Source: Glaciibacter superstes DSM 21135 (GTDB taxonomy: Bacteria; Actinomycetota; Actinomycetes; Actinomycetales; Microbacteriaceae). From it: a stretch of DNA of 64,000 bases. The stretch is from contig NZ_ATWH01000013.1 of NCBI RefSeq assembly GCF_000421145.1, forward strand, positions 40,980 to 104,979. Reading direction: 5' to 3'. This document shows positions 1 to 64,000 of this stretch, piece by piece. Within the stretch, counting starts at the first letter, position 1; every line of letters starts with the position of its first letter. Below the pieces are notes generated by a model. The model was not told the origin of the DNA, did not search any database, and worked only from the letters and a program-made list of their open reading frames with translations. A program made the position numbers and the translations under genes.

Positions 1-53
1 CTCAGCCTGACCCCTCAGCCTGACCCCTCAGCCTGACCCCTCAGCCTGACCCC
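1..53. repeat. 13-bp tandem repeat, at least four copies
   Basis: The unit CTCAGCCTGACCC is repeated four times at positions 1-13, 14-26, 27-39 and 40-52 with no mismatch, and then breaks off. It touches the window edge, so it probably continues upstream. Because the period is not a multiple of three, the TGA in the unit falls in all three plus-strand frames (8-10, 21-23, 34-36). Any upstream gene entering here must stop. Confidence 0.95.
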
Positions 54-59
54 TATGAT
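54..59 (+). promoter_or_regulatory. -10 box TATGAT, leaderless start of the first gene
   Basis: TATGAT lies exactly 6 nt before the GTG at 66, directly after the tandem repeat. No Shine-Dalgarno sequence is present. The spacing is that expected if transcription starts at the start codon. Confidence 0.55.
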
Positions 60-65
60 TGACGC

Positions 66-728
66 GTGACGGGGGATGAAGCCGGAGATGCGGTCGGCGT
101 GACGCCTGTGGGCGGGGGCAGGAGCCGGCTGCGCGCCCGGTTGACGACCGGGGCATCCCGGCTGACGCTGAAGTGGCTCAGCCGGATTGCCTTCGTGCTC
201 ATCCTTGCCGCGTCCGCCCTGTTCGGTGGCCTGAACGATGCCGAGGCAGCACCGATTCCGGTGCTGGCCGCCGGCGAGACCCACCTTGGCACGCCACTGA
301 ACGTCACTGTCACTCGAGCCGTGGTTCTTGACGAGATCGAGGGCGTCGGCATCACCGCCCAACCGGGCAACAGGCTGATTCTCGTCGTCGTTGAACTGGA
401 AAACACCTGGACCAGCCCATTGGCGACCGGTGCTGCCGCAATCAGAATCGACGGATTGATGACTCCCGCGGTGACGGATGCGCCTGCCGGGGTGTTCCGC
501 CTCGCCGACGAGAGCAACATCAGTCGGCTGCAACCCCGTCTCGAGACCGAGGTGGCGTTCATCTGGGAGATTGCGGCCGATGTTCTCGCCGACGAAGACC
601 CGATCACCGTGAACATCTACGACCAGTCATTGTTCACCTTCACCTCGGTTGCGGTCGGCGAACAGTGGACCAATCCAGTGCTGGCCGCGACGATTTCCCT
701 CCCGGTCGAAGACCTGGACCTGCAGTGA
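66..728 (+). CDS. membrane-anchored extracytoplasmic protein, unknown function
   Basis: This 220-residue protein has a basic N-terminus, one hydrophobic segment at about residues 38-55 and a possible signal cleavage after AEA near residue 61. The outside part begins with 'ETHLGTPLNVTVTRAVV' and contains 'ILVVVELENTW', which looks like a small beta-sandwich of the DUF4352 kind (inference from pattern only). The GTG start at 66 was chosen from the leaderless -10 box. Its TGA overlaps the GTG of the next gene, so the three genes 66-1923 are translationally coupled. I do not recognise a specific function; partner proteins at a cell-surface complex are plausible. Confidence 0.75.
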   Translation: MTGDEAGDAVGVTPVGGGRSRLRARLTTGASRLTLKWLSRIAFVLILAASALFGGLNDAEAAPIPVLAAGETHLGTPLNVTVTRAVVLDEIEGVGITAQPGNRLILVVVELENTWTSPLATGAAAIRIDGLMTPAVTDAPAGVFRLADESNISRLQPRLETEVAFIWEIAADVLADEDPITVNIYDQSLFTFTSVAVGEQWTNPVLAATISLPVEDLDLQ

Positions 729-754
729 AGGGAACCGCAGTGAAGGGAACCGCA
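725..754 (+). repeat. 15-bp perfect tandem duplication at a gene start
   Basis: GTGAAGGGAACCGCA occurs twice, at 725-739 and 740-754. Each copy begins with an in-frame GTG. The AAGGGA of the first copy sits 6 nt before the second GTG and would work as its ribosome binding site. Confidence 0.95.
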
Positions 755-1330
755 CTGGTCCGCCGCGTCCTGAACGGCACAGCCCTGCTCGCGCTCCTTG
801 TCGTGGCGGGGTTTATCGCGAACACTGCCCCGACAGAAAGCGTCGAGCAAGCGGCGATGCCGGTCACCGGATCGATCGGTGACACCCTCACCGGGCGAAA
901 CCTGGTGGTGACAGTGGATTCCGCACTCGTTGCGAAGACGCCGAGGGCGGCGAACGGCAGCTGGCTGGCGGACTCCACCGGAACCTGGCTGGTCGTCGAC
1001 ATCACGGCCCGCTGCGGAGATGAAGTCTGCTCCCTGGGCTCCTCCAACCTGATCGTGGGTGACACGACCTGGTCGGCCACGGAACGTGCAACAGGGTTCA
1101 CCCTGGCGGGCCAGCGCCTCGACTCCGGGATCAATCGATCCGGCTCACTCTTGTTCGAGGTTCCCACCGACCTGTTCGAGAGCTCCGGCGGCAGAACGGC
1201 CCGGCTGGAGTTCGCCTCGCAGGTGGACACTCGCCTGGATTCCGTGCTGGTCTTCGAACTCGACCTGATCGACCTCGAGACGGTTGACGAGGTGGAGATC
1301 GAGCGTCCAACACTGGTCGGTGCGCCGTGA
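725..1330 (+). CDS. membrane-anchored extracytoplasmic protein, unknown function
   Basis: 201 residues if started at the GTG at 725 (which overlaps the previous stop as GTGA), or 196 if started at the duplicated GTG at 740. One transmembrane segment at about residues 15-33 is followed by an outside domain with 'GRNLVVTVDSALV' and 'TWLVVDITARC', the same layout as the upstream protein, so the two are probably diverged paralogues. Two cysteines in 'RCGDEVC' could form a disulfide. The stop again overlaps the start of the next gene by GTGA. Function unknown. Confidence 0.75.
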   Translation: MKGTAVKGTALVRRVLNGTALLALLVVAGFIANTAPTESVEQAAMPVTGSIGDTLTGRNLVVTVDSALVAKTPRAANGSWLADSTGTWLVVDITARCGDEVCSLGSSNLIVGDTTWSATERATGFTLAGQRLDSGINRSGSLLFEVPTDLFESSGGRTARLEFASQVDTRLDSVLVFELDLIDLETVDEVEIERPTLVGAP

Positions 1331-1923
1331 GGCGCGGCATCGGGCGCGGATGGTGGCACCGGAACCGGTGGGGGCTCGCCGGGTTCGCACTCGTGCTTCC
1401 GCTCAGCCTGTGGCTGGTGTTCGCCAACGGCTGGTACTCGTATTACGAGTCCAGGCCGTCGCAGCCTCACTCCATCGATGCCGGAGCGGCAGAGAAATGG
1501 GCAGGGGGCGAATTCGCCATCCTCGCCGCAGAGCGGCTCGGCAACAATGATGGGTCCGGTGACGGCACGATCGAGAACCTTCCAGCCGGGACCGAACTCG
1601 TCACCGTGACGATGCGCGTGGTACCTCCACAACCTGACCATTCGTCATCGCAGTCAGAAACGCAGAATCCGTTTTACTGCACGATCCTGTTGACAGCGGC
1701 ATCCGGTGCCGGGCAATGGAATCCGCTCATGTCCGACGACTTCGGCTGGGAGCGCGACGCCGACGCCTCCATCGGCGGTTGCGACAGCGCGCAGGAAGGC
1801 TCCTACCTGGTGCAATCATCGTTCCTGGTGCCGACAAGCGCAGAAGACGACCTTCGCCTGCGTGTCGTCAGCGCCGATCGGCTGCCGGCGTATCTTGACC
1901 TGAAGCTTCCGTTCGAGAGGTGA
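1327..1923 (+). CDS. membrane-anchored extracytoplasmic protein, unknown function
   Basis: 198 residues, GTG start coupled to the previous stop. One hydrophobic segment at about residues 14-35 follows an Arg/Trp-rich N-terminus. The outside part has two cysteines ('PFYCTILL', 'IGGCDSA') and ends in beta-rich sequence. It is the third member of the coupled set. Its last 56 bp overlap the 3' end of the convergent gene on the minus strand (1868-3301), which is unusual. No family could be named. Confidence 0.75.
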   Translation: MRRGIGRGWWHRNRWGLAGFALVLPLSLWLVFANGWYSYYESRPSQPHSIDAGAAEKWAGGEFAILAAERLGNNDGSGDGTIENLPAGTELVTVTMRVVPPQPDHSSSQSETQNPFYCTILLTAASGAGQWNPLMSDDFGWERDADASIGGCDSAQEGSYLVQSSFLVPTSAEDDLRLRVVSADRLPAYLDLKLPFER

Positions 1924-3301
1924 ACGGGACCGGCACGGCATCCGTCGCCGCAGGAATCAACGATGCCGTCGTGTCCGTCGCAGGCACGGAGGTGAGCTCA
2001 TCCGTTCCCGCGATCGCTTCCACGACGGAACTGGTGTCGTTCGTGCTGGTGCGGCGGCGCTCGAGGGCGGCGAGCGAATAGTCGTACGCGGCAGCGACGA
2101 GTGCGATTCGGAGCGGCTCGAGGACGAGTGCAACAAGGAACACCAGGATCGGGCTGGTGGCGAACCAGAAGTCGATTGCGTGCGGGCCGATGGCGCGCAG
2201 CAGTGCCGAAGCGAGCCAGCCGCTCCCTGCTTCGAGTGCCGTGTAAGCCAGCACGAACACGCCGAGGGGGACCGCGCCGGCCCGCCACATCAGCAGAACG
2301 GATGCCGTGAGCGGCTTGACCCGCCCGGCCAGGCTGCCGAACACCTCGTTTCCGCGCGCCCGCAGCCACGACGGAAGCCCGGTGATCCGCTTCGAAGCCA
2401 GGGCATAGATGGTGCCGGCGCGTCCGCCGACTGGCACGAAATCGAGCTTCTGCGCGGCGATCGCGCGTCCATACACGACGCCGGCGATCGTCAGCCAGGC
2501 CAGTGGGAGGAAGAGGAGCCCAGCGGCCTCACCGAGGAGCCAGCTCACCGCATTCCAGATCCAGTCGAGCGCATCGAACGTGGAGAGAGCGTGCTCACGT
2601 ACCCCGTCCCACCAGACCACAAGCGCTCGGTCGCCGACCCAGGATCCACCGAGTGCAAACATCTCCTGCACCACGAGCGCTGCCAGGAACACCCAAACCG
2701 TTTCGAGGTAGGCAGACACGAAGCGGGTCCAGCCGGCTAGTGAGCCGGCATATCGTCTCAGGAGGTGGCGACCGGTGTATGCCAGGACAGTGACGCCGAT
2801 CGTCAGTGGATTGAGGCCGAGGGTGAGGCCCCTGCCGAATACCGGATCCACCGGCCCCCAGGCCTGCGAAAGCGCATCACTCGCGTACTGCGCCACGTCG
2901 TCGGCGAGGAAACCCCAGGCCGTGTAGAACGCGATGAACGGCAGGATGCTGGCGGTGAGGACCTCCCAGAACCTGGCCTGCGCGCTCGAAGGCTCTGGCG
3001 GTGCAAGTGGGACGGGTTGCTCGAGTGCGTGATCCTCGAGCTCAGCTCGCGCCTCGGATTCGGCCGCAGTGAATGCCCGCATATGGCTTCGGAGCACCAG
3101 GAACATGCAGATGAATGACGCAACCCTGGCCAGGATGGCGATTGGAAGAATAAAGAAGGCGGCGAGGGCCGAGGTTGAGCCGATCCAGCCGGCAAGGTCG
3201 ATGACCAGGTAGTGCACCAGGTACCCGGCCAGGTAGATGCCGAGCAGAAGGGGCCACGCGGCCGCAACCAGTCGCAACGCATGCCACGGAATCCACCCCA
3301 C
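1868..3301 (-). CDS. multi-pass integral membrane protein, unknown function
   Basis: 477 residues with about nine hydrophobic segments spread over residues 10-400, a charged linker rich in Glu and Pro near residues 75-105 ('VPLAPPEPSSAQARF'), and a hydrophilic Thr/Ser/Ala-rich C-terminal tail of about 65 residues that looks cytoplasmic and disordered. The GTG start at 3301 is set by a leaderless -10 box. It converges with, and overlaps by 56 bp, the three-gene set on the plus strand; whether they act together is inference. No motif for transport or catalysis was recognised. Confidence 0.75.
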   Translation of the reverse strand: MGWIPWHALRLVAAAWPLLLGIYLAGYLVHYLVIDLAGWIGSTSALAAFFILPIAILARVASFICMFLVLRSHMRAFTAAESEARAELEDHALEQPVPLAPPEPSSAQARFWEVLTASILPFIAFYTAWGFLADDVAQYASDALSQAWGPVDPVFGRGLTLGLNPLTIGVTVLAYTGRHLLRRYAGSLAGWTRFVSAYLETVWVFLAALVVQEMFALGGSWVGDRALVVWWDGVREHALSTFDALDWIWNAVSWLLGEAAGLLFLPLAWLTIAGVVYGRAIAAQKLDFVPVGGRAGTIYALASKRITGLPSWLRARGNEVFGSLAGRVKPLTASVLLMWRAGAVPLGVFVLAYTALEAGSGWLASALLRAIGPHAIDFWFATSPILVFLVALVLEPLRIALVAAAYDYSLAALERRRTSTNDTSSVVEAIAGTDELTSVPATDTTASLIPAATDAVPVPFTSRTEASGQDTPAADRR

Positions 3302-3307
3302 GCGCTT

Positions 3308-3313
3308 ACTTTA
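3308..3313 (-). promoter_or_regulatory. -10 box TAAAGT, leaderless
   Basis: On the minus strand TAAAGT is followed by 6 nt (AAGCGC) and then the GTG start at 3301. Confidence 0.5.
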
Positions 3314-3372
3314 GCGGGCGCTGTGCGCGGGCGCGTGGCCGGTTCGTCGGTGGATGGGGATCGTCTCAATAT

Positions 3373-3391
3373 TAGGACGATAACTGTCCTA
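3373..3391 (+). promoter_or_regulatory. inverted repeat, likely operator of the ABC exporter
   Basis: TAGGAC-gataact-GTCCTA has perfect 6-bp arms around a 7-nt centre. It lies just upstream of the -10 box at 3401 and inside an A/T-richer patch. Drug-exporter operons of this type are often controlled by MarR, PadR or TetR proteins, but no such gene is adjacent. Confidence 0.5.
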
Positions 3392-3400
3392 TTGCCCTTC

Positions 3401-3406
3401 TAGCCT
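3401..3406 (+). promoter_or_regulatory. -10 box TAGCCT, leaderless
   Basis: TAGCCT is followed by 6 nt and the ATG at 3413. There is no Shine-Dalgarno sequence. Confidence 0.5.
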
Positions 3407-3412
3407 GCCGGT

Positions 3413-4456
3413 ATGACAACACACACCGAAGGCACAACAATGATCAGGGCGCGGGGCCTCGGCAAGACCTTCCCCGCCAAGGGCGGCGGGGTTCAGGCCG
3501 TGAAATCGTTCGACCTCGACGTCGAACGCGGCGAGCTCGTCGCCTTCCTCGGGCCGAACGGGGCCGGAAAGTCCACGACACTGCGGTTGCTGACCACGCT
3601 GCTGCCCGCGACCAGTGGCGAGGCGACCGTGGTCGGCTGTGATATCCGTCGCGACCCTGCCGGCGTTCGCAGGAGTATCGGCTACATCGGCCAGGGGGAT
3701 TCGGCCGGGCACTCGCAGCGGGTGCGTGACGAGCTGCTCAGTCAGGGCGCGTTCTACGGGCTCAGCAGGCGTGACACCCTGGCGCGGGCCGACGAGCTGA
3801 TCGAGTCGCTCGACCTCGGTGCGCTCGCGCACCGGCAGGTGCAGGCGCTTTCCGGCGGCCAGAAGCGGCGGCTCGACATTGCACTCGGCCTGATTCATCG
3901 GCCGGAACTGCTGTTCCTCGACGAACCGTCGACCGGGCTCGACCCGCAGAGCAGGGCCAACCTGTGGCAGCACATTGTCGACCTTCGAAACCGCTACGGC
4001 ACCACGATCTTCCTCACCACCCACTACCTCGACGAGGCAGACCAGCTCGCCGAGCGCGTCATGGTGATGGACCACGGCACCGTCATCGCCGACGACACGG
4101 CGACCGCGCTGAAGGACAGCCTCGCCGGTGACCTGATCACCCTCAGCTTCGAGACAGCGACGGATGCCGCTGCTGCGGCTTCGCACATCGGCGGAACTGC
4201 GGTCGGGACCAGGGTGACCCTGACTACCCACCGGGGAGAAGAGGCCGTGCCGCATCTCATTCGCTCGCTGGACGATGCCCGCATTCCGCTGGTCGGGGTG
4301 ACCCACCGCCAACCGACCCTCGACGACGTGTTCCTCGCCCTGACGGGCAGGAGCCTGCGGGAAGAGGGTCAGGCGCACGCCAACAACACCGAGAACAACA
4401 ACGAGAACAACAACGAGAACAACAACGAGAACAACACCGAGGAGGCAGCAGCATGA
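3413..4456 (+). CDS. DrrA-type ABC exporter ATP-binding protein
   Basis: 347 residues. Walker A 'GPNGAGKSTTL' near residue 45, signature 'LSGGQKRRLDIALGL', and Walker B 'LLFLDEPSTGLDP', followed by the DrrA-type C-terminal region ('DARIPLVGVTHRQPTLDDVFLALTG'). It would energise the permease at 4453-5289, with which it overlaps by ATGA. Members of this family export hydrophobic drugs, lipids or antibiotics; the substrate here is unknown. Oddity: the C-terminus ends in a low-complexity tail of Glu-Asn-Asn-Asn repeats coded by a 12-bp tandem repeat, not part of the domain. Regulation may involve the inverted repeat at 3373-3391. Confidence 0.93.
   Translation: MTTHTEGTTMIRARGLGKTFPAKGGGVQAVKSFDLDVERGELVAFLGPNGAGKSTTLRLLTTLLPATSGEATVVGCDIRRDPAGVRRSIGYIGQGDSAGHSQRVRDELLSQGAFYGLSRRDTLARADELIESLDLGALAHRQVQALSGGQKRRLDIALGLIHRPELLFLDEPSTGLDPQSRANLWQHIVDLRNRYGTTIFLTTHYLDEADQLAERVMVMDHGTVIADDTATALKDSLAGDLITLSFETATDAAAAASHIGGTAVGTRVTLTTHRGEEAVPHLIRSLDDARIPLVGVTHRQPTLDDVFLALTGRSLREEGQAHANNTENNNENNNENNNENNTEEAAA
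4391..4438 (+). repeat. 12-bp in-frame tandem repeat (ENNN)
   Basis: The unit GAGAACAACAAC is present at 4391, 4403 and 4415, with a fourth copy at 4427 ending ACC. It encodes ENNN repeats at the C-terminus of the ABC ATPase. Such repeats can change copy number by slippage without breaking the frame. Confidence 0.95.
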
Positions 4457-5289
4457 ACACCCTGACCGAGACCGCGACCGCGACCGGATCATCGATCGCG
4501 AGCGTCGCGGCATCCGTCGCGCCACCCGCGATGCGTCGCACCAACCTCGCCACCGACACCTGGAACGTGCTGGTGCGAGAGCTTCGGCCCGTCATGCGCG
4601 ACCCGTTCAGCGCGCTGTTCAGCCTGATCCAGCCGCTGATATTCCTCGGCCTGTTCGGGCCGCTGCTGGTCGCATCGAGTGGAGCGCCTGCGGGGGAGAC
4701 CCTGCAGTGGTTCGTGCCGGGCATCCTCGTGATGGTGGCGCTGTTCGGCACGGCGTCGACGGGCGCGAACCTGCTCTCAGAGATGCAGACCGGCTCGCAC
4801 GAGCGCACACTCGTTGCACCCCTCTCGCGCAGTGCGCTGCTGATCGGGCGGGCGCTCAAGGAGGTCGTGCCGCTGACCGTGCAGGCCGTGCTGGTGTGCC
4901 TGGTCGCGCTTCCGTTCGGTTTCACCGTGAATGTGCCAGGACTGCTGATCGGGCTTGTGCTGCTGGCGATCTTCGGCATTGGCTTCGGTGCCCTCAGTTA
5001 CAGCGTCGCGCTGGCCTGCCGCAGCCGCGACTGGATGTTCTGGGTCATCCACCAGACCCTGATCTTTCCGCTGATGATTCTCTCCGGCATGCTGTTGCCG
5101 CTGGACGACGGCCCGGCCTGGATGAAGGTGGCGGCAGCGGTCAACCCGCTCAGCTACGTCGTCGACGCGGAACGGGCGCTGTTCGCCGGTTCGCTGGCCG
5201 AAATTGCGGTGCTCGGAGGCTTCATCGCAGCGCTCGCCACCGCGGCGGTCGGTCTGGCCGTCGGCATCCGTGCCATGCGCCGCTTCTGA
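4453..5289 (+). CDS. DrrB-type ABC-2 exporter permease
   Basis: 278 residues with about six transmembrane segments. The cytoplasmic N-terminus carries the family's 'LVRELRPVMRDPF' region, and the segment 'GMLLPLDDGPAWMKVAAAVNPLSYVVDAERALF' region typical of ABC-2 permeases lies near the C-terminal third. The ATG overlaps the ATPase stop, preceded by GGAGG. With 3413-4456 it forms a complete two-gene exporter. Substrate unknown. Confidence 0.93.
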   Translation: MNTLTETATATGSSIASVAASVAPPAMRRTNLATDTWNVLVRELRPVMRDPFSALFSLIQPLIFLGLFGPLLVASSGAPAGETLQWFVPGILVMVALFGTASTGANLLSEMQTGSHERTLVAPLSRSALLIGRALKEVVPLTVQAVLVCLVALPFGFTVNVPGLLIGLVLLAIFGIGFGALSYSVALACRSRDWMFWVIHQTLIFPLMILSGMLLPLDDGPAWMKVAAAVNPLSYVVDAERALFAGSLAEIAVLGGFIAALATAAVGLAVGIRAMRRF

Positions 5290-5298
5290 CTGTGACCT

Positions 5299-5342
5299 TT
5301 CCGGTCGAGAGTGCCCGTTCCGCCGGGCACTCTCGACCGGAA
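5299..5342. terminator. strong bidirectional hairpin between convergent genes
   Basis: Perfect 19-bp arms at 5299-5317 and 5324-5342 (arm core CCGGTCGAGAGTGCCCG) enclose a 6-nt loop. It separates the convergent ABC permease (ends 5289) and CoA-binding gene (ends 5365). A third copy of the word GGCACTCTCG follows at 5345-5354, so the left arm has two possible partners. There is no T-run. Confidence 0.8.
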
Positions 5343-5364
5343 CAGGCACTCTCGCTGTGGGTGC

Positions 5365-5976
5365 CTAGCGGATGGTCTTGCGGGCCGTGATCTGGCCGGT
5401 GTCGAAGCCGAGGAGGTGCAGTCCGCCGTGGAAGCGAGCGTGCTCGATCTTGATGCAGCGGTCCATCACCACGGTGAGCCCCTTCGACTCGCCATAGAGG
5501 GCGGCATCCTGGTTCCAGATCCCGAGCTGCACCCAGATCGTCGGGGCCCCGATGGCGACGACGTCGTCGATGACCGCCGGGATGTCGCTTCCGCGACGGA
5601 ACACGTCGACGATGTCTGGCACCTCCGGCAACGAGGCGAGGTCTGGGTACGCCTTCTGGCCGAGGATCGTGTCGGCGTTGGGGTTCACGAAATACACCCG
5701 GTAGTCGCTCGACTGCTGCAGGTACGTGCCCACGAAGTAGCTTGACCTGGCGGGGTTCGGCGATGCGCCGACGATCGCGATCGACTTCGCTTCACGCAGG
5801 AGCCTCAGCCTGGCCTTCGCGTCCGGTCCGACCCAGGAGCGCTGGGAGCGCAGCAGCTTCGCCAGCGGCGAGTCCGCCGGCACGTCACAGCTGAGCCCGT
5901 TGGCCAGCTGCACGGTTTCTGAGGTCGTTCCTGAAACGGATGCTGCGGCGTCCGTCGCCTGCTCGGTCGCGCTCAT
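5365..5976 (-). CDS. CoA-binding domain protein
   Basis: 203 residues. The core from about residue 60 is a Rossmann-type CoA-binding domain: 'KSIAIVGASPNPARSSYFVG' region, then 'VYFVNPNADTILGQKAYPDL', 'IVDVFRRGSDIPAVIDDVV', 'IWVQLGIWNQDAA' and the conserved 'DRCIKIEH' near the end. These match the single-domain YccU/acyl-CoA-synthetase-like CoA-binding family, whose role is not well defined. About 45 N-terminal residues are extra and low in conservation. Its ATG overlaps the metY stop by 4 bp, so it is co-translated with metY, suggesting a link with sulfur amino acid or CoA metabolism (inference). Confidence 0.88.
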   Translation of the reverse strand: MSATEQATDAAASVSGTTSETVQLANGLSCDVPADSPLAKLLRSQRSWVGPDAKARLRLLREAKSIAIVGASPNPARSSYFVGTYLQQSSDYRVYFVNPNADTILGQKAYPDLASLPEVPDIVDVFRRGSDIPAVIDDVVAIGAPTIWVQLGIWNQDAALYGESKGLTVVMDRCIKIEHARFHGGLHLLGFDTGQITARKTIR

Positions 5977-7268
5977 TTCGAACCTCCTGCGGCCTTGGCA
6001 AGGGCCTGGTCGAGATCGTAGATGATGTCTTCAACGTCTTCGATGCCCACACTAATCCGAACCAGGCCTGGCAGTGCACCGGCTGCGATGAGCTGGTCTT
6101 CTGAGAGCTGCGCATGGGTGGTCGACGCCGGGTGGATCACCAGCGTCTTCGCGTCGCCGATGTTGGCCAGGTGGCTGGCCAGGTCGACGGACTCGATGAA
6201 GGTGCGTCCGGCGTCGCGCCCGCCCTTCACGCCAAAACTGAACACCGAACCCGGACCCTTCGGGAGGTACTTGCGCCCACGCTCGTAGTGCGGGTGGCTC
6301 GGAAGCCCGGCCCATTTCACATAGTCGACGCGAGGGTCGGCCTCCAGCCATTCGGCGACGATGCGAGCATTCTCGACGTGGGCCCGCATGCGCAGCGGCA
6401 GCGTCTCAACGCCCTGGGCGAGCAGGAACGCGGAGTGCGGCGCGAGGGTCGGGCCGATGTCGCGCAACTGCTCGGCGCGGAGGCGCGTGAGGAAGGCGTA
6501 TTCGCCGAAGTTGCCCGACCACTGGAGTCCGCCGTAGCTCGGCACCGGCTCGCCGAACAGCGGGAACTTGTCGCTGTGCCAGTTGAAGCGGCCGCTCTCG
6601 ACGACCACGCCGCCGAGGGTGGTTCCGTGTCCGCCGAGGAATTTTGTCGCCGAATGGATGACGACGTCTGCGCCCCACTCGAACGGGCGGTTGAGATAGG
6701 GGGTGGCGACCGTGGAATCGATGATCAGCGGGATGCCGGCGGCGTGGGCCACCTCGGCGAGCCCCTCGATGTCGGCGACCTCGCCGGAGGGGTTGGCAAC
6801 GGTCTCGGCGAAGATCAGCTTGGTCTTGTCGGTGATGGCCGCGGCATAGTCGGCCGGGTCCGTGCCCTGCACGAAGGTGGTCTCGACGCCGAAGCGGCGG
6901 AGGGTCACGTCGAGCTGGGTAATCGAGCCGCCGTAGAGCTGGGCGCTCGAGACGATGTGGTCGCCCGCGCCGGCGAGGCTGGCGAAGGTGATGTATTGCG
7001 CTGAGAGGCCGCTGGCGGTGGCGACGGCGCCGAGTCCGCCTTCGAGGCTGGCGATGCGCTCCTCGAAGCTGGCGACGGTGGGGTTGGCCAGGCGCGAGTA
7101 CACGTTCCCGTACTTCTGCAGGGCAAAACGAGCCGCGGCATCCGCGGTGTCGTCGAAGACGAACGCGCTGGTCTGGTAGATCGGCAGCGCCCTCGCGCCG
7201 GTGACCTGGTCGGGGATATTGCCCGCGTGGATTGCGCGCGTGGTGAAGCCGTATTCGCGATCTGCCAT
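5973..7268 (-). CDS. metY: O-acetylhomoserine sulfhydrylase
   Basis: 431 residues, the usual length. It is a PLP enzyme of the Cys/Met metabolism family that makes homocysteine from O-acetylhomoserine and sulfide. Visible landmarks are 'TRAIHAGNIPDQVTGARA' at the N-terminus, the 'YSRLANPTV' cofactor loop, 'DSTVATPYLNRPFEWGAD', the PLP lysine in 'SATKFLGGHG', and 'GDAKTLVIHPASTTHAQL' near the C-terminus, which is typical of MetY rather than MetB. Start ATG 7268 is supported by a leaderless -10 box. It is followed without a gap by the CoA-binding gene. Confidence 0.95.
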   Translation of the reverse strand: MADREYGFTTRAIHAGNIPDQVTGARALPIYQTSAFVFDDTADAAARFALQKYGNVYSRLANPTVASFEERIASLEGGLGAVATASGLSAQYITFASLAGAGDHIVSSAQLYGGSITQLDVTLRRFGVETTFVQGTDPADYAAAITDKTKLIFAETVANPSGEVADIEGLAEVAHAAGIPLIIDSTVATPYLNRPFEWGADVVIHSATKFLGGHGTTLGGVVVESGRFNWHSDKFPLFGEPVPSYGGLQWSGNFGEYAFLTRLRAEQLRDIGPTLAPHSAFLLAQGVETLPLRMRAHVENARIVAEWLEADPRVDYVKWAGLPSHPHYERGRKYLPKGPGSVFSFGVKGGRDAGRTFIESVDLASHLANIGDAKTLVIHPASTTHAQLSEDQLIAAGALPGLVRISVGIEDVEDIIYDLDQALAKAAGGSK

Positions 7269-7274
7269 GGTGCA

Positions 7275-7280
7275 ACGCTA
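7275..7280 (-). promoter_or_regulatory. -10 box TAGCGT, leaderless metY promoter
   Basis: On the minus strand TAGCGT is followed by 6 nt (TGCACC) and the metY ATG. Confidence 0.5.
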
Positions 7281-7359
7281 GCCGGGCCGGGCTGCACGCC
7301 CGGCCGCATGCCGTAACACGGCGCAACGCGGGCTTCGCCGCGCACGCGGTTGTCGCTGT

Positions 7360-7420
7360 TTGCGCCGGGAATCGTCGTTGTAGCGGGGATTTTCGGCGTC
7401 AACGGCGATTCTGAACGCAC
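7360..7420. repeat. intergenic palindromic element, family A copy 1
   Basis: Arms GAATCGTCGTTG (7369-7380) and CAACGGCGATTC (7400-7411) pair with one mismatch around a 19-nt centre. The flanks also fit the family consensus (TGCGCCG left, AACGCAC right). It lies between divergent metY and the solA-like gene. Its centre (TAGCGGGGATTTTCGGCG) is nearly the same as that of copy 2 on the other side of the solA-like gene. Confidence 0.8.
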
Positions 7421-7483
7421 GAGGGCGCCGGCTGGCGGGCCAAACCGGGGAGACGGATGCCGGGGTGCGGCAGGATGGAGCGC

Positions 7484-8671
7484 ATGGCCGAAAGAATCGA
7501 GACACTCGTGATCGGCGGCGGCGCGATGGGATCCGCGACTGCCTGGCAGCTGGCCAGGCGCGGCCGGAGTGTCACACTCCTCGAGCGCTTCGCGCCCGGT
7601 CACCTGAACGGTGCATCCCACGGCGCGTCGCGCAACTTCAACACCACGTACTCCGAACCCAGCTATGTGGCCATGCTCGGCGAGTCGCTCCGGCTGTGGC
7701 GCGAGCTTGAAGCGGAATCGGGCACGCGCCTGCTCGACCAGGTCGGGATCGTCAATCACGGTCCGAACCCGGCGTTCGACGACGTCGCCGGAGCGCTGCG
7801 GAGCGCGGGACTCGGGGCCGAGTTCCTGGCGCCGGGGGCCGCCGGTGAACGCTGGCCTGGCATCCGTTTCGACGGTCGCGTGCTGCACACGCCGGACGCC
7901 GGCCGACTGGGCGCGGATGCCGCGGTCACAGCCCTCCAGGCGGCTGCCACTGCGACGGGCGCCGACGTGCGCCATGCAACCCGCGTGGTGGCGCTCGAGG
8001 TGCTCGGCGACGATCACGTGCGGGTGACGACCGAGACGGGCACGATCGACGCCCAGCGCGTAGTCGTCACGGTAGGTGCGTGGACCACGAAACTGCTCAG
8101 CGGGCTGATTCCGGTGCCGCGTCTTGTCGTCACGCAGGAACAACCGGCGCATTTCGCCCTGCGCGACCAGTCGACGGATGCCGCGGCGCGGGCCGCCGTC
8201 GAATGGCCGGGCTTCAACCACACGCGCGACCCGGCCGACGCGAAGTACGACTATTGGTACTCGCCGATCTACGGCATGTACACACCAGGCGAGGGGGTGA
8301 AGGCCGGCTGGCACGGCGTCGGTCGGGTTACCGATCCCGACGCGCGCAGCTTCATGCCAGAACCGGTGCAGCTGGCCGCGCTCCAACGCTACGTGCGCGA
8401 TTGGCTGCCTGGCGCGGACGCCGACGCGCTCGAACCGGTCAGCTGCACCTACACCACCACCGCCGACGAGGACTTTGTGCTCGACCGCGTCGGACCGGTC
8501 ATCGTCGGCGCGGGCTTCAGCGGCCATGGCTTCAAGTTCACCCCGTCGGTCGGCCGTATCCTGGCCGACCTGGCGACGGATACCGCTCCCGCATCCGGCG
8601 TGGACCTCGCGATGTTCGCGTTGTCGCGCACGCCGAACGGCCACTCAGGCGGCTGGCTCGCTCGTCGCTGA
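7484..8671 (+). CDS. FAD-dependent oxidase, SolA / monomeric sarcosine oxidase family
   Basis: 395 residues. N-terminal dinucleotide-binding motif 'VIGGGAMGSATAW', the 'HGASRNFNTTY' region that contacts FAD, and near the C-terminus 'CTYTTTADEDFVLD' with Cys321 in the place of the cysteine that carries covalent FAD in this family, then 'GFSGHGFKFTPSVG'. The family oxidises N-methyl amino acids such as sarcosine or N-methyltryptophan, releasing formaldehyde and H2O2; the exact substrate cannot be told. ATGs at 7457 and 7475 are also in frame; 7484 fits the family start. The gene is flanked on both sides by near-identical palindromic elements in direct orientation. Confidence 0.88.
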   Translation: MAERIETLVIGGGAMGSATAWQLARRGRSVTLLERFAPGHLNGASHGASRNFNTTYSEPSYVAMLGESLRLWRELEAESGTRLLDQVGIVNHGPNPAFDDVAGALRSAGLGAEFLAPGAAGERWPGIRFDGRVLHTPDAGRLGADAAVTALQAAATATGADVRHATRVVALEVLGDDHVRVTTETGTIDAQRVVVTVGAWTTKLLSGLIPVPRLVVTQEQPAHFALRDQSTDAAARAAVEWPGFNHTRDPADAKYDYWYSPIYGMYTPGEGVKAGWHGVGRVTDPDARSFMPEPVQLAALQRYVRDWLPGADADALEPVSCTYTTTADEDFVLDRVGPVIVGAGFSGHGFKFTPSVGRILADLATDTAPASGVDLAMFALSRTPNGHSGGWLARR

Positions 8672-8726
8672 CCGTCCAGTGCGCAGGACGGAACGTGCGG
8701 AGCAGCGAGGCCCGAGTGTCGCCGGC

Positions 8727-8786
8727 CGCGCCGAGAATCGCCCGTGTAGCGGGGACTTTGGGCGCGAACGACGATTCTCGGCGCAC
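8727..8786. repeat. intergenic palindromic element, family A copy 2
   Basis: Perfect 13-bp arms GCGCCGAGAATCG (8728-8740) and its complement (8772-8784) around a 31-nt centre. The centre TAGCGGGGACTTTGGGCG is a near-copy of that in the element at 7360-7420, in the same orientation. It lies between the convergent solA-like gene and the response regulator. Confidence 0.85.
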
Positions 8787-8886
8787 GCAGCGCCCGATGG
8801 ATACACCACCGTTCGTCATCACGAAGGACGCGCCAGGACTGACCGCTAGGGAGAGCCTCACCGACGAAACGTCTCGCGTTCGCTGA

Positions 8887-9528
8887 TCAGGTCTGCGGTG
8901 GATGGCCGATACCTCGGTCGCGGGCCAGCGCCACCAGGTGAGCGCGCGACGTGGCGTGCAGTTTGGCCATGAGCCCGCTCACATTGTTCTGCACAGTCTT
9001 CGTCGAAAGGAACATCGCCTGTCCGATCGCCCGGTTGTCGGCGCCGGTCGTGATCTTGACCAGGAGTTCGTACTCGCGCTCGGTCAGCCCCTGGCGGCCG
9101 GCAGCCAACGGATGCTGCAGCGTCTCGCGCACTAAGCGGCCGGCCTGTCCGCTGAAGATCGTGTCCCCTTCTGCCGCGCCGTAGATGGCACGCACGATAG
9201 ACCCGTGTCCTGCCCCCTTGAGCACGTAACCGCATGCCCCGCTTCGAAGCGCCCGCGAAAGCGAGAGCTCGTCGTCATGCATCGTCAGGATTAGCGCCGC
9301 GGCATCCGGCCTGCGCGCTAACAGGCGTTCGCAGGTTGCCGCCCCATCGAGCAGCGGCATATCGAGGTCGAGCACCGCGACGTCGAAGTCGATCGCGTCT
9401 GCGACCTCCAGAAGCCGCTCGCCGTTTGCGGCGGTCCCGACGACGGTCACACCGTCCGTCGTGTCGAGCAGCAGCCTCAAACCGTCGAGAAACACCGGGT
9501 GGTCGTCCGCGAGAATAACCCTGATCAT
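8887..9528 (-). CDS. LuxR/NarL-type response regulator (module 1)
   Basis: 213 residues. Receiver domain with acidic pair 'ADDH' at residues 7-10, phospho-acceptor Asp54 in 'AVLDLDMP' and Lys104 in 'YVLKGAG', then a LuxR-type helix-turn-helix in the last 65 residues ('LTEREYELLVKI', 'LSTKTVQNNVSGLMAKL'). It would be phosphorylated by the kinase at 9525-11570, whose stop its ATG overlaps (ATGA), and act as a DNA-binding regulator. The target genes are unknown. The order membrane protein, kinase, regulator is repeated at 30825-34292. Confidence 0.95.
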   Translation of the reverse strand: MIRVILADDHPVFLDGLRLLLDTTDGVTVVGTAANGERLLEVADAIDFDVAVLDLDMPLLDGAATCERLLARRPDAAALILTMHDDELSLSRALRSGACGYVLKGAGHGSIVRAIYGAAEGDTIFSGQAGRLVRETLQHPLAAGRQGLTEREYELLVKITTGADNRAIGQAMFLSTKTVQNNVSGLMAKLHATSRAHLVALARDRGIGHPPQT

Positions 9529-11570
9529 GACTCCTCCTCCGAGACTGCCCGGATGCCAGCCAGTGGGATGTGCGCCACCACCGCCGTGCCGACGCCGCCG
9601 GCTCGCAGTCCCGTCGTGAGGGTACCGCCCAGGTTTTTGGCCCGCTCCCGCATCGAACGCATCCCGACTCCCGGTTGGCTCCCACCGAGTCCGACACCGT
9701 CGTCTTCGACCCGCACGATCAGAGTCGTCTCGTCTGCGTCGATCCGCACCCAGATATTGCGGGCCCAGGAGTGCCTGGCCACGTTCCGCATCGCTTCCCC
9801 GGTCATCCTGAAAACCGACAGTTCTGCGTCTTGATCGAGCACCGGCATCCGTTGGGTGATGTCGGCGTGCAGGCGAAGACCAGGGGTCAGTTTGTTGGCC
9901 AGATCGACGAGAGCGTCCCTGAGCCCCACAGCCTCGAGCGTCGCCGGGCGGAGCTCGTCGATGATCCGGCGGATGTCGTGCACGATCTCCTCCGCGTTCG
10001 ACCCGATGCTCTCGAGCACGGCGTCCAGCCGCCGACCCTCGCTCGATGACACGGCTGCGCCCCTGGATAGGTTCCTGGCGGCCTCCGATTGCAGGACGAT
10101 TCCGGCAAGGCTCGGACCGATGCCGTCGTGAAGATCGCGCTGCAGGCGTGCCCGCTCGTCGTCGCGCACCGAGGCGAGGCGTGCGTAACTCTGCTGCAGA
10201 TCGGACCTCAGGCCCTCGGCTCGCACCGCCAACCCGGCTTGGGCGGCCACCCTCGCGAGAAGTCGTCGATCCTTGGCGCCAAGGCCTTCGCCCGCCGCCC
10301 GCTCGTGCGCGATCAGAGCGCCGCTGTCGATCCCGTTCACCTGGAGCGGGAGGCGCAGGCCCTCTGTGCCGGGTATCCCAGCATCAGCAACCAGCATTCC
10401 GTCGGCATCGAGCAACGCGACGTATGGCAATCGCAGTGACCGCGCGAGTTCCGCGGCCACAGTATTCGCGAGCGAGCCTGAATCGCGGTGCAGCCGCTCC
10501 GACAGCATTTCCACCGCTCTGTCCGGGTCGCCACGCTCACCGTAGAGGAGTAGCTCCAGCAGCCAATGGAAGAAGTTCCGCACCGGGAGGGCGAGTACTC
10601 CAACGAATAGAGCTGCGATCACTGGTGTCGCCGCGTTGTCCAGAAGCAGCACCAGTGCGAGATAGCAGCCCGCGAGCACCGCAGTCGCCGCGGCGTAGAC
10701 CAGCGTCTTGCGCACCGCGCGACCGAGACTCCAGAGACCGTGTTGCAGCACGGCGACCGCGACAACGGCGGGCAGGAAGACGTAAGCGGCCGCCTCGGCG
10801 AGCTGCAGTGCACCGCCGAGACCGGCGAGTGCCGCCGTGACGGCGAGAAGGACGGCGGCAGTGAGGATCCAGCGCAGTTGCTGCCGTTCCAGTTCACCAC
10901 CACGTACCCACCGCCAGAGCAGCGCACCGGCGCACAGCGCGGTGAGCACCGGAATCGCCAGGAAAGCCGGGCCGAGCGCCGCATTCAGAGAGACGGATGC
11001 CGCACTCCAGCCCAGCGAGTTGTGCACGTGACTCAGGGGCTCAGTGCCCAGCGGCCCCGGAAGCAGTGCCGTCACTGCCACGGTCAGCGCGAACCACAGG
11101 ATCGCCCCGATCTCGACGATTCGCCACCACCGATTCGGCAGCCGCCCAGTCGGAAAACGGAGGAGGAGCTCGAAGAGGGCGAACTGGGCGGGAACCCAGC
11201 TCCAGTTCGTGGTCCACAAGATGACGGCCGGCACGTCGGCGCCCTGTCCGACTGCGGCCACGATCGCTCCGATCGATAGCCGAGAGAGCAGGCCGGTCAG
11301 CCCGGCGGCGACCAGCCACCAGCCCATCGGTGCCGCAACGTCCTGCTGCAACAGCACAGCGCCGGTGAGGGCCAGCGCGGTCATTCCGACGACAAACGCG
11401 ACAACCGCCACCCGGCTGAGCACGCTGTGCGTTGCGCCAAGCGGAAGCCCGATCGCGAACCCGATAGCCAACATCGAAACGACCAGTCCCGAAACCAGCG
11501 TCCACACCGGCACGCGGCCGGCGATCTCCCTCAGGAGACCGTCGGCGCGGTAGGCAGCGGCGCCAGTCAT
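9525..11570 (-). CDS. membrane sensor histidine kinase, NarL-partner type (module 1)
   Basis: 681 residues. The first 330 or so form about eight transmembrane segments with no large outside loop, so the signal may be in or at the membrane. A GAF-like region follows ('LLYGERGDPDRAVEML' to 'AAQAGLAVRAE'), then the HisKA_3 box 'RDLHDGIGPSLAG' with His481, and a HATPase domain with 'GEAMRNVARHS' (N box) and 'VEDDGVGLGG' (G1). It overlaps the regulator by ATGA and begins 9 nt after the small membrane protein gene. Signal unknown. Its closest relative in this window is the kinase at 31493-33607, which has the same architecture. Confidence 0.93.
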   Translation of the reverse strand: MTGAAAYRADGLLREIAGRVPVWTLVSGLVVSMLAIGFAIGLPLGATHSVLSRVAVVAFVVGMTALALTGAVLLQQDVAAPMGWWLVAAGLTGLLSRLSIGAIVAAVGQGADVPAVILWTTNWSWVPAQFALFELLLRFPTGRLPNRWWRIVEIGAILWFALTVAVTALLPGPLGTEPLSHVHNSLGWSAASVSLNAALGPAFLAIPVLTALCAGALLWRWVRGGELERQQLRWILTAAVLLAVTAALAGLGGALQLAEAAAYVFLPAVVAVAVLQHGLWSLGRAVRKTLVYAAATAVLAGCYLALVLLLDNAATPVIAALFVGVLALPVRNFFHWLLELLLYGERGDPDRAVEMLSERLHRDSGSLANTVAAELARSLRLPYVALLDADGMLVADAGIPGTEGLRLPLQVNGIDSGALIAHERAAGEGLGAKDRRLLARVAAQAGLAVRAEGLRSDLQQSYARLASVRDDERARLQRDLHDGIGPSLAGIVLQSEAARNLSRGAAVSSSEGRRLDAVLESIGSNAEEIVHDIRRIIDELRPATLEAVGLRDALVDLANKLTPGLRLHADITQRMPVLDQDAELSVFRMTGEAMRNVARHSWARNIWVRIDADETTLIVRVEDDGVGLGGSQPGVGMRSMRERAKNLGGTLTTGLRAGGVGTAVVAHIPLAGIRAVSEEES

Positions 11571-11579
11571 GGCGGAAGT

Positions 11580-12188
11580 CTATGCCAGGGCCGGTTCGGG
11601 ACTCGCCACCGGTATCCGTCGTCTCGCCAGCGCCGCCCAAGCGAGCGCGGCACCCACGAGGATGCTGCCGGCGGGGCCGAAGACCGGGATGACGACGGCC
11701 CCGACGATCAACAGGATCGCAGCCGGAATCGGGAACACCCTGCGGGACCAGCCGTTGATGGCGACGAGGCAGAGCACGGCGATCCAGGCGATCCAGATCG
11801 ACGTCATGACGACTTGGAAGGTGCCGCCGTCCTGGGTCTCCAGTGCAACCGGCGCCACCTCGAGAAGGAATGGCGTGACGACAGCCTGCGTGAAGAGGGT
11901 GCAGGCCTGCAGCGCGGCCACTGCCGCCAGCAGCGGGATTGTCCAGCCGGAGAGCCGTCGTCCAGTGGGCCCGGTCCAGGTGCGCAGCGACGGAGCGAGG
12001 GCGACCAGGGCGATGAGAGCGGCGAGATAGATGTAGTTGAAGGCGACATAACGCCAATCGGCGACACTTTCCACGAAACTTTGGTCGCCGCTGACGAAGC
12101 CGTCGACCATCCAGGGGGTTCCGATAATCAGGCCGTTGGCGAAGAGTACCGCTCCGATCGTCGTGATCGCGCCCGTGCGTGCTTTCAT
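11580..12188 (-). CDS. six-TM integral membrane protein, first gene of signalling module 1
   Basis: 202 residues, mostly hydrophobic, with about six membrane segments and no catalytic motif. ATG is preceded by GAGGAG. It is the first gene of a minus-strand operon with the histidine kinase and response regulator. The C-terminal region 'IVGAVVIPVFGPAG' resembles 'LLWDFLLPAVGPLE' of the protein at 33582-34292, and both have 'NG' followed by 'GTPW' or 'GLPAY' near the N-terminus, so they appear homologous. Role unknown; a membrane signal sensor or modulator of the kinase is an inference from gene order. Confidence 0.75.
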   Translation of the reverse strand: MKARTGAITTIGAVLFANGLIIGTPWMVDGFVSGDQSFVESVADWRYVAFNYIYLAALIALVALAPSLRTWTGPTGRRLSGWTIPLLAAVAALQACTLFTQAVVTPFLLEVAPVALETQDGGTFQVVMTSIWIAWIAVLCLVAINGWSRRVFPIPAAILLIVGAVVIPVFGPAGSILVGAALAWAALARRRIPVASPEPALA

Positions 12189-12223
12189 GCTGTGCTCCTC
12201 AGCGTCCGTTGTCCGACATCATG

Positions 12224-12237
12224 CGGGCGCATGCCCG
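12224..12237. promoter_or_regulatory. small inverted repeat upstream of module 1
   Basis: CGGGC-gcat-GCCCG lies 36 nt before the start of the small membrane protein gene and is flanked by two direct copies of TCCGACA. It could be a regulator site, possibly for autoregulation. Weak evidence. Confidence 0.25.
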
Positions 12238-12328
12238 ATAATCCGACACTATGGACTGTGCGTTCCCGCCGGAAAGAGGCCGAACTCCCGCAATATCGGG
12301 AAGATGTGCCGGGAAGCCGGCTCGCGGC

Positions 12329-12334
12329 TAGGCT
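12329..12334 (+). promoter_or_regulatory. -10 box TAGGCT, leaderless
   Basis: TAGGCT is followed by 6 nt and the ATG at 12341. A small hairpin (GCCGG-gaag-CCGGC, 12308-12321) lies just upstream. Confidence 0.45.
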
Positions 12335-12340
12335 GGCGCG

Positions 12341-12646
12341 ATGATCCTCGAGCACGCGATCCTGCCCGTCATCCCCGGTAGGGAAGTCGCGTTCGAGGAG
12401 GCCTTCGCCGCGGCATCCGTCTTCATCTCCCGCGCAATGGGCTTCATCGACCTGAACCTGTCTCGTTCAGAGGAGACCCCGAACGAGTACCTGTTGCTCG
12501 TGCATTGGGAGAACATCGCGGCGCACGACCCCGGCTTCCGCGGCTCGCCCGATTACCAGCAGTGGAAGGCACTGCTGCACCATTTCTACGACCCGTTCCC
12601 GATCGTGGAGCATTTCAGCACAGTGCGCGCCATTCATCCCGCTTAG
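12341..12646 (+). CDS. ABM-domain (antibiotic biosynthesis monooxygenase-like) protein
   Basis: 101 residues, the usual single-domain length. The layout 'MILEHAILPVIPGREVAFEE' at the N-terminus, 'LNLSRSEETPNEYLLLVHWE' and 'WKALLHHFYDPFPIVEHF' fits the dimeric alpha/beta-barrel ABM fold. Small proteins of this kind include cofactor-free quinol oxygenases and heme-degrading enzymes, but many have no known role. It stands alone, upstream of the guanidinium exporter, and is probably transcribed from its own leaderless promoter. Confidence 0.85.
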   Translation: MILEHAILPVIPGREVAFEEAFAAASVFISRAMGFIDLNLSRSEETPNEYLLLVHWENIAAHDPGFRGSPDYQQWKALLHHFYDPFPIVEHFSTVRAIHPA

Positions 12647-12702
12647 GCGGAACGGACGCCGGATTGAGCGTTACGGCTCAGCCCCTGCACGGCCTCGCAC
12701 AG

Positions 12703-12708
12703 TACTCT
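12703..12708 (+). promoter_or_regulatory. -10 box TACTCT for the riboswitch transcript
   Basis: TACTCT fits TANNNT and would start transcription near 12715, about 17 nt before the riboswitch core. No good -35 box is visible. Confidence 0.4.
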
Positions 12709-12731
12709 AGACGCAGGCCGCCAGACGCGGC

Positions 12732-12773
12732 CCCGGACGAGGGATCAGTACCCGGAACGCGACAAGACTGGCC
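12732..12773 (+). promoter_or_regulatory. guanidine-III (ykkC-III) riboswitch
   Basis: The sequence carries the blocks of the guanidine-III class in order: CCGGACGAGG at 12733-12742, GTACCCGG at 12748-12755, and GACAAGAC at 12761-12768. P1 pairs the CCGG words at 12733-12736 and 12752-12755. P2 of the H-type pseudoknot pairs CAGT (12746-12749) with ACTG (12767-12770) plus a G-U pair. The right strand of P2 ends about 5 nt before the GGGAG ribosome binding site (12776-12780), so ligand binding probably controls translation. The class senses free guanidinium, which fits the exporter that follows. Confidence 0.92.
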
Positions 12774-12785
12774 ACGGGAGTGAAC

Positions 12786-13109
12786 ATGTCCTGGATCATC
12801 CTCATCATCTCCGGCGTCCTGGAAGCCGTCTGGGCGACCGCCCTCGGTAAGTCGGAGGGCTTCACGAAGCTCTGGCCGTCCGTCGTCTTCGGCGTCGCCC
12901 TGATCGTCAGCATGGCCGGGCTCGCCTTCGCCATGCGCGACATCCCGACCGGAACCGCGTATGCGGTGTGGGTCGGCATCGGCGCGTCCCTCACCGTGGT
13001 CTACGCCATGATCTTCGGCGGAGAAGCCGCGTCGCTGATCAAAGTGCTGCTGATCCTCGGTCTCGTCGGCTGCATCGTCGGACTCAAGCTGGTCGACGGC
13101 GGTCACTGA
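12786..13109 (+). CDS. gdx: guanidinium exporter, small multidrug resistance family (Gdx/SugE)
   Basis: 107 residues with four transmembrane helices. The conserved Glu of the SMR family is in 'GVLEAVWATALGKSEGF', and 'IGASLTVVYAMIFGGEAAS' and 'VGLKLVDG' are typical of the SugE branch rather than EmrE. The family works as an antiparallel dimer that exchanges protons for guanidinium. ATG 12786 is chosen because GGGAG lies 5 nt upstream; a GTG at 12780 is in frame but would be part of the binding site. The guanidine-III riboswitch directly upstream supports the guanidinium assignment. Confidence 0.95.
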   Translation: MSWIILIISGVLEAVWATALGKSEGFTKLWPSVVFGVALIVSMAGLAFAMRDIPTGTAYAVWVGIGASLTVVYAMIFGGEAASLIKVLLILGLVGCIVGLKLVDGGH

Positions 13110-13133
13110 CCGCGCGCCGCTGGGAATCGCCCT

Positions 13134-13193
13134 TCGCGCCGTGAATCGCCGGAGCATCGGCGACAGTCGGTGCAAACGGCGATTGTTGTGCAC
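13134..13193. repeat. intergenic palindromic element, family A copy 3
   Basis: Left part GCGCCGTGAATCGCC (13136-13150) and right part AAACGGCGATTGTTGTGCAC (13174-13193) fit the family consensus. Only the inner 7 bp (AATCGCC / GGCGATT) pair perfectly. A second GGGAATCGCCC lies just upstream at 13122. It is between the exporter gene and the desaturase terminator. Confidence 0.65.
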
Positions 13194-13234
13194 GCACGAC
13201 GGTCACGCACGCACAAGACGACGCACGCACAAGA

Positions 13235-13270
13235 AAACGGATGCGCAGCCCGAGGGCCGCGCATCCGTTT
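13235..13270 (-). terminator. rho-independent terminator of the desaturase gene
   Basis: Perfect 12-bp arms AAACGGATGCGC (13235-13246) and its complement (13259-13270). On the minus strand the hairpin follows the desaturase stop by 14 nt and is followed by TTTTCTT when the last arm bases are counted. Confidence 0.8.
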
Positions 13271-13284
13271 CAGTGCTGTTCAGA

Positions 13285-14388
13285 TCAGGTATGCACCCTG
13301 AACCGCTGTGTCATGGGGCAGTCGAACGGGTCCCTGGCTGCCAGGCCGACCTTGTTCAGATAGCGGACCACGATGCCGTACGACTGCATCAGCGTCGTCT
13401 CGGTGTAGAGGATGTTGTGGCTCTGGCAGTACTCCTTGGTGATCTCCTGGGCCTTCCGCAGGTTGGGGCGAGCCATGTTCGGGAACAGGTGGTGCTCGAC
13501 CTGGTAGTTCAGGCCACCCATGAAGGCGTCCATCACCGTGCCACCGCGAATGTTGCGCGACGTCAGAACCTGGCGGCGAAGGAAGTCGACCTTGCTCTCG
13601 TGCGGCAACTGCGGCATGCCCTTGTGGTTCGGAGCGAACGAGGCACCCATGTACACACCGAACACGGCCAGCTGCACACCGATGAAGGCGAACGCCATTC
13701 CGAGCGGCAGGAAGTAGAAGATCACGGCGACGTAGAGCAGGATGCGGGTGGTGAGCATGGTGATCTCGAGCCAGCGCTTGTCGACTTTCTTACGCCCGAA
13801 CACGGTGCGGAAGCCGTGGGCGTGCAGGTTGAGCCCCTCGAGCATCAGCATCGGGAAGAACAGGTAGCCCTGCCTGCGCGTCATGAACGACGTGAGCCAG
13901 CCGACCTTTGACGCGTCTTCTTCATTGAAACGAATGAAGTCGGGCTCGATGTCTGGGTCCTTACCCACGACGTTCGGCTGGGCGTGGTGTCTGCTGTGCT
14001 TGTTCATCCACCAGGAATAGCTGATCCCCACGAACATGTTGGCCAGGATGCGTCCAGCACGATCGTTGGCCGGCCCGGATTCGAAGACCTGACGGTGGGA
14101 TGCCTCGTGGGCGAGGAAAGCGAACTGGGTGAGGATGATGCCGAGCGCGCCAGCGATCAGCAGCTGGTACCAAGTGTCGCCCAGCAGTACGAAGCCGGCA
14201 ACAGCGCCGCCCGTGGCCAAGACCAGGATCGAGAAGACGATCCAGTAGAAACCGGTGCGCCGTCGCAGCAGTCCCAGGTTACGCACCGTGTGCAGCAGTG
14301 ATGAGTATTCGGTGGTGGGGTTCTTCGAATCACCGCCGGGGCGGGTTTTCAGAATGCGGACCGTGGGTGCGGCGGTAACTTCCGACAT
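13285..14388 (-). CDS. membrane fatty acid desaturase
   Basis: 367 residues. All three histidine boxes of acyl-lipid/acyl-CoA desaturases are present: 'HEASHRQ' near residue 112, 'HSRHHAQPN' near 152 and 'QVEHHLFP' near 300, with four hydrophobic segments in two pairs. It would insert a double bond in membrane lipid acyl chains with a di-iron centre, needing an electron donor that is not encoded nearby. Start ATG has AGAGG 5 nt upstream. The upstream region holds a possible operator (14477-14493) and an AT-rich palindrome, so temperature or fatty acid control is plausible but not shown. Confidence 0.93.
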   Translation of the reverse strand: MSEVTAAPTVRILKTRPGGDSKNPTTEYSSLLHTVRNLGLLRRRTGFYWIVFSILVLATGGAVAGFVLLGDTWYQLLIAGALGIILTQFAFLAHEASHRQVFESGPANDRAGRILANMFVGISYSWWMNKHSRHHAQPNVVGKDPDIEPDFIRFNEEDASKVGWLTSFMTRRQGYLFFPMLMLEGLNLHAHGFRTVFGRKKVDKRWLEITMLTTRILLYVAVIFYFLPLGMAFAFIGVQLAVFGVYMGASFAPNHKGMPQLPHESKVDFLRRQVLTSRNIRGGTVMDAFMGGLNYQVEHHLFPNMARPNLRKAQEITKEYCQSHNILYTETTLMQSYGIVVRYLNKVGLAARDPFDCPMTQRFRVHT

Positions 14389-14476
14389 GGGGCCTCTGGT
14401 GTAAATGATGACTTCTCAGTCGGCGGCGGAGCAGATACTCGTAGAGCGGATACTGGCCATCCTACGTCCGAACCCT

Positions 14477-14493
14477 GTACAAACTGGGTGTAC
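14477..14493. promoter_or_regulatory. inverted repeat upstream of the desaturase
   Basis: GTACA-aactggg-TGTAC, 5-bp arms with a 7-nt centre, resembles a TetR-family operator. It is about 90 nt before the desaturase start. On the minus strand TAGGAT at 14460-14465 could be a -10 box. Confidence 0.35.
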
Positions 14494-14510
14494 GGGACGA
14501 GAAACTTCCT

Positions 14511-14538
14511 CATCATATTCCAAGAATGGAATATGATG
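14511..14538. repeat. AT-rich perfect 12-bp inverted repeat
   Basis: CATCATATTCCA (14511-14522), loop AGAA, and the exact complement (14527-14538). It is 8 nt beyond the end of the mannosyltransferase gene and upstream of the desaturase, both on the minus strand. It may be a terminator stem (no T-run follows) or an operator. It stands out in the GC-rich background. Confidence 0.8.
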
Positions 14539-14545
14539 CTCTGAT

Positions 14546-16063
14546 TTATCGCCAGGCAGGCACCCAAATGTGCAGCTGCCAGAACAGGAACGGCGTCTGT
14601 GATCCGGTCCAGAGCGGGTAGAAGAAAATACTCACCAGGGTCGCCACCACGAGGAAGACCACCGTCACCATGGCGCCGCTCTTCCGCCGGTCGGGGTCGG
14701 CGGAGTCCCGGCCGAGGATGATCCCGATCACCAACGTGAGCCCGAGCAGGAGGTACGGCTCAAAGGCGATCGTGTAGAACTGAAAGACCGTGCGGTTCAG
14801 GTACAGCAGCCAGGGGAGATAACCGGCCGCGACTCCCATCAGAATGAGCCCGACACGCCATTCGCGATACCGGGCCAGGCGATACACGAGATAGCCCAGC
14901 GCAATGGTCGCCGCCCACCAGATCAGTGGATTCGCTACGGACGTGATCGCCTCGGAGCAGGTGTCGACGTGGCATCCGTTCTCGCCGAGCGACGAGCCCT
15001 GGTAGAACATGCTGGTCGGGCGGATCATCAGGAGCCAGGTGAGTGGATTGGCCTGGTAAGGGTGCGGGGTCTCCAAGCCGACGTGATAGTTGTACGCGGC
15101 GACCTGGTAGTGCCAGAAACTCTGCACCACGTGCGGCACCCATTCGAACGGCCCTGTCCAGGCGACACCGGGTGAGTTCGCCCAGCCGCGATAGAACCCG
15201 CCCTGGGTGACGAACCAGCCGGTCCAGGAGACGAGAAAGGTGAAGACCGCAACGGGCACCATCAGCAGGAACGTGGCAGGCGCCTGCTTGAGCAGGGCTG
15301 CGCTCAGCCAGAACGGGATACCAGCACGCCGTCTCGCCAGCGCGTCCACCACCACAAGATAAATCCCGAACGCGGCCAGGAAGTAGACCCCTGACCACTT
15401 CACCGAACTGGCGAGTCCGAAGGCCAGGCCGGCCGCAAGCAGCCAGGGTCGCCACCAGAGTGTGGGCCCCCAGGTCGGATCGTGCTCATTGTCACGGCGT
15501 TCAGCCATCCACGCGGCCAGGCGGCTGGAATGCCAACCCCGGTCGAGCAGCACGGCGCCGAAGCCGAGCAGGGCGAAGAACATGACGTAGTTGTCGAGCA
15601 ACGCGACGCGCGACATCACGATGGCGTGGCCGTCGATCGCCATCAGGAACCCGGCGATGGTGGCCAGCAACGTCGATCCGAACAGTTTCTTCGCGATCAC
15701 CATGAGCAGCACCACGGCCAGGATGCCGATGAGTGCCGTGACGATGCGCCACCCCCAGCTGCTGTCTGCACCGAAGACCGCCATGCCGAGGGCGATCAGC
15801 CATTTGCCGAGCGGGGGGTGGACGACAAACGACGGATCGCTGCTGAACCCGTTGGTTCTGCCCGCCTCGAAGTCGGGATTCGGGTCGTCCGGCCACGCAG
15901 ACTCGTAGCCGTTGTTGAACAGCGTCCAGGCATCCTTCACATAGAAGGTCTCGTCGAACACAAGCTGGTGCGGCGACCCGAGGTTCCAGAGGCGGAGCAT
16001 CGCGGCCAGGACGGTGACGGCGATGGGCCCTGCCCAGCGGAACCATCGGGTTGTTGCGAGCAC
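14546..16063 (-). CDS. polyprenyl-phosphate-mannose--protein mannosyltransferase (GT39)
   Basis: 505 residues with about ten transmembrane segments. The acidic motif of the first outer loop is seen in 'LVFDETFYVKDAW', followed by 'VVHPPLGKWLIALGM', then 'SSVKWSGVYFLAAFG' and the C-terminal 'PLTWLLMIRPTSMFY' region, all typical of bacterial PMT homologues. It would transfer mannose from a polyprenyl carrier to secreted proteins during export. The frame stays open upstream to 16687, but rsmI occupies that stretch; GTG 16063 is chosen because a leaderless -10 box (TACGAT) is 6 nt upstream. It is divergent from rsmI. Confidence 0.92.
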   Translation of the reverse strand: MLATTRWFRWAGPIAVTVLAAMLRLWNLGSPHQLVFDETFYVKDAWTLFNNGYESAWPDDPNPDFEAGRTNGFSSDPSFVVHPPLGKWLIALGMAVFGADSSWGWRIVTALIGILAVVLLMVIAKKLFGSTLLATIAGFLMAIDGHAIVMSRVALLDNYVMFFALLGFGAVLLDRGWHSSRLAAWMAERRDNEHDPTWGPTLWWRPWLLAAGLAFGLASSVKWSGVYFLAAFGIYLVVVDALARRRAGIPFWLSAALLKQAPATFLLMVPVAVFTFLVSWTGWFVTQGGFYRGWANSPGVAWTGPFEWVPHVVQSFWHYQVAAYNYHVGLETPHPYQANPLTWLLMIRPTSMFYQGSSLGENGCHVDTCSEAITSVANPLIWWAATIALGYLVYRLARYREWRVGLILMGVAAGYLPWLLYLNRTVFQFYTIAFEPYLLLGLTLVIGIILGRDSADPDRRKSGAMVTVVFLVVATLVSIFFYPLWTGSQTPFLFWQLHIWVPAWR

Positions 16064-16069
16064 CTGACC

Positions 16070-16075
16070 ATCGTA
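16070..16075 (-). promoter_or_regulatory. -10 box TACGAT, leaderless
   Basis: On the minus strand TACGAT is followed by 6 nt (GGTCAG) and the GTG start of the mannosyltransferase. Confidence 0.5.
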
Positions 16076-16121
16076 GTGATGGCTGAGCCCCCGAAGCCGT
16101 CTGGTAGTAGAGACTGGACAG

Positions 16122-16937
16122 ATGATCATCCTGGCCGCGACCCCGATCGGAAACCTCGGCGACGCATCCGCCCGCCTCGTGGACGCGCTCGGCACGGCAA
16201 CCGTCATTGCCGCCGAAGACACCAGGGTCACCGTGCACCTGCTCAAAGCGCTCGGCATCGACAACCGCCCGAAGCTCATCAGCCTGCACGACCACAATGA
16301 ACGCGACAAGGCTGCCGAACTCGTCGAACTGGCGCGGGACACCGACGTACTGGTGCTCAGTGACGCCGGGATGCCAACCGTTTCTGATCCCGGGTTCCAC
16401 CTGGTGGATGCCGCGGCCCAGGCGGGTGTCGTCGTCACGGCACTGCCCGGTCCGTCGGCGGTGCTCACGGCGCTCGCCGTGTCCGGACTGCCCACAGACA
16501 GATTCACCTTCGAGGGTTTCCTTCCTCGGAAGCCCGGCGATCGCCGGAGCGCCCTTCGCGCTCTGGCCTCAGAGGGACGCACCATGGTGTTCTTCGAGTC
16601 GCCGGCCAGGCTGGCTTCGTCACTGGCGGATGTCGCGGCGGCCCTCGGCTCGGATCGCCGGGTTGTGGTGTGCCGCGAGCTGACCAAGTTCTATGAAGAG
16701 GTCAAACGCGGTACTGCCGCCGAACTCGCCGAGTGGGCCGCCGGCGGCGTCAAAGGCGAGATCTGCCTGGTTGTTGCCGGTGCAGAGGCTCGGGTGATGG
16801 ACCTGGCGACAGGAGTCGCGGAAGTGCAGGCACTCGTCGCCGCCGGCACCAGGCTGAAGGATGCCGCAGCGGAGGTCTCGGCCGCCAGCGGGCTCGGCAA
16901 GCGCGACCTCTACGAGGCGGCACTCACCCGAAAGTAG
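16122..16937 (+). CDS. rsmI: 16S rRNA 2'-O-ribose C1402 methyltransferase
   Basis: 271 residues, normal for RsmI. N-terminal 'LAATPIGNLGDASARLVDAL', 'AAEDTRVT', 'LISLHDHNE', 'DAGMPTVSDPGF' and 'ALPGPSAVLTALAVSGLPTDRF' are the family's SAM-binding and fold motifs, and 'VVCRELTKFYEEVKRG' follows. It methylates C1402 of 16S rRNA using SAM. It is divergent from the mannosyltransferase, as in many actinobacteria. Confidence 0.96.
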   Translation: MIILAATPIGNLGDASARLVDALGTATVIAAEDTRVTVHLLKALGIDNRPKLISLHDHNERDKAAELVELARDTDVLVLSDAGMPTVSDPGFHLVDAAAQAGVVVTALPGPSAVLTALAVSGLPTDRFTFEGFLPRKPGDRRSALRALASEGRTMVFFESPARLASSLADVAAALGSDRRVVVCRELTKFYEEVKRGTAAELAEWAAGGVKGEICLVVAGAEARVMDLATGVAEVQALVAAGTRLKDAAAEVSAASGLGKRDLYEAALTRK

Positions 16938-17000
16938 CGGCCGGAATACCTGAGCTACTCTCACCGTTAACCCGATTAACGTGCGGGTCGGAGGTGTGAC

Positions 17001-18050
17001 GTGGCGCTTGCGGTGAGGTTTGAACTGTACGGGGGTCCGGAGGTCCTCGAGCTCGTCGATATCCCACGACCGCAGGCAGGAGCCGGCGAAGTGGTCGTCG
17101 AGGTGATGTCCGCAGGACTGAACCCCGTCGATTCCGGCATTCGGGAAGGCCAGTTCAAAGTTGAACGGCCTGCCGCCTTCCCTGCTGGGCAGGGGAGTGA
17201 CTTCGCCGGTTTCGTTGTCGACGTGGGCAGCACAGTCACTGGATGGAACGTGAATGACGCCGTCTTCGGCCACGCGTTTCGGTCGGCCCAGGCCACCTTC
17301 GTCGCCGTGCCGGCCGGTAACGTCATTCGCCGTCCGGACGGCCTGTCGTGGGAGATTGCCGGCAGCCTGCACTTGGCCGCCTCACTGGCGTGGGACGCCG
17401 TGCAGGGCGCGAACGCCGCCCCCGGTCGCACGATTCTCGTGCACGCGGCCGCCGGTGGTGTCGGCATGATCGCCGCGCAGTTGGCGAGGCTTCGCGGGGC
17501 GAGGGTGATCGGCACCGCGAGCCCGAGCAGCTTCGACTACCTGCGGCAGCGCGACATCATCCCCGTCGAATACGGGCCTGGCCTCGAAGAACGACTCGCG
17601 GACATTGCCCCTGGCGGCATCGACGCAGAACTCGAACACTTCGGTGCAGGCGCCATCGATATCGCCGATTCTGTCGAACCGACGGAGACCGCGGTCGTAG
17701 AGAGAATCGCGACACTGGTTGCGCAGCACCAGATCGTCGTTCCGATCGCCGCGATCTACCCGCTGGCGCAGGTTCAGGATGCCTACCGGGAGCTGGAGGC
17801 CGGTCACGCCCACGGGAAGATCGTGCTCAGCATGGTTCCCGTCGAATATGCCAGGCAGCGAGTTCTAGGGATCTACATGCGGGAGACAGAAGCGACCATG
17901 GACGACCCGAGCCACCAGGCCGGGCCACCGGCGCACGAGGTGCTGCCGCCGGTGGTGGGACACCTGCCGCACCGGATGGAACCGCGCAAACCGGGCGAAT
18001 CGCGCGCACCAGACGCCGAGCTCCCAACGGGCGCCGAGCCGACGTCGTAA
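17001..18050 (+). CDS. zinc-less quinone oxidoreductase-like protein (MDR superfamily), atypical
   Basis: 349 residues. N-terminal GroES-like domain ('VMSAGLNPVDSGIREGQF', 'GSDFAGFVVDVG') and the NADP-binding 'ILVHAAAGGVGMIAAQLARLRGARVIGTAS' region are clear. After 'FGAGAIDIADS' the usual segment of about 20-40 residues completing the Rossmann domain seems to be missing. The chain also continues about 65 residues past the usual end 'HGKIVLSM' with Pro/Arg-rich sequence that resembles read-through. Start GTG has GGAGGTG upstream. The fold is clear; activity is less sure. Confidence 0.8.
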   Translation: MALAVRFELYGGPEVLELVDIPRPQAGAGEVVVEVMSAGLNPVDSGIREGQFKVERPAAFPAGQGSDFAGFVVDVGSTVTGWNVNDAVFGHAFRSAQATFVAVPAGNVIRRPDGLSWEIAGSLHLAASLAWDAVQGANAAPGRTILVHAAAGGVGMIAAQLARLRGARVIGTASPSSFDYLRQRDIIPVEYGPGLEERLADIAPGGIDAELEHFGAGAIDIADSVEPTETAVVERIATLVAQHQIVVPIAAIYPLAQVQDAYRELEAGHAHGKIVLSMVPVEYARQRVLGIYMRETEATMDDPSHQAGPPAHEVLPPVVGHLPHRMEPRKPGESRAPDAELPTGAEPTS

Positions 18051-18095
18051 CGGCGGCCGCGACGTAACCGGGCCTGAGGCATCCGTCGCCCCTAA

Positions 18096-18101
18096 TAAGA
18101 T
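18096..18101 (+). promoter_or_regulatory. -10 box TAAGAT, leaderless metG promoter
   Basis: TAAGAT is followed by 7 nt and the ATG at 18109. This argues for that ATG rather than the one at 18100, which overlaps the box. Confidence 0.5.
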
Positions 18102-18108
18102 GGCCTGT

Positions 18109-19671
18109 ATGTCCGACGGCTCCTCCTTCTACGTCACCACGCCGATTTTCTACGTGAATGATGTCCCGCACATCGGGCACGCATACACGGAAGTGGCTGC
18201 CGACGTCCTCGCGCGGTGGCACCGGCAATCGGGTGAGCACGCCTGGCTGCTCACCGGAACCGACGAGCACGGCCAGAAGATCCTGCGCACCGCGATCGCC
18301 AACGGCACCACCCCGAAGGAATGGGCCGACCGCCTGGTCGAGACGGCGTGGAAGCCGCTGCTCGAGACGGTGAACATCGCCAACGACGATTTCATCCGCA
18401 CCACGGACCCGCGCCACGAGGTCAATGCTGCGAAGTTCCTGCAGCACCTGCACGATTCAGGGCACATCTATACCGGCGAGTACGAGGGCTACTACTGCGT
18501 CGGCTGCGAGGAATACAAGCAGCAGGGTGACCTCGTCGATGGCACAGGCGAGTTTGAGGGCCAGCTGGTCTGCGCCATCCACTCCAAGCCCGTTGAGCTG
18601 CTGCACGAGAAAAACTACTTCTTTCGCACCAGCGCGTTCGCCGAGCAGCTGCTCGCGTTGTACGAGTCGAACCCCGACTTCGTGCAGCCGGAGTCGGCCC
18701 GCAACGAGGTCGTCTCCTGGGTGAAGAACGGACTGGCCGACCTGTCGATCTCGCGCTCGAGCTTCGACTGGGGCATCAAAGTCCCGTGGGACGAAAGCCA
18801 CGTGGTCTACGTCTGGTTCGACGCCCTGCTCAACTACATCACCGCAGCCGGCTACGGGCACGACGACGAGAAGTTCGCGCGTCTCTGGCCGGCGACCCAC
18901 ATCGTGGGCAAAGACATCCTGCGTTTCCACGCCGTCATCTGGCCGGCGATGCTGATGGCCGCCGGCATCGACGTGCCCAAGCAGGTCTTCGGGCACGGCT
19001 GGCTGCTGGTCGGCGGCGAGAAGATGTCGAAATCGAAGCTCACCGGCATCGCGCCGAGCCAGATCACCGACACGTTCGGTTCAGACGCCTTCCGTTACTA
19101 TTTCATGCGCGCCATCAGCTTCGGCCAGGACGGCTCATTCTCCTGGGAAGACCTGTCTGCCCGCTACCAGTCTGAACTGGCCAACGGTTTCGGAAATCTG
19201 GCCTCCCGCGTCATCGCCATGGTGGTGCGTTACTGCGACGGCGTCATCCCGTCGCCTGGTTCGTTCGAGGCGGCAGACGAGGCCATCGCCGCGACCTCGA
19301 AACGGGTGACGGATGCCGCGGGCGAGTCCATCGACCGGCTCGCGATCCACGAGGCGATCGCCACGGTGTGGGAGCTGGTCGACGAGCTGAACGGCTACAT
19401 CACCAGCCAGGAACCGTGGGGGCTGGCCAAGGACCCAGCACGCCGTCTGCGTCTGGAAACCGTACTCTTCACCGCCGTGCGCGGACTCGGCACGCTGGCT
19501 GTGCTGCTCTCGCCTGTGGTTCCGGAGGCCGCCGCGAAGCTGTGGACGGCGCTCGACGGCACGGGGCTGGTCGGCGACGCCCGCATTGACCGTGCCTGGG
19601 AATGGACCGGCGGACCGAAGGTCGCCCCGCTCGAAGCGTTGTTCCCCCGCATCGAGGCGACGGTTGGCTAG
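18109..19671 (+). CDS. metG: methionyl-tRNA synthetase
   Basis: 520 residues, the short form without a C-terminal tRNA-binding domain. The HIGH motif is in 'PHIGHAYTEVAAD' near residue 20, the KMSKS motif in 'GEKMSKSKLTGIAP' near 305, and a zinc-knuckle-like part 'YYCVGCEEYK' lies between. It charges tRNA-Met. It is followed with overlap by tatD and rsmA, a common actinobacterial order. Confidence 0.97.
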   Translation: MSDGSSFYVTTPIFYVNDVPHIGHAYTEVAADVLARWHRQSGEHAWLLTGTDEHGQKILRTAIANGTTPKEWADRLVETAWKPLLETVNIANDDFIRTTDPRHEVNAAKFLQHLHDSGHIYTGEYEGYYCVGCEEYKQQGDLVDGTGEFEGQLVCAIHSKPVELLHEKNYFFRTSAFAEQLLALYESNPDFVQPESARNEVVSWVKNGLADLSISRSSFDWGIKVPWDESHVVYVWFDALLNYITAAGYGHDDEKFARLWPATHIVGKDILRFHAVIWPAMLMAAGIDVPKQVFGHGWLLVGGEKMSKSKLTGIAPSQITDTFGSDAFRYYFMRAISFGQDGSFSWEDLSARYQSELANGFGNLASRVIAMVVRYCDGVIPSPGSFEAADEAIAATSKRVTDAAGESIDRLAIHEAIATVWELVDELNGYITSQEPWGLAKDPARRLRLETVLFTAVRGLGTLAVLLSPVVPEAAAKLWTALDGTGLVGDARIDRAWEWTGGPKVAPLEALFPRIEATVG

Positions 19672-20608
19672 CGAAGCCCACCCACGGGCGCGGGAGCAGA
19701 CCTCGGGTCGCGACCTGAGCTACCCGCCCCTGCCCGAACCGCTCATCGTCGGGGTGTACGACAATCACACCCACTTAGAGATCTCCGACGGCGACAATCC
19801 GCTCGACTACCGGGAACACCTCGACCGCGCATCGAGCGTCGGCGTGCGCGGAGTCATCCAGGTCGGCGGCGACCTGGAGACGTCGCGCTGGTCGGCCGAG
19901 ACCGCTGCGGCAGAGCCACGGTTGCTCGCCGCGGTCGCGATCCACCCCAACGAAGCACCGGTGTATGAAGCCGCTGGAACGCTCGACGACGCCCTGGCCG
20001 AGATCGCCGAGCTGGCGGGCCGGCCGCGCGTGGTCGCCGTGGGGGAGACCGGGCTCGACTTCTTCCGCACGCCGGAAGAGGGGCGTGCGGCCCAGTTCCG
20101 CTCCTTCGAGGCGCATATCGAGATCGCCAAGGAGAACGGGCTCGCGCTGCAGATCCACGATCGCGACGCCCATTTCGACGTCATCCGCACGCTGCTGCGG
20201 GTCGGTGCCCCTGAGCGCACCGTGTTCCACTGCTATTCGGGCGATGCCGAGATGGCGAGGGTGTGCGCAGACAACGGCTGGTACCTCTCCTTCGCCGGCA
20301 ACGTCACCTTCAAGAATGCCGACAACCTGCGCGCCGCACTGGCCGTGGCGCCCCGGCGCCTGCTTCTTGCTGAGACGGACGCTCCCTTCCTCACTCCCAT
20401 GCCGTACCGGGGCCGGCCGAACGCGCCCTACCTGCTGCCGCACACCATCCGTGCGATGGCCGCTTACCTCGAAACGGATACCACGGTGCTGGCCGCGCAG
20501 ATCAGCTCGAACACCGAACTCGTCTACGGCCGTTGGGACGCAGAGCCGGTCACCGCGCCACACGAGCTCCACAACGGCGCGGAACCCTCGCACGGAGACC
20601 TGGCATGA
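19664..20608 (+). CDS. tatD: TatD family metal-dependent deoxyribonuclease
   Basis: 314 residues. 'YDNHTHLEI' gives the two metal-binding histidines, 'VGETGLDFFRTPEE' the catalytic Glu region, 'LQIHDRDAH' and 'VFHCYSGDAEMA' further histidines, and 'LLAETDAPFLTPMPYRG' the last Asp. It acts on DNA 3' ends in a metal-dependent way. The proposed start is TTG at 19664, which overlaps the metG stop; the next in-frame GTG is too close to the active site. An ATG at 19586 is open but lies inside metG. Confidence 0.9.
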   Translation: MASEAHPRAREQTSGRDLSYPPLPEPLIVGVYDNHTHLEISDGDNPLDYREHLDRASSVGVRGVIQVGGDLETSRWSAETAAAEPRLLAAVAIHPNEAPVYEAAGTLDDALAEIAELAGRPRVVAVGETGLDFFRTPEEGRAAQFRSFEAHIEIAKENGLALQIHDRDAHFDVIRTLLRVGAPERTVFHCYSGDAEMARVCADNGWYLSFAGNVTFKNADNLRAALAVAPRRLLLAETDAPFLTPMPYRGRPNAPYLLPHTIRAMAAYLETDTTVLAAQISSNTELVYGRWDAEPVTAPHELHNGAEPSHGDLA

Positions 20609-21534
20609 GCGACGATCTCTCGAGGGCGGCGGGACCGGATGCTGAGCACACAGCTGAGCACGGGCGTCACGCCGCGCCGCCGGCAAAGGCTCCGAGCGCC
20701 CTGCTCGGTCCGGCTGAAGTACGTGACCTCGCCGAAATGCTGGGCGTCAACCCGACCAAGAAGCTCGGCCAGAACTTCGTCATCGACGCCAACACGGTGC
20801 GTCGTATCGTCAAGACCGCAGGGGTTCAGGCCGGCGAGACCGTCGTGGAGGTCGGTCCGGGTCTCGGTTCCCTGACCCTCGGACTCACCGAAGCCGGAGC
20901 CACCGTCGTCGCCGTTGAGATCGACGGACGGCTGGCCGAGCAGTTGCCGCTGACCGTCGAGCTCATGCAGCCCGGCGCGCCGCTGACCGTTGTCACCGCC
21001 GATGCGCTCCGAATTGCACAGTTGCCTGGGGACCCGTCCCGGCTGGTCGCCAACCTGCCGTACAACGTGTCAGTGCCCGTGCTGCTGCATCTGCTTGAAC
21101 ACTTCGCGTCCATTCGCGCCGGCCTCATCATGGTGCAGGCGGAGGTGGGGGAGCGCCTCGCAGCGCCACCGGGCTCGAAGGTCTACGGGAGCCCGAGCGT
21201 CAAGTCAGCCTGGTACGGCGACTTCCGGGTCGCCGGCAAGGTGAGCAGACAGGTGTTCTGGCCGGTGCCGAACGTCGACTCGATCCTGATCGGATTCGAG
21301 CGACGCGGCGAGCAGCTCGAATCCGAGGAGCTGCGCCTGGCCACTTTTGCACTCGTCGACGCCGCCTTCCAGCAGCGCCGCAAGATGCTGCGGCAGGCGC
21401 TTTCAGAGGTTCTCGGCGACTCGGCCACGGCAACCGTCCTCATGAGCGAGGCCGGCATCGACCCGACCCTGCGCGGTGAACAGCTCACGGTGCACGACTT
21501 CCTGGCCGTCGCCCGCGTCTGGCAGCGTCGCTGA
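20605..21534 (+). CDS. rsmA: 16S rRNA A1518/A1519 dimethyltransferase
   Basis: 309 residues. 'KKLGQNFVIDANTVRRIV', the SAM motif 'VVEVGPGLGSLTLGL', and the catalytic 'NLPYNVSVPVLLHLL' are all present, with 'FWPVPNVDSILIGFER' after them. It dimethylates two adenines near the 3' end of 16S rRNA. ATG 20605 overlaps the tatD stop (ATGA). About 45 N-terminal residues before 'LLGPAEVRDLAEML' are extra compared with enterobacterial KsgA, which is common in actinobacteria. Confidence 0.96.
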   Translation: MSDDLSRAAGPDAEHTAEHGRHAAPPAKAPSALLGPAEVRDLAEMLGVNPTKKLGQNFVIDANTVRRIVKTAGVQAGETVVEVGPGLGSLTLGLTEAGATVVAVEIDGRLAEQLPLTVELMQPGAPLTVVTADALRIAQLPGDPSRLVANLPYNVSVPVLLHLLEHFASIRAGLIMVQAEVGERLAAPPGSKVYGSPSVKSAWYGDFRVAGKVSRQVFWPVPNVDSILIGFERRGEQLESEELRLATFALVDAAFQQRRKMLRQALSEVLGDSATATVLMSEAGIDPTLRGEQLTVHDFLAVARVWQRR

Positions 21535-21558
21535 CTCTCCACTGGCGGGCATGCGATG

Positions 21559-21652
21559 TGGCTAATTCAGGAGATCTCGTACCCGCGCTTCCGGCCGCCG
21601 CACTGGTCCGCAGGCTGCCGGCCGTCGCCAGCGGAATCTCCTGAGTTAGCCA
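21559..21652. repeat. long intergenic inverted repeat
   Basis: Arms TGGCTAATTCAGGAGAT (21559-21575) and ATCTCCTGAGTTAGCCA (21636-21652) pair over 17 bp with one mismatch (a G-U pair in RNA). The centre is 60 nt and itself GC-rich with CCGGCCG words. It lies between rsmA and ispE, both plus strand. Confidence 0.85.
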
Positions 21653-21781
21653 CGGCGGTCACACCTTCCCACTGGCGTCCGCAGGGTCGGCGTCTGCTGA
21701 ACTGGGGCTGCAGAGCTAGCGTCTGCAGAGCCGGCGGCCACCGAAACCGGGTACCCGTCAGGAGCGGGGGGCGCGCTGGAC

Positions 21782-21787
21782 TAGGTT
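21782..21787 (+). promoter_or_regulatory. -10 box TAGGTT, leaderless ispE promoter
   Basis: TAGGTT is followed by 6 nt (AGAAAC) and the ATG at 21794. Confidence 0.5.
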
Positions 21788-21793
21788 AGAAAC

Positions 21794-22729
21794 ATGACCA
21801 TCGCGGCCACCTCCCAGGGAGTGCGCGCGAGAGCGCCGGGGAAGATCAACGTCTTCCTCAAGGTCGGCCAAGTCATGGAAGACGGGTATCACGACGTCGC
21901 CACGGCCTACCAGGCGGTGTCTCTCACAGAGGATGTTCGGGCCTACCCTGCCGACGATTTCTCGGTCGCATTCACCGGCACCATCGACACGTCGGACCTT
22001 GCCACCGACGGCAGCAACCTCGCGATCAAGGCGGCCAGGGCGCTCGCCAGGTCGGCCGGATACCGCGGCGGAGTGCATCTCGAGATCGACAAGCATGTTC
22101 CGATCGCGGGCGGCATGGGCGGCGGTTCGGCGGATGCCGCTGCCACCCTGCTGGCGTGCGACGCGCTCTGGGGGCTCGAGGCCTCGAAGGAGGAGCTGCT
22201 CGCGCTCGCCGCGAAACTGGGCGCGGACGTCCCTTTCGCGCTCGTCGGCGGCACCGCCATCGGCACCGGGCGCGGTGACCAGCTCAGCCCCGCCCTGGCG
22301 AAAGGCGCCTTCCATTGGGTGCTCGCACTGGCCGAGTTCGGCATGTCGACGCCCGACGTCTATCGTGAGCTCGACCGGCACCGCGACCGTCATGCCCAAG
22401 ACATCTTCCCTGCCCAGCACCAGCCGACCGTCGATGCGAATGTGCTTCACGCGCTGCGCGCCGGAGACCCGTTGATGCTCGCCGAATCGCTCCACAATGA
22501 CCTGCAAGCTCCCGCGCTGCATCTCGCGCCCGGCCTCGGCAAGGTTCTGCAGCTTGGTGAGAGGAACGGCGCGCTTGCCGGCCTCTTGTCCGGCTCGGGT
22601 CCGACGGTGGCCTTCCTGGTTCCGGATGCCGACAGCGGGATGGAACTGCAGGTCGCGTTGTCGGCGTCCCGGCTCACGGCGGTGCGCGCGACTGGCCCGG
22701 TGCACGGCGCCCGTCTCATCCACGACTAG
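21794..22729 (+). CDS. ispE: 4-diphosphocytidyl-2-C-methyl-D-erythritol kinase
   Basis: 311 residues, GHMP kinase fold. '[15 protein letters not shown]' at the N-terminus, the ATP loop '[20 protein letters not shown]' near residue 110 and '[11 protein letters not shown]' near the C-terminus are diagnostic. It phosphorylates CDP-methylerythritol in the non-mevalonate isoprenoid pathway. Position after rsmA is the usual actinobacterial arrangement. Confidence 0.97.
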
Positions 22730-22759
22730 CTGCCAGACGGAGCGCACAGGCTGGGCCGG

Positions 22760-22765
22760 TAAGCT
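22760..22765 (+). promoter_or_regulatory. -10 box TAAGCT, leaderless
   Basis: TAAGCT is followed by 7 nt and the ATG at 22773. Confidence 0.45.
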
Positions 22766-22772
22766 CGGCTCA

Positions 22773-24605
<1,833 letters not shown>

Positions 24606-24664
24606 GCCCGCAGAAGCTGTGACGGAGTGTGACGGACGACGCCACCGGTCGCAGTTTCTGGCGC

Positions 24665-24735
24665 TAATCTAATCTTTGTGCCTGGCGGAGTTGCGGCACA
24701 GACCCCCACCAGAACGTGTGTGGATTCTCTGTGCC
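24665..24735 (+). promoter_or_regulatory. promoter and structured leader of metQNI
   Basis: Two overlapping TAATCT words at 24665-24675 are candidate -10 boxes and leave a leader of about 140 nt. In it GGCACAGA (24695-24702) pairs with TCTGTGCC (24728-24735) around a 25-nt loop. The word CCACAGCGAA is repeated further on. I looked for SAM riboswitch cores and found none, so the leader is unclassified. Confidence 0.4.
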
Positions 24736-24816
24736 CGCTCGCCTGAACTCAGCTCCCTGGGCCCAACTTGCCACAGCGAACCTCGCAGGCGTCCACAGCG
24801 AAAGGGACCCCACACC

Positions 24817-25707
24817 ATGAACAAGACTCTGCCAGTCAAACACCGCATACTCGCCGCACTCGCGGTCGTACCACTCGTCGCAGCCTTCGCAGGCTGCGCC
24901 GCTACCGCCGGTGGCGATGACGTCGTCAAGATCGGAGTCGTCGGCGCGAGCGACCCGTACTGGGCTGACTACACCGAGGCAGCCGAGGCGGAGGGCATCT
25001 CCGTGGAGATCGTCGACTTCGCCGACTACGCCCAGCCGAACCCGGCGCTGACCGAGGGCGAGATCGACCTCAACCAGTTCCAGCACATTGTCTACCTGGC
25101 CGACTACAACGTGTCGAGCAAACAAGACCTCACGCCCATCGGCGCGACGGCTATCTATCCGCTCGGTCTGTACTCGTCGAAATACGAAGACGTCTCCGAC
25201 ATCAAGAAGGGTGACACTGTCGCGGTGCCGAACGACGCCAGCAACCTGGCGCGCGCCCTGCTCGTGTTGCAGTCAGCCAAGCTCATCGAGCTGAAGGACG
25301 GCGGCAGTATCTTCTCCAACCTCGACGACATCGACACCGATAAGTCCAAGGTGAAGGTGACCGCGCTCGAAGCTTCCTTCACAGCGACCTCGCTTCCAGA
25401 CGTCGCCGCCGCGATCATCAACAACGACTTCGTGGAAAAGGCCGGCCTGAAGTTCGAGGACGCCATCGCCCAGGACGACCCGTCTGACGCGAACGCCTTG
25501 CCGTACGTGAACATCTTCGCGGCCAGGGCTGAAGACAAGGACAACGAGACCTACCAGAAGCTCGTCGAGATCTACCAGGAGTCTAAGAAGGTGCAGCGGG
25601 GAGTTCTCGACGTCTCCGGCGGCTCAGCGGTCCTGCTGAAGACCCCCGTTGCCGACCTCGAGAAGTCGTTGGCGACGGTCGAGGAAGACACCGCAGCGCA
25701 GAAGTAG
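24817..25707 (+). CDS. metQ: methionine ABC importer substrate-binding lipoprotein
   Basis: 296 residues. A lipoprotein signal peptide with lipobox 'AFAGC' (Cys near residue 25) anchors it outside the membrane. 'VVKIGVVGASDPYWADYTEAA', 'IEIVDFADYAQPNPALTEGEIDLNQFQH' region (seen here as 'VEIVDFADYAQPN') and 'GATAIYPLGLYSSKYED' are typical NlpA/MetQ sequences. It delivers methionine to MetNI. A 20-bp hairpin after its stop separates it from metN. Confidence 0.95.
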   Translation: MNKTLPVKHRILAALAVVPLVAAFAGCAATAGGDDVVKIGVVGASDPYWADYTEAAEAEGISVEIVDFADYAQPNPALTEGEIDLNQFQHIVYLADYNVSSKQDLTPIGATAIYPLGLYSSKYEDVSDIKKGDTVAVPNDASNLARALLVLQSAKLIELKDGGSIFSNLDDIDTDKSKVKVTALEASFTATSLPDVAAAIINNDFVEKAGLKFEDAIAQDDPSDANALPYVNIFAARAEDKDNETYQKLVEIYQESKKVQRGVLDVSGGSAVLLKTPVADLEKSLATVEEDTAAQK

Positions 25708-25740
25708 CGGCGCAGAAGTAGAGCGGAACAACAGCTCGCC

Positions 25741-25793
25741 AGTGCGGACAAATCGTCGGTCTGCCACGCGCAAACCGACGATTTGGCCGCACT
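25741..25793. repeat. 20-bp hairpin between metQ and metN
   Basis: Arms at 25741-25760 and 25774-25793 pair over 20 bp with one mismatch, with core AAATCGTCGGT / ACCGACGATTT, around a 13-nt loop. Being inside the operon, it may stabilise the metQ transcript or lower metNI expression. No T-run. Confidence 0.85.
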
Positions 25794-25824
25794 CGTGTTG
25801 CGTTGCCAACGTAAGGAATCACCT

Positions 25825-26853
25825 ATGCCAGTTGTCAGTTTGCGCGATGTCTCGAAGGTCTACCCGCCGACGAGCAAGGGCGGCGAGCCCGTCGTCGCGA
25901 TCGACGGCGTCAGCCTCGATGTCGAAGCGGGCGACGTGTACGGCATCATCGGCTATTCGGGGGCCGGCAAGAGCACCCTCGTGCGGCTGGTCAACGCGCT
26001 CGAGCGATCGACCTCTGGCGAGATCTTCGTCAACGACCGCAACATTGCGGGCCTGCCGGAACGTGAGCTGCGCGGCATCCGTCTGGGAATCGGAATGATC
26101 TTCCAGCAGTTCAACCTGCTGAATTCCCGCACCGTCGCCCGGAACATTGCCTACCCGCTCGAAGTCGCCGGCATGCCGAAGGCTGAACGCGCGGCGCGCG
26201 TCGAGGAACTACTCGCTTTCGTCGGTCTCTCCGACAAGGCAGGTGCCTTCCCCGACCAGCTCTCCGGCGGCCAGAAGCAGCGGGTCGGCATCGCGCGTGC
26301 CCTGGCCACCCAGCCGAGCATCCTCCTCGCCGATGAGGCGACCAGCGCCCTCGACCCCGAGACCACGCACGAGGTGCTCGACCTGCTGAAGCGTGTGAAC
26401 CGGGAGTTCGGCGTGACCATCATCGTGATCACCCATGAGATGGACGTCATCCAGACCATCGCGACCAAGGTCGCCGTGATGGACCAGGGCCAGGTCATCG
26501 AACGCGGCGACGTTTTCGACGTGTTCTCGAATCCGCAGCACGCGGCATCCGCCCGCTTCGTGTCGACGGTGGTGAAGGGGGTTCCCTCTCCCGCTGAACT
26601 GGCGGTGCTCCAGGAACGGCACAGCGGGCGCATCGTCACCGTGTCGTTCCGTGACAGCGAGGTCGATCAGAGCGCCGTTTTCGGCGAGTTCACGCGGGAG
26701 GGCGTGTCGTTCGAAGTCGTCTATGGCGGCATCAACGAGATCCAGGGTCGCCCCTTCGGTCACCTGACCCTGTCGTTGAAAGCGGATGACGTGGCGGTGG
26801 ATGCCGCGCTGGCGCGGGTTCGAACACTCACGAACGTGACGGAGGCCAGCTGA
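25825..26853 (+). CDS. metN: methionine ABC importer ATP-binding protein
   Basis: 342 residues. Walker A 'GYSGAGKSTLVRLVN', Q-loop 'IFQQFNLLNSRTV', signature 'LSGGQKQRVGIARAL', Walker B 'ILLADEATSALDP', and a C-terminal NIL domain from about residue 260 that in this family binds methionine and inhibits transport. The ATG has AAGGA 7 nt upstream. Its stop overlaps the metI start (TGATG). Confidence 0.96.
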   Translation: MPVVSLRDVSKVYPPTSKGGEPVVAIDGVSLDVEAGDVYGIIGYSGAGKSTLVRLVNALERSTSGEIFVNDRNIAGLPERELRGIRLGIGMIFQQFNLLNSRTVARNIAYPLEVAGMPKAERAARVEELLAFVGLSDKAGAFPDQLSGGQKQRVGIARALATQPSILLADEATSALDPETTHEVLDLLKRVNREFGVTIIVITHEMDVIQTIATKVAVMDQGQVIERGDVFDVFSNPQHAASARFVSTVVKGVPSPAELAVLQERHSGRIVTVSFRDSEVDQSAVFGEFTREGVSFEVVYGGINEIQGRPFGHLTLSLKADDVAVDAALARVRTLTNVTEAS

Positions 26854-27512
26854 TGGATGCCCTCATCGAGCTGCTGCCGGAACTCTGGACAGCCAGCGTG
26901 GAGACGCTGTATATCGTTGCGCTGACGCTGTTCTTCGGCGGACTCGGTGGTCTCGCGGTCGGTCTGGGGCTCTATCTCACGCGGGCAGGCAGCATCCTGG
27001 AGAACCGACCAGTATTTTTGGTGCTCAACGTTCTGGTGAACTTCGTGCGTCCGATTCCGTTCATCATCTTCCTGGCAGCGGCCCAGCCGCTCGCACGGCT
27101 TGTGGTTGGAACCGCACTGGGAAATTCCGCGATCATCTTCACCATCTCGTTGGCGGCGGCCTTCGGTATGGGGCGGATCGTGGAGCAGAACCTGCTCACC
27201 GTCACTCCGGGAGTGATCGAAGCGGCTCGCTCTGTGGGTGCAGGCCCGATTCGGATCATCTTCACGGTGTTGCTGCCAGAGGCGCTCGGACCCCTGATCC
27301 TGGGCTATACCTTCATTTTCGTGGCGCTCGTCGACATGTCTGCGGTGGCCGGATATGTCGGCGGCGGCGGGCTCGGAAACTTCGCGCTGCAATACGGGTA
27401 CCGGCAGTTCAACCCGATCGTGACCTGGGCCGCGGTGCTGCTGATCATCGTGCTGGTGCAGCTGATGCAGTTCCTCGGCAACTGGCTGGCACGCAAGGCA
27501 CTGCGCCGCTAG
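26853..27512 (+). CDS. metI: methionine ABC importer permease
   Basis: 219 residues with five transmembrane helices and the EAA coupling loop 'EAARSVGAGPIRIIFTVLL'. 'YVGGGGLGNFALQYGYRQF' near the C-terminus is typical of MetI. Last gene of the metQNI operon, followed by a terminator. Confidence 0.96.
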   Translation: MDALIELLPELWTASVETLYIVALTLFFGGLGGLAVGLGLYLTRAGSILENRPVFLVLNVLVNFVRPIPFIIFLAAAQPLARLVVGTALGNSAIIFTISLAAAFGMGRIVEQNLLTVTPGVIEAARSVGAGPIRIIFTVLLPEALGPLILGYTFIFVALVDMSAVAGYVGGGGLGNFALQYGYRQFNPIVTWAAVLLIIVLVQLMQFLGNWLARKALRR

Positions 27513-27537
27513 CGAGCACTGCGCCGTGAGCGAGCAC

Positions 27538-27559
27538 CGCGCGGTGAGTACACCGCGCG
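27538..27559. terminator. hairpin between convergent metI and marR
   Basis: Perfect 9-bp arms CGCGCGGTG and CACCGCGCG around AGTA. It ends one base before the stop codon of the marR gene on the other strand. Confidence 0.7.
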
Positions 27560-27560
27560 C

Positions 27561-28052
27561 TCAGTCGAAGTCGAGGGAGAGCTTGCGCAGCAGGCCGGCC
27601 AGGCGTTCTTGATCGCCGGCGGAGAGGCCGTGCAATAGGGTGGCCTCTGCGTCGACGAGGCGAGCGATGGCGGCGTCGACTCTGGCCAGGCCCGCCGATG
27701 TCATTCCCACCAGGATGCCGCGACCGTCGTGCGGGTCGGTGCGCCGGGTGACGAGACCCCGCTCGACGAGCCGGTCGATGCGGTTGGTCATGGTGCCACT
27801 GGAGACGAGCGTCTGCAGCAGCAGCGCCTTCGGGCTCAGCTCATACGGTGTTCCTGCTCGCCTGAGTGCGGACAGCACGTCGAACTCCCAAGACTCCAGC
27901 TCCGAGCGGGAGAAGGCTGTGCGCCTGGCCCGGTCGAGGTGCTTCGACAGCCGCGCAACGCGCGAGAGCACCTGCAGCGGCGCGAAGTCGAGGTCGGGGC
28001 GTTCACGCAGCCACGCGTGAACGATTCGGTCGACTTCGTCACTGGCGGGCAT
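27561..28052 (-). CDS. MarR family transcriptional regulator
   Basis: 163 residues. Winged helix-turn-helix with 'LSALRRAGTPYELSPKALL' before the recognition helix 'LVSSGTMTNRIDRLVERGLV' and the wing 'RRTDPHDGRGILVGMTSAG'. Start ATG 28052 is set by a -10 box 6 nt upstream; an in-frame ATG at 28073 would lie upstream of that promoter. Ligand and targets are unknown; it neighbours metI convergently and a palindromic element upstream. Confidence 0.92.
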   Translation of the reverse strand: MPASDEVDRIVHAWLRERPDLDFAPLQVLSRVARLSKHLDRARRTAFSRSELESWEFDVLSALRRAGTPYELSPKALLLQTLVSSGTMTNRIDRLVERGLVTRRTDPHDGRGILVGMTSAGLARVDAAIARLVDAEATLLHGLSAGDQERLAGLLRKLSLDFD

Positions 28053-28058
28053 CCATCT

Positions 28059-28064
28059 ATTATC
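28059..28064 (-). promoter_or_regulatory. -10 box GATAAT, leaderless
   Basis: On the minus strand GATAAT is followed by 6 nt and the ATG at 28052. Confidence 0.5.
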
Positions 28065-28092
28065 CCGCGACATCGGTGACAGTCGTTCCGGG

Positions 28093-28171
28093 CCGTTCGA
28101 CGGAGATATTGCCGATTTCGGCTCCAAACGGCGCGAATGACCCACTCTTCGCGAGAATCTCCGTCGAATGG
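28093..28171. repeat. intergenic palindromic element, family B copy 1
   Basis: Arms CCGTTCGACGGAGAT (28093-28107) and ATCTCCGTCGAATGG (28157-28171) pair over 15 bp with one G-U. The centre is 49 nt and contains a small perfect hairpin, GCCGA-tt-TCGGC (28111-28122). Located upstream of the marR promoter and before the tRNA. Copy 2 is at 59698-59776 with the same arms in reverse orientation. Confidence 0.85.
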
Positions 28172-28244
28172 TCGCGGGACGCGAAAAGAGCACGCGCTCA
28201 CATCTGGCAGACTTGAGGGCGGCGCCGGTCCTTGGCCGGCGCGA

Positions 28245-28316
28245 TCCGCCGTAGTGTAACGGCAGCACGGCAACCTTTGGAGTTGTCCGGTCCAGGTTCG
28301 AATCCTGGCGGCGGAG
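28245..28316 (+). tRNA. tRNA-Gln (anticodon TTG)
   Basis: 72 nt cloverleaf. Acceptor stem TCCGCCG (28245-28251) pairs with CGGCGGA (28309-28315), with G as discriminator. The T arm is CCAGG-TTCGAAT-CCTGG (28292-28308). The anticodon loop CTTTGGA gives TTG, reading CAA. No CCA end is encoded. Confidence 0.97.
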
Positions 28317-28342
28317 CGGGCACTGTTCGACGTCGCCCGCTC
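28314..28342 (+). terminator. hairpin directly after tRNA-Gln
   Basis: GAGCGGGC (28314-28321) and GCCCGCTC (28335-28342) form an 8-bp stem over a 13-nt loop. It starts within the last tRNA bases, so it may guide 3' processing or termination before glmU. Confidence 0.45.
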
Positions 28343-28375
28343 GATAATCGCCCGTTCGACAATCCTGAGGAGATC

Positions 28376-29800
28376 ATGACCGACTCGCGTCTGGCAATCG
28401 TCGTCCTGGCCGCCGGCCAGGGCACCCGCATGAAGTCGAATCTTCCGAAACTCCTGCATCCGCTTGCCGGTTTGCCCGTCGTCAGCCACGTGCTGGCGAC
28501 CGCGAAGGCGCTGGGCGCCGCGCACGTGATCACCGTGGTGCGTTTTGACCGCGACCGCCTCGCCGCCGTCGTTGCAGAAGACCTCCCCGAGAGCGCCATC
28601 GTCGACCAGGACGAGATTCCGGGAACCGGCCGTGCCGTCGAACAGGCCGTTGCGGCCCTCCCGGCGGATTTCGACGGCGACGTGCTCGTCGTCAACGGTG
28701 ATGTTCCGCTGCTTGACGCCGACACCCTCATCTCGTTCATCGCTGCGCATCGCGCGAGTGCGGCATCCGCGACGGTGCTGAGCGCGGTCCCGGATGACGC
28801 CACTGGCTACGGCCGCATCATCCGCTCAGAAGACGGCGCGTTCGACCGCATCGTTGAGCAGAAAGACGCGACGGATGCCGAACTGGCGGTCGCCGAGATC
28901 AACGCCGGCGTGTACCTGTTCGGCCTGGCCGCACTGCGAGACCAGCTCGCACAGCTGACCACCGACAACGCCCAGGGTGAGAAGTACCTCACCGATGTGA
29001 TCGGGTTGCTGCGGCGGGCCGGTTCGGAGGTCACTGCTGTTCCCGTCGCGGAGGCGTGGCTGGTCGCCGGCATCAACGACCGCGCCCAGTTGGGTGAGGC
29101 GGCGGCAAAGCTCAACGCGCTGATTGTGCGTGGCTGGCAGCTGGCCGGCGTCACCGTGCAAGACCCGGCAACCACCTGGATCGACCTCAGGGCGAAGCTC
29201 GCCGCCGATGTCACCCTGCTTCCCGGCACGCAGATCCTTGGCTCGACGGTGGTCGAGACCGGCGCGGTGATCGGCCCGGACACGACGCTCACCGACTGTG
29301 AGATCGGGTCGAGTGCCGTTGTGAAGCGCACCGACGCGACCCTCGCGGTGATCGGCGCCGAGGCATCCGTCGGCCCGTTCTCCTACCTTCGGCCCGGCAC
29401 CTATCTCGGTGCCGACGGCAAGATCGGCGCGTTCGTGGAGACGAAGAACGCGAAGATCGGGGCAGGCAGCAAGGTGCCGCACCTCAGCTACGTCGGCGAT
29501 GCAACCGTCGGTGTCGAATCGAACATCGGTGCTGGCACGATCTTCGCGAACTACGACGGGGTGAACAAGCACAGTTCCGAGATCGGGTCATATGTGCGCA
29601 CCGGCTCGCACAACGTCTTCGTTGCTCCGATTAGAATTGGTGACGGAGCCTATACGGGTGCAGGCGCGGTCGTTCGGAAGGACGTCCCGTCTGGGTCGCT
29701 GGCGATCAACGTGGCTCCACAGCGCAACATGGACGGCTGGGTTCAGGCCAACCGCCCCGGAACCGATGCGGCAAAGGCCGCGGTCGAGAGCGGAGAATAG
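28376..29800 (+). CDS. glmU: bifunctional UDP-GlcNAc pyrophosphorylase / GlcN-1-P acetyltransferase
   Basis: 474 residues. N-terminal nucleotidyltransferase motif 'LAAGQGTRMKSNLPKLLHPL', then 'VNGDVPLL' and 'YLTDVIGLLRRAG'. The C-terminal half is a left-handed beta-helix of hexapeptide repeats with acetyltransferase motifs 'FSYLRPGTYLG', 'NIGAGTIFANYDG' and 'VAPIRIGDGAYTGAGAVV'. It makes UDP-GlcNAc for peptidoglycan. ATG has GAGGAG upstream. Its TAG is directly followed by the GTG of prs. Confidence 0.97.
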   Translation: MTDSRLAIVVLAAGQGTRMKSNLPKLLHPLAGLPVVSHVLATAKALGAAHVITVVRFDRDRLAAVVAEDLPESAIVDQDEIPGTGRAVEQAVAALPADFDGDVLVVNGDVPLLDADTLISFIAAHRASAASATVLSAVPDDATGYGRIIRSEDGAFDRIVEQKDATDAELAVAEINAGVYLFGLAALRDQLAQLTTDNAQGEKYLTDVIGLLRRAGSEVTAVPVAEAWLVAGINDRAQLGEAAAKLNALIVRGWQLAGVTVQDPATTWIDLRAKLAADVTLLPGTQILGSTVVETGAVIGPDTTLTDCEIGSSAVVKRTDATLAVIGAEASVGPFSYLRPGTYLGADGKIGAFVETKNAKIGAGSKVPHLSYVGDATVGVESNIGAGTIFANYDGVNKHSSEIGSYVRTGSHNVFVAPIRIGDGAYTGAGAVVRKDVPSGSLAINVAPQRNMDGWVQANRPGTDAAKAAVESGE

Positions 29801-30778
29801 GTGTCTGGTATCAAGACGACCGGCGAAAAGCGACTTGTACTGATTTCGGGGCGTGCGCACCCGCAGCTGGCACTCGATATCGCCGATGAGCTTGGTTCCG
29901 AACTCGTACCGACCGACTCGCGCACGTTCGCGAACGGTGAGATCTATGCCCGCTTCGACGAGAGCGTGCGCGGAAGTGACGCGTTCGTCATCCAGTCGCA
30001 CACGTCGCCGATCAACGAGTGGCTGATGGAACAGCTGATCATGGTGGATGCCCTCAAGCGGGCGTCGGCCAAGCGCATCACCGTGGTCGCACCGTTCTAC
30101 CCATACGCCAGGCAAGACAAGAAGGGTCGCGGCCGCGAGCCGATCTCAGCGCGCCTTGTCGCCGACCTGTTCAGGGTCGCGGGCGCGGACCGCATCATGT
30201 CGGTCGACCTGCACGCCGCGCAGATCCAGGGTTTCTTCGACGGGCCCGTCGACCACCTGTTTGCGATGCCGGTGCTGCTCGAGCATGTGCGCGAGCAACT
30301 TGACGCGTCGACGCTGACGGTGGTTTCACCGGATATGGGGCGCGTGCGCGTCGCCGACATCTGGAGTGACAAGCTCGGTGCGCCGCTGGCGATCATCCAC
30401 AAGCGTCGCGACCCGCTGGTGCCGAACCAGGTGTCGGTTCACGAGATCGTTGGCCAGGTCGAAGGGCGTGTTTGCCTGCTGGTGGACGACATGATCGACT
30501 CCGGCCGCACGATCGTCAAGGCTGCTGAAGCACTCAAGGCCGCCGGTGCGCTCAGCGTGGTCGTCGCCGCGACGCACGCGGTGTTCAGTGAGCCCGCCAT
30601 TGAGCTGCTGCAGAATGAGGCGATTTCCTCCGTCGTTGTCACCGACACGCTGCCCGTGCCTGAAGACAAGCGTTTCCCGACGCTGACGGTGCTGCCGATC
30701 GCCCCGCTGCTGGCCCGCGCCATCCGTGCCGTATTCGAAGACGACTCGGTGACGTCGATGTTCGACGGTGCAGCGTAG
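29801..30778 (+). CDS. prs: ribose-phosphate pyrophosphokinase
   Basis: 325 residues. 'FANGEIYARFDESVRG', 'APFYPYARQDKKGRGREPISA' (ATP site, quoted here in part) and the PRPP-binding loop 'LLVDDMIDSGRTIVKAA' are all clear. It makes PRPP for nucleotide, His and Trp synthesis. Start GTG abuts the glmU stop; the glmU-prs pair is conserved in bacteria. Confidence 0.97.
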   Translation: MSGIKTTGEKRLVLISGRAHPQLALDIADELGSELVPTDSRTFANGEIYARFDESVRGSDAFVIQSHTSPINEWLMEQLIMVDALKRASAKRITVVAPFYPYARQDKKGRGREPISARLVADLFRVAGADRIMSVDLHAAQIQGFFDGPVDHLFAMPVLLEHVREQLDASTLTVVSPDMGRVRVADIWSDKLGAPLAIIHKRRDPLVPNQVSVHEIVGQVEGRVCLLVDDMIDSGRTIVKAAEALKAAGALSVVVAATHAVFSEPAIELLQNEAISSVVVTDTLPVPEDKRFPTLTVLPIAPLLARAIRAVFEDDSVTSMFDGAA

Positions 30779-30824
30779 CGGGAGTTTCCCGGCATCCGAC
30801 AGGTCTGAATGCTGTTTATGCTGG

Positions 30825-31496
30825 TCAGATAGGGTTTCGAGGGGTACTGCCCTGCTGTGCGTGGCCACGAACTCGAATGAGTGCCTCCCGGCGATTCGAT
30901 AACTGAAGCTTCATGAGAATACTGCTCACGTGGTTTCGCACGGTTATCCGCGAAATGAACAAGAGGTCAGCGATCTCCTGATTGCTGAGACCGTCGCCCA
31001 GATGTGCGAGAACCTCCTTCTCTCGGGCGGTGAGCTCCGGAAAGTCGTCAGATGGCGTTCTCTGGTGCGCGGCCAGATGATCGAGCATCCGTGAGGCCAC
31101 ACCGGCTCCGAATACGGCATGACCGGTTGCCACCGCCCTCACGACCGTCAAAAGTTGCTCGGGCGGTGAGCCCTTGACCACGTACCCGCTCGCCCCGGCC
31201 TTGAGCGCCGCGAACACGCTCTCGTCGTCGTCCGACATGGTCAACATGACAATCCGCGAGCGCACCCCTCGCGCGGTGAGCTCCGCGGCAGCCGCGACGC
31301 CGTCGAGCACCGGCATGTTGATGTCCATGAGAACGACATCGGGGTTCAACTCAGTTGCAATCCGGACAGCGGATGCGCCGTCAGCGGCTTCACCGACCAC
31401 CGTGATGCCAGGCTCGTGCGCGAGTGTGAAGCGCAAACCATCGCGAAACAACTCGTGATCGTCTGCGAGCAGCAGCGTGAGATCCTTCCCAGTCAC
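30825..31496 (-). CDS. LuxR/NarL-type response regulator (module 2)
   Basis: 223 residues. Receiver with 'LADDHELF' near residue 10, phospho-acceptor Asp58 in 'VVLMDINMP' and Lys108 in 'YVVKGSPP'; C-terminal LuxR helix-turn-helix 'LTAREKEVLAHL', 'SNQEIADLLFISRITVRNHV'. GTG start overlaps the kinase stop (GTGA). Third gene of an operon with the same order as 8887-12188. Targets unknown. Confidence 0.95.
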   Translation of the reverse strand: MTGKDLTLLLADDHELFRDGLRFTLAHEPGITVVGEAADGASAVRIATELNPDVVLMDINMPVLDGVAAAAELTARGVRSRIVMLTMSDDDESVFAALKAGASGYVVKGSPPEQLLTVVRAVATGHAVFGAGVASRMLDHLAAHQRTPSDDFPELTAREKEVLAHLGDGLSNQEIADLLFISRITVRNHVSSILMKLQLSNRREALIRVRGHAQQGSTPRNPI

Positions 31497-33607
31497 GGGA
31501 GCCGGCCCTCTGGCGACCCGTGCAGGGGAAGGGTTGCCGTCACTGTTGTACCGTGTTTGTCGGACTTGAGGGTCAGCCCACCCCCGAGTTCCTCCGCGCG
31601 TTCGCGCATCCCGATAGTGCCAACCCCTCGAATGGCGAGGCCATCTATTCCGCTACCGACATCTTCCACTTTCAACACCAGGTATCCGGCAGCCACCGAT
31701 ATGGACAGCTCAGCCAAGCGGGTGCCGGCATGTCGCGCAACGTTGGTGAGCGCCTCGACAGCGATGCGATATGCGGCCACTTCGACGGCTGCGGACAGTG
31801 TCGGCAATACGGTTGCGGTGATTCGCAGTTCGAGTCCCAGCCCCTCTGCCGTTCGTCTCAATGCTGCCTCCAGCCCCAACTCGTCCAACACCGTCGGGCG
31901 TAGGTTCTTCGCCAGATACCGGACACTGTTCAACGCCTCCTGAGCAGTCTGCTCGAGTTGGCCCAATCGCCGTTCGACCGTCTGCGGGTCGGTGGATACG
32001 ATTCGGCGGAGCGTTCCGAGTTGCATCGAGATGCTGGCCATCGTGGGTCCGAGCTCGTCGTGCAGGTCGCGAGACAGTGCTCGGCGCTCCTCCTCCCGAC
32101 CGCCCACCACCCGGTTGCGGCTGGCTATGACCGCCTCTGCCAGGAGCATTGTCCGAACGGCCATCCCGCCGTGCTGGCCGAGCGCGGCGAGCAATGTCTC
32201 ATCCCGACGCCGCAGTGTTCGGCCCGCTCCGGCAGCAGCGGCAACCGTGCCTATTTGCTGACCCTGAGAGATGAGCGGCGCGTGGATCTCGAGCGCGCCC
32301 GGCGGCCGTACACCGGAGGTGGCGTCTGCCCCGTCCAGCTCGACTCGCGCCCAAGGCACCCTCAGCGAAGCGACAATCGTCGATGCGAGCTCGTCCAGCA
32401 GCTCGTGCAGCGTTGTCGCGCTGTGTGTTCGGTCGACGAGTCGCCGCACGGCTTCGTATGGCTTGTTGCGGTCACCATAGAGCAGGCGATCCACGAGCAG
32501 TTGAAGCCAGCCGCGGAGGGGCAGGGCAGCGACTGCGACAAGGGCGGCGATGATTCCGACGCCAAATGGCGGCAACTCCTGGCTGGATACTGCCGCCACG
32601 GTGACGGCGAGCGCATATGCGCCGGCGATGATGACGGTGAGCACCGCGAAGAGCACGGCGTGATGCACCACGATGTCTACACCGGCAAGGCGCCGGCGCA
32701 ATACCGCTGTGGTCACGACCACGGCGAAAAAGATGCCTGCTCCGATGTCGAGAACTTCGGCAACCCCCGGCCACAGTGCACGGCCGATCACCAGCAGCAA
32801 CACAAAAACCGTGGCGGCAAGAAGAACGGACGCGATGCGCGTGCGCTCCTCACCCTTCGCCCGCCACAGCCGGAATGCGAACGCGAGTGGGCACAACAGC
32901 AACGGCAGCTGGAGGATGAGCGGTTCCAATACGGTGAGCGGACCAACCAAACCCTCCGGCAGCACGCCGACCGGGTTCTGCACGCGGTGCACGGACTGGG
33001 GAAGGTCGGACTCCGGTGCCACGGCGGGGCCGCCGACGAGCGTCCAGGCCAGCACGGTGGCAAGCTGCAGTGCGCACACGACCCAGGTGACAGGCTTCCA
33101 GCCTTTCGACGGGAGCCGCCCATCCGGCAACAGTATGAGGGTCAGGAAAGTGAGAGGAACGAGGACCGCAGCGAACCGGTCCGCGAACCAGGCCGCCCAG
33201 TCTAGGCCATCGTTGATTCCAGCACCGGCGGCGAAGGCCAACCACCCGCTTGAGGCGCCCGCGCCGGCAAAGACGAGGGCGGAGGCGAGAATCAGCCAAC
33301 CCACGGGGATCCGTGGTCGTCCGGAGGCGATCAACACGCCAGGAACCGCCCACACGACGCCGATGATCAATGACTTCCATGGCACCTCGGCGGTCGCGCT
33401 GGTCGAAGCGAATATGGCCGCGACGCAGGTGAGCGCGAGGATCGTCGCGCCCGCACTCCAGGCCAGCAGTGGTCCCGCACCCGCCAGCACCACCACAATG
33501 CGTCGCATGGTTACAGTATGGCCATCCGCCCGTCGGTCGGAAAGGTCGACAGGCGAATGCCGGGCTGGCAGTGGGATCCGGTCAGCCTTGGACATGCGGT
33601 CGCTCAC
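31493..33607 (-). CDS. membrane sensor histidine kinase, NarL-partner type (module 2)
   Basis: 704 residues from GTG 33607 (an ATG at 33595 is also possible). The N-terminal half has about eight membrane segments, then 'LLYGDRNKPYEAVRRL', a GAF-like region, the HisKA_3 box 'RDLHDELGPTMAS' with His516, the N box 'VEALTNVARHAG' and G1 'VEDVGSGIDG'. Same domain order as the kinase at 9525-11570. It overlaps the membrane protein gene upstream by 26 bp and the regulator downstream by 4 bp, so the three are tightly coupled. Signal unknown. Confidence 0.93.
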   Translation of the reverse strand: MSDRMSKADRIPLPARHSPVDLSDRRADGHTVTMRRIVVVLAGAGPLLAWSAGATILALTCVAAIFASTSATAEVPWKSLIIGVVWAVPGVLIASGRPRIPVGWLILASALVFAGAGASSGWLAFAAGAGINDGLDWAAWFADRFAAVLVPLTFLTLILLPDGRLPSKGWKPVTWVVCALQLATVLAWTLVGGPAVAPESDLPQSVHRVQNPVGVLPEGLVGPLTVLEPLILQLPLLLCPLAFAFRLWRAKGEERTRIASVLLAATVFVLLLVIGRALWPGVAEVLDIGAGIFFAVVVTTAVLRRRLAGVDIVVHHAVLFAVLTVIIAGAYALAVTVAAVSSQELPPFGVGIIAALVAVAALPLRGWLQLLVDRLLYGDRNKPYEAVRRLVDRTHSATTLHELLDELASTIVASLRVPWARVELDGADATSGVRPPGALEIHAPLISQGQQIGTVAAAAGAGRTLRRRDETLLAALGQHGGMAVRTMLLAEAVIASRNRVVGGREEERRALSRDLHDELGPTMASISMQLGTLRRIVSTDPQTVERRLGQLEQTAQEALNSVRYLAKNLRPTVLDELGLEAALRRTAEGLGLELRITATVLPTLSAAVEVAAYRIAVEALTNVARHAGTRLAELSISVAAGYLVLKVEDVGSGIDGLAIRGVGTIGMRERAEELGGGLTLKSDKHGTTVTATLPLHGSPEGRLP

Positions 33608-34292
33608 CGCGCCACACAGAAGCAGGCATCCGAATCAGATCGATGCCGAGCCAGACCCAGGCGGCGATGAGCAAGATGTGTGGTTCTAAGGGCCCGACCG
33701 CCGGGAGCAGGAAGTCCCAGAGGAGGAAAACGACCAGGAGGATGATCGGAGTTCGCGAGAACGCGCGACTCTTCCAGCAGGCGATGCTCAGCAGGACGAG
33801 TCCGACAAACGATCCGAGCAGGTGCGGCGCCAGTGAGATCAGCAGGCCGCTCGCATCGGCCGCGAGTCCGTCGTTCAACCTCACCGCAGCTTCCGGGCCA
33901 ATCGAGCGTGTCGCCGTCGACACCGTGAGATACCCGAAGCTGAGGATGTTCTGGAACCCCCACATGCCCCAGAGGAAGAGAGGAGCGGCGACGGCGGTGA
34001 TTACCGGGGCACGCCATCGGGTCACTTGGGCCATGGCCAGCAATCCGATCGGTGCGAACAGCATGCTTACCACGTAGACGAGTTGTTCGGTTTGGGCGAG
34101 GCCGGGGTTGTCGGCACCCCAACGGATGTAGTCGACGTACTCCATATCGCCTGCCAGGATCTGGGAAAGGTAGGCAGGCAAGCCGTTCAGGATCCCTGCG
34201 AGCGCCAGGCTCACACCGGCGACGATTCGCACGGTGCCGGACAACGGAGGCGTGGTTCTTGCCTCAAGGGATGCGGATTGGACTGTAGTCAT
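33582..34292 (-). CDS. multi-TM membrane protein, first gene of signalling module 2
   Basis: 236 residues with about six hydrophobic segments. ATG 34292 is chosen because GAAAGGA lies 11 nt upstream; the frame is open to 34367. 'ALAGILNGLPAYL' near the N-terminus and 'FLLWDFLLPAVGPLEPHILL' near the C-terminus resemble the corresponding protein of module 1 (11580-12188). Between is 'LVYVVSMLFAPIGLLAMAQV'. No catalytic motif. Its place before a kinase-regulator pair twice in this window suggests it is a working part of the sensor (inference). Confidence 0.75.
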   Translation of the reverse strand: MTTVQSASLEARTTPPLSGTVRIVAGVSLALAGILNGLPAYLSQILAGDMEYVDYIRWGADNPGLAQTEQLVYVVSMLFAPIGLLAMAQVTRWRAPVITAVAAPLFLWGMWGFQNILSFGYLTVSTATRSIGPEAAVRLNDGLAADASGLLISLAPHLLGSFVGLVLLSIACWKSRAFSRTPIILLVVFLLWDFLLPAVGPLEPHILLIAAWVWLGIDLIRMPASVWRGERPHVQG

Positions 34293-34440
34293 CTCGGAGC
34301 GTCCTTTCGAAGGGAATTGCTGATCCTTCGATGATGCTGCTCGCGCAAGGCTGGACGTATGGTGCATCCGACCTATTTCTGGCCGGCTGGCGGCGGCCCG
34401 ATCGCCAGTATGGCACTCGGCTACTTCCGAATGGTCGGCC

Positions 34441-34803
34441 TCAGGTTCGGACGCCTCGGGGAGCTAACTGCGGTGCTGACGGGATGATCCCCAGCGGCAC
34501 GACGAACGTCTCGCGCTCGTTGCGGTCGATGGAATAGCACTGCCAGCCGAATCCACCGGCACCGGCGAACTCGAAGCGTGCGTCGAAGTCGACGGCATCA
34601 GGATAGTAGTGCGCGGTCTGGACCTGGCACGATGCGATGGCCGTGCGGGATGCGACGTTCATGGTGGTCAGGATTCCGGGAACCACGAGGGCGACGAGGC
34701 CGACGGCAACGATGATCCGCATTGCTGTCTTAACGCGCCTGCTGCGCAGTGGTCGCTCGTCTGGTGGCTCGTAGCCGGAGAGTTCTGGGTGCTGTTCGCT
34801 CAT
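34441..34803 (-). CDS. small single-TM membrane protein, unknown function
   Basis: 120 residues. Hydrophilic N-terminus rich in Pro and Arg ('YEPPDERPLRSRRVKTAMR'), one transmembrane segment at about residues 29-46, and an outside domain with two cysteines ('ASCQVQTAHYYPDAV' and 'GWQCYSIDRNE'). ATG 34803 has AAGAGAGC upstream. Tail 'VPLGIIPSAPQLAPRG'. No family recognised. Confidence 0.65.
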   Translation of the reverse strand: MSEQHPELSGYEPPDERPLRSRRVKTAMRIIVAVGLVALVVPGILTTMNVASRTAIASCQVQTAHYYPDAVDFDARFEFAGAGGFGWQCYSIDRNERETFVVPLGIIPSAPQLAPRGVRT

Positions 34804-34871
34804 GATTGCTCTCTTCAAGTATCGCCTGCCTCGCGTGCTCGCGCGCACTCCAGCCCGCTCCCGAATCGCCG

Positions 34872-34934
34872 ATTGCGCCCAGACGACCCGTTGCTCCGAC
34901 GATTCTGGGCGCGAATGGCGAATCTGGGCGCGAG
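34872..34934. repeat. intergenic palindromic element, family A copy 4
   Basis: Left part TTGCGCCCAGACGACCCGTT (34873-34892). The right arm word TCTGGGCGC occurs twice (34904-34912 and 34923-34931) and each can pair with GCGCCCAGA (34875-34883). It lies between the divergent genes at 34803 and 35062. Confidence 0.65.
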
Positions 34935-35049
34935 AGTGGGTTCCCGAGCAGAGTCCCGTGCGAAGTGCCGTGCGACGTCCCGCGCTAAGCTCCGCGGGCA
35001 GCGCCGTGCAGAGCGGTCCGATCGGCGCGGGCAGTTCACCGCGGATCGC

Positions 35050-35055
35050 TAAAGT
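35050..35055 (+). promoter_or_regulatory. -10 box TAAAGT, leaderless
   Basis: TAAAGT is followed by 6 nt (GTCGCC) and the ATG at 35062. Confidence 0.5.
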
Positions 35056-35061
35056 GTCGCC

Positions 35062-36288
35062 ATGGCCACACTGCAACGCCACCTCGGCACCTCGCGCGCG
35101 ATCGTCATCGGCCTGGCCGCGATGATCGGCGCCGGGGTCTTCTACGTTTGGGCGCCCGCGGCCGCCGCGGCCGGAACCGGCCTGCTGATCGGGCTGGTCA
35201 TCGCCGGGGTGATCGCGTCGTTGAACGCACTCAGTTCAGCGCAACTGGCCATGGCCTATCCGGTTTCCGGTGGCACATACGCGTACGGCCGTGCGCTGCT
35301 CGGGCCATGGTGGGGCTTCAGCGCCGGTTGGCTGTTCATGGCCGGAAAGACCGCATCGGCGGCGGCGATCGCCCTGATCGCAGGTGGCTATCTCTGGCCG
35401 GATGCTGCCCGCCCGGTCGCCGTCGCTGTGGTGGTGATCCTCGGCGTCATCAACATGACCGGAATCCGCAGCACGGCAGGAGTGAGCACGGCCATCGTCT
35501 TGACGGTGCTCTGCGGCCTGCTCGTCGTGCTGGCAGCGACGGTGTTCGGCGGCGCGCTGCAGGGTGCCAGCCTCGACGCGGAGACGATGACGGATGCCGG
35601 CTGGTACGGCATCCTTCAATCGGCGGGCCTGCTCTTCTTCTGCTTTGCCGGGTACGCACGAATGGCGACGCTCGGCGAAGAGGTCAAGGACCCGCGGCGC
35701 ACCCTTCCACGCGCGATCATCATCGCGCTCGGCATCACGTTGCTTCTCTACGCGGTGATCGGGTGGCTGTGCGTGACGATCCTCGGGCCGGTCGCCCTGG
35801 CTGAATCGGTGTCTCCGGTCGCAGACCTCCTCGGTGGCGGCGAACCATGGTCCGGTATGGCACGCATTGTCGCCGCGATCGCCTGCCTCGGCTCGCTCCT
35901 GGGCATTCTCGCCGGCCTCAGCCGCACCGGTCTGGCCATGGCCAGGGAGCGCGACCTCCCTGGCCCGCTCAGCGGCATTTCGGGACGCACGCACGCGCCG
36001 GTCGTGGCAGAGACGGTGATCGCCCTGGCCGCGATCTGTGCGGTGCTGTTCGTCGATCCGTCGCACCTCATCGGATTCTCCGCCTGCTCCGTGCTGGTCT
36101 ACTACGCGATTGCCCATCTGTCTGCGCTCCGGCAGCAGGGAACCGACCGCTGGCTTCCGCGAGTGGTGCAGTACGCAGGCGTTGCCGGATGCCTGCTGCT
36201 CGCGTTCACGCTCCCGTGGCAGGGCGTCGTGGCGTCCATGGTGTGGCTCGCTGTCGGCCTGGCTGCGCGCGGCATCCACAGTGGGTGA
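35062..36288 (+). CDS. APC family amino acid permease
   Basis: 408 residues, about twelve membrane segments. The helix-1 motif 'AMIGAGVFYVWAPAAAAAG' is seen at residues 20-38 and 'YPVSGGTYAYGRALLGPWWG' in helix 3, with 'AGYARMATLGEEVKDPRRTLPRAI' region after helix 6 (quoted in part as 'GEEVKDPRRTLP'). It is a proton-coupled amino acid or amine carrier; substrate not known. It is a stand-alone gene with its own leaderless promoter, convergent with gnd 8 bp downstream. Confidence 0.92.
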   Translation: MATLQRHLGTSRAIVIGLAAMIGAGVFYVWAPAAAAAGTGLLIGLVIAGVIASLNALSSAQLAMAYPVSGGTYAYGRALLGPWWGFSAGWLFMAGKTASAAAIALIAGGYLWPDAARPVAVAVVVILGVINMTGIRSTAGVSTAIVLTVLCGLLVVLAATVFGGALQGASLDAETMTDAGWYGILQSAGLLFFCFAGYARMATLGEEVKDPRRTLPRAIIIALGITLLLYAVIGWLCVTILGPVALAESVSPVADLLGGGEPWSGMARIVAAIACLGSLLGILAGLSRTGLAMARERDLPGPLSGISGRTHAPVVAETVIALAAICAVLFVDPSHLIGFSACSVLVYYAIAHLSALRQQGTDRWLPRVVQYAGVAGCLLLAFTLPWQGVVASMVWLAVGLAARGIHSG

Positions 36289-36296
36289 GCCGGAAG

Positions 36297-37754
36297 TCAG
36301 TGCGTGGAAGGCTTCATCGTGATCTCCGTGCGGTCGCCAGACCACAGTGTGTGGAACACGCCGGGCTCGTCGACGCGCTTATACGTGTGCGCGCCGAAGA
36401 AGTCGCGCTGGCCCTGCACCAGCGCGGCAGGAAGCCGCTCGCTGGCGAGTGAGTCGAAGTAGCTCAGTGCCGACGAGAATCCCGGCACCGGAATGCCAGA
36501 CAGCGCGGCAGTCGAAACGATCCGGCGCCAGGCCGACTCGCCTTCTGCGACGGCCTTGGCGAAGTACGGGTCGACGAGCAGGCTCGGGATCGACGCGTCG
36601 TTCGCGTAGGCGTCGACGATGCGGTTGAGGAACTGGGCGCGGATGATGCAGCCGCCGCGCCAGATTGTGGCAATGGCGCCCTTGTCGATGTCCCAGCCGT
36701 ACTTCGCTGCGCCGGCGATAATGGCGTCGAAGCCCTGCGCGTATGCGACGACCTTCGACGCGTAGAGGGCGGCCCGAACGTCGTCCTGGAAGGTGTTGCC
36801 GACGACGGCGATCTCCGGGCGCGCTGTGATCGTGGCGCGCACCGGTCCGCGCTGCTCTGGGTGGCTGGAGACCGCGCGGGCGAAGACTGCTTCAGCGATG
36901 CCGCCGACGGGCACGCCAAGGTCGAGGGCATTCTGCACGGTCCAGACGCCGGTACCCTTCGAACCGGCTTCGTCGAGCACGATGTCCACGAACGGCTTGC
37001 CGGTCTTGGCATCGACCTGGCGGAGAACCTCAGCGGTGATTTCGATCAGGTAGCTTTCGAGTTCGCCTGTGTTCCATTCGGCGAAGATGTCGGCGATGGC
37101 GGCGGGGGAGTGGCCGCCAACGTGGCGAAGGAGGTCGTAGCCCTCAGCGATGAGCTGCATGTCGGCGTACTCGATGCCGTTGTGGATCATCTTGACGAAG
37201 TGACCCGCGCCGTCTGTGCCGATGTGCGTGACGCAGGGCACGCCGTCGACGACGGCCGCGATCGATTCGAGAATCGGGCCGAGTGTCTTGTAGGCCTCCA
37301 CCGATCCGCCGGGCATGATCGATGGGCCCTTGAGGGCGCCCTCCTCGCCGCCGGAGATGCCCGCTCCGACGAAGTTCACGCCGGTGGCGCTGACCGCCTT
37401 CTCACGACGGATGGTGTCGTGGAAGTCCGCGTTTCCGCCGTCGACGATGATGTCGCCAGGTTCGAAGAGCCCGGTGAGCTGGTCGATGACGGCATCCGTG
37501 CCCTTGCCTGCCTGCACCATGATGATGGCCGTGCGAGGTTTCGCCAGCGAGGCCACGAAATCCTCGATGGACTCTGAGGCGACGAAGCCGGCATCCGCGT
37601 GTTCACTCATGAGCAGGCGTGTGCGCTCAGGGGAGCGGTTGTACACGGCGACCGTGTTCCCCTCGCGGCTGGCGAGGTTGCGGGCCAGGTTCGAACCCAT
37701 CACCGCCAGCCCGACGACGCCGATGTTTGCAGAGCCCGAAGCGGTGTCAGACAC
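36297..37754 (-). CDS. gnd: 6-phosphogluconate dehydrogenase (decarboxylating)
   Basis: 485 residues, the long form. NADP-binding 'VVGLAVMGSNLARNLASR', the substrate site 'GAGISGGEEGALKGPSIMPGG' (quoted in part as 'GISGGEEGA'), 'KMIHNGIEYADMQLIAEGY' and 'WRGGCIIRAQFLN'. It converts 6-phosphogluconate to ribulose-5-phosphate with NADPH. GTG start has AGGAGG upstream. It is 103 bp downstream of kdgK on the same strand and fits with gntK at 56549 in a gluconate branch. Confidence 0.96.
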   Translation of the reverse strand: MSDTASGSANIGVVGLAVMGSNLARNLASREGNTVAVYNRSPERTRLLMSEHADAGFVASESIEDFVASLAKPRTAIIMVQAGKGTDAVIDQLTGLFEPGDIIVDGGNADFHDTIRREKAVSATGVNFVGAGISGGEEGALKGPSIMPGGSVEAYKTLGPILESIAAVVDGVPCVTHIGTDGAGHFVKMIHNGIEYADMQLIAEGYDLLRHVGGHSPAAIADIFAEWNTGELESYLIEITAEVLRQVDAKTGKPFVDIVLDEAGSKGTGVWTVQNALDLGVPVGGIAEAVFARAVSSHPEQRGPVRATITARPEIAVVGNTFQDDVRAALYASKVVAYAQGFDAIIAGAAKYGWDIDKGAIATIWRGGCIIRAQFLNRIVDAYANDASIPSLLVDPYFAKAVAEGESAWRRIVSTAALSGIPVPGFSSALSYFDSLASERLPAALVQGQRDFFGAHTYKRVDEPGVFHTLWSGDRTEITMKPSTH

Positions 37755-37857
37755 GTTTCCTCCTGATAGTGGTTTTCCGAATCAAGCGTAGTGTGCCTGC
37801 CGAAATCGTTGTGCAAGCGCCTCGTCACAGAGCGCAACCGCTCAGCGGTTCACTTGC

Positions 37858-38808
37858 TCAGCGGTTCACCTGCTCCGTCGCGGTGAGCGCCGCCAGTTCG
37901 TCACGTCGCGGCAGGCCTTCCCAGTCGCCGATCGTCAGGCAGGCGTACGCGCCAACAGTGACCGCCGTGGTCAGCCTGGTCGGCACATCGGCACCCGCGA
38001 GGTACTCAGCCAGGTAGCCGGCCACGAAGGCGTCGCCAGCGCCGACGGTGTCGATCGCGTCCACCCGCACGGCGTCACGCAGGTAGTCGACGCCGGCAAC
38101 GGATGCCGCGGCGCCGTTCGAGCCGAGCTTGACGATGGCTTCTCCCGCGCCAAGTTCGACCAGGCGATGAGCCAGCTCTAACGGGTCGTCGGCCTCGCCG
38201 ACCGCGATGGCGGCCTCATCGTCACCGGCGAACACGATGTCGGCAAGCGGGATGATCGTGCGATAGAAGTCGCGGGCCTCGGCGCGCGACCAGAGCTTGC
38301 CGCGGTAGTTCAGGTCGAACGACACTGTCACCCCGGCTTCGCGGGCCACACGAACGGCTTCGAGGATGACCGCGGCCAGCTCAGGGGAGAGGGCGGGAGA
38401 GATGCCGGTGACGTGCAGGAGTGTGGCGCCTCTGACCAGGCCGAAGTCGACATCCGTCACGCCGAGCCGGGAACCGGCGTTGCCTGCCCGGTAGTACCAG
38501 ACGCGGGTCTCTGCACTGGTGCGCCGTTCTTTGACCATGAGCGCCGTCGCCGCGTCGGCGTCGCGGATGCCGACCACCCGCACGCCCTCTGCGCCGATCT
38601 CCCGCAGCACCAGGTCGCCAAGGGAATCCGCTCCGACCTTGCCGATCCAGGTCACATCGACGCCGAGGCGGCGGAGTCCGATGGCGACGTTGCTCTCGGC
38701 TCCGCCGATGCTCAGGTTCAGCGTGGCGCTGTGCTGCAGCAGGCCGTATCCGGGAGTCGCCATCAGCGCCATGGTCTCGCCGATGGTGACGACTCCTGCG
38801 CCGCTCAT
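37858..38808 (-). CDS. kdgK: 2-keto-3-deoxygluconate kinase (PfkB family)
   Basis: 316 residues. 'GETMALMATPGYG' at the N-terminus, 'GGAESNVAIGLRRLG' and the C-terminal ATP-binding and catalytic 'DTVGAGDAFVAGYLAEY' are PfkB signatures. The neighbours (eda, uxaA, manD, uxaC) point to KDG as substrate. It makes KDPG, which the adjacent aldolase splits. ATG overlaps the eda stop (ATGA). Confidence 0.92.
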   Translation of the reverse strand: MSGAGVVTIGETMALMATPGYGLLQHSATLNLSIGGAESNVAIGLRRLGVDVTWIGKVGADSLGDLVLREIGAEGVRVVGIRDADAATALMVKERRTSAETRVWYYRAGNAGSRLGVTDVDFGLVRGATLLHVTGISPALSPELAAVILEAVRVAREAGVTVSFDLNYRGKLWSRAEARDFYRTIIPLADIVFAGDDEAAIAVGEADDPLELAHRLVELGAGEAIVKLGSNGAAASVAGVDYLRDAVRVDAIDTVGAGDAFVAGYLAEYLAGADVPTRLTTAVTVGAYACLTIGDWEGLPRRDELAALTATEQVNR

Positions 38809-39482
38809 CGTGTGGCCGCACCGTCTGCGCTGCGGGCTTCTGCGGCGATCGACACGGCGCGTCTGGCGCGTTCGGCGAGCGCCTCGAGTGATCCACCCTT
38901 CAGCGCGTCCCCCACGAGCGGGCCGCCGAGGCTGACCGCCAGCGCGCCAGCTTTCAGCCAGGCGGGGATGTCGCCGAGCGCAATGCCGCCAGACGGTACG
39001 AACTCGATATCGGGGAACGGGCCGCGCAGGTGCGAACCGTACTGCGGCCCGACGGTCTCGGCGGGGAACACCTTGACGGCGCTCGCTCCTGCCGCCCAGG
39101 CGGAATAGAGTTCGGTCGGCGTCAGCCCGCCGGGGTAGACCGGCACGCCGGCTGACACCGCGAGTGCGATGACGTCGATGTTCACGATCGGTGTGACCAG
39201 ATAGTGCGCCCCGTTGTCGATAGCCCGTGTCGCTTGTGCGGCGTTCGTGATGGTGCCGATGCCGATCTGGGCGCCGGTGCCGACGCGCTCAAGCAGCGCA
39301 GGAAGGTGTTCCAGCGTGCCAGGGGTGCTGAGCGTCAGTTCGATCGAACGCACACCGTTTGCGACCAGCACGTCGACGACGGCGTCGTAATCGCCCGGGT
39401 CACTGGCGCGTAGCACCGCGATCACCGGGTTCTCGCGCAGCAGGGTGGACGGTGCGGTTCTGATTGGCGTGGGTGTGGTCAC
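38805..39482 (-). CDS. eda: KDPG aldolase
   Basis: 225 residues. 'NPVIAVLRASDPGDYDAVV', 'IGIGTITNAAQATRAIDNGA' (quoted as 'IGIGTITNA'), and the Schiff-base lysine in 'GASAVKVFPAETVG' fit KDPG/KHG aldolases. It splits 2-keto-3-deoxy-6-phosphogluconate to pyruvate and glyceraldehyde-3-phosphate. GTG 39482 is chosen because GGAG lies 7 nt upstream; the frame is open further. It follows a LacI gene and precedes kdgK in one operon. Confidence 0.94.
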   Translation of the reverse strand: MTTPTPIRTAPSTLLRENPVIAVLRASDPGDYDAVVDVLVANGVRSIELTLSTPGTLEHLPALLERVGTGAQIGIGTITNAAQATRAIDNGAHYLVTPIVNIDVIALAVSAGVPVYPGGLTPTELYSAWAAGASAVKVFPAETVGPQYGSHLRGPFPDIEFVPSGGIALGDIPAWLKAGALAVSLGGPLVGDALKGGSLEALAERARRAVSIAAEARSADGAATR

Positions 39483-39544
39483 GGTGACTCCTGGCGTGTG
39501 TGCGGTTGGGTGTGTGGGCGGTTGCGTTGATGGGAGACGGGTGA

Positions 39545-40576
39545 TCAGGTGACTACTGAAGTGCCGGTGTGAACGGATGTCGCGGCACGACCCCAGCGCT
39601 GTGCCGTCGATTCGCGCACGATGAGCCGGCTCGGTACAGTTCCAGTTCGCTGGTGCAGTGGGTCGAGGATCGCGGCAGCTGCCAGGGCCCCGAGGGTGCG
39701 GGACGAACTGTCGACCGTGGTCAGCGACGGCCAGGCGAGGCCGTTCGGCAATGAGTCGTCGCATCCGATGACGCTGATCCGTTCGGGAACCGCGATGCCG
39801 GTGTCGCGAAGTGCAGACAGCAAGCCGAGTGCGACCTGGTCGTTGAACGCGATGACGGCGGTCACCTCGTCGGTGTCGACACCGGCGAGCGACTCCCGGC
39901 CGCCGCTGAAGTCCGGTTGCTCCGTGCGGCTGATTATCAGTGACATCCCGAGTTCGGCGCAGACGCGGGTCAGGCTCTCTCGTTTCTGGCGACCTGACCA
40001 GGAGTGCAGAGGTCCATCGACATAGGCGATCTGCGAATGACCGAGCGCCCAGAGGTGCCGTGCCGCCTCCGTGAACCCGGGGTCGATGTCGAGCGCGATC
40101 TGGCTCAGACGATCCGGGCAGTCGGTGCCTGGCTCGAGCATGCGGTTCGCCAGAACGACGGGAAGCCGATCGGCGGCCATGGCGATGTCGGCATCCTGCA
40201 GCCTGCTGGAGGCCAGGATGAGGGCGTCAACCTGGCCGGTCATGCGTCGGATGAGGCTGCGTTCGAGTTCTGGGTTCTCGTGGGAGTCGCCAACAAGGAT
40301 GCCGATATCGCGGGCGCCGAGGACGGTCTCAAGTTCGGCGAGGAAGGAGGTGTAGAACGGGTTGGTGACATCGGGGAGGATCACGCCGACATTGCCAGTG
40401 GAGCCTGTGGCCAGACTGCGTCCGAGGCGGCTCGGAGTGTAGTCGAGCTCTTCTGCAACCCTGCACACCCGTTCCTTCGTAGATGCAACAACCGCAGCCG
40501 ACCCGCTGAGTGCCCGTGAAGCCGTGGCGACGGACACGCCGGCCGCAGTCGCCACCTGCCGTATGGTCGTCGCCAT
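39545..40576 (-). CDS. LacI family transcriptional regulator
   Basis: 343 residues. Helix-turn-helix 'VATAAGVSVATASRAL' at the N-terminus, hinge 'LDYTPSRLGRSLATG', and a periplasmic-binding-like ligand domain ('VGVILPDVTNPFY' to 'RISVIGCDDSLP'). Preceded by GGAAGG. It is the first gene of the lacI-eda-kdgK run and divergent from uxaA, with an AACCGGTT palindrome in between as a likely operator, so it probably represses the uronate genes until a pathway sugar acid binds. Confidence 0.93.
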   Translation of the reverse strand: MATTIRQVATAAGVSVATASRALSGSAAVVASTKERVCRVAEELDYTPSRLGRSLATGSTGNVGVILPDVTNPFYTSFLAELETVLGARDIGILVGDSHENPELERSLIRRMTGQVDALILASSRLQDADIAMAADRLPVVLANRMLEPGTDCPDRLSQIALDIDPGFTEAARHLWALGHSQIAYVDGPLHSWSGRQKRESLTRVCAELGMSLIISRTEQPDFSGGRESLAGVDTDEVTAVIAFNDQVALGLLSALRDTGIAVPERISVIGCDDSLPNGLAWPSLTTVDSSSRTLGALAAAAILDPLHQRTGTVPSRLIVRESTAQRWGRAATSVHTGTSVVT

Positions 40577-40621
40577 CTTGACCTTCCGACTCGAAAGAAG
40601 AATAATGGGAGGAATGAATGA

Positions 40622-40646
40622 AACCGGTTACATTGCTACTGTAACC
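40622..40646. promoter_or_regulatory. likely LacI-family operators between lacI and uxaA
   Basis: The 8-bp perfect palindrome AACCGGTT (40622-40629, centre CG) overlaps a second inverted repeat GGTTACA-ttgctac-TGTAACC (40626-40646, 7-bp arms). The region is between the divergent lacI and uxaA starts. Confidence 0.65.
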
Positions 40647-40669
40647 CACCAGTGAAGGTTGCGCCACCC

Positions 40670-42220
40670 ATGACAGTCCCCACCAGATTCGCCCTCCGCG
40701 AGGTCGCGCTTCACCTCAGCGAAACAGATGAGGTGGCGGTGGCGACCAGGGCGCTGGAGGCCGGCATCGTCATCGAACTGGGCGACGGCGGTGAGGTAAC
40801 ACTCACCGCCGACATCCCGCGAAGCCACAAGTTTGCCCTCAGACACGTGGCCGCCGGCGACCAGGTACACAAATACGGCCAGTCGATCGGGCGAGCGACG
40901 ACGAACATCGCCCCCGGCGACCATGTGCACACCCAGAACCTCGGCATGGATGACGCCGACCGAGTGCATGAGTTCGGCACGGCCCGCACGGCGCTCGCCG
41001 AAACGATGGGGGAGATGCCGACATTCCTCGGCTACCCCAGGGCCGACGGCCGCTTCGGCACGCGTAACTACATCGGTATTCTCACCTCGGTGAACTGCTC
41101 GGCCACAGCCGCCAATCTCATTGCCGACGCCTTCCGGGGGTTCGCGCTCGACGACTATGAGAACGTCGACGGCGTCATGGCACTCACCCACAACAGCGGA
41201 TGCGGGCTGGTGCCCACCAGCGAGGGCGGCCAGGTACTTCTGCGCACTCTGCGCGGCTATGCCAGCCACCCCAATTTCGGCGGGATGCTGGTGGTCGGCC
41301 TGGGCTGTGAGATGGTGCCGGTCGAGACACTGGTCGAAGGGTACGCGCTGCCGGCGGACACCATCGTGTCGACCATGAACATCCAGGGCGAGGGCGGAGT
41401 GCGCGCCACCGTCAAAGAGGGCATCGCGCGCATCCGAGCCATGCTTCCAGAGCTCAACAAGCGCACGCGGGTGCCCGCCCCGGTCTCAGAACTGGTGCTC
41501 GGCTTGAACTGCGGCGGATCGGACGGATACTCGGGGGTCACGGCGAACCCGGCGCTCGGAGTCGCCTCCGACCGGTTGGTCGCCTGGGGAGGAACGTCGA
41601 TTCTCGCAGAGACTCCCGAAGTTTTCGGTGCTGAGCATCTCTTGACCAGCCGGGCCGTCTCCGAGGCCGTCGGCCAGCGACTTCTCGACCGGATCGAGTG
41701 GTGGCAGGGTTATGCAAAGCAGGGCGGTGGAAGCCTCGACAACAATCCATCGCCCGGTAACAAGGCGGGTGGGCTGACAACGATCCTCGAGAAGTCGCTC
41801 GGAGCCGTGGCGAAAGCGGGACGCGCCGACCTGTCGGCGGTCTATGAATACGCGGAACCGGTCACAGAGCGCGGCCTCGTCTTCATGGACACCCCTGGAT
41901 ATGACCCGGTATCCGTCACCGGCATCATCGCCGGCGGCGCGACCGTCGTCTGCTTCACCACCGGCCGTGGTTCGGTCTTCGGGGCAAAGCCGACGCCGTC
42001 GATCAAACTGGCCACGAACACCGAGATGTTCGAGAAGATGGCCGACGACATGGACCTGAACGCCGGGCGCATCGTCGACGGCACGGCCACGATCGCCGAG
42101 GTCGGGAGCGAGATCTTCGACCTCATCATCCGCGTCGCCTCCGGCGAGCAGACCGTCAGCGAAGAACTCGGCGTCGGCCAGGAGGAGTTCATCCCCTGGC
42201 AGTTCGGCACCGTCACCTGA
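40670..42220 (+). CDS. uxaA: altronate dehydratase (UxaA/GarD family)
   Basis: 516 residues from ATG 40670 (a GTG at 40652 is also in frame). The N-terminal SAF domain has 'RSHKFALRHVAAGDQVHKYG' and is followed by the catalytic part with 'FGTRNYIGILTSVNCSATAA', 'THNSGCGLVPTSEGG', 'LVVGLGCEMVPVETL' and 'LNCGGSDGYSGVTANPALG'. It dehydrates D-altronate to KDG in galacturonate breakdown; galactarate dehydratases share the fold, so the substrate is set mainly by context (uxaC, kdgK, eda nearby). Confidence 0.9.
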   Translation: MTVPTRFALREVALHLSETDEVAVATRALEAGIVIELGDGGEVTLTADIPRSHKFALRHVAAGDQVHKYGQSIGRATTNIAPGDHVHTQNLGMDDADRVHEFGTARTALAETMGEMPTFLGYPRADGRFGTRNYIGILTSVNCSATAANLIADAFRGFALDDYENVDGVMALTHNSGCGLVPTSEGGQVLLRTLRGYASHPNFGGMLVVGLGCEMVPVETLVEGYALPADTIVSTMNIQGEGGVRATVKEGIARIRAMLPELNKRTRVPAPVSELVLGLNCGGSDGYSGVTANPALGVASDRLVAWGGTSILAETPEVFGAEHLLTSRAVSEAVGQRLLDRIEWWQGYAKQGGGSLDNNPSPGNKAGGLTTILEKSLGAVAKAGRADLSAVYEYAEPVTERGLVFMDTPGYDPVSVTGIIAGGATVVCFTTGRGSVFGAKPTPSIKLATNTEMFEKMADDMDLNAGRIVDGTATIAEVGSEIFDLIIRVASGEQTVSEELGVGQEEFIPWQFGTVT

Positions 42221-42275
42221 CGAGTGCGAGCGGCGGGCCGTGTCATCCACGCTCGGCGCGTCTTGCGCGTCGCCG

Positions 42276-42337
42276 TTTGCGCCGACAATCGCCGTTCGGC
42301 CGGCGATTGTCGGCACGAACGGCGATTCTCGGCGGGA
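42276..42337. repeat. intergenic palindromic element, family A copy 5
   Basis: GCCGACAATCGCCG (42281-42294) and its perfect 14-bp complement (42301-42314) enclose TTCGGC. A further right-arm copy AACGGCGATTCTCGGCG (42318-42334) follows and can compete for the left arm. It separates the convergent uxaA and manD genes and could end transcription in both directions. Confidence 0.85.
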
Positions 42338-42379
42338 AAGAACAAGCCAGCGAGGGTAGGAGGTTGCCGACGCGCCCAC

Positions 42380-43612
42380 TCACCAATCGTGCATCGACCC
42401 ATCGCGCTGCAGGCGGTTCACCGGCAGGTAGGCGGGGGTGTACTCGAACGATGCCGCGAGGTCCTCGTTGTACTCGACGCCGAGTCCCGGGTTGTCGCCC
42501 GGGTGCAGCAGGCCGTTCTCGAACGTATAGCTGGTTTGGAATACATCGAGCGTGTCGCTGGAGTGCTTCATGTACTCCTGGATGCCGAAGTTGTGGATGG
42601 CCAGGTCGAGGTGCAATGCTGCGGCCTGCCCGACCGGTGAGATATCGGTCGGCCCGTGGAAGCCGGAGCGGATCTGGTAGACGGCGGCGAAGTCCATGAT
42701 CTTCTTCAATGCGCTGATGCCACCGGTGTGGGTGACCGCGCTGCGCACGTAGTCGATGAGCTGCTCGGTGATCAGGGTCTGGTAGTCGTAGACGGTGTTG
42801 AAGACCTCACCGATCGCCAGCGGCGTTGTCGTCTGTGCCCGAACGCGCCGCAGCGACTCCTGGTTCTCGCCCGGCGTGCAGTCCTCCAGCCAGAACAGGC
42901 GGTATGGCTCGAGCGACTTGCCGAGGATCGCGGCCTCGTTCGGCGTCAGCCTGTGGTGGCCGTCGTGCAGCAGCGGGATCCCGTAGCCGAACTCTTCACG
43001 CACGGCGGCGAAGATCGTCGGTATGTGGTTCAGGTATGCGGCACTGTCCCACTCTTCTTCAGTGGGAACTTCGGTGCGCTTGGCCGGCTCGTAGTCGTAG
43101 CGCTCGCCTGGCAGCTGGTTGGTCGCGACCCCGTAGACCTGTCCGAGCCCTGGAACACCGGTCTGAACCCTGATGGCCTTGAATCCCTGGTCGAGGTGGT
43201 TCTGGATCGAGGTGAAGAGCGATGGCAGATCAGATCCGGATGCGTGTCCGTACGCGAGTGCGCCGACCCGACTTGCGCCGCCGAGTAGCTGGTACACCGG
43301 CTGACCGGTGACCTTCCCCTTGATGTCCCAGAGCGCGACGTCCACGGCGGCGATGGCGGCCATGGTGACCGGGCCCCGACGCCAGTACGCACCACGGTAG
43401 AGGTACTGCCAGGTGTCCTCGATGTTCTGCGGGTCGCGGCCGATGAGCAGCGGCACCACGTGCTCCTTGAGGTAGGCGACGACAGACAACTCGCGGCCGT
43501 TGAGGGTGGCGTCTCCCAGGCCGGTGACGCCGTCTGATGTGGTGATCTTCAGGGTGACGAAGTTGCGGCCGGGACTCGTGACGAATACTTCGGCGCGTTC
43601 AATGGTGCTCAC
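42380..43612 (-). CDS. manD: D-mannonate dehydratase, enolase superfamily (ManD type)
   Basis: 410 residues. The metal ligands and catalytic residues of the ManD group are visible in order: 'LLHDGHHRL' (Asp and His), '[14 protein letters not shown]' (Glu) and '[13 protein letters not shown]' (Glu), followed by '[14 protein letters not shown]' and the C-terminal '[14 protein letters not shown]'. It dehydrates D-mannonate to KDG; related proteins have weak or no activity, so activity is inferred from context. It replaces the unrelated UxuA. GTG 43612 overlaps the uxaC stop by 4 bp. Confidence 0.88.
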
Positions 43613-45075
43613 GTTGTTCTCTCTTCTCTGAAAGCTGAGTCGCGACGCGCATACGACGCGAGTGGCAGGTTGTAACTGAGGTCGATGGCTGTTTCGGTGG
43701 CCTCGTCGAGCGTGAGTCGGTGTTCGCTCACGAGCTTCGAGAGGAATCCGGCGTCGATGCGTCGCGCGAGGTCGTGTCTGGCCGGGATCGACGCGAACGC
43801 GCGCGTGTCGTCGACAAAGCCGGTGGTGTTGTAGAAGCCCGCGGTCTCCGTGGTGAGTTCCCTGAACCTGGCCATGCCGCCGGGCGAATCGAGGAACCAC
43901 CACGGCGCGCCGAGTTTCACAGACGGATAGGCGCCCGCAATCGGCGCAAGTTCCCGCGAGTACACGGTCTCGTCGATGGTGAACAGGATCATCCGGAAGC
44001 CTGGTTCGTGCCCGAATGCGTTCAACAGGGGCTTCAAGGCCTGCGTGTACTCCACAGACTCCGGAATATCGAACCCGTTGTCGGGCCCGAAGCCGTTGAG
44101 GATCCGCTCGGAATGGTTCCTCTGCACTCCAGGATGCAGCTGCATCACGAGCCCGTCTTCGACTGACATCCGTGCGCTCTCGAACAGCATGTTGCCCGCG
44201 AACGCTTCCGACGTGGCCGCATCGACTGGCCCGGACATGGCTTCCGCGAAAATCCGCTTGGCTTCTGCCGGCTCCAGCGGTGTGGTGTTCGCGGTGAGAT
44301 GTCCGTGGTCCGTGGCCCGTGCTCCGGCCGCAACAAACGCAAAACGACGCTGTTGCAGCGCCGCAAGGAAGCTCGAATAGTCGGTGATTTCGATGCCGCT
44401 CTGCGCGGCGAGGGATGCGACGTCCGCTCGCCAGGTCGCACGTCCCGGATAGAAGAGGTTGTCAGGGCGGAAGGTAGGCACGACGCGATCGCCCCAGCCG
44501 TCTGTAGCCAGTGCTGCGTGGTCGGCCAGGTCGGAATCCGGCGCATCCGTTGTGCTCAGGATCTCGATGTTGAACCGATCAAACAGGTCACGGATGCGGT
44601 ATTCCGGTGTGGCGAGGGCGGCGTTCAGCTGGTCGTAGATCGCGTCGGCCGTTTCGGCTGAGGGTTCCTGGGTGATGCCGAAGATCTCTACGAGTTCGTG
44701 TTCCATCCAGTAGCGCGTCGGTGTGCCGCGGAACAGTTTCCAGTTCTCTGCGAACCGTCTCCAGATCAGGCGGTGGTCGGTTTCGACGGCTGAGCCGCCC
44801 CGGGGGCGTACGCCGAGGTCCTGGTGGCGATACCCCTGGGAGACGAGCATGCGTACCAGATAGTGGTCGGGGATGATGAAGAGTTCTGCCGGGTCTCCGA
44901 ACGAGTCATTGCGGCGGATCGCACCGACGTCAATATGGCCGTGCATCGAGATGATGGGCAGGGTCGAAACCGCCTGGTAGAGCTCCCGCGCGATGGCGCG
45001 TTGGGCCGGTTCGGCGGGCAGTGCCCGATCCGGATGTAGTGTCCAGGGCCCTGCGTTCGTCGCCTGCGCGGCCAT
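43609..45075 (-). CDS. uxaC: uronate isomerase
   Basis: 488 residues. '[11 protein letters not shown]' gives the H-x-H metal motif of this amidohydrolase-superfamily enzyme, with '[15 protein letters not shown]', '[13 protein letters not shown]' and '[15 protein letters not shown]' further on. It converts glucuronate to fructuronate and galacturonate to tagaturonate. ATG has GAGGAG upstream. First gene of the uxaC-manD operon, divergent from a LacI gene. Confidence 0.95.
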
Positions 45076-45383
45076 ACTCTGACTCCTCGTCACTTGCTTC
45101 TTCCTTGAAGGGTTGCTGCACCAGGCTGGCAACGCCGTTTCTGAAGATGAGTGAAACAGAATTGGCGCGTGTTGCAGCGAGAGACGGGCGACCGAGAGGT
45201 CGTTGAGCCGACTCACACTGAACACTATATGCATGATTCAGGGCGGATGCGCGAAGAAATCTTCCACCGATGCGCAAACCCACGCCGTAATCAATTCGTG
45301 ACTTGACGAAACAGTGAAAAGGTTTGCAGAATGTACCGACCGACAACAACAGCTGTGTCGGAACCAACACGAGGTGGTGTGCG
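45076..45383. promoter_or_regulatory. 308-bp divergent regulatory region uxaC / lacI
   Basis: No gene is visible here. It is more AT-rich than its neighbours. On the minus strand TATAGT (complement of 45224-45229) is a candidate -10 for uxaC. On the plus strand TTGACG (45303-45308) and CAGAAT (45327-45332), 18 nt apart, form a candidate promoter for lacI. The lacI leader has a stem CCGACA (45340-45345) / TGTCGG (45356-45361). Confidence 0.5.
45303..45332 (+). promoter_or_regulatory. candidate promoter of the second lacI and its ABC operon
   Basis: TTGACG, 18-nt spacer, CAGAAT. This is one of few places in the window with a recognisable -35 box. It leaves a leader of about 45 nt. Confidence 0.45.
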
Positions 45384-46430
45384 ATGGCGGTGACGATCCG
45401 CGATGTGGCAAAAGCCGCCGGTGTGTCCATCTCCACGGTGTCCCGTGCGCTCGCCGCGCCTGAGCAGGTCGCCGAAGCCACCAGGGTGCACGTGCAGGAG
45501 ACCGCCAGGGCAATGGGGTACCGCCCGAATCGCGCTGCTAGAGGCCTGATCACCGGGCGCACGGGCAGTATCGGCCTCGTTGTACCCGATCTCGAGAATC
45601 CGTTCTTCGGTTCCGTGTGCAAGGGCGTACAGGCCAGGGCGAGGGCCGCGGGTTACGCGGTGTTCATCGCCGACACCGATGAGGATCCGATGGTGGAGGC
45701 CGAGGTCGTTCGCAGCCTTGCCAAGCAGGTCGACGGCGTCATCCTCTGTTCTGTCCGCAGCACGGACGCCGACGTCGAACATTTCGCGGCCGAGAGTCCG
45801 ATCGTTTTGGTCAACCGCAAACTGGGCGACATCCCGTCCATCACCTTCGACAACGGCGGCGGCCTGCGCTCGGTGATGGCTCATCTCGTGGCGCTCGGCC
45901 ATCGCAAGATCGCGTACGCCGCCGGCCCCGTGACCTCCTGGTCGAATTCGGAACGCACCGCGGCCTTCCGTGCCTTCGCGTTCGAATCGCCCGATCTCGA
46001 CCTGGTCGAACTCGGCAACTTCCCGCCGTTTTTCTCCGGCGGCATCCAGGCCGGCGACCTAGCCATCGCCAGCGGCGCAACGGCGGTCGTCTCCTTCAAC
46101 GATCTCGTCGCCGTCGGCCTCATCGACCGCCTCCGTCAACGCGGCCTCAGCGCCCCCCACGACATCAGCGTCGCCGGCTTCGACAATGTGCCCGTGTCCA
46201 CCCTCGTCTGGCCGAATCTCACGACCGTCGACTTCCCGCGGGTGCAGATGGGGCGCGCAAGCGTCGACCTTCTCCTCGACACGGTGCTCGAACGTGCCGG
46301 TGCCGGGCGGGTCGTTCCAGACATTCCCGTCGAACTCATCGTGCGCCAGTCCACTGGCGTTGCACCCGTCCGAGCGATCGAACGCCCGGATGACCGCCCC
46401 ATCCTCCAGACGCAGCTGTCTGGGACCTAA
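45384..46430 (+). CDS. LacI family transcriptional regulator
   Basis: 348 residues. Helix-turn-helix 'DVAKAAGVSISTVSRAL' at the very N-terminus, hinge 'MGYRPNRAARGL', then a sugar-binding-like domain ('IGLVVPDLENPFFG', 'ISVAGFDNVPVSTL'). ATG 45384 fits the family start. Only 20 bp separate it from the ABC importer genes downstream, so it probably controls itself and that operon, and perhaps uxaC on the other side. Confidence 0.93.
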   Translation: MAVTIRDVAKAAGVSISTVSRALAAPEQVAEATRVHVQETARAMGYRPNRAARGLITGRTGSIGLVVPDLENPFFGSVCKGVQARARAAGYAVFIADTDEDPMVEAEVVRSLAKQVDGVILCSVRSTDADVEHFAAESPIVLVNRKLGDIPSITFDNGGGLRSVMAHLVALGHRKIAYAAGPVTSWSNSERTAAFRAFAFESPDLDLVELGNFPPFFSGGIQAGDLAIASGATAVVSFNDLVAVGLIDRLRQRGLSAPHDISVAGFDNVPVSTLVWPNLTTVDFPRVQMGRASVDLLLDTVLERAGAGRVVPDIPVELIVRQSTGVAPVRAIERPDDRPILQTQLSGT

Positions 46431-46450
46431 CAAAGAGAAAGGAACACGAT

Positions 46451-47680
46451 ATGCGCACTCGGAAGAGTACATATCTTGTGACGGCCGTCGTCGCTGTCGC
46501 CGCCATGGCGCTCACCGGTTGCACGGCACCGAATACCGCGAGCACCCCGGCGCCGGCGGCAACCAATGCCAGCGACGTGCCTGACAAGCCGTCCGCGCCG
46601 GTGACCCTGAACATCCTCGACGTCGCGGGCAACCAGAAGCTCACTGGCCCGATGGTCGACGAGTTCATCAAGGAGAACCCTGACGTCATTTCTGCGGTGA
46701 CCTGGGAGAGCGCAGGCGCTCCAGACGTCGTCGGCACGATCAAGCCGCAGGTCGACAGCGGAAGCCTGTCGGTCGACATGGTCATGACCGGAACCGACGG
46801 GCTGTCTGCCGGCATCGCACAGGATCTCTGGATCCCGCTGGTGACCGACTACGGTGACCGGGTCTCCAACCAGGAGAACTACATCGAGCCGGCTGCAGCG
46901 ATGCAGGAGCTCGCAGAGGACTTCGGTGTCGTCACGACGTACTACCCGTCGGGTCCGCTGCTGCAATACAACCCAGACGTGGTGACGGATGTCCCGTCCA
47001 CGCCCGAAGAACTGCTCGCCTGGGCGCAGGCGAACCCCGGCAAGTTCGGCTACGCCCGTCCGGCGAACTCGGGCCCTGGCCGCACGTTCCTGCAGGGCCT
47101 GCCGTACATCCTCGGTGATGAGGACCCGTCTGACCCGGAGAACGGCTGGGACAAGACCTGGGCCTACCTCAAGGAGCTCGGCGCGACGATCGACAACTAC
47201 CCGACAGGTACCGGCCAGGTCATCACCAACATGGCAGACGGCACCTGGGCGCTGATCCCCACCACCACCGGCTGGGACATCGAGCCCAGGGCGACGGCCA
47301 AGGAGCCGGCGACCATCGAGGCCGCACCGTTCGACGACTTCACCTGGGTGACGGATGCCCACTATGCGGTCGTCCCGAAGGGCCAGTCGGCAGACAAGAT
47401 GTCGGCGATCCTGCTGCTGTTGCAGTACATCCTGACGCCTGATGTCAACGCGATGGCATACGACAGCGGCTACTTCTACCCCGGCCCGGCCATCGAGGGC
47501 GCAACGCTCGACAAGGCGCCACAGGCCAGCCAGGACCTCCTGAAGGAGTTCGGCCGTGACTGGTACGACGACCTGATCGAGGAGAAGCCGAAGGCGACCC
47601 CACTCGTACCGGATCAGCTGGTCAAGGCATTCGATATCTGGGACCGCGAGATCGGCACCGGAAAGTTTGAGGAGCAGTAG
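46451..47680 (+). CDS. ABC importer substrate-binding lipoprotein
   Basis: 409 residues. Lipoprotein signal with lipobox 'ALTGC' (Cys at about residue 24), a Thr/Ala/Pro-rich linker, then a type 1/8-like solute-binding fold ('VTLNILDVAGNQKLTGPMV', 'DMVMTGTDGLSAGIAQDLW', 'YDSGYFYPGPAIEGA'). SD AAAGGA lies 8 nt upstream. First of four transport genes; with uxaC and uxuB flanking, a uronate or related sugar acid is the likely cargo (inference). Confidence 0.88.
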   Translation: MRTRKSTYLVTAVVAVAAMALTGCTAPNTASTPAPAATNASDVPDKPSAPVTLNILDVAGNQKLTGPMVDEFIKENPDVISAVTWESAGAPDVVGTIKPQVDSGSLSVDMVMTGTDGLSAGIAQDLWIPLVTDYGDRVSNQENYIEPAAAMQELAEDFGVVTTYYPSGPLLQYNPDVVTDVPSTPEELLAWAQANPGKFGYARPANSGPGRTFLQGLPYILGDEDPSDPENGWDKTWAYLKELGATIDNYPTGTGQVITNMADGTWALIPTTTGWDIEPRATAKEPATIEAAPFDDFTWVTDAHYAVVPKGQSADKMSAILLLLQYILTPDVNAMAYDSGYFYPGPAIEGATLDKAPQASQDLLKEFGRDWYDDLIEEKPKATPLVPDQLVKAFDIWDREIGTGKFEEQ

Positions 47681-47683
47681 AAC

Positions 47684-48817
47684 ATGTCCCTGTCGGCTAA
47701 TGCATTCGAGTCCCTCGAGCTGAAGAACGTTGGACGCAGTTTCGGTGGTCGCGACGCGTTGGTCGACCTCAACCTGACGATCCGGGCGGGCGAGTTCATC
47801 GCCCTGCTCGGACCGTCGGGTTGCGGAAAGTCCACGGCGTTGAACTGCCTCGCCGGGCTCCTTCCGCTCACCCATGGCGAGATCCTGATCGACGGTAAGC
47901 GCATTGACGTGCTGCCGAGTGAGAAGCGCGATTTCGGCATGGTGTTCCAGAACTATGCGTTGTTCCCTCACCTGTCTGTGGAGAAGAACATCGCGTTCGG
48001 CCTGCAGATGCGGGGCCTGCCGAAGGCCGAGATCACCCGGCGCGTGGCAGAGGGCCTGGCGCTGGTGAAGCTGGAGGAGCACGCGAAGAAGCTTCCAGGC
48101 CAGCTCTCCGGCGGCCAGCAGCAGCGGGTCGCAATCGCGCGCGCAGTTGTCCTCGAGCCACGCCTGGTGCTGATGGACGAGCCGTTGTCGAACCTCGACG
48201 CCAAGCTCCGGCTGGAGATGCGAACGGAGATCCGTCGCCTGCACCAGTCGCTCGGTCTCACGACCGTGTACGTCACCCACGACCAGGAGGAGGCGCTCTC
48301 CCTGGCCGACCGACTGGTTGTGCTCCGTGACGGCCGGGTGCAGCAGATCGGTACCCCTGAGGAGCTGCACGACCACCCCGCGAACTGGCACGTCGCCGAC
48401 TTCATGGGGTATCGCAACCTCATCGACCTGAGGGTCGAATCGGTCACCGGTGACCTGGCCAGGGTCTCAGGGCCCGACCTGTCGCTGACGGCACGCCTGG
48501 TTCAGGATGCGGCGGTGGGCGATGACATCCGTGTCGCCATTCGACCGTCTGACCTTTTGGTGGCGCGCCCCGGCGCTTCGACCGATGGTCTGAACGTCAT
48601 CGAGGCGGTCGTGAACGTGGTCGAGTACCAGGGGAGGGAGTTTGCGGTCGGAGTCACCACCACCGGTGGCCAGAACCTGTTCGTGCACGCCGAAACTGCG
48701 CCGACCGCAGGCGCAACCGTCACCCTGACCGTCGACCCGGCTCGTGCATTGATCTACCGCAGCAGCCTCGACATCGTCAGTGCAGAGCAGCAGGAATTGG
48801 CCGAGGTGCGGGGATGA
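47684..48817 (+). CDS. ABC importer ATP-binding protein (PotA/UgpC-like)
   Basis: 377 residues. Walker A 'LGPSGCGKSTALNCLAG', signature 'LSGGQQQRVAIARAVV', Walker B 'LVLMDEPLSNLDAKLR', H-loop 'YVTHDQEEALSLADRL', then a C-terminal OB-fold (TOBE) domain from about residue 240. It starts 3 bp after the binding-protein gene and overlaps the next permease by 4 bp. Its OB domain makes it a candidate to serve other CUT1-like importers too, such as that at 53297-56545, which lacks an ATPase gene. Confidence 0.93.
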   Translation: MSLSANAFESLELKNVGRSFGGRDALVDLNLTIRAGEFIALLGPSGCGKSTALNCLAGLLPLTHGEILIDGKRIDVLPSEKRDFGMVFQNYALFPHLSVEKNIAFGLQMRGLPKAEITRRVAEGLALVKLEEHAKKLPGQLSGGQQQRVAIARAVVLEPRLVLMDEPLSNLDAKLRLEMRTEIRRLHQSLGLTTVYVTHDQEEALSLADRLVVLRDGRVQQIGTPEELHDHPANWHVADFMGYRNLIDLRVESVTGDLARVSGPDLSLTARLVQDAAVGDDIRVAIRPSDLLVARPGASTDGLNVIEAVVNVVEYQGREFAVGVTTTGGQNLFVHAETAPTAGATVTLTVDPARALIYRSSLDIVSAEQQELAEVRG

Positions 48818-49746
48818 CATCCGCCACTAGTACGGCCTCGAGGTCGAAGAGCTCTGCGAGCCTGCGGCACCGGCTGGCGGAGCGCGGTGTCGACACCAAG
48901 CTGTGGCTGCTCGTGCCGGCCGTGGTGTTCGCCCTCCTGCTGTTCGTCTACCCGTTCGCCTACGGCATCGGTTTGACGTTCCAGCCGCTGGCCGGAACCC
49001 AGGAGAAGTGGGGCGGTGGATTCTTCGCGAACTACATCGCCTTCTTCAAGGATGCGTTCGTGTTCGACTCCGTCTGGCTGACCATGCGCCTGGCCCTGCC
49101 TGCCGCACTCTTCAACGTGATCGTCTCCATTCCGATCGCGTTCAAGCTGCGCGGCAAGTTCCGCGGCAAGCGGTTCATGCAGACCCTCCTGGTGCTGCCG
49201 ATCACACTCGGTACCGTGCTCACTGCCCAGGGCTTGCTGATCTTCGCCGGCCGGCAGGGGTGGCTCAACCGTTTCCTGATGGAAACCGGCATCATCTCTG
49301 AGCCGCTGCAACTGGTGAACAATTATCTCGGCGTGTTCTTCTCGCTCGTGATTTCCGGGTTCCCCTTCGCCTACCTGCTGATCTCCTCGTACCTCTCTGG
49401 GATCGACCCGTCGCTGGAAGCGGCCGCGAAGACCCTCGGGGCGAACTGGAAACAGCGTTTCCGGCGGGTGACACTGCCGCTTCTGGCACCTGGCCTCGCG
49501 ACGACGTTCATTCTCACTTTCGTGCTCGCGTTCAGCGTTTTCCCGTCGGCAAGACTTGTCGGTGACGCCTCAGGCGACACCCGCGTGCTGGCGTTGATGG
49601 CCTACCGGGCCTTCTCGGAGCAACTCGACTACAGCATGGCCTCGACGATCGCAATCATGATGGGCGTCGTAGAGCTCATCGTCATCGGAATCGTGTTCCT
49701 CGGCCGCTCATTCCTCTATAAGGGTTCAACGGGAGGGAAGGGCTGA
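48814..49746 (+). CDS. ABC importer permease, first subunit (PotB-like)
   Basis: 310 residues with six transmembrane segments and the EAA loop 'EAAAKTLGANWKQRFRRVTLP'-type sequence near residue 210 (seen as 'EAAAKTLGANW'). ATG overlaps the ATPase stop. Its stop and the next ATG share a base (TGATG). Confidence 0.93.
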   Translation: MTSATSTASRSKSSASLRHRLAERGVDTKLWLLVPAVVFALLLFVYPFAYGIGLTFQPLAGTQEKWGGGFFANYIAFFKDAFVFDSVWLTMRLALPAALFNVIVSIPIAFKLRGKFRGKRFMQTLLVLPITLGTVLTAQGLLIFAGRQGWLNRFLMETGIISEPLQLVNNYLGVFFSLVISGFPFAYLLISSYLSGIDPSLEAAAKTLGANWKQRFRRVTLPLLAPGLATTFILTFVLAFSVFPSARLVGDASGDTRVLALMAYRAFSEQLDYSMASTIAIMMGVVELIVIGIVFLGRSFLYKGSTGGKG

Positions 49747-50684
49747 TGTCCAACTCCACACTCAAATCCACCAGGCCGGGGCGGAACGCGCCACCGACTG
49801 AGATCGTCAACATCCGCAACCGCAACAAGAGCAGCCTGGCACCGGGGGAGAAGTCCCTCGTTGCCTCACCGGGCACCTGGTTCGTCTGGTTCGGCGTCGC
49901 GGCGTTCTTCATCTTCTTGTTCGGGATCGTCATCAGCGTGCTCGTCGACTCGTTCGGCAAGCCCTGGTTCGACACCTGGCTGCCGGAGAACTTCACTCTG
50001 GGCTGGTACCAGGAGGCCTGGAACCGGTTCGACCTCAGCCACATCATCGGCGTCACCCTGCTGGTCGCCTTCGCGGTGATCGTGGTGTCCGTTGTGATCG
50101 GCGTACCGGCTTCGTATGTCCTGGCTCGCAGCCGCTTCCCCGGCAAGAACCTGGTCATGCTGTTGTTCCTGCTGCCGATTCTGATCCCGCCGATCACCTT
50201 CGGCATCCCGCTGGCAACCGTGATGTACAACTTCGGCCTGGGGCGAACAGTCCTGGCCGTCATCCTGGTCAACCTGGTTCCGTCCGTGCCGTTCGTGATC
50301 ATCACGATGACGCCCTTCATCGAACAGATCAACCCGTCCATCGAGAACGCGGCACGCATGTGCGGTGCCAACATGTGGCAGGTGTTCACGAAGGTGCTCG
50401 CACCGCTCCTGGTGCCCGGCATCCTCGCCGCGAGCATCCTGGTGCTGGTGCGAACGGTCGGCATGTTCGACCTGACCTTCCTCGTGTCAGGGCCGACATC
50501 CGACACCCTGGTGGTCGCCATCTACCGGGCGATGACCAGTGCCGGTGGCGGTGAAGCCAGGCAGCTGATCTCCTCGATGGGCGTGATCTACACCGCCATG
50601 ATGCTCGTCATCCTGATCATCGCGCTGCGCTTCATCAACCCCACACAGCTCGTCGCCCAGGTCAAGGAGTCGCGTGAAGACTGA
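49746..50684 (+). CDS. ABC importer permease, second subunit (PotC-like)
   Basis: 312 residues with six transmembrane segments after a polar N-terminus. EAA loop 'ENAARMCGANMWQVFTKVLA'. Overlaps the next gene (uxuB-like) by 11 bp, tying transport to metabolism in one operon. Confidence 0.93.
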   Translation: MSNSTLKSTRPGRNAPPTEIVNIRNRNKSSLAPGEKSLVASPGTWFVWFGVAAFFIFLFGIVISVLVDSFGKPWFDTWLPENFTLGWYQEAWNRFDLSHIIGVTLLVAFAVIVVSVVIGVPASYVLARSRFPGKNLVMLLFLLPILIPPITFGIPLATVMYNFGLGRTVLAVILVNLVPSVPFVIITMTPFIEQINPSIENAARMCGANMWQVFTKVLAPLLVPGILAASILVLVRTVGMFDLTFLVSGPTSDTLVVAIYRAMTSAGGGEARQLISSMGVIYTAMMLVILIIALRFINPTQLVAQVKESRED

Positions 50685-52212
50685 GTCCGCCCAAGCTGTC
50701 GGCCGCCTCTCGCTCGGTTCCCTCCCTGCCATCACCGTTTCATCCGTCTCGTTACCCAGGGTCGATCCGGCTGCCGTGCACATCGGAATCGTGCACTTCG
50801 GAATCGGCGCCTTCCATCGAGCTCACCAGGCGGTCTTCACCGAGGATGCCGCCGCGGCGACAGGGGAGAACCACTGGGGAATCCTCGGGGTCACCGGCCG
50901 AACGGCCGGCGTTGCCAAACAACTCCTTCCACAGGACTGCCTTTACGGGGTGCTGATCAAGGGTGCGTCGGAGACCGAACTGCGCCTCATCGGTTCGGTG
51001 CGGGATGTCGCTTGGCCGGGTGAGGACTCGGAGAAGGTCGCCGAGGCACTGGCCAGCCCCCACGTGCACCTCGCGACCCTCACGATCACCGAGAAAGGGT
51101 ATCTCCGCGCACCGGACGGATCCATCGACCTCACCCTTCCGGCCGTGCAGCATGACCTCGACCTGATCGGGCGTGAGCTGGCAGATGAACCTGAACTGCC
51201 GGCATCCCGGACCCCGATCGGTCTGTTGGTGCGCGGGCTAGCCAGGCGCCAGCGCCATGGCGGCGAGCCGTTCAGCGTCGTGTCCTGCGATAATCTCGTC
51301 GAGAACGGTGAGATCACCGGGCGATTGGTCTCCTCGCTGGTCGACGCCCTCGAGCCCGGCACCGCTCAGCGCGAGCTGACGGCGTGGCTCGCAGCATCCG
51401 TCACCTTCCCGTCGACGATGGTCGACCGCATCGCGCCGGCCACGACGGATGCCGACAGGGCAGAGGCCCTGGCGCTGCTGGGGCTGCGCGACGAGGCGCT
51501 TGTCGTTGCCGAACCGTTCGCCCAGTGGGTGATCGAAGACAATTTCGCCGGTCCAAGACCGGCGTGGGAGCGGGCGGGGGCGATCCTCGCCGACGATGTC
51601 GCCCCATACGAGCGAGTGAAGCTTCGTGTCCTCAACGCGACCCACTCGCTGCTGGCCTGGCTCGGCGCGTTGTCCGGCTATCGGACGATAGCCGAGGCCG
51701 TCGCTGACGAGCAGCTGCGCTCCGTTGCGATGCGCGTGATCGACGAAGACATCCTGCCGACGCTGACGGCGCCGGATGGCATCGACCTCGAGGAGTATCG
51801 CGACAGTGTCCTCGAGCGATTTGCCAACCCGAACCTCGCGCACACGACGGCGCAGGTGGCGATGGACGGCTCGCAGAAGCTGCCGAACCGTCTGCTCGGA
51901 ACCGTCGCAGACCGTCTGGGCGCCGGGGTGGTTCCCCAGGGGCTTGCACTGGTGCTCGCAGCGTGGATCGCGTATGTCGCCTCCAGCATGCGAGAGGGAG
52001 CGCCGGTCCTCGACGATCCCGCCGCTGACCGGCTGCACGCCGCTGTGGGAACCGCCGACGCCGTGATCGACGATCCCGGAGGCGTCATCGACAGGGTGTT
52101 CGCGCTGGGCGACATCTTCCCTGCCGCCATTGCCGGCTCAGAGCCATTCCGCTCGGCAGTCCGGGAGCAGCTTGCCACCGTGCGTGAACTCGTCGCCGCG
52201 TCCGCGCGCTGA
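50674..52212 (+). CDS. uxuB: mannitol dehydrogenase family protein, likely fructuronate reductase
   Basis: 512 residues. N-terminal 'VHFGIGAFHRAHQAVFTEDA' NAD-binding start, 'LTITEKGYLRAPDG', the catalytic region 'VKLRVLNATHSLLAWLGAL' and 'VSCDNLVENGEI' fit polyol/uronate dehydrogenases (MtlD, UxuB, UxaB). Between uronate transport and uronate genes, reduction of fructuronate to mannonate is most likely; it may also serve tagaturonate, since no other uxaB is present here. GTG start has AAGGAG 4 nt upstream. Confidence 0.85.
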   Translation: MKTESAQAVGRLSLGSLPAITVSSVSLPRVDPAAVHIGIVHFGIGAFHRAHQAVFTEDAAAATGENHWGILGVTGRTAGVAKQLLPQDCLYGVLIKGASETELRLIGSVRDVAWPGEDSEKVAEALASPHVHLATLTITEKGYLRAPDGSIDLTLPAVQHDLDLIGRELADEPELPASRTPIGLLVRGLARRQRHGGEPFSVVSCDNLVENGEITGRLVSSLVDALEPGTAQRELTAWLAASVTFPSTMVDRIAPATTDADRAEALALLGLRDEALVVAEPFAQWVIEDNFAGPRPAWERAGAILADDVAPYERVKLRVLNATHSLLAWLGALSGYRTIAEAVADEQLRSVAMRVIDEDILPTLTAPDGIDLEEYRDSVLERFANPNLAHTTAQVAMDGSQKLPNRLLGTVADRLGAGVVPQGLALVLAAWIAYVASSMREGAPVLDDPAADRLHAAVGTADAVIDDPGGVIDRVFALGDIFPAAIAGSEPFRSAVREQLATVRELVAASAR

Positions 52213-52276
52213 GCGCCGCTTGCCGGCCCCGACCCCACAAGCCCGCTCCAAACCCCTCACACACGACCAGCCCTAT

Positions 52277-52357
52277 CCCCGGATTCGGTTAATTGCGCGA
52301 CACGCCGCGGGATCAGCGGCGAAACACCCGGAATCGCCCGAGTTTCCGAATCGCGGG
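52277..52357. repeat. intergenic imperfect palindrome
   Basis: CCCCGGATTCGG (52277-52288) and CCGAATCGCGGG (52346-52357) pair at 10 of 12 positions. Inside is a 6-bp hairpin CGCCGC-gggatca-GCGGCG (52303-52321). It separates the convergent uxuB and gntR genes. It resembles the other elements in layout but not in sequence. Confidence 0.55.
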
Positions 52358-52391
52358 ACAGGGAGGGCCTGGGCTCAGGGAAGGCTTGGAC

Positions 52392-53159
52392 TCAGGCTGC
52401 GGGGGAGCCGTGCTCCCAGATCGAGCTCATCTCATCGAACGCACGCTGCATGATTCCGAGCATGGAAGCGTGGGCATCGTCTGCGTTGCCGCGCTGGATG
52501 GCACTGGCGACATCGACATGGCTCTGCAGCGCTTCGTCGTGCGGATGCCGCGGCATCAGCCCGTAGTGCGTGCGGCCGGTGAGCACTTCAGCGACCAGGG
52601 TGTTGAGCTTGGCGAACATCTCGTTGCCAGAACTCGAGAGCACCAGGCGGTGGAACTCAATGTCGAGCACCAGGAAGCCCTCGGCATCGTTCGCTTGTCC
52701 TGCCGCCCACAGTTTGCCGGCGAGCCCCATCAGCTCGCTCGCATTCGCGAGTGGCGCGCGGATGGCCGCAAGCCTGGCCGCTTCCGGCTCGATGGCCGTG
52801 CGCAGTTCGGTGAGGGAACGCAACTGGGCGATACGGCCGGGGGAGGCGAGCCGCCAGCGGATCACCTGCGGGTCGTACAGGTTCCACTCACTGGCCGCGA
52901 GAACCTGCACACCGACCCGTCGCCGTGACGCGACCATCCCCATGGAGGCGAGCACCCGGATTGCTTCACGCACGACGGAGCGGGAGACGCCGTAGCGCTC
53001 CTCGAGTTCCTCAATGCGCATCACGGATCCGCTCGCCAGTTCTCCGGCGCAGATTGCCAGGCCGATGAGGTCGAGAACCTGTGCGTGCAGCCCGGTGAGG
53101 ACGGCACTGCCGTCGTCGAGCGGTATCGATCCCTCCGGCACCAGTGCGCTCTCCGTCAT
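52392..53159 (-). CDS. GntR/FadR family transcriptional regulator
   Basis: 255 residues. N-terminal winged helix ('LEERYGVSRSVVREAIRVL', 'MGMVASRRRVGVQVL') and a C-terminal all-helical FCD domain ('AAIRAPLANASELMG', 'FHRLVLSSSGNEMFAKL', 'SHVDVASAIQRGNADDAHA'). ATG 53159 is chosen from a -10 box 7 nt upstream. Divergent from the CUT1-type importer operon, which it most likely controls in response to a sugar acid. Confidence 0.93.
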   Translation of the reverse strand: MTESALVPEGSIPLDDGSAVLTGLHAQVLDLIGLAICAGELASGSVMRIEELEERYGVSRSVVREAIRVLASMGMVASRRRVGVQVLAASEWNLYDPQVIRWRLASPGRIAQLRSLTELRTAIEPEAARLAAIRAPLANASELMGLAGKLWAAGQANDAEGFLVLDIEFHRLVLSSSGNEMFAKLNTLVAEVLTGRTHYGLMPRHPHDEALQSHVDVASAIQRGNADDAHASMLGIMQRAFDEMSSIWEHGSPAA

Positions 53160-53166
53160 GAGATAG

Positions 53167-53217
53167 ATCATATCGTTACCTAGAAAGGGTTGAATACGTA
53201 TGATTTATTAAGTAACG
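53167..53217. promoter_or_regulatory. divergent gntR / importer promoter region
   Basis: On the minus strand TATGAT (53167-53172) precedes the gntR ATG by 7 nt. On the plus strand TATGAT at 53199-53204 is a candidate -10 for the importer. A palindrome ATACGTAT (53194-53201) and an inverted repeat CGTTAC (53174-53179) / GTAACG (53212-53217) are possible regulator sites. Confidence 0.5.
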
Positions 53218-53296
53218 TCTTGCTTTGAGACAGATGTAAAGATGCGTCGTTGGGGCGTGCGTGGTCACAGCGCGGGCCCAAGAGATTGGAGACACA

Positions 53297-54607
53297 GTGA
53301 AGCGTCATTCAGTTGTGCGGACCGTTGCCATTGCGGCGGCAGCATTCCTCGCCACGGGGGCTTTGGCCTCCTGCAGTGCCGGAGACGGCGACGGCGGCGA
53401 CGGAGCAGACGGAGGCTCGAAGACCCTCAGCGTCACCCTGGTCAACCACGTGTGGACCGACATCATCAAGGAGAAGATCCCGGAATTCGAAGAGGAGACC
53501 GGGATCAAAGTCGAACTGAGCCAGTACGGTGAAGACCAGCTCTCCGACCAGTACAACGTGAAGCTGAACGCCGGTACCAGCGAACTCGACGTCATGATGT
53601 ATCGACCGCTGCAGGAAGGCAAGCAGTTCGCCAAGAACGGATACTTCGCCGATCTCACTGAAGACGTCGAATCCGACAAGGACTGGGACTGGGCCGACTT
53701 CCAGAAGGGCCCGGTCGGCTCGACCACCTACGAGGATCAGGTGGTCGGCGTGCCGATCATCACCGAGCAGGAAGTGCTCTACTACCGCAAGGACCTGCTT
53801 GAGGCGGCGGGCCTCGAGGTTCCGAAGACCATGGACGAGCTCGAAGCGGCGGCCAAGACGATCAAGGAGGCGAACCCGGGTATTGCCGGATTCGTCGCCC
53901 GCACCGGAAAGTCGGCAGCGGTCACACAATTCTCCAGCTTCCTGTTCAGCTTCGGCGGGGACTTCATCGACGAAGACGGCAATGCGGCGGTCAACAGTGA
54001 CGCGGCCAAAGAGGCCTACGCCTTCTACGGCGGCCTGATCCACAACTACGGACCGGAGAATGTCAGCACCGACATGAGCTGGGCCGAGGCTATGGCCATC
54101 TTCACGCAGGGCAACGCGGCCTTCTACACCGAGGCCGACAGCCTGTACAAGAACGCCACAGACCCGGCCAACTCGAAGGTCGCCGACACCGTCGGCTTCG
54201 CACCGATTCCGGCAGGATCCGACGGTTCGAAGGCCTACAACGTGCCGTCGTGGGCGTTGGGCATCAACGAGGCGTCTGAGAACAAGGACGCCGCCTGGCA
54301 GTTCATCCAGTGGGCGACCAGCCAGGACATGACCCTGGAGATCCAGCAGGCCGGCGTTCCGGGTGCCCGTACCTCGGTCTGGAAGGACCCGGCCGGTGTC
54401 GAGACCTACCCCGCCGACCTGGCCGAGGCCATCGCCATCAGCACCGAGAACGGGATCGGGCATGACCGTCCGCTCGTCATCAAGGTGCCGGAGGCACGCG
54501 AGATCGTCGGTGACCCGATCGTGGTTGCGATCACCGGTGGTGACTCAGACGCGGCCGCCGACAAGGCGAACGAAGCGTTCCAGGAACTGCTGGACGACGA
54601 GAAGTAG
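53297..54607 (+). CDS. sugar ABC importer substrate-binding lipoprotein (CUT1 type)
   Basis: 436 residues. Lipobox 'ALASC' with Cys near residue 25 and a Gly/Asp-rich linker; solute-binding fold with 'KTLSVTLVNHVWTDIIKEKI', 'TSELDVMMYRPLQEG' and 'FAPIPAGSDGSKAYN'. GTG 53297 is chosen for GGAG 5 nt upstream and the basic 'MKRHS' start; another GTG at 53261 is in frame. Neighbours (gntK, dgoD) suggest an aldonate or related sugar as cargo. A strong hairpin after the gene probably raises its level relative to the permeases. Confidence 0.9.
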   Translation: MKRHSVVRTVAIAAAAFLATGALASCSAGDGDGGDGADGGSKTLSVTLVNHVWTDIIKEKIPEFEEETGIKVELSQYGEDQLSDQYNVKLNAGTSELDVMMYRPLQEGKQFAKNGYFADLTEDVESDKDWDWADFQKGPVGSTTYEDQVVGVPIITEQEVLYYRKDLLEAAGLEVPKTMDELEAAAKTIKEANPGIAGFVARTGKSAAVTQFSSFLFSFGGDFIDEDGNAAVNSDAAKEAYAFYGGLIHNYGPENVSTDMSWAEAMAIFTQGNAAFYTEADSLYKNATDPANSKVADTVGFAPIPAGSDGSKAYNVPSWALGINEASENKDAAWQFIQWATSQDMTLEIQQAGVPGARTSVWKDPAGVETYPADLAEAIAISTENGIGHDRPLVIKVPEAREIVGDPIVVAITGGDSDAAADKANEAFQELLDDEK

Positions 54608-54612
54608 TCGAA

Positions 54613-54662
54613 AACGGATGATCGGCACCTGCCGCGCCCGCGGGCGGTGCCGGTCATCCGTT
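54613..54662. terminator. hairpin between binding-protein and permease genes
   Basis: AACGGATGATCGGCACC (54613-54629) and GGTGCCGGTCATCCGTT (54646-54662) pair over 17 bp with one G-U. It starts 5 nt after the stop codon. As in many sugar importers, it may act as partial terminator or mRNA stabiliser. Confidence 0.75.
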
Positions 54663-54704
54663 GCCCGTGCCATCCGTTCCATGCCCGTACCCATTGCGAG
54701 GTGA

Positions 54705-55676
54705 ATGATGACCGTTCCGGTCACCGCTGAGTCCACCGGAAAACCGGCTGCCCCATCGGGCTGGACGCCCCAGAAACCCACACCGTGGGCCTCCTTCTCG
54801 AACTGGGCGAACCGCCATCGCAAGTGGGTGTTCGCCTCGCCGGCGATGATCTTCGTCGCCCTGCTGATCGCCGTTCCCATCGTCTGGACGATTTACCTCA
54901 GCCTCACCGACAGCGAAGGGTCGGTTCGCGCCAAGGCTGAGTTCATCGGCTTCGAGAACTACCTCGAGGTGCTCGGTGACACCGAGCGCTTCTGGCCGGC
55001 CGTCTGGCGCACCTTCTACTTCACCGGCGGCGCGCTCGCAGCAGAACTGGTGCTCGGTATGGCGATAGCGCTGCTGCTCTGGCGCCCGTTCAAGGGCGAG
55101 AAATGGGTGCGCGTCGCCATCCTGCTCCCGCTGGTGGCAACACCGGTCGCAGTCGGAATGATGTGGCGGCTGATCTTCGACCCGAACATCGGCTTCGCCA
55201 ACCAGGTCCTGAACTGGCTCGGCCTGCCCTCGCAGCCGTGGTTGTCGGGAGAGCACACCGCGCTTCCGACCCTGATCTTCGTGGACGTCTGGCAATGGAC
55301 GCCGATGATCGTGTTGATCCTGCTCGCCGGCCTGACGTCGCTCTCCGACGAACCTGACGAAGCGGCACGCATCGACGGAGCCAACTCCTGGCAGCGGTTC
55401 TGGTTCGTCACGCTTCCGCTGCTTCGAGCGACCGTGATCGTCGCCATCGTGCTGCGCGGCATTGACGCGCTCAAAACGTTCGACATCCTGTATGCCACGA
55501 AGGGGAAGGGAGGCGGCTCATTCCACGAGGTCGAGACGCTGAACGTCTACGCGTACGGGCTCAGCTTCGACTACAACGACTACGGCATAGCCTCAACCGT
55601 GCTCATCCTGTTCTTCCTCCTCATCATCGCTCTGATGTGGATCGTGACCTTCCGCAGAAAGGGGGACCGGTCATGA
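54705..55676 (+). CDS. sugar ABC importer permease (MalF-like)
   Basis: 323 residues, six to seven transmembrane segments after a Pro-rich cytoplasmic start. EAA loop 'DEAARIDGANSWQRFWFVTLP' is seen as 'EAARIDGANSWQRFW' near residue 225. ATGs at 54705 and 54708 are both possible. Stop overlaps the next ATG (ATGA). Confidence 0.93.
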   Translation: MMTVPVTAESTGKPAAPSGWTPQKPTPWASFSNWANRHRKWVFASPAMIFVALLIAVPIVWTIYLSLTDSEGSVRAKAEFIGFENYLEVLGDTERFWPAVWRTFYFTGGALAAELVLGMAIALLLWRPFKGEKWVRVAILLPLVATPVAVGMMWRLIFDPNIGFANQVLNWLGLPSQPWLSGEHTALPTLIFVDVWQWTPMIVLILLAGLTSLSDEPDEAARIDGANSWQRFWFVTLPLLRATVIVAIVLRGIDALKTFDILYATKGKGGGSFHEVETLNVYAYGLSFDYNDYGIASTVLILFFLLIIALMWIVTFRRKGDRS

Positions 55677-56545
55677 CCGACACCCTGACTCGCCCCGCTT
55701 CCCCCGCCGTGCCGGTGCGCAGCTCGCGGCGCCGGAAGCCACGCGCCTACCAGATCTTCCGCGTGGTCATCCTGACCGTGGTCGTGCTGTTGTTCATCGC
55801 GCCGCTGGCCTGGATGCTGATCGCTTCGCTCAAGACGAACGTCGACATCTACGACGCGAGCAAGACGTTCCTGTTCACACCGACGCTCGAGAACTACGAC
55901 AACGTGCTCAGCCGGAACAACTACTTCGAGTTCATCTTCAACAGCTTCTGGGTGGCGTTCTGCGCCACGGTGCTGTCGATGATCCTCGGTGTTCCCGCCG
56001 CATACGCCATGAGCAGGTTCACGATGCACCGCTCGGCACTCGTCGTTCTGATGGCGCGGATCATCCCGGGCGTCAGTCTGCTGGTGCCGTGGTACTTCAT
56101 CTTCGCGAACCTGCGGCTGGTCGGTGGGTACGAGGTGCTGATCCTCTCGCACATGTTCGTGTCGTTGCCGCTGATCGTCTACATCATGATGAGTTTCTTC
56201 GACTCGATGCCGCTCGAGTTGGAGGAGCAGGCGCAGGTGGACGGACTCACGCCCATCGGTGCATTCAGGCGGATCACCCTGCCGCTCTCTATTGCCGGGC
56301 TGGCGACCTCCGGCATCCTGTCGTTCATCTTCTCGTGGAACAACTTCATGTTCGCTCTGGTGCTGTCCGGGGCCAATACCAAGACTCTGCCGGTCGCCAT
56401 CTTCAATTTCGTTTCCTATGCGAGCATCGACTGGGGCAGCCTGATGGCCGCCGCCGTTGTTGTCACCGTCCCGATCATGGTGATTGCCCTCTTCACCCAG
56501 AAGTACATCGTGTCCGGTCTCACCGCCGGCGCGACGAAAGGCTAG
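55673..56545 (+). CDS. sugar ABC importer permease (MalG-like)
   Basis: 290 residues, six transmembrane segments; EAA loop 'LEEQAQVDGLTPIGAFRRI' and 'SWNNFMFALVLSGANTKTL' near the C-terminus are typical of MalG-like subunits. ATG 55673 overlaps the MalF-like stop. No ATPase gene follows; gntK begins 3 bp later. Confidence 0.93.
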   Translation: MTDTLTRPASPAVPVRSSRRRKPRAYQIFRVVILTVVVLLFIAPLAWMLIASLKTNVDIYDASKTFLFTPTLENYDNVLSRNNYFEFIFNSFWVAFCATVLSMILGVPAAYAMSRFTMHRSALVVLMARIIPGVSLLVPWYFIFANLRLVGGYEVLILSHMFVSLPLIVYIMMSFFDSMPLELEEQAQVDGLTPIGAFRRITLPLSIAGLATSGILSFIFSWNNFMFALVLSGANTKTLPVAIFNFVSYASIDWGSLMAAAVVVTVPIMVIALFTQKYIVSGLTAGATKG

Positions 56546-56548
56546 TCC

Positions 56549-57052
56549 ATGGCAGAGCAGTCCCTCCCGCCGATCATCGTCATGGGCGTGTCCGGTTCCG
56601 GCAAGACCACGATCGGGGTCCTCCTCGCCCGGCGCCTCGGCGTGCGGTTCGTTGACGGCGATGACCTCCACTCCGCTCGGAACAAGGAATGGATGGGGTC
56701 AGGGCACGCGCTCTCGGACGAGCTGCGGCAGCCCTGGCTTCACGCTGTCGGTGCCGTGTTGGAGGGAGCGGACGGCGGCGTGGTCGTCGCCTGCTCCGCT
56801 CTGAAACGCGCCTACCGCGACCTGCTGCGCGAGCACGCACCAGACCTCGTGACGGTATTTGCACAAGGCGGTCAAGAACTCATCCACGAACGGATGCTGC
56901 AGAGAGATCACGAGTACATGCCGGCGTCGCTGCTGCAGACGCAGTTCGACGACCTCGAGGAGCCCACTGCGGACGAAGCGGCCATCACGGTCGACATCGG
57001 CGAGACCCCAGAGCAGATCGTGCACCGCGTCATCGAAAGCCTGAACAGATGA
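56549..57052 (+). CDS. gntK: gluconokinase
   Basis: 167 residues, normal for the GntK family. Walker A 'GVSGSGKTTIGVLLARRL', then 'FVDGDDLHSARNKEWMGSG', 'VVVACSALKRAYRDLLR' and 'MPASLLQTQFDDLEEP' are all family hallmarks. It phosphorylates gluconate to 6-phosphogluconate for Gnd (36297-37754). In operon with the importer; stop overlaps the next ATG. Confidence 0.95.
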   Translation: MAEQSLPPIIVMGVSGSGKTTIGVLLARRLGVRFVDGDDLHSARNKEWMGSGHALSDELRQPWLHAVGAVLEGADGGVVVACSALKRAYRDLLREHAPDLVTVFAQGGQELIHERMLQRDHEYMPASLLQTQFDDLEEPTADEAAITVDIGETPEQIVHRVIESLNR

Positions 57053-58203
57053 CTGCCGTGACCGTCACCAGGGTAGAGACGTTTCTCGTCGCACCGCGGT
57101 GGCTGTTCGTGCGAATCGAGACCAGCGACGGTGTGGTCGGGTGGGGTGAGGCGAGCCTGGAAGGACATTCGGACGCCGTGCGCACCGTTGTCGACCAGTT
57201 CGCCGAGTACCTGGTCGGCAGTGATCCAGCGCGCATCGAAGACACCTGGCAGGTACTGACCAAGAGCGGTTTCTACCGCGGCGGCGCCGTTTTTGCCAGT
57301 GCGGTCTCCGGCGTCGACCAGGCGCTCTGGGACATCAGGGGCAAGTCCCTCGGGGTACCAGTGCACGAGCTGCTCGGCGGGGCCGTGCGCGACCGCATCC
57401 GCGTGTACGGGTGGATCGGCGGCGATGAACCGAACGACGTGGCCGCCGCTGCGGCTGCGCAGATCGAAGCCGGCCTCACCGCGGTGAAGATGAACGCGTC
57501 GGGGAAGATGGGCCGCATCGGTTCCATCTCGGAGATAGACGGGGTACTCGAACGGGTGAGCGCGGTGCGCGAGGTGCTCGGAGCAGATCGCGACGTCGCC
57601 GTGGACTTCCACGGGCGATTCACTCTCGCCAATGCCCGGCGCATCGCTCCACTGCTTGAACCGCTTCGCCCCTTCTTCATCGAAGAACCAGTCGTTCCGG
57701 AGAACTCGCACCTGATCGGCCAGCTGGTACAGGGGACATCCGTGCCCATCGCCACCGGGGAACGCCTCTACAATCGTCAGGAATTCCTGCCCGTGTTGCA
57801 GGCCGGCATCGCGGTCGCGCAACCCGACCTCGCTCACGCGGGCGGTATCTCAGAGGTACGCCGCATCGCCGCCCTCGCCGACACGTTCGACGTGCAGCTG
57901 GCACCGCACTGCCCGCTCGGTCCGCTGGCACTGGCCGCCTGCCTGCAGGTCGGCTTCGGTACGCCGAACTACCTGATTCAGGAGCAGAGCATCGGCATCC
58001 ACTACAACCGGGGCGCTGAGGTTCTGGACTACGTGCTCGATGCGGCGCCGCTCGACTTCGCCAGTGGCAGCATCGAGCGACTCACCGGCCCCGGCCTCGG
58101 CATCGAGATAGACGAAGCGGCCGTGCGGGCAGCGGATGCGCGCGGAAGCTCCTGGCGCTCACCGATCTGGCGTCACGCAGACGGTTCCCTCGCGGAATGG
58201 TGA
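57049..58203 (+). CDS. dgoD: D-galactonate dehydratase-like enolase superfamily enzyme
   Basis: 384 residues. 'GWGEASLEGHSDAVRTVV', 'KSGFYRGGAVFASAVSGVDQ', metal and acid-base residues in 'VAVDFHGRF' (Asp, His), 'FIEEPVVPEN' (Glu), 'IATGERLYNR' (Glu) and 'LAPHCPLGPLA' (His) match galactonate dehydratase. Product would be 2-keto-3-deoxygalactonate; no dedicated kinase or aldolase for it is here, so kdgK and eda may be shared. ATG overlaps the gntK stop. Related sugar acid dehydratases cannot be excluded. Confidence 0.87.
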   Translation: MTAVTVTRVETFLVAPRWLFVRIETSDGVVGWGEASLEGHSDAVRTVVDQFAEYLVGSDPARIEDTWQVLTKSGFYRGGAVFASAVSGVDQALWDIRGKSLGVPVHELLGGAVRDRIRVYGWIGGDEPNDVAAAAAAQIEAGLTAVKMNASGKMGRIGSISEIDGVLERVSAVREVLGADRDVAVDFHGRFTLANARRIAPLLEPLRPFFIEEPVVPENSHLIGQLVQGTSVPIATGERLYNRQEFLPVLQAGIAVAQPDLAHAGGISEVRRIAALADTFDVQLAPHCPLGPLALAACLQVGFGTPNYLIQEQSIGIHYNRGAEVLDYVLDAAPLDFASGSIERLTGPGLGIEIDEAAVRAADARGSSWRSPIWRHADGSLAEW

Positions 58204-58246
58204 CCTTCGCCGGCCCCGCGTGTCGAAACCGTGGGGCGTCGGATGC

Positions 58247-58428
58247 TAAACTCACAAGCTGAACTTCGGCGAGGGATTCCGCGCTTCATCCGGCATCCGT
58301 TATCGACGCGGCGAAAAGACTTCGGCTTTTCCTCACGCTGACATGCGTTCGAGTTGAACCAGTACACCCCCTGCGGGCATTCCCGCGGAACGAGACCTGG
58401 ACCCGAGCGGTCCGCAAGGAGAAGAATC
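58247..58428 (+). promoter_or_regulatory. promoter and structured leader of rplY
   Basis: TAAACT (58247-58252) is a good -10 box, leaving a leader of about 170 nt. It holds three stems: GAAAAG/CTTTTC closing a C-UUCG-G loop (58313-58331), GCGGG/CCCGC (58373-58386), and GGACC/GGTCC (58399-58413), the last just before the ribosome binding site AAGGAG (58416-58421). Feedback by L25 is possible but unproven. Confidence 0.45.
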
Positions 58429-59046
58429 ATGGCTGACAACAACAAGGTCGCCGCAGAACTGCGCGAGAAATTCGGCAAGGGTTTCGCCCGTCGACTGCGC
58501 GCTGACGGCAAGATCCCGGCCGTCATCTACGGTCACGGCGCAGAGCCGCTGCACGTCGCCCTCCCCGCACACCGCGTCGGCCTGCTGCTGCGCAAGGCGA
58601 ACGCCATCCTCGAGCTCGACCTCGACGGCACCACCCACCTGACCCTGGTCAAGGACGTGCAGAAGGACCCCGTTCGTCAGATCATCGAGCACCTCGACCT
58701 CATCGTCGTCCGCAAGGGTGAAAAGGTCGAGGTCGAGGTTCCCGTGCACCTCGAGGGCGAGACGTACCCCGGAACCATTGCGATGCTCGACCTCAACAAC
58801 CTCAGGCTCCAGGCCGAGGCGACCAACATTCCTGAGCGCATCGTCATCAGCGTCGAGGGACTCGAAGAGGGCACGCAGATTCACGCCAAGGATGTCGAAC
58901 TCCCTTCGGGTTCTGTGCTCGTCGACGACGAAGACCTGCTCGTCGTGAACGTCATCGTTCCGTCCGCAGGGCGCGGCGAGGATGAGGAAGAGTCCGAAGC
59001 CGCCGAGGAGACGACCGAAGCCGCTCCTGCTGAGGCGGCCGAGTAG
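58429..59046 (+). CDS. rplY: 50S ribosomal protein L25, long (Ctc) form
   Basis: 205 residues. The L25 domain has 'FGKGFARRLRADGKIPAVIYGHG', quoted here in part as 'RRLRADGKIPAVIYG', and 'ILELDLDGTTHLTLVKDVQ'; the C-terminal beta domain has 'VEVPVHLEGETYPG' and 'PSGSVLVDDEDLLVVNVI', then an acidic Glu/Ala tail. It binds 5S rRNA. ATG has AAGGAG upstream. Followed by pth, a conserved neighbour. Confidence 0.96.
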   Translation: MADNNKVAAELREKFGKGFARRLRADGKIPAVIYGHGAEPLHVALPAHRVGLLLRKANAILELDLDGTTHLTLVKDVQKDPVRQIIEHLDLIVVRKGEKVEVEVPVHLEGETYPGTIAMLDLNNLRLQAEATNIPERIVISVEGLEEGTQIHAKDVELPSGSVLVDDEDLLVVNVIVPSAGRGEDEEESEAAEETTEAAPAEAAE

Positions 59047-59084
59047 CCATTCCCTCCTGGTTCCGCCCGGCGAGGAGTATTCCC

Positions 59085-59669
59085 CTGGACGACAATCTCT
59101 GGCTCGTAGCCGGGCTCGGTAACCCCGGGCCCGGCTACTCCGGCAACCGGCACAATGTCGGCCAGATGGTCCTGGCTGAGCTCGCCGATCGGATGTCGGC
59201 CAACTTCAAGTCCCACAAGACCAACTCCACCGTCGCAGATGGGCGCAGTTTTCCCGGCGGCCCGAAGCTCATCCTGGCCAGGCCGAACACGTTCATGAAT
59301 GTGTCAGGGGGCCCGGTCGCCGCACTTCTGCGGTTCTACTCGCTTGACGCTTCGCGCCTCATCGTCGTGCACGACGAACTCGATGTGCCGTTCGACACCA
59401 TCAAGCTCAAGGCCGGTGGCGGCCACGGCGGCCACAACGGACTGCGTGACATCATCGCCGCGATCGGCACCAACGAATTCGTCCGGGTGCGGGTTGGCAT
59501 CGGTCGCCCGCCTGGCCGACAGGATGCGGCTGACTACGTTCTGCGCGACTTCGGATCGAGTGAGCGTTCTGCTTTGCCGAACCTGCTTTCTGATGCGGCC
59601 GACGCGGTCGAGCTCATCGCCGCAGAGGGCCTGACCGCTGCCCAGCAGAAGTTCCACAGCCCTGCCTGA
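59085..59669 (+). CDS. pth: peptidyl-tRNA hydrolase, apparent CTG start
   Basis: 194 residues. It frees tRNA from peptidyl-tRNA. 'LVAGLGNPGPGYSGNRHNVG' holds the catalytic His, 'LARPNTFMNVSGGPVAALL' and 'VVHDELDVPFDTIKLKAGGG' follow. No in-frame ATG, GTG or TTG exists between the end of rplY and the conserved N-terminus. CTG at 59085 has GAGGAG at 59072-59077, 7 nt upstream, and is the best start. The first ATG (59166) would remove the catalytic His. Confidence 0.93.
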   Translation: MDDNLWLVAGLGNPGPGYSGNRHNVGQMVLAELADRMSANFKSHKTNSTVADGRSFPGGPKLILARPNTFMNVSGGPVAALLRFYSLDASRLIVVHDELDVPFDTIKLKAGGGHGGHNGLRDIIAAIGTNEFVRVRVGIGRPPGRQDAADYVLRDFGSSERSALPNLLSDAADAVELIAAEGLTAAQQKFHSPA

Positions 59670-59697
59670 CCCGCCTCGCTCCTCGCCCGGAGCTGAA

Positions 59698-59776
59698 CCA
59701 TTCGACGGAGATATCGGCCTAAGTCGGCCGAATCAGGTCGAAACCGTGGAATCTGCGCAAAATCTCCGTCGAACGG
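59698..59776. repeat. intergenic palindromic element, family B copy 2
   Basis: Arms CCATTCGACGGAGAT (59698-59712) and ATCTCCGTCGAACGG (59762-59776) with a 49-nt centre, the same arm length and spacing as copy 1 at 28093-28171. The single asymmetric base in the arms shows it is in the opposite orientation. It lies between pth and mfd. Confidence 0.85.
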
Positions 59777-59816
59777 TCGACGGCGGGACGTCGAACGAGT
59801 GTCGGCGCGCAGTGCG

Positions 59817-59822
59817 TAGACT
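59817..59822 (+). promoter_or_regulatory. -10 box TAGACT, leaderless mfd promoter
   Basis: TAGACT is followed by 6 nt (TACCCG) and the GTG at 59829. Confidence 0.5.
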
Positions 59823-59828
59823 TACCCG

Positions 59829-62800
59829 GTGATTCTTCAGGGCTTGATCGGTGCGCTTTCTGGCGCCTCCACATTCCACAACGCTCTGGGCTATGCAGCC
59901 AGGGACGCCGACTTCTCCCTCACGGACGGGCTTCGTGCGCCTCTCCTGGCCGGCCTGCTGCAGCAGCGCGCCGAGCTCGGCAAGACCCAGGCGCTCTTGG
60001 TGATCACCGCAACCGGGCGCGACTCAGAGGCCGTGCGCGAAAACCTCGGCTGCTACGCCGGTGACGCCGAGATCATCGAGTTCCCCGCCTGGGAGACCCT
60101 CCCGCACGAACGGCTGAGCCCGAGCGCCGAGATCGTCGGCCGGCGACTCTTCGCCCTCCGCCGCATGCGTGAATGGGGAGAAGCGGATGCCGTCGGCCGG
60201 CATCCGCTCGTCGTCGTCGCCTCGGTGCGCGCGGCGTTGCAACCCGTCGCAGACAATCTCACCGACTTCGAGCCCATCGCCCTGGCGGCCGGCGGCCGGG
60301 GCCACGACCTCGCCCAGATCGCGCTGCAACTTGTCGATGTCGCCTACGCGCGCGTCGACATGGTCACCCGCCGTGGGGAGTTCGCCGTGCGCGGCGGAAT
60401 TCTCGACGTCTTCCCGCCGGTCGCACCGCATCCGTACCGCATCGAGTTCTTCGGCGACGAGGTCGAGCAGATCCGCGCATTCTCGGTCGCTGACCAGCGT
60501 TCCCTCCCCGAGCCGATCGAGAGCGTCAGCCTGCCGCCGAGTCGCGAGCTGCTGCTCAGCCCGGAGGTGCGTCAGCGCGCCAGGGAGATGCAGCACGAGT
60601 TTCCCAGCCTGTCTGGCATGCTCGCCAAGATCGCAGAGGGCATTCCGGTCGACGGCATGGAGAGCCTGGCCCCTGCACTTGTCGACCGGCTCGTACCGGT
60701 GACGAACTACCTGCCGGAGGGGGCGGCCATCGCCGTCATCTCGCCCGAGCGAGTCGCCTCGCGTGCGATCAGCCTGGGCGAGACCAACCGTGAGTTCCTC
60801 TCTGCCGCCTGGAACGCGGCGACCGCCGGCGCGGAGGCACCGATCGACCTGGAATCGGGGGAGTTCCTCACCCTCGGCGCCCTGCGCGATTCCGTTCAGT
60901 TCAGTAAACCCGGCGAACCGGCGAGCGAGAATGTCTGGTGGACGCTGAGCTCCTTCCAGGCAGCGCCGACCGATGAGCAGGCGCTGGTTGAACCGGTGTT
61001 GCCCGAGCACCGCGAAATGGACGACCTGCTCACGGTTCGCATCGAAGCGGAGGCCGTCCCGAGTTTTCAGGGGAACGTGGAGGGGGCCGTCGGCCACCTG
61101 GCCGCTCGCCTGAAAGACGGCTGGCACGTCGGTATTGTCGCCCAGGGCGCCGGACTCGTCGAACGTGCCGCAGACGTGCTCGCCGAGCACGAACTTCCGG
61201 CGCGGATCGTCGACGAATTTCCTGCAGAACCGGAGGCCGGCATCGCGTACCTGCTGAAGGCATCCGTCGACAACGGTTTTGAAGTGCCGTCGACCAAACT
61301 CAGCCTGATCAGCGAGTCGGAGTTCTACGGCCGTACCGTCGGCTACGACGCCCGTCAGGTCAAGAAGCTCGCCAGCAGGCGCAAGAATGTCGTCGACCCG
61401 TTGGCCCTGAAACCGGGCGACTTCGTTGTGCACCAGACGCACGGGATCGGCAAGTTCGTCGAACTCACGCAGCGTGAGGTCTCGAGCGGCGGCCGCAATC
61501 CGGTCAAGACCAAGCGCGAGTACCTGGTGCTGGAATATGCCCCATCGAAGCGCGGCTTCCCCGGCGACAAACTCTACGTGCCGACGGACCAGCTCGACCT
61601 GCTCACGCGTTACGTCGGCGGAGAGTCGCCTTCCCTCAGCAAGATGGGCGGCAGCGACTGGTCGGCGGCGAAGAGCAAGGCCAGACGTGCGGTTCGTGAC
61701 ATTGCGGTCGAGCTGGTCAAGCTCTATTCGGCGAGGATGGCGAGCAGGGGGCATGCCTTCGGACCTGACACGCCCTGGCAGCGTGAATTGGAAGAGGCGT
61801 TCCCGTTCGCGGAGACCCCTGACCAGCTCACCACCATCGACGAGGTCAAGGCCGACATGGAGCGGGCGATTCCGATGGACCGGCTGCTCTCAGGAGACGT
61901 CGGCTTCGGCAAGACCGAGGTGGCCGTGCGCGCGGCATTCAAGGCGATCCAGGACGGCAAACAGGTGGCCATGCTGGTGCCGACGACCCTGCTCGTTCGC
62001 CAGCACATGGAGACGTTCCAGGAACGCTTCGCCGGGTTCCCGATCCACTTGCGCGCACTGTCGCGGTTCCAGAGCGACAAGGAAGCGAGAGAAACCATAG
62101 CCGGGCTCCTGGACGGCACGGTCGACATCGTGATCGGTACCCATCGACTGCTGTCTGACTCGATCATCTTCAAGGACATTGGCCTCGTCATCATCGATGA
62201 GGAGCAGCGGTTCGGGGTCGAGCACAAAGACCAGCTGAAGAAGCTCAAGACCAACGTCGACATCCTGGCGATGAGCGCGACGCCGATCCCGCGCACGCTG
62301 GAGATGGCGGTCACCGGTATCAGGGAGATGTCGACGCTGGCGACGCCGCCGGAGGACCGGCATCCGATTCTCACGTTCGTCGGGCCGTACTCCGAACGCC
62401 AGGTCTCAGCGGCGATCCGACGCGAACTGCTGCGCGAGGGACAGATCTTCTTCGTGCACAATCGGGTCGCGAGCATCAACCGGGTAGCGGCTCAGCTGTC
62501 CGAGCTGGTGCCGGAGGCGCGCATCGCCGTCGCACACGGTCAGCTGCCGGAGTCGGTGCTCGAGCAGGTGGTGGTCGATTTCTGGGAGCGCAAGTTCGAC
62601 GTGCTCGTCACGACGACGATCATCGAGACCGGGCTCGACATCGCCAATGCGAACACCATCATCATCGACAGGGCAGACAAGTACGGTCTCAGCCAGCTTC
62701 ACCAGTTGCGGGGCAGGGTCGGCCGAGGGCGCGAGCGGGCGTACGCGTACTTCCTCTACGACGAGAACAAGCCGCTCTCCGAGACGGCGCTCGACCGGCT

Positions 62801-63473
62801 CTCGACGATCGCCGCGAACAACGAGTTGGGCAGCGGAATGCAGGTCGCGTTGAAAGACCTGGAGATTCGCGGAGCAGGCAACCTGCTCGGCGGCGAGCAG
62901 GCCGGGCATATCGCCGGCGTCGGTTTTGACCTGTACCTGCGGATGATCGGCGAGGCCGTGTCGACGTTCAGGGGGGATGTCGCTGAGGGCCAGACCGAGC
63001 TCAGGCTGGAGTTGCCGGTCGACGCGCATATCCCGGAGGACTACGTCGACAGCGAGCGGCTGCGGCTCGAGGCCTATCAGAAGCTCTCGACGGCCAGCTC
63101 GACGAACGCGAAGGAAGACCAGATCTCGCTGGTGCTCGACGAACTTGTGGACCGGTATGGCGAACCACCGGTTGCGGTGCAGAACCTGATTGCTGTGTCA
63201 CGGCTGCGCTGGCAGGCGCAGCAGGCCGGGCTCAGCGAAGTGGTGGCGATGGGATCGAACCTGAGAGTCGCGCCGGCTGACTTGGCGGATTCGATCCAGG
63301 TGCGGCTGCAGCGCATGTATCCTGGCGCCCGCTACTTCACCCAGAACGGTTCGATGACGGTGCCGATGCCGAGGCCGAACGGAGAGCCGCTCGGCGACCC
63401 GGAGCTCATCGCCTGGACCGGCGCGCTGCTCGGCGCTATTTTCCCCGCACCGAAGCCCGTGGAGTCCCCGTAG
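59829..63473 (+). CDS. mfd: transcription-repair coupling factor
   Basis: 1214 residues, full length. N-terminal UvrB-like region ('FPAWETLPHERLSPSAEIVG'), the RNA polymerase-binding domain 'LKPGDFVVHQTHGIGKFVEL' near residue 525, then the translocase with Walker A 'GDVGFGKTEVAVRAAFKA', 'LLVRQHMETF', the 'DEEQRFGVEHK' box, 'MSATPIPRTLEMA' and 'GRVGRGRERAYAYFLY', and a C-terminal TRCF domain. It removes stalled polymerase at DNA damage and recruits UvrA. Start from the leaderless promoter. Confidence 0.97.
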   Translation: MILQGLIGALSGASTFHNALGYAARDADFSLTDGLRAPLLAGLLQQRAELGKTQALLVITATGRDSEAVRENLGCYAGDAEIIEFPAWETLPHERLSPSAEIVGRRLFALRRMREWGEADAVGRHPLVVVASVRAALQPVADNLTDFEPIALAAGGRGHDLAQIALQLVDVAYARVDMVTRRGEFAVRGGILDVFPPVAPHPYRIEFFGDEVEQIRAFSVADQRSLPEPIESVSLPPSRELLLSPEVRQRAREMQHEFPSLSGMLAKIAEGIPVDGMESLAPALVDRLVPVTNYLPEGAAIAVISPERVASRAISLGETNREFLSAAWNAATAGAEAPIDLESGEFLTLGALRDSVQFSKPGEPASENVWWTLSSFQAAPTDEQALVEPVLPEHREMDDLLTVRIEAEAVPSFQGNVEGAVGHLAARLKDGWHVGIVAQGAGLVERAADVLAEHELPARIVDEFPAEPEAGIAYLLKASVDNGFEVPSTKLSLISESEFYGRTVGYDARQVKKLASRRKNVVDPLALKPGDFVVHQTHGIGKFVELTQREVSSGGRNPVKTKREYLVLEYAPSKRGFPGDKLYVPTDQLDLLTRYVGGESPSLSKMGGSDWSAAKSKARRAVRDIAVELVKLYSARMASRGHAFGPDTPWQRELEEAFPFAETPDQLTTIDEVKADMERAIPMDRLLSGDVGFGKTEVAVRAAFKAIQDGKQVAMLVPTTLLVRQHMETFQERFAGFPIHLRALSRFQSDKEARETIAGLLDGTVDIVIGTHRLLSDSIIFKDIGLVIIDEEQRFGVEHKDQLKKLKTNVDILAMSATPIPRTLEMAVTGIREMSTLATPPEDRHPILTFVGPYSERQVSAAIRRELLREGQIFFVHNRVASINRVAAQLSELVPEARIAVAHGQLPESVLEQVVVDFWERKFDVLVTTTIIETGLDIANANTIIIDRADKYGLSQLHQLRGRVGRGRERAYAYFLYDENKPLSETALDRLSTIAANNELGSGMQVALKDLEIRGAGNLLGGEQAGHIAGVGFDLYLRMIGEAVSTFRGDVAEGQTELRLELPVDAHIPEDYVDSERLRLEAYQKLSTASSTNAKEDQISLVLDELVDRYGEPPVAVQNLIAVSRLRWQAQQAGLSEVVAMGSNLRVAPADLADSIQVRLQRMYPGARYFTQNGSMTVPMPRPNGEPLGDPELIAWTGALLGAIFPAPKPVESP

Positions 63474-63497
63474 ACGCTCCGCTGTGCAGCGAAGCGC

Positions 63498-64000
63498 TCA
63501 CCTGGCAGCGTGCAATCGGCGGTAGTGACGCGCACGGAGGCTCACGACGACGGCCGAGACGGCGATAGCGATACCTGAGCCGATCAGCACGGCGAGCGTC
63601 CCCTCATCCGTCACCGTGTTGTCTCGCTGGAAGGCCAGTTCGTTCATCAACAGCGACACGGTGAAGCCGATGCCTCCCAGGCAGGCGACCACCACAATGT
63701 CTGGCAACTGCAGGGCCGGCCGGTCGCGCCGAGTGGCAATGGCACTGGCCCCCCATCCGGCCAGCGTGATGCCGAGGAGCTTGCCGACCGGCAGGGCAAC
63801 CAGGATTCCCCAGAACGCTGGGCTGAGCCCGTCGATCCGTACCGCGGGAATGGCCACCATGGCCGCCGAGAACGCAAAAAGGGGCAGCACAATGCCGTTG
63901 GAGTACGGCTCGATGATGTGGTGCGTTCGCCCACCGGGCACGCGCGCCATCACCAGGCCCAGCACCACTCCGGCGATCGTCGCATGCACCCCTGAGAGGT
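63498..64000 (-). CDS. nhaA: NhaA-type Na+/H+ antiporter, C-terminal part only
   Basis: The frame is open to the window edge; about 166 C-terminal residues are visible. 'SGVHATIAGVVLGLVMARVP' at the upstream side, 'NGIVLPLFAFSAAMVAI', 'PVGKLLGITLAGW' and the conserved 'GGIGFTVSLLMNELAF' are NhaA sequences. It exchanges Na+ for H+. The start lies beyond position 64000. Convergent with mfd, 24 bp apart. Confidence 0.93.
   Translation of the reverse strand, partial: LSGVHATIAGVVLGLVMARVPGGRTHHIIEPYSNGIVLPLFAFSAAMVAIPAVRIDGLSPAFWGILVALPVGKLLGITLAGWGASAIATRRDRPALQLPDIVVVACLGGIGFTVSLLMNELAFQRDNTVTDEGTLAVLIGSGIAIAVSAVVVSLRARHYRRLHAAR

What the first reader, a model, noticed from the sequence alone, without database searches (positions are those of the whole stretch)
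7360..42337. A five-copy family of intergenic palindromes (family A)
Elements at 7360-7420, 8727-8786, 13134-13193, 34872-34934 and 42276-42337 share a left word close to GCGCCGNGAATCGCC and a right word close to AACGRCGATTNTNGGCGC. All five are intergenic, next to convergent or divergent gene ends, and the arms pair with each other. The conserved arms with variable centres do not look like ordinary terminators, and no transposase is near. They could be non-autonomous mobile repeats (REP/MITE-like), protein-binding sites for chromosome structure, or a regulatory RNA motif.
Basis: partly seen in the sequence, partly recalled or inferred. Interest (0 to 1): 0.7.

Follow-up and report, generated by a model that had tools for sequence, protein, structure and literature searches.

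The report
Dispersed four-part DNA landing sites
The five repeats are real and belong to a set of about 56 alike-built, 75-letter DNA sites scattered between the genes of one bacterium, which look like docking sites for a protein not yet found rather than RNA hairpins or ordinary stop signals.

Summary
The five copies belong to a genome-wide family of 56 found (genus Cryobacterium, Microbacteriaceae). Fifty-five of 56 are not inside predicted genes; 28 lie between convergent genes. Arm bases do not covary within a family (56 A copies; B in two genomes) and arm-swapped A elements fold as well, so a stem is not what is conserved. A second family in the window (B, 5284-5357) and further classes in other species and genera have the same architecture with other words; between classes both arms change together. 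One intergenic gap holds class A, B or C in 7 of 50 congeners and nothing in 43. At sites where B is well kept in one species, a close relative often has a decayed relic. I read these as sites for an unidentified oligomeric DNA-binding protein, placed like REP/BIME repeats at gene 3' ends. REP membership fails on tested features (no fixed tag, no Y1_Tnp match, no covarying stem). A trans-mobilised repeat is the main rival. Neither protein nor function is shown.

The parts
7345..7418 (+). family A element 1 (words L1 L2 | R1 R2), between divergent genes (homocysteine synthase-like 5973-7268 - and amino oxidase-like 7484-8671 +)
8711..8784 (+). family A element 2, between convergent genes (oxidase-like + and response regulator-like 8887-9528 -)
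13117..13190 (-). family A element 3, between convergent genes (SMR/SugE-like exporter 12786-13109 + and desaturase-like 13285-14388 -)
34858..34931 (+). family A element 4, between divergent predicted genes (34441-34722 - and 35062-36288 +)
42262..42335 (+). family A element 5, between convergent genes (40670-42220 + and 42380-43612 -)
5284..5357 (-). family B element: same 19/23/19 architecture with another word (GGGCACTCTCGACCGGAA...), between convergent ORFs 4453-5289 + and 5365-5976 -

Best explanation
Each element is a double-stranded DNA site for an oligomeric sequence-specific protein: four protein units (a dimer of dimers, each meeting a 19-bp word through two cores about 10 bp apart) assemble on four words with two-fold symmetry. 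Shown: the four-word architecture, fixed spacing, intergenic and convergent bias, conserved cores without arm covariation, class-specific words. Inferred: that a protein binds, that it is an oligomer, and that selection keeps the sites. Most likely role (inferred, the weakest step): an architectural or insulator-like complex at the 3' junctions of genes, in the manner of BIMEs, which bind gyrase and IHF (PMC2817692, passage), limiting read-through or torsional stress between convergent genes. Related paralogous proteins would read the classes A, B, C and D.
For: 56 full-length copies and a gap in scores below them. In 56 copies the TCGCC/GGCGA cores are at 82-100% per column and the 5-bp middles at 52-84% (column counts); conservation stops at the element ends. 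No covariation of arms in A (n=56: 0.663 vs 0.667 and 0.692 vs 0.709 expected), in B of the own genome (n=18, z 0.29) or of G008 (n=31, z 0.77); both arms change together between classes (115 pooled elements, z 12.9). Context: 27 of 49 element gaps convergent vs 30 of 196 control gaps of 15 bp or more (p 4e-8), also above an expectation weighted by the number of 3' ends (27 of 43, p 2e-4); repeated for B in two genomes (23 of 44 vs 11 of 89 control gaps). Neighbour genes are functionally mixed (99 proteins, 179 Pfam families, none in more than 3), so not a regulon. At 11 of 25 G008 B sites a trace above background (8 of 25 by a stricter cut) lies at the orthologous place in G044, so these sites predate the split, yet in G008 they score like the others (75.4 vs 77.7 bits).
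Against: No binding protein was found. REPs, suggested to be mobile, sit in the same kind of gaps (PMC3733652, section 15), so placement does not prove function. One orthologous site shows a clean presence/absence (G008 filled, G044 empty), and neighbours within 15 kb resemble each other more than distant copies (p 0.003); both suggest copying or loss as a unit. The G008/G044 comparison starts from sites picked for high scores in G008. Family B elements fold slightly better than arm-swapped ones (z -1.94).
Confidence: 0.45

Rival explanations
1. Non-autonomous mobile repeats (MITE- or REP-like): the four words are binding sites of a transposase or recombinase acting in trans on double-stranded DNA; copies sit where insertion is tolerated, at gene 3' ends.
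For: Patchy distribution (12 of 40 genomes for A, own genome and one weak match in another family included; 16 of 40 for B); one gap with an element in 7 of 50 congeners; clean absence of the whole element there in a close relative; clustering (18 neighbour gaps under 15 kb vs 8.8 expected, p 2e-4) and greater likeness of neighbours, up to 0.91; REP-like placement; poor state of family B in G044.
Against: Apart from 4 partial matches and weak ones near noise, the half-arm matches in the own genome belong to full dyads, so no arm pair bounds a gene (150 candidates scored). No Y1_Tnp in the own genome. Copies average 67% identity, best pair 89%. G008 copies with a trace in G044 are not decayed. 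No target-site duplication at the one clean empty site.
Confidence: 0.3
2. RNA hairpins: bidirectional terminators or a regulatory RNA motif at transcript ends.
For: Two-fold symmetry; 42 of 56 begin 0-75 bp after a stop codon; G+C-rich; B folds slightly better than arm-swapped (z -1.94).
Against: No covariation; arm-swapped A elements fold as well (z 0.95); 0 of 56 have TTTT beside either end; 7 of 56 lie between divergent genes; no Rfam match at the window copies at the gathering threshold.
Confidence: 0.08
3. Operator sites of a classical regulator that controls the neighbouring genes.
For: Dyad symmetry and phased cores.
Against: Only 7 of 56 lie between divergent genes; in 15 of 19 tandem cases the element is nearer the upstream stop than the downstream start (distances, test); mixed neighbours.
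Confidence: 0.07

Closest known systems
REP/BIME repeats (GTAG and CGTC families; PMC3733652: abstract, section 15 and passages seen; PMC2817692: passages seen)
   Same: Dispersed, intergenic, next to gene 3' ends, mainly convergent and unidirectional gaps, species-specific families, several types per genome
   Different: About 75 bp with four words instead of 20-40 bp stem-loops; no GTAG or CGTC tag at a fixed place; no PF01797 match in the own genome; arms do not covary. The word 'actinobacteri' does not occur in the held text of either paper
MITEs (definition recalled)
   Same: Short, inverted-repeat symmetry, patchy
   Different: No autonomous partner with the same ends found in the own genome, no target duplication at the one clean empty site, copies divergent
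BldC-type cooperative binding to direct repeats (PMC5859096: passages seen)
   Same: Protein units of 9 bp bind direct repeats side by side on one DNA
   Different: BldC repeats have an AATT core, vary in number and were studied at promoters; here the words are GC-rich, four in number and two-fold symmetric
Noc/parS/matS-type chromosome sites (recalled, no call)
   Same: Many specific sites spread over a chromosome
   Different: Those are short single palindromes with known proteins

Membership tests
REP/BIME | 20-40 bp palindromic unit with a GTAG or CGTC tag at one end | tested here: not met
   Element is about 75 bp with four words; GTAG near an end in 2 of 56; CGTC in 29 of 56 but at no fixed place (commonest position 7 times); no chance baseline was computed
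REP/BIME | RAYT (Y1 tyrosine transposase) in the genome | tested here: not met
   PF01797: 0 matches in the own genome, while 5 of 14 control genomes match. Y1-type proteins outside this model and the congeners were not tested
REP/BIME | Stem kept by paired changes | tested here: not met
   the folding of B (z -1.94) is a weak exception
REP/BIME | Intergenic, 3' of genes, convergent or unidirectional gaps | tested here: met
MITE | Autonomous element with the same ends in the genome | tested here: not met
   Half-arm model R3 shows no isolated inverted arms around a gene in the own genome; 150 candidates scored
MITE | Target-site duplication | tested here: inconclusive
   One clean filled/empty pair, none seen
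Intrinsic terminator | G+C stem followed by a T run | tested here: not met
   0 of 56 with TTTT beside either end
Architectural protein site (NAP or insulator) | A known protein bound at the sites | not testable with these tools
   Needs pull-down, ChIP or footprinting

The most novel reading that the evidence does not exclude
A chromosome-organising or gene-junction insulating system spread over Microbacteriaceae: paralogous proteins assemble as tetramers on four-word sites, preferably between convergent genes, and the site alphabet is rewritten as a set in each lineage (in the core GG-NN-A the NN reads CG, GC/TC, GG or AA), so that the same gene junction carries class A, B or C in different species.
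Probability: 0.25. Interest if true: 0.85.

Novelty: new variant of a known kind. Interest (0 to 1): 0.6.

Why it matters
Dispersed intergenic palindromes in bacteria are usually filed as REP-type stem-loops. Here is a family with REP-like placement whose conserved part is a four-unit duplex site and not a stem, with about 80 bits of information where about 16 would suffice to mark 56 places. If the protein is found, it would give a case of dozens of dispersed sites changing specificity together, and a handle on what protein complexes do at convergent gene junctions in high-GC Gram-positive bacteria.

Tried and rejected
RNA structure: rejected on covariation and arm-swap tests. RAYT: no PF01797 match in the own genome. 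Autonomous partner with A arms: not found in the own genome. Cognate gene between two elements: such genes are ordinary (oxidase-like, thiolase) or have no NCBIfam match (L062:3598-4122, L097:3659-4135, L185:2542-3522, the last between two B sites in the own genome, with a similar ORF between two B sites in G008); not pursued. Mobile DNA collections: viral contigs by exact A and B patterns, plasmids with one A and one B copy and phages with one B copy gave no match; an A copy was not tried against the phage collection. Chromosome position: in genome G005 34 A+B sites are uneven (11 vs 23 per half of contig 1, one empty gap of 927 kb, p 0.009), but I could not place the origin, so nothing is said about ori or ter. 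Exact-pattern hits in Amycolatopsis and a Microcella MAG are not full elements. Paper searches showed no description of these repeats: (listings only); in PMC7381226, a Cryobacterium genome paper, the passages on palindromes and repeats speak of CRISPR.

Rows dropped or cut: one search leaves out 1 of the 26 G044 matches (L276 straddles two query pieces; one search pairs it with the wrong G008 entry). One search shows 24 of 26 sites (2 without anchor). Of 57 congeners with the dehydrogenase gene I examined 50. In one search, 1 of 48 B sites had no context and 3 fell inside predicted genes; the 44 others are counted. The partial element at L066 scored 24.2 bits with the final matrix, just under the cut of 25.

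Full report
Observation. The five copies exist as described and are far above chance (8 matches vs 0.28 expected). The genome (4.80 Mb, 38 contigs; the window is contig 13, 40980-104979) has 96 word matches with at most one mismatch against 8 for the reversed control. A template with four words fits all five window copies: SASAATCGCCGTTTGCGCCGAGAATCGCCG-KTGNAN-CGGCGATTSTSGGCGCAAANGGCGATTSTSGGCGC. The GG/CC cores lie 10, 9 and 10 bp apart in each arm and 9 bp across the centre (columns). A model of 27 copies finds 56 elements at 45.8 bits or more, each matched over positions 1-79, then 30.9, 25.9, 23.6 bits and noise (150 candidates scored, the 27 match by construction).

Place. Of 56, 28 lie between convergent, 19 between tandem and 7 between divergent predicted genes, 1 has no gene on its left in the stretch held and 1 lies in the 3' end of a predicted ORF; two others overlap a gene end by 25-28 bp (gene calls by my own coding model). 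Forty-two of 56 begin 0-75 bp after a stop codon and 7 have no adjacent 3' end. By gaps, 27 of 49 element gaps are convergent against 30 of 196 control gaps of 15 bp or more (p 4e-8). Family B repeats this: 9 of 16 in the own genome and 14 of 28 in G008, against 2 of 24 and 9 of 65 control gaps. The strand of the asymmetric centre agrees with gene direction in 9 of 19 tandem cases (read), so it shows no preference. Neighbour proteins share no theme.

What is conserved. In 56 copies, 24 of 79 columns are at least 90% conserved; total information is 79.6 bits while 16.4 would suffice for 56 places. Conservation stops at the element ends. The 5-bp middles of the words vary most (52-84% per column). 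If a stem were kept, the variable bases of the arms would change together; they do not (the arm comparisons lie between z -1.6 and 0, the direct-repeat comparisons up to 1.8; covariation term -0.06; A z -2.2, that is slightly fewer pairs than shuffled). The same holds for B in the own genome (n=18, z 0.29) and in G008 (n=31, z 0.77). Arm-swapped A elements fold as well as real ones (z 0.95); real B elements fold slightly better (z -1.94). Columns are nearly independent: the spread of pairwise identities is reached by 12 of 300 column shuffles and the top pair (0.89) by 1 of 300.

Other classes. A self-similarity scan for the 19/23/19 architecture, blind to the word, found four elements of a second family in the stretches at hand, one in the window at 5284-5357 (weaker hits of that scan are not distinguishable from shuffled sequence). 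Its model gives matches in 16 of 40 genomes: 42 in the own genome, 91 in G008, 78 in G012 (both strands of an element count, 118 candidates scored per genome). Other words turn up in other species: GGGGACTCTCGGCA in G013 (here called C), GGNAACARTTGTCC in G007, G022, G011 and G002 (D). In the family search 8 of 299 genomes, 5 of 85 genera (own genus included), had full-length matches to the A model; 15 candidates per genome were scored with strict filters, so these are lower bounds. Four elements read from G149, of another genus, use GGAAACACTCGGCGC-like words. When classes are pooled the arms covary strongly (115 elements, z 12.9): the word changes as a set.

Names. An exact-pattern scan of named genomes gave 10 stretches, 8 of them in Cryobacterium (C. 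tagatosivorans, C. breve, C. sinapicolor, C. psychrotolerans), each holding a full element; the Amycolatopsis and Microcella hits did not. Two contig lengths of G006, a congener of the window's genome, equal those of C. tagatosivorans; so the genus is Cryobacterium.

History of sites. The gap between the E1 beta and E2 genes of a branched-chain-type dehydrogenase operon holds an element in 7 of 50 congeners examined (gap 127-202 bp): class A in G000 and G001, B in G008, G012, G064 and G059, C in G013. In the other 43 the gap is 43-91 bp and no score exceeds -37 bits. G013 also has a C element at the own genome's A site L086, and G005 a B element at the A site of L099. G044, close to G008 (flanks 87-96% identical), lacks the element in the operon gap without a visible duplication or scar. 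For 30 G008 B sites, 26 flank matches were found in G044. Scored with a matrix from the own genome's B copies, 2 of 26 G044 places reach 50 bits and 3 lie between 25 and 50, while the G008 sites range from 51 to 93. At 11 of 25 usable sites a trace above the background maximum remains in G044 (8 of 25 above 10 bits, mean 35 there vs 78 in G008); in G008 the 11 score like the rest (75.4 vs 77.7). Genome-wide the B model gives 91 matches in G008 and 26 in G044, running from 57 down to 22 bits. This is why I favour upkeep of individual sites, though the sites were chosen for high score in G008 and I have not seen a score gap in G008 such as one search shows for A.

Against this reading. Copies within 15 kb are more alike than others (0.72 vs 0.69, p 0.003), the four best pairs being 0.81-0.91, and sites cluster, so some copying happens. 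REP repeats, which several groups take for mobile elements, sit in the same kind of gaps (PMC3733652). No protein was found: no Y1_Tnp, no autonomous partner with A arms, nothing on the plasmid, phage and viral records searched. In G005 the A scores run down gradually from 67 to 32 bits, which could be decay or another consensus.

Verdict. A genuine family of four-word dyad sites, not described in the papers that my searches could see. That the conserved object is duplex DNA read by a protein is well supported (about 0.7 in my estimate); that its job lies at gene junctions is a guess (about 0.35); a trans-mobilised repeat remains possible (0.3).

Noticed in passing
window 12713-13109: Guanidine-III riboswitch (Rfam RF01763) directly upstream of an SMR/SugE-like exporter gene, whose 3' end carries a family A element.
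   Followed up: partly
window 59675-59712 and 59762-59799: Imperfect inverted repeat with TTCGACGGAGAT/ATCTCCGTCGAA; similar words (AATTCGACGGAGATTT) appear beside sites in congener G044 (L276, L288, L297), possibly another dispersed repeat.
   Followed up: no
window 1-52: Four head-to-tail copies of a 13-bp unit CTCAGCCTGACCC at the window's start.
   Followed up: no
window 4377-4441: 12-bp tandem repeat near ACGAGAACAACA at the end of an ORF (3413-4456 +), Asn/Glu-rich if translated.
   Followed up: no
L092:5345-5420: Long, nearly perfect palindrome CGTGAGAAAAGCACCTTCCCAGCGCTGGGAAGGTGCTTTTCTCACG in the own genome, unlike families A and B.
   Followed up: no
L185:2542-3522 and L200:2595-3263: A gene without an NCBIfam match lies between two family B elements in the own genome; a similar ORF lies between two B elements in G008.
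   Followed up: partly
G173 contig 2, 237755-239618 (L300, L310, L314): Three A-like elements within 1.9 kb in another Microbacteriaceae genus.
   Followed up: partly
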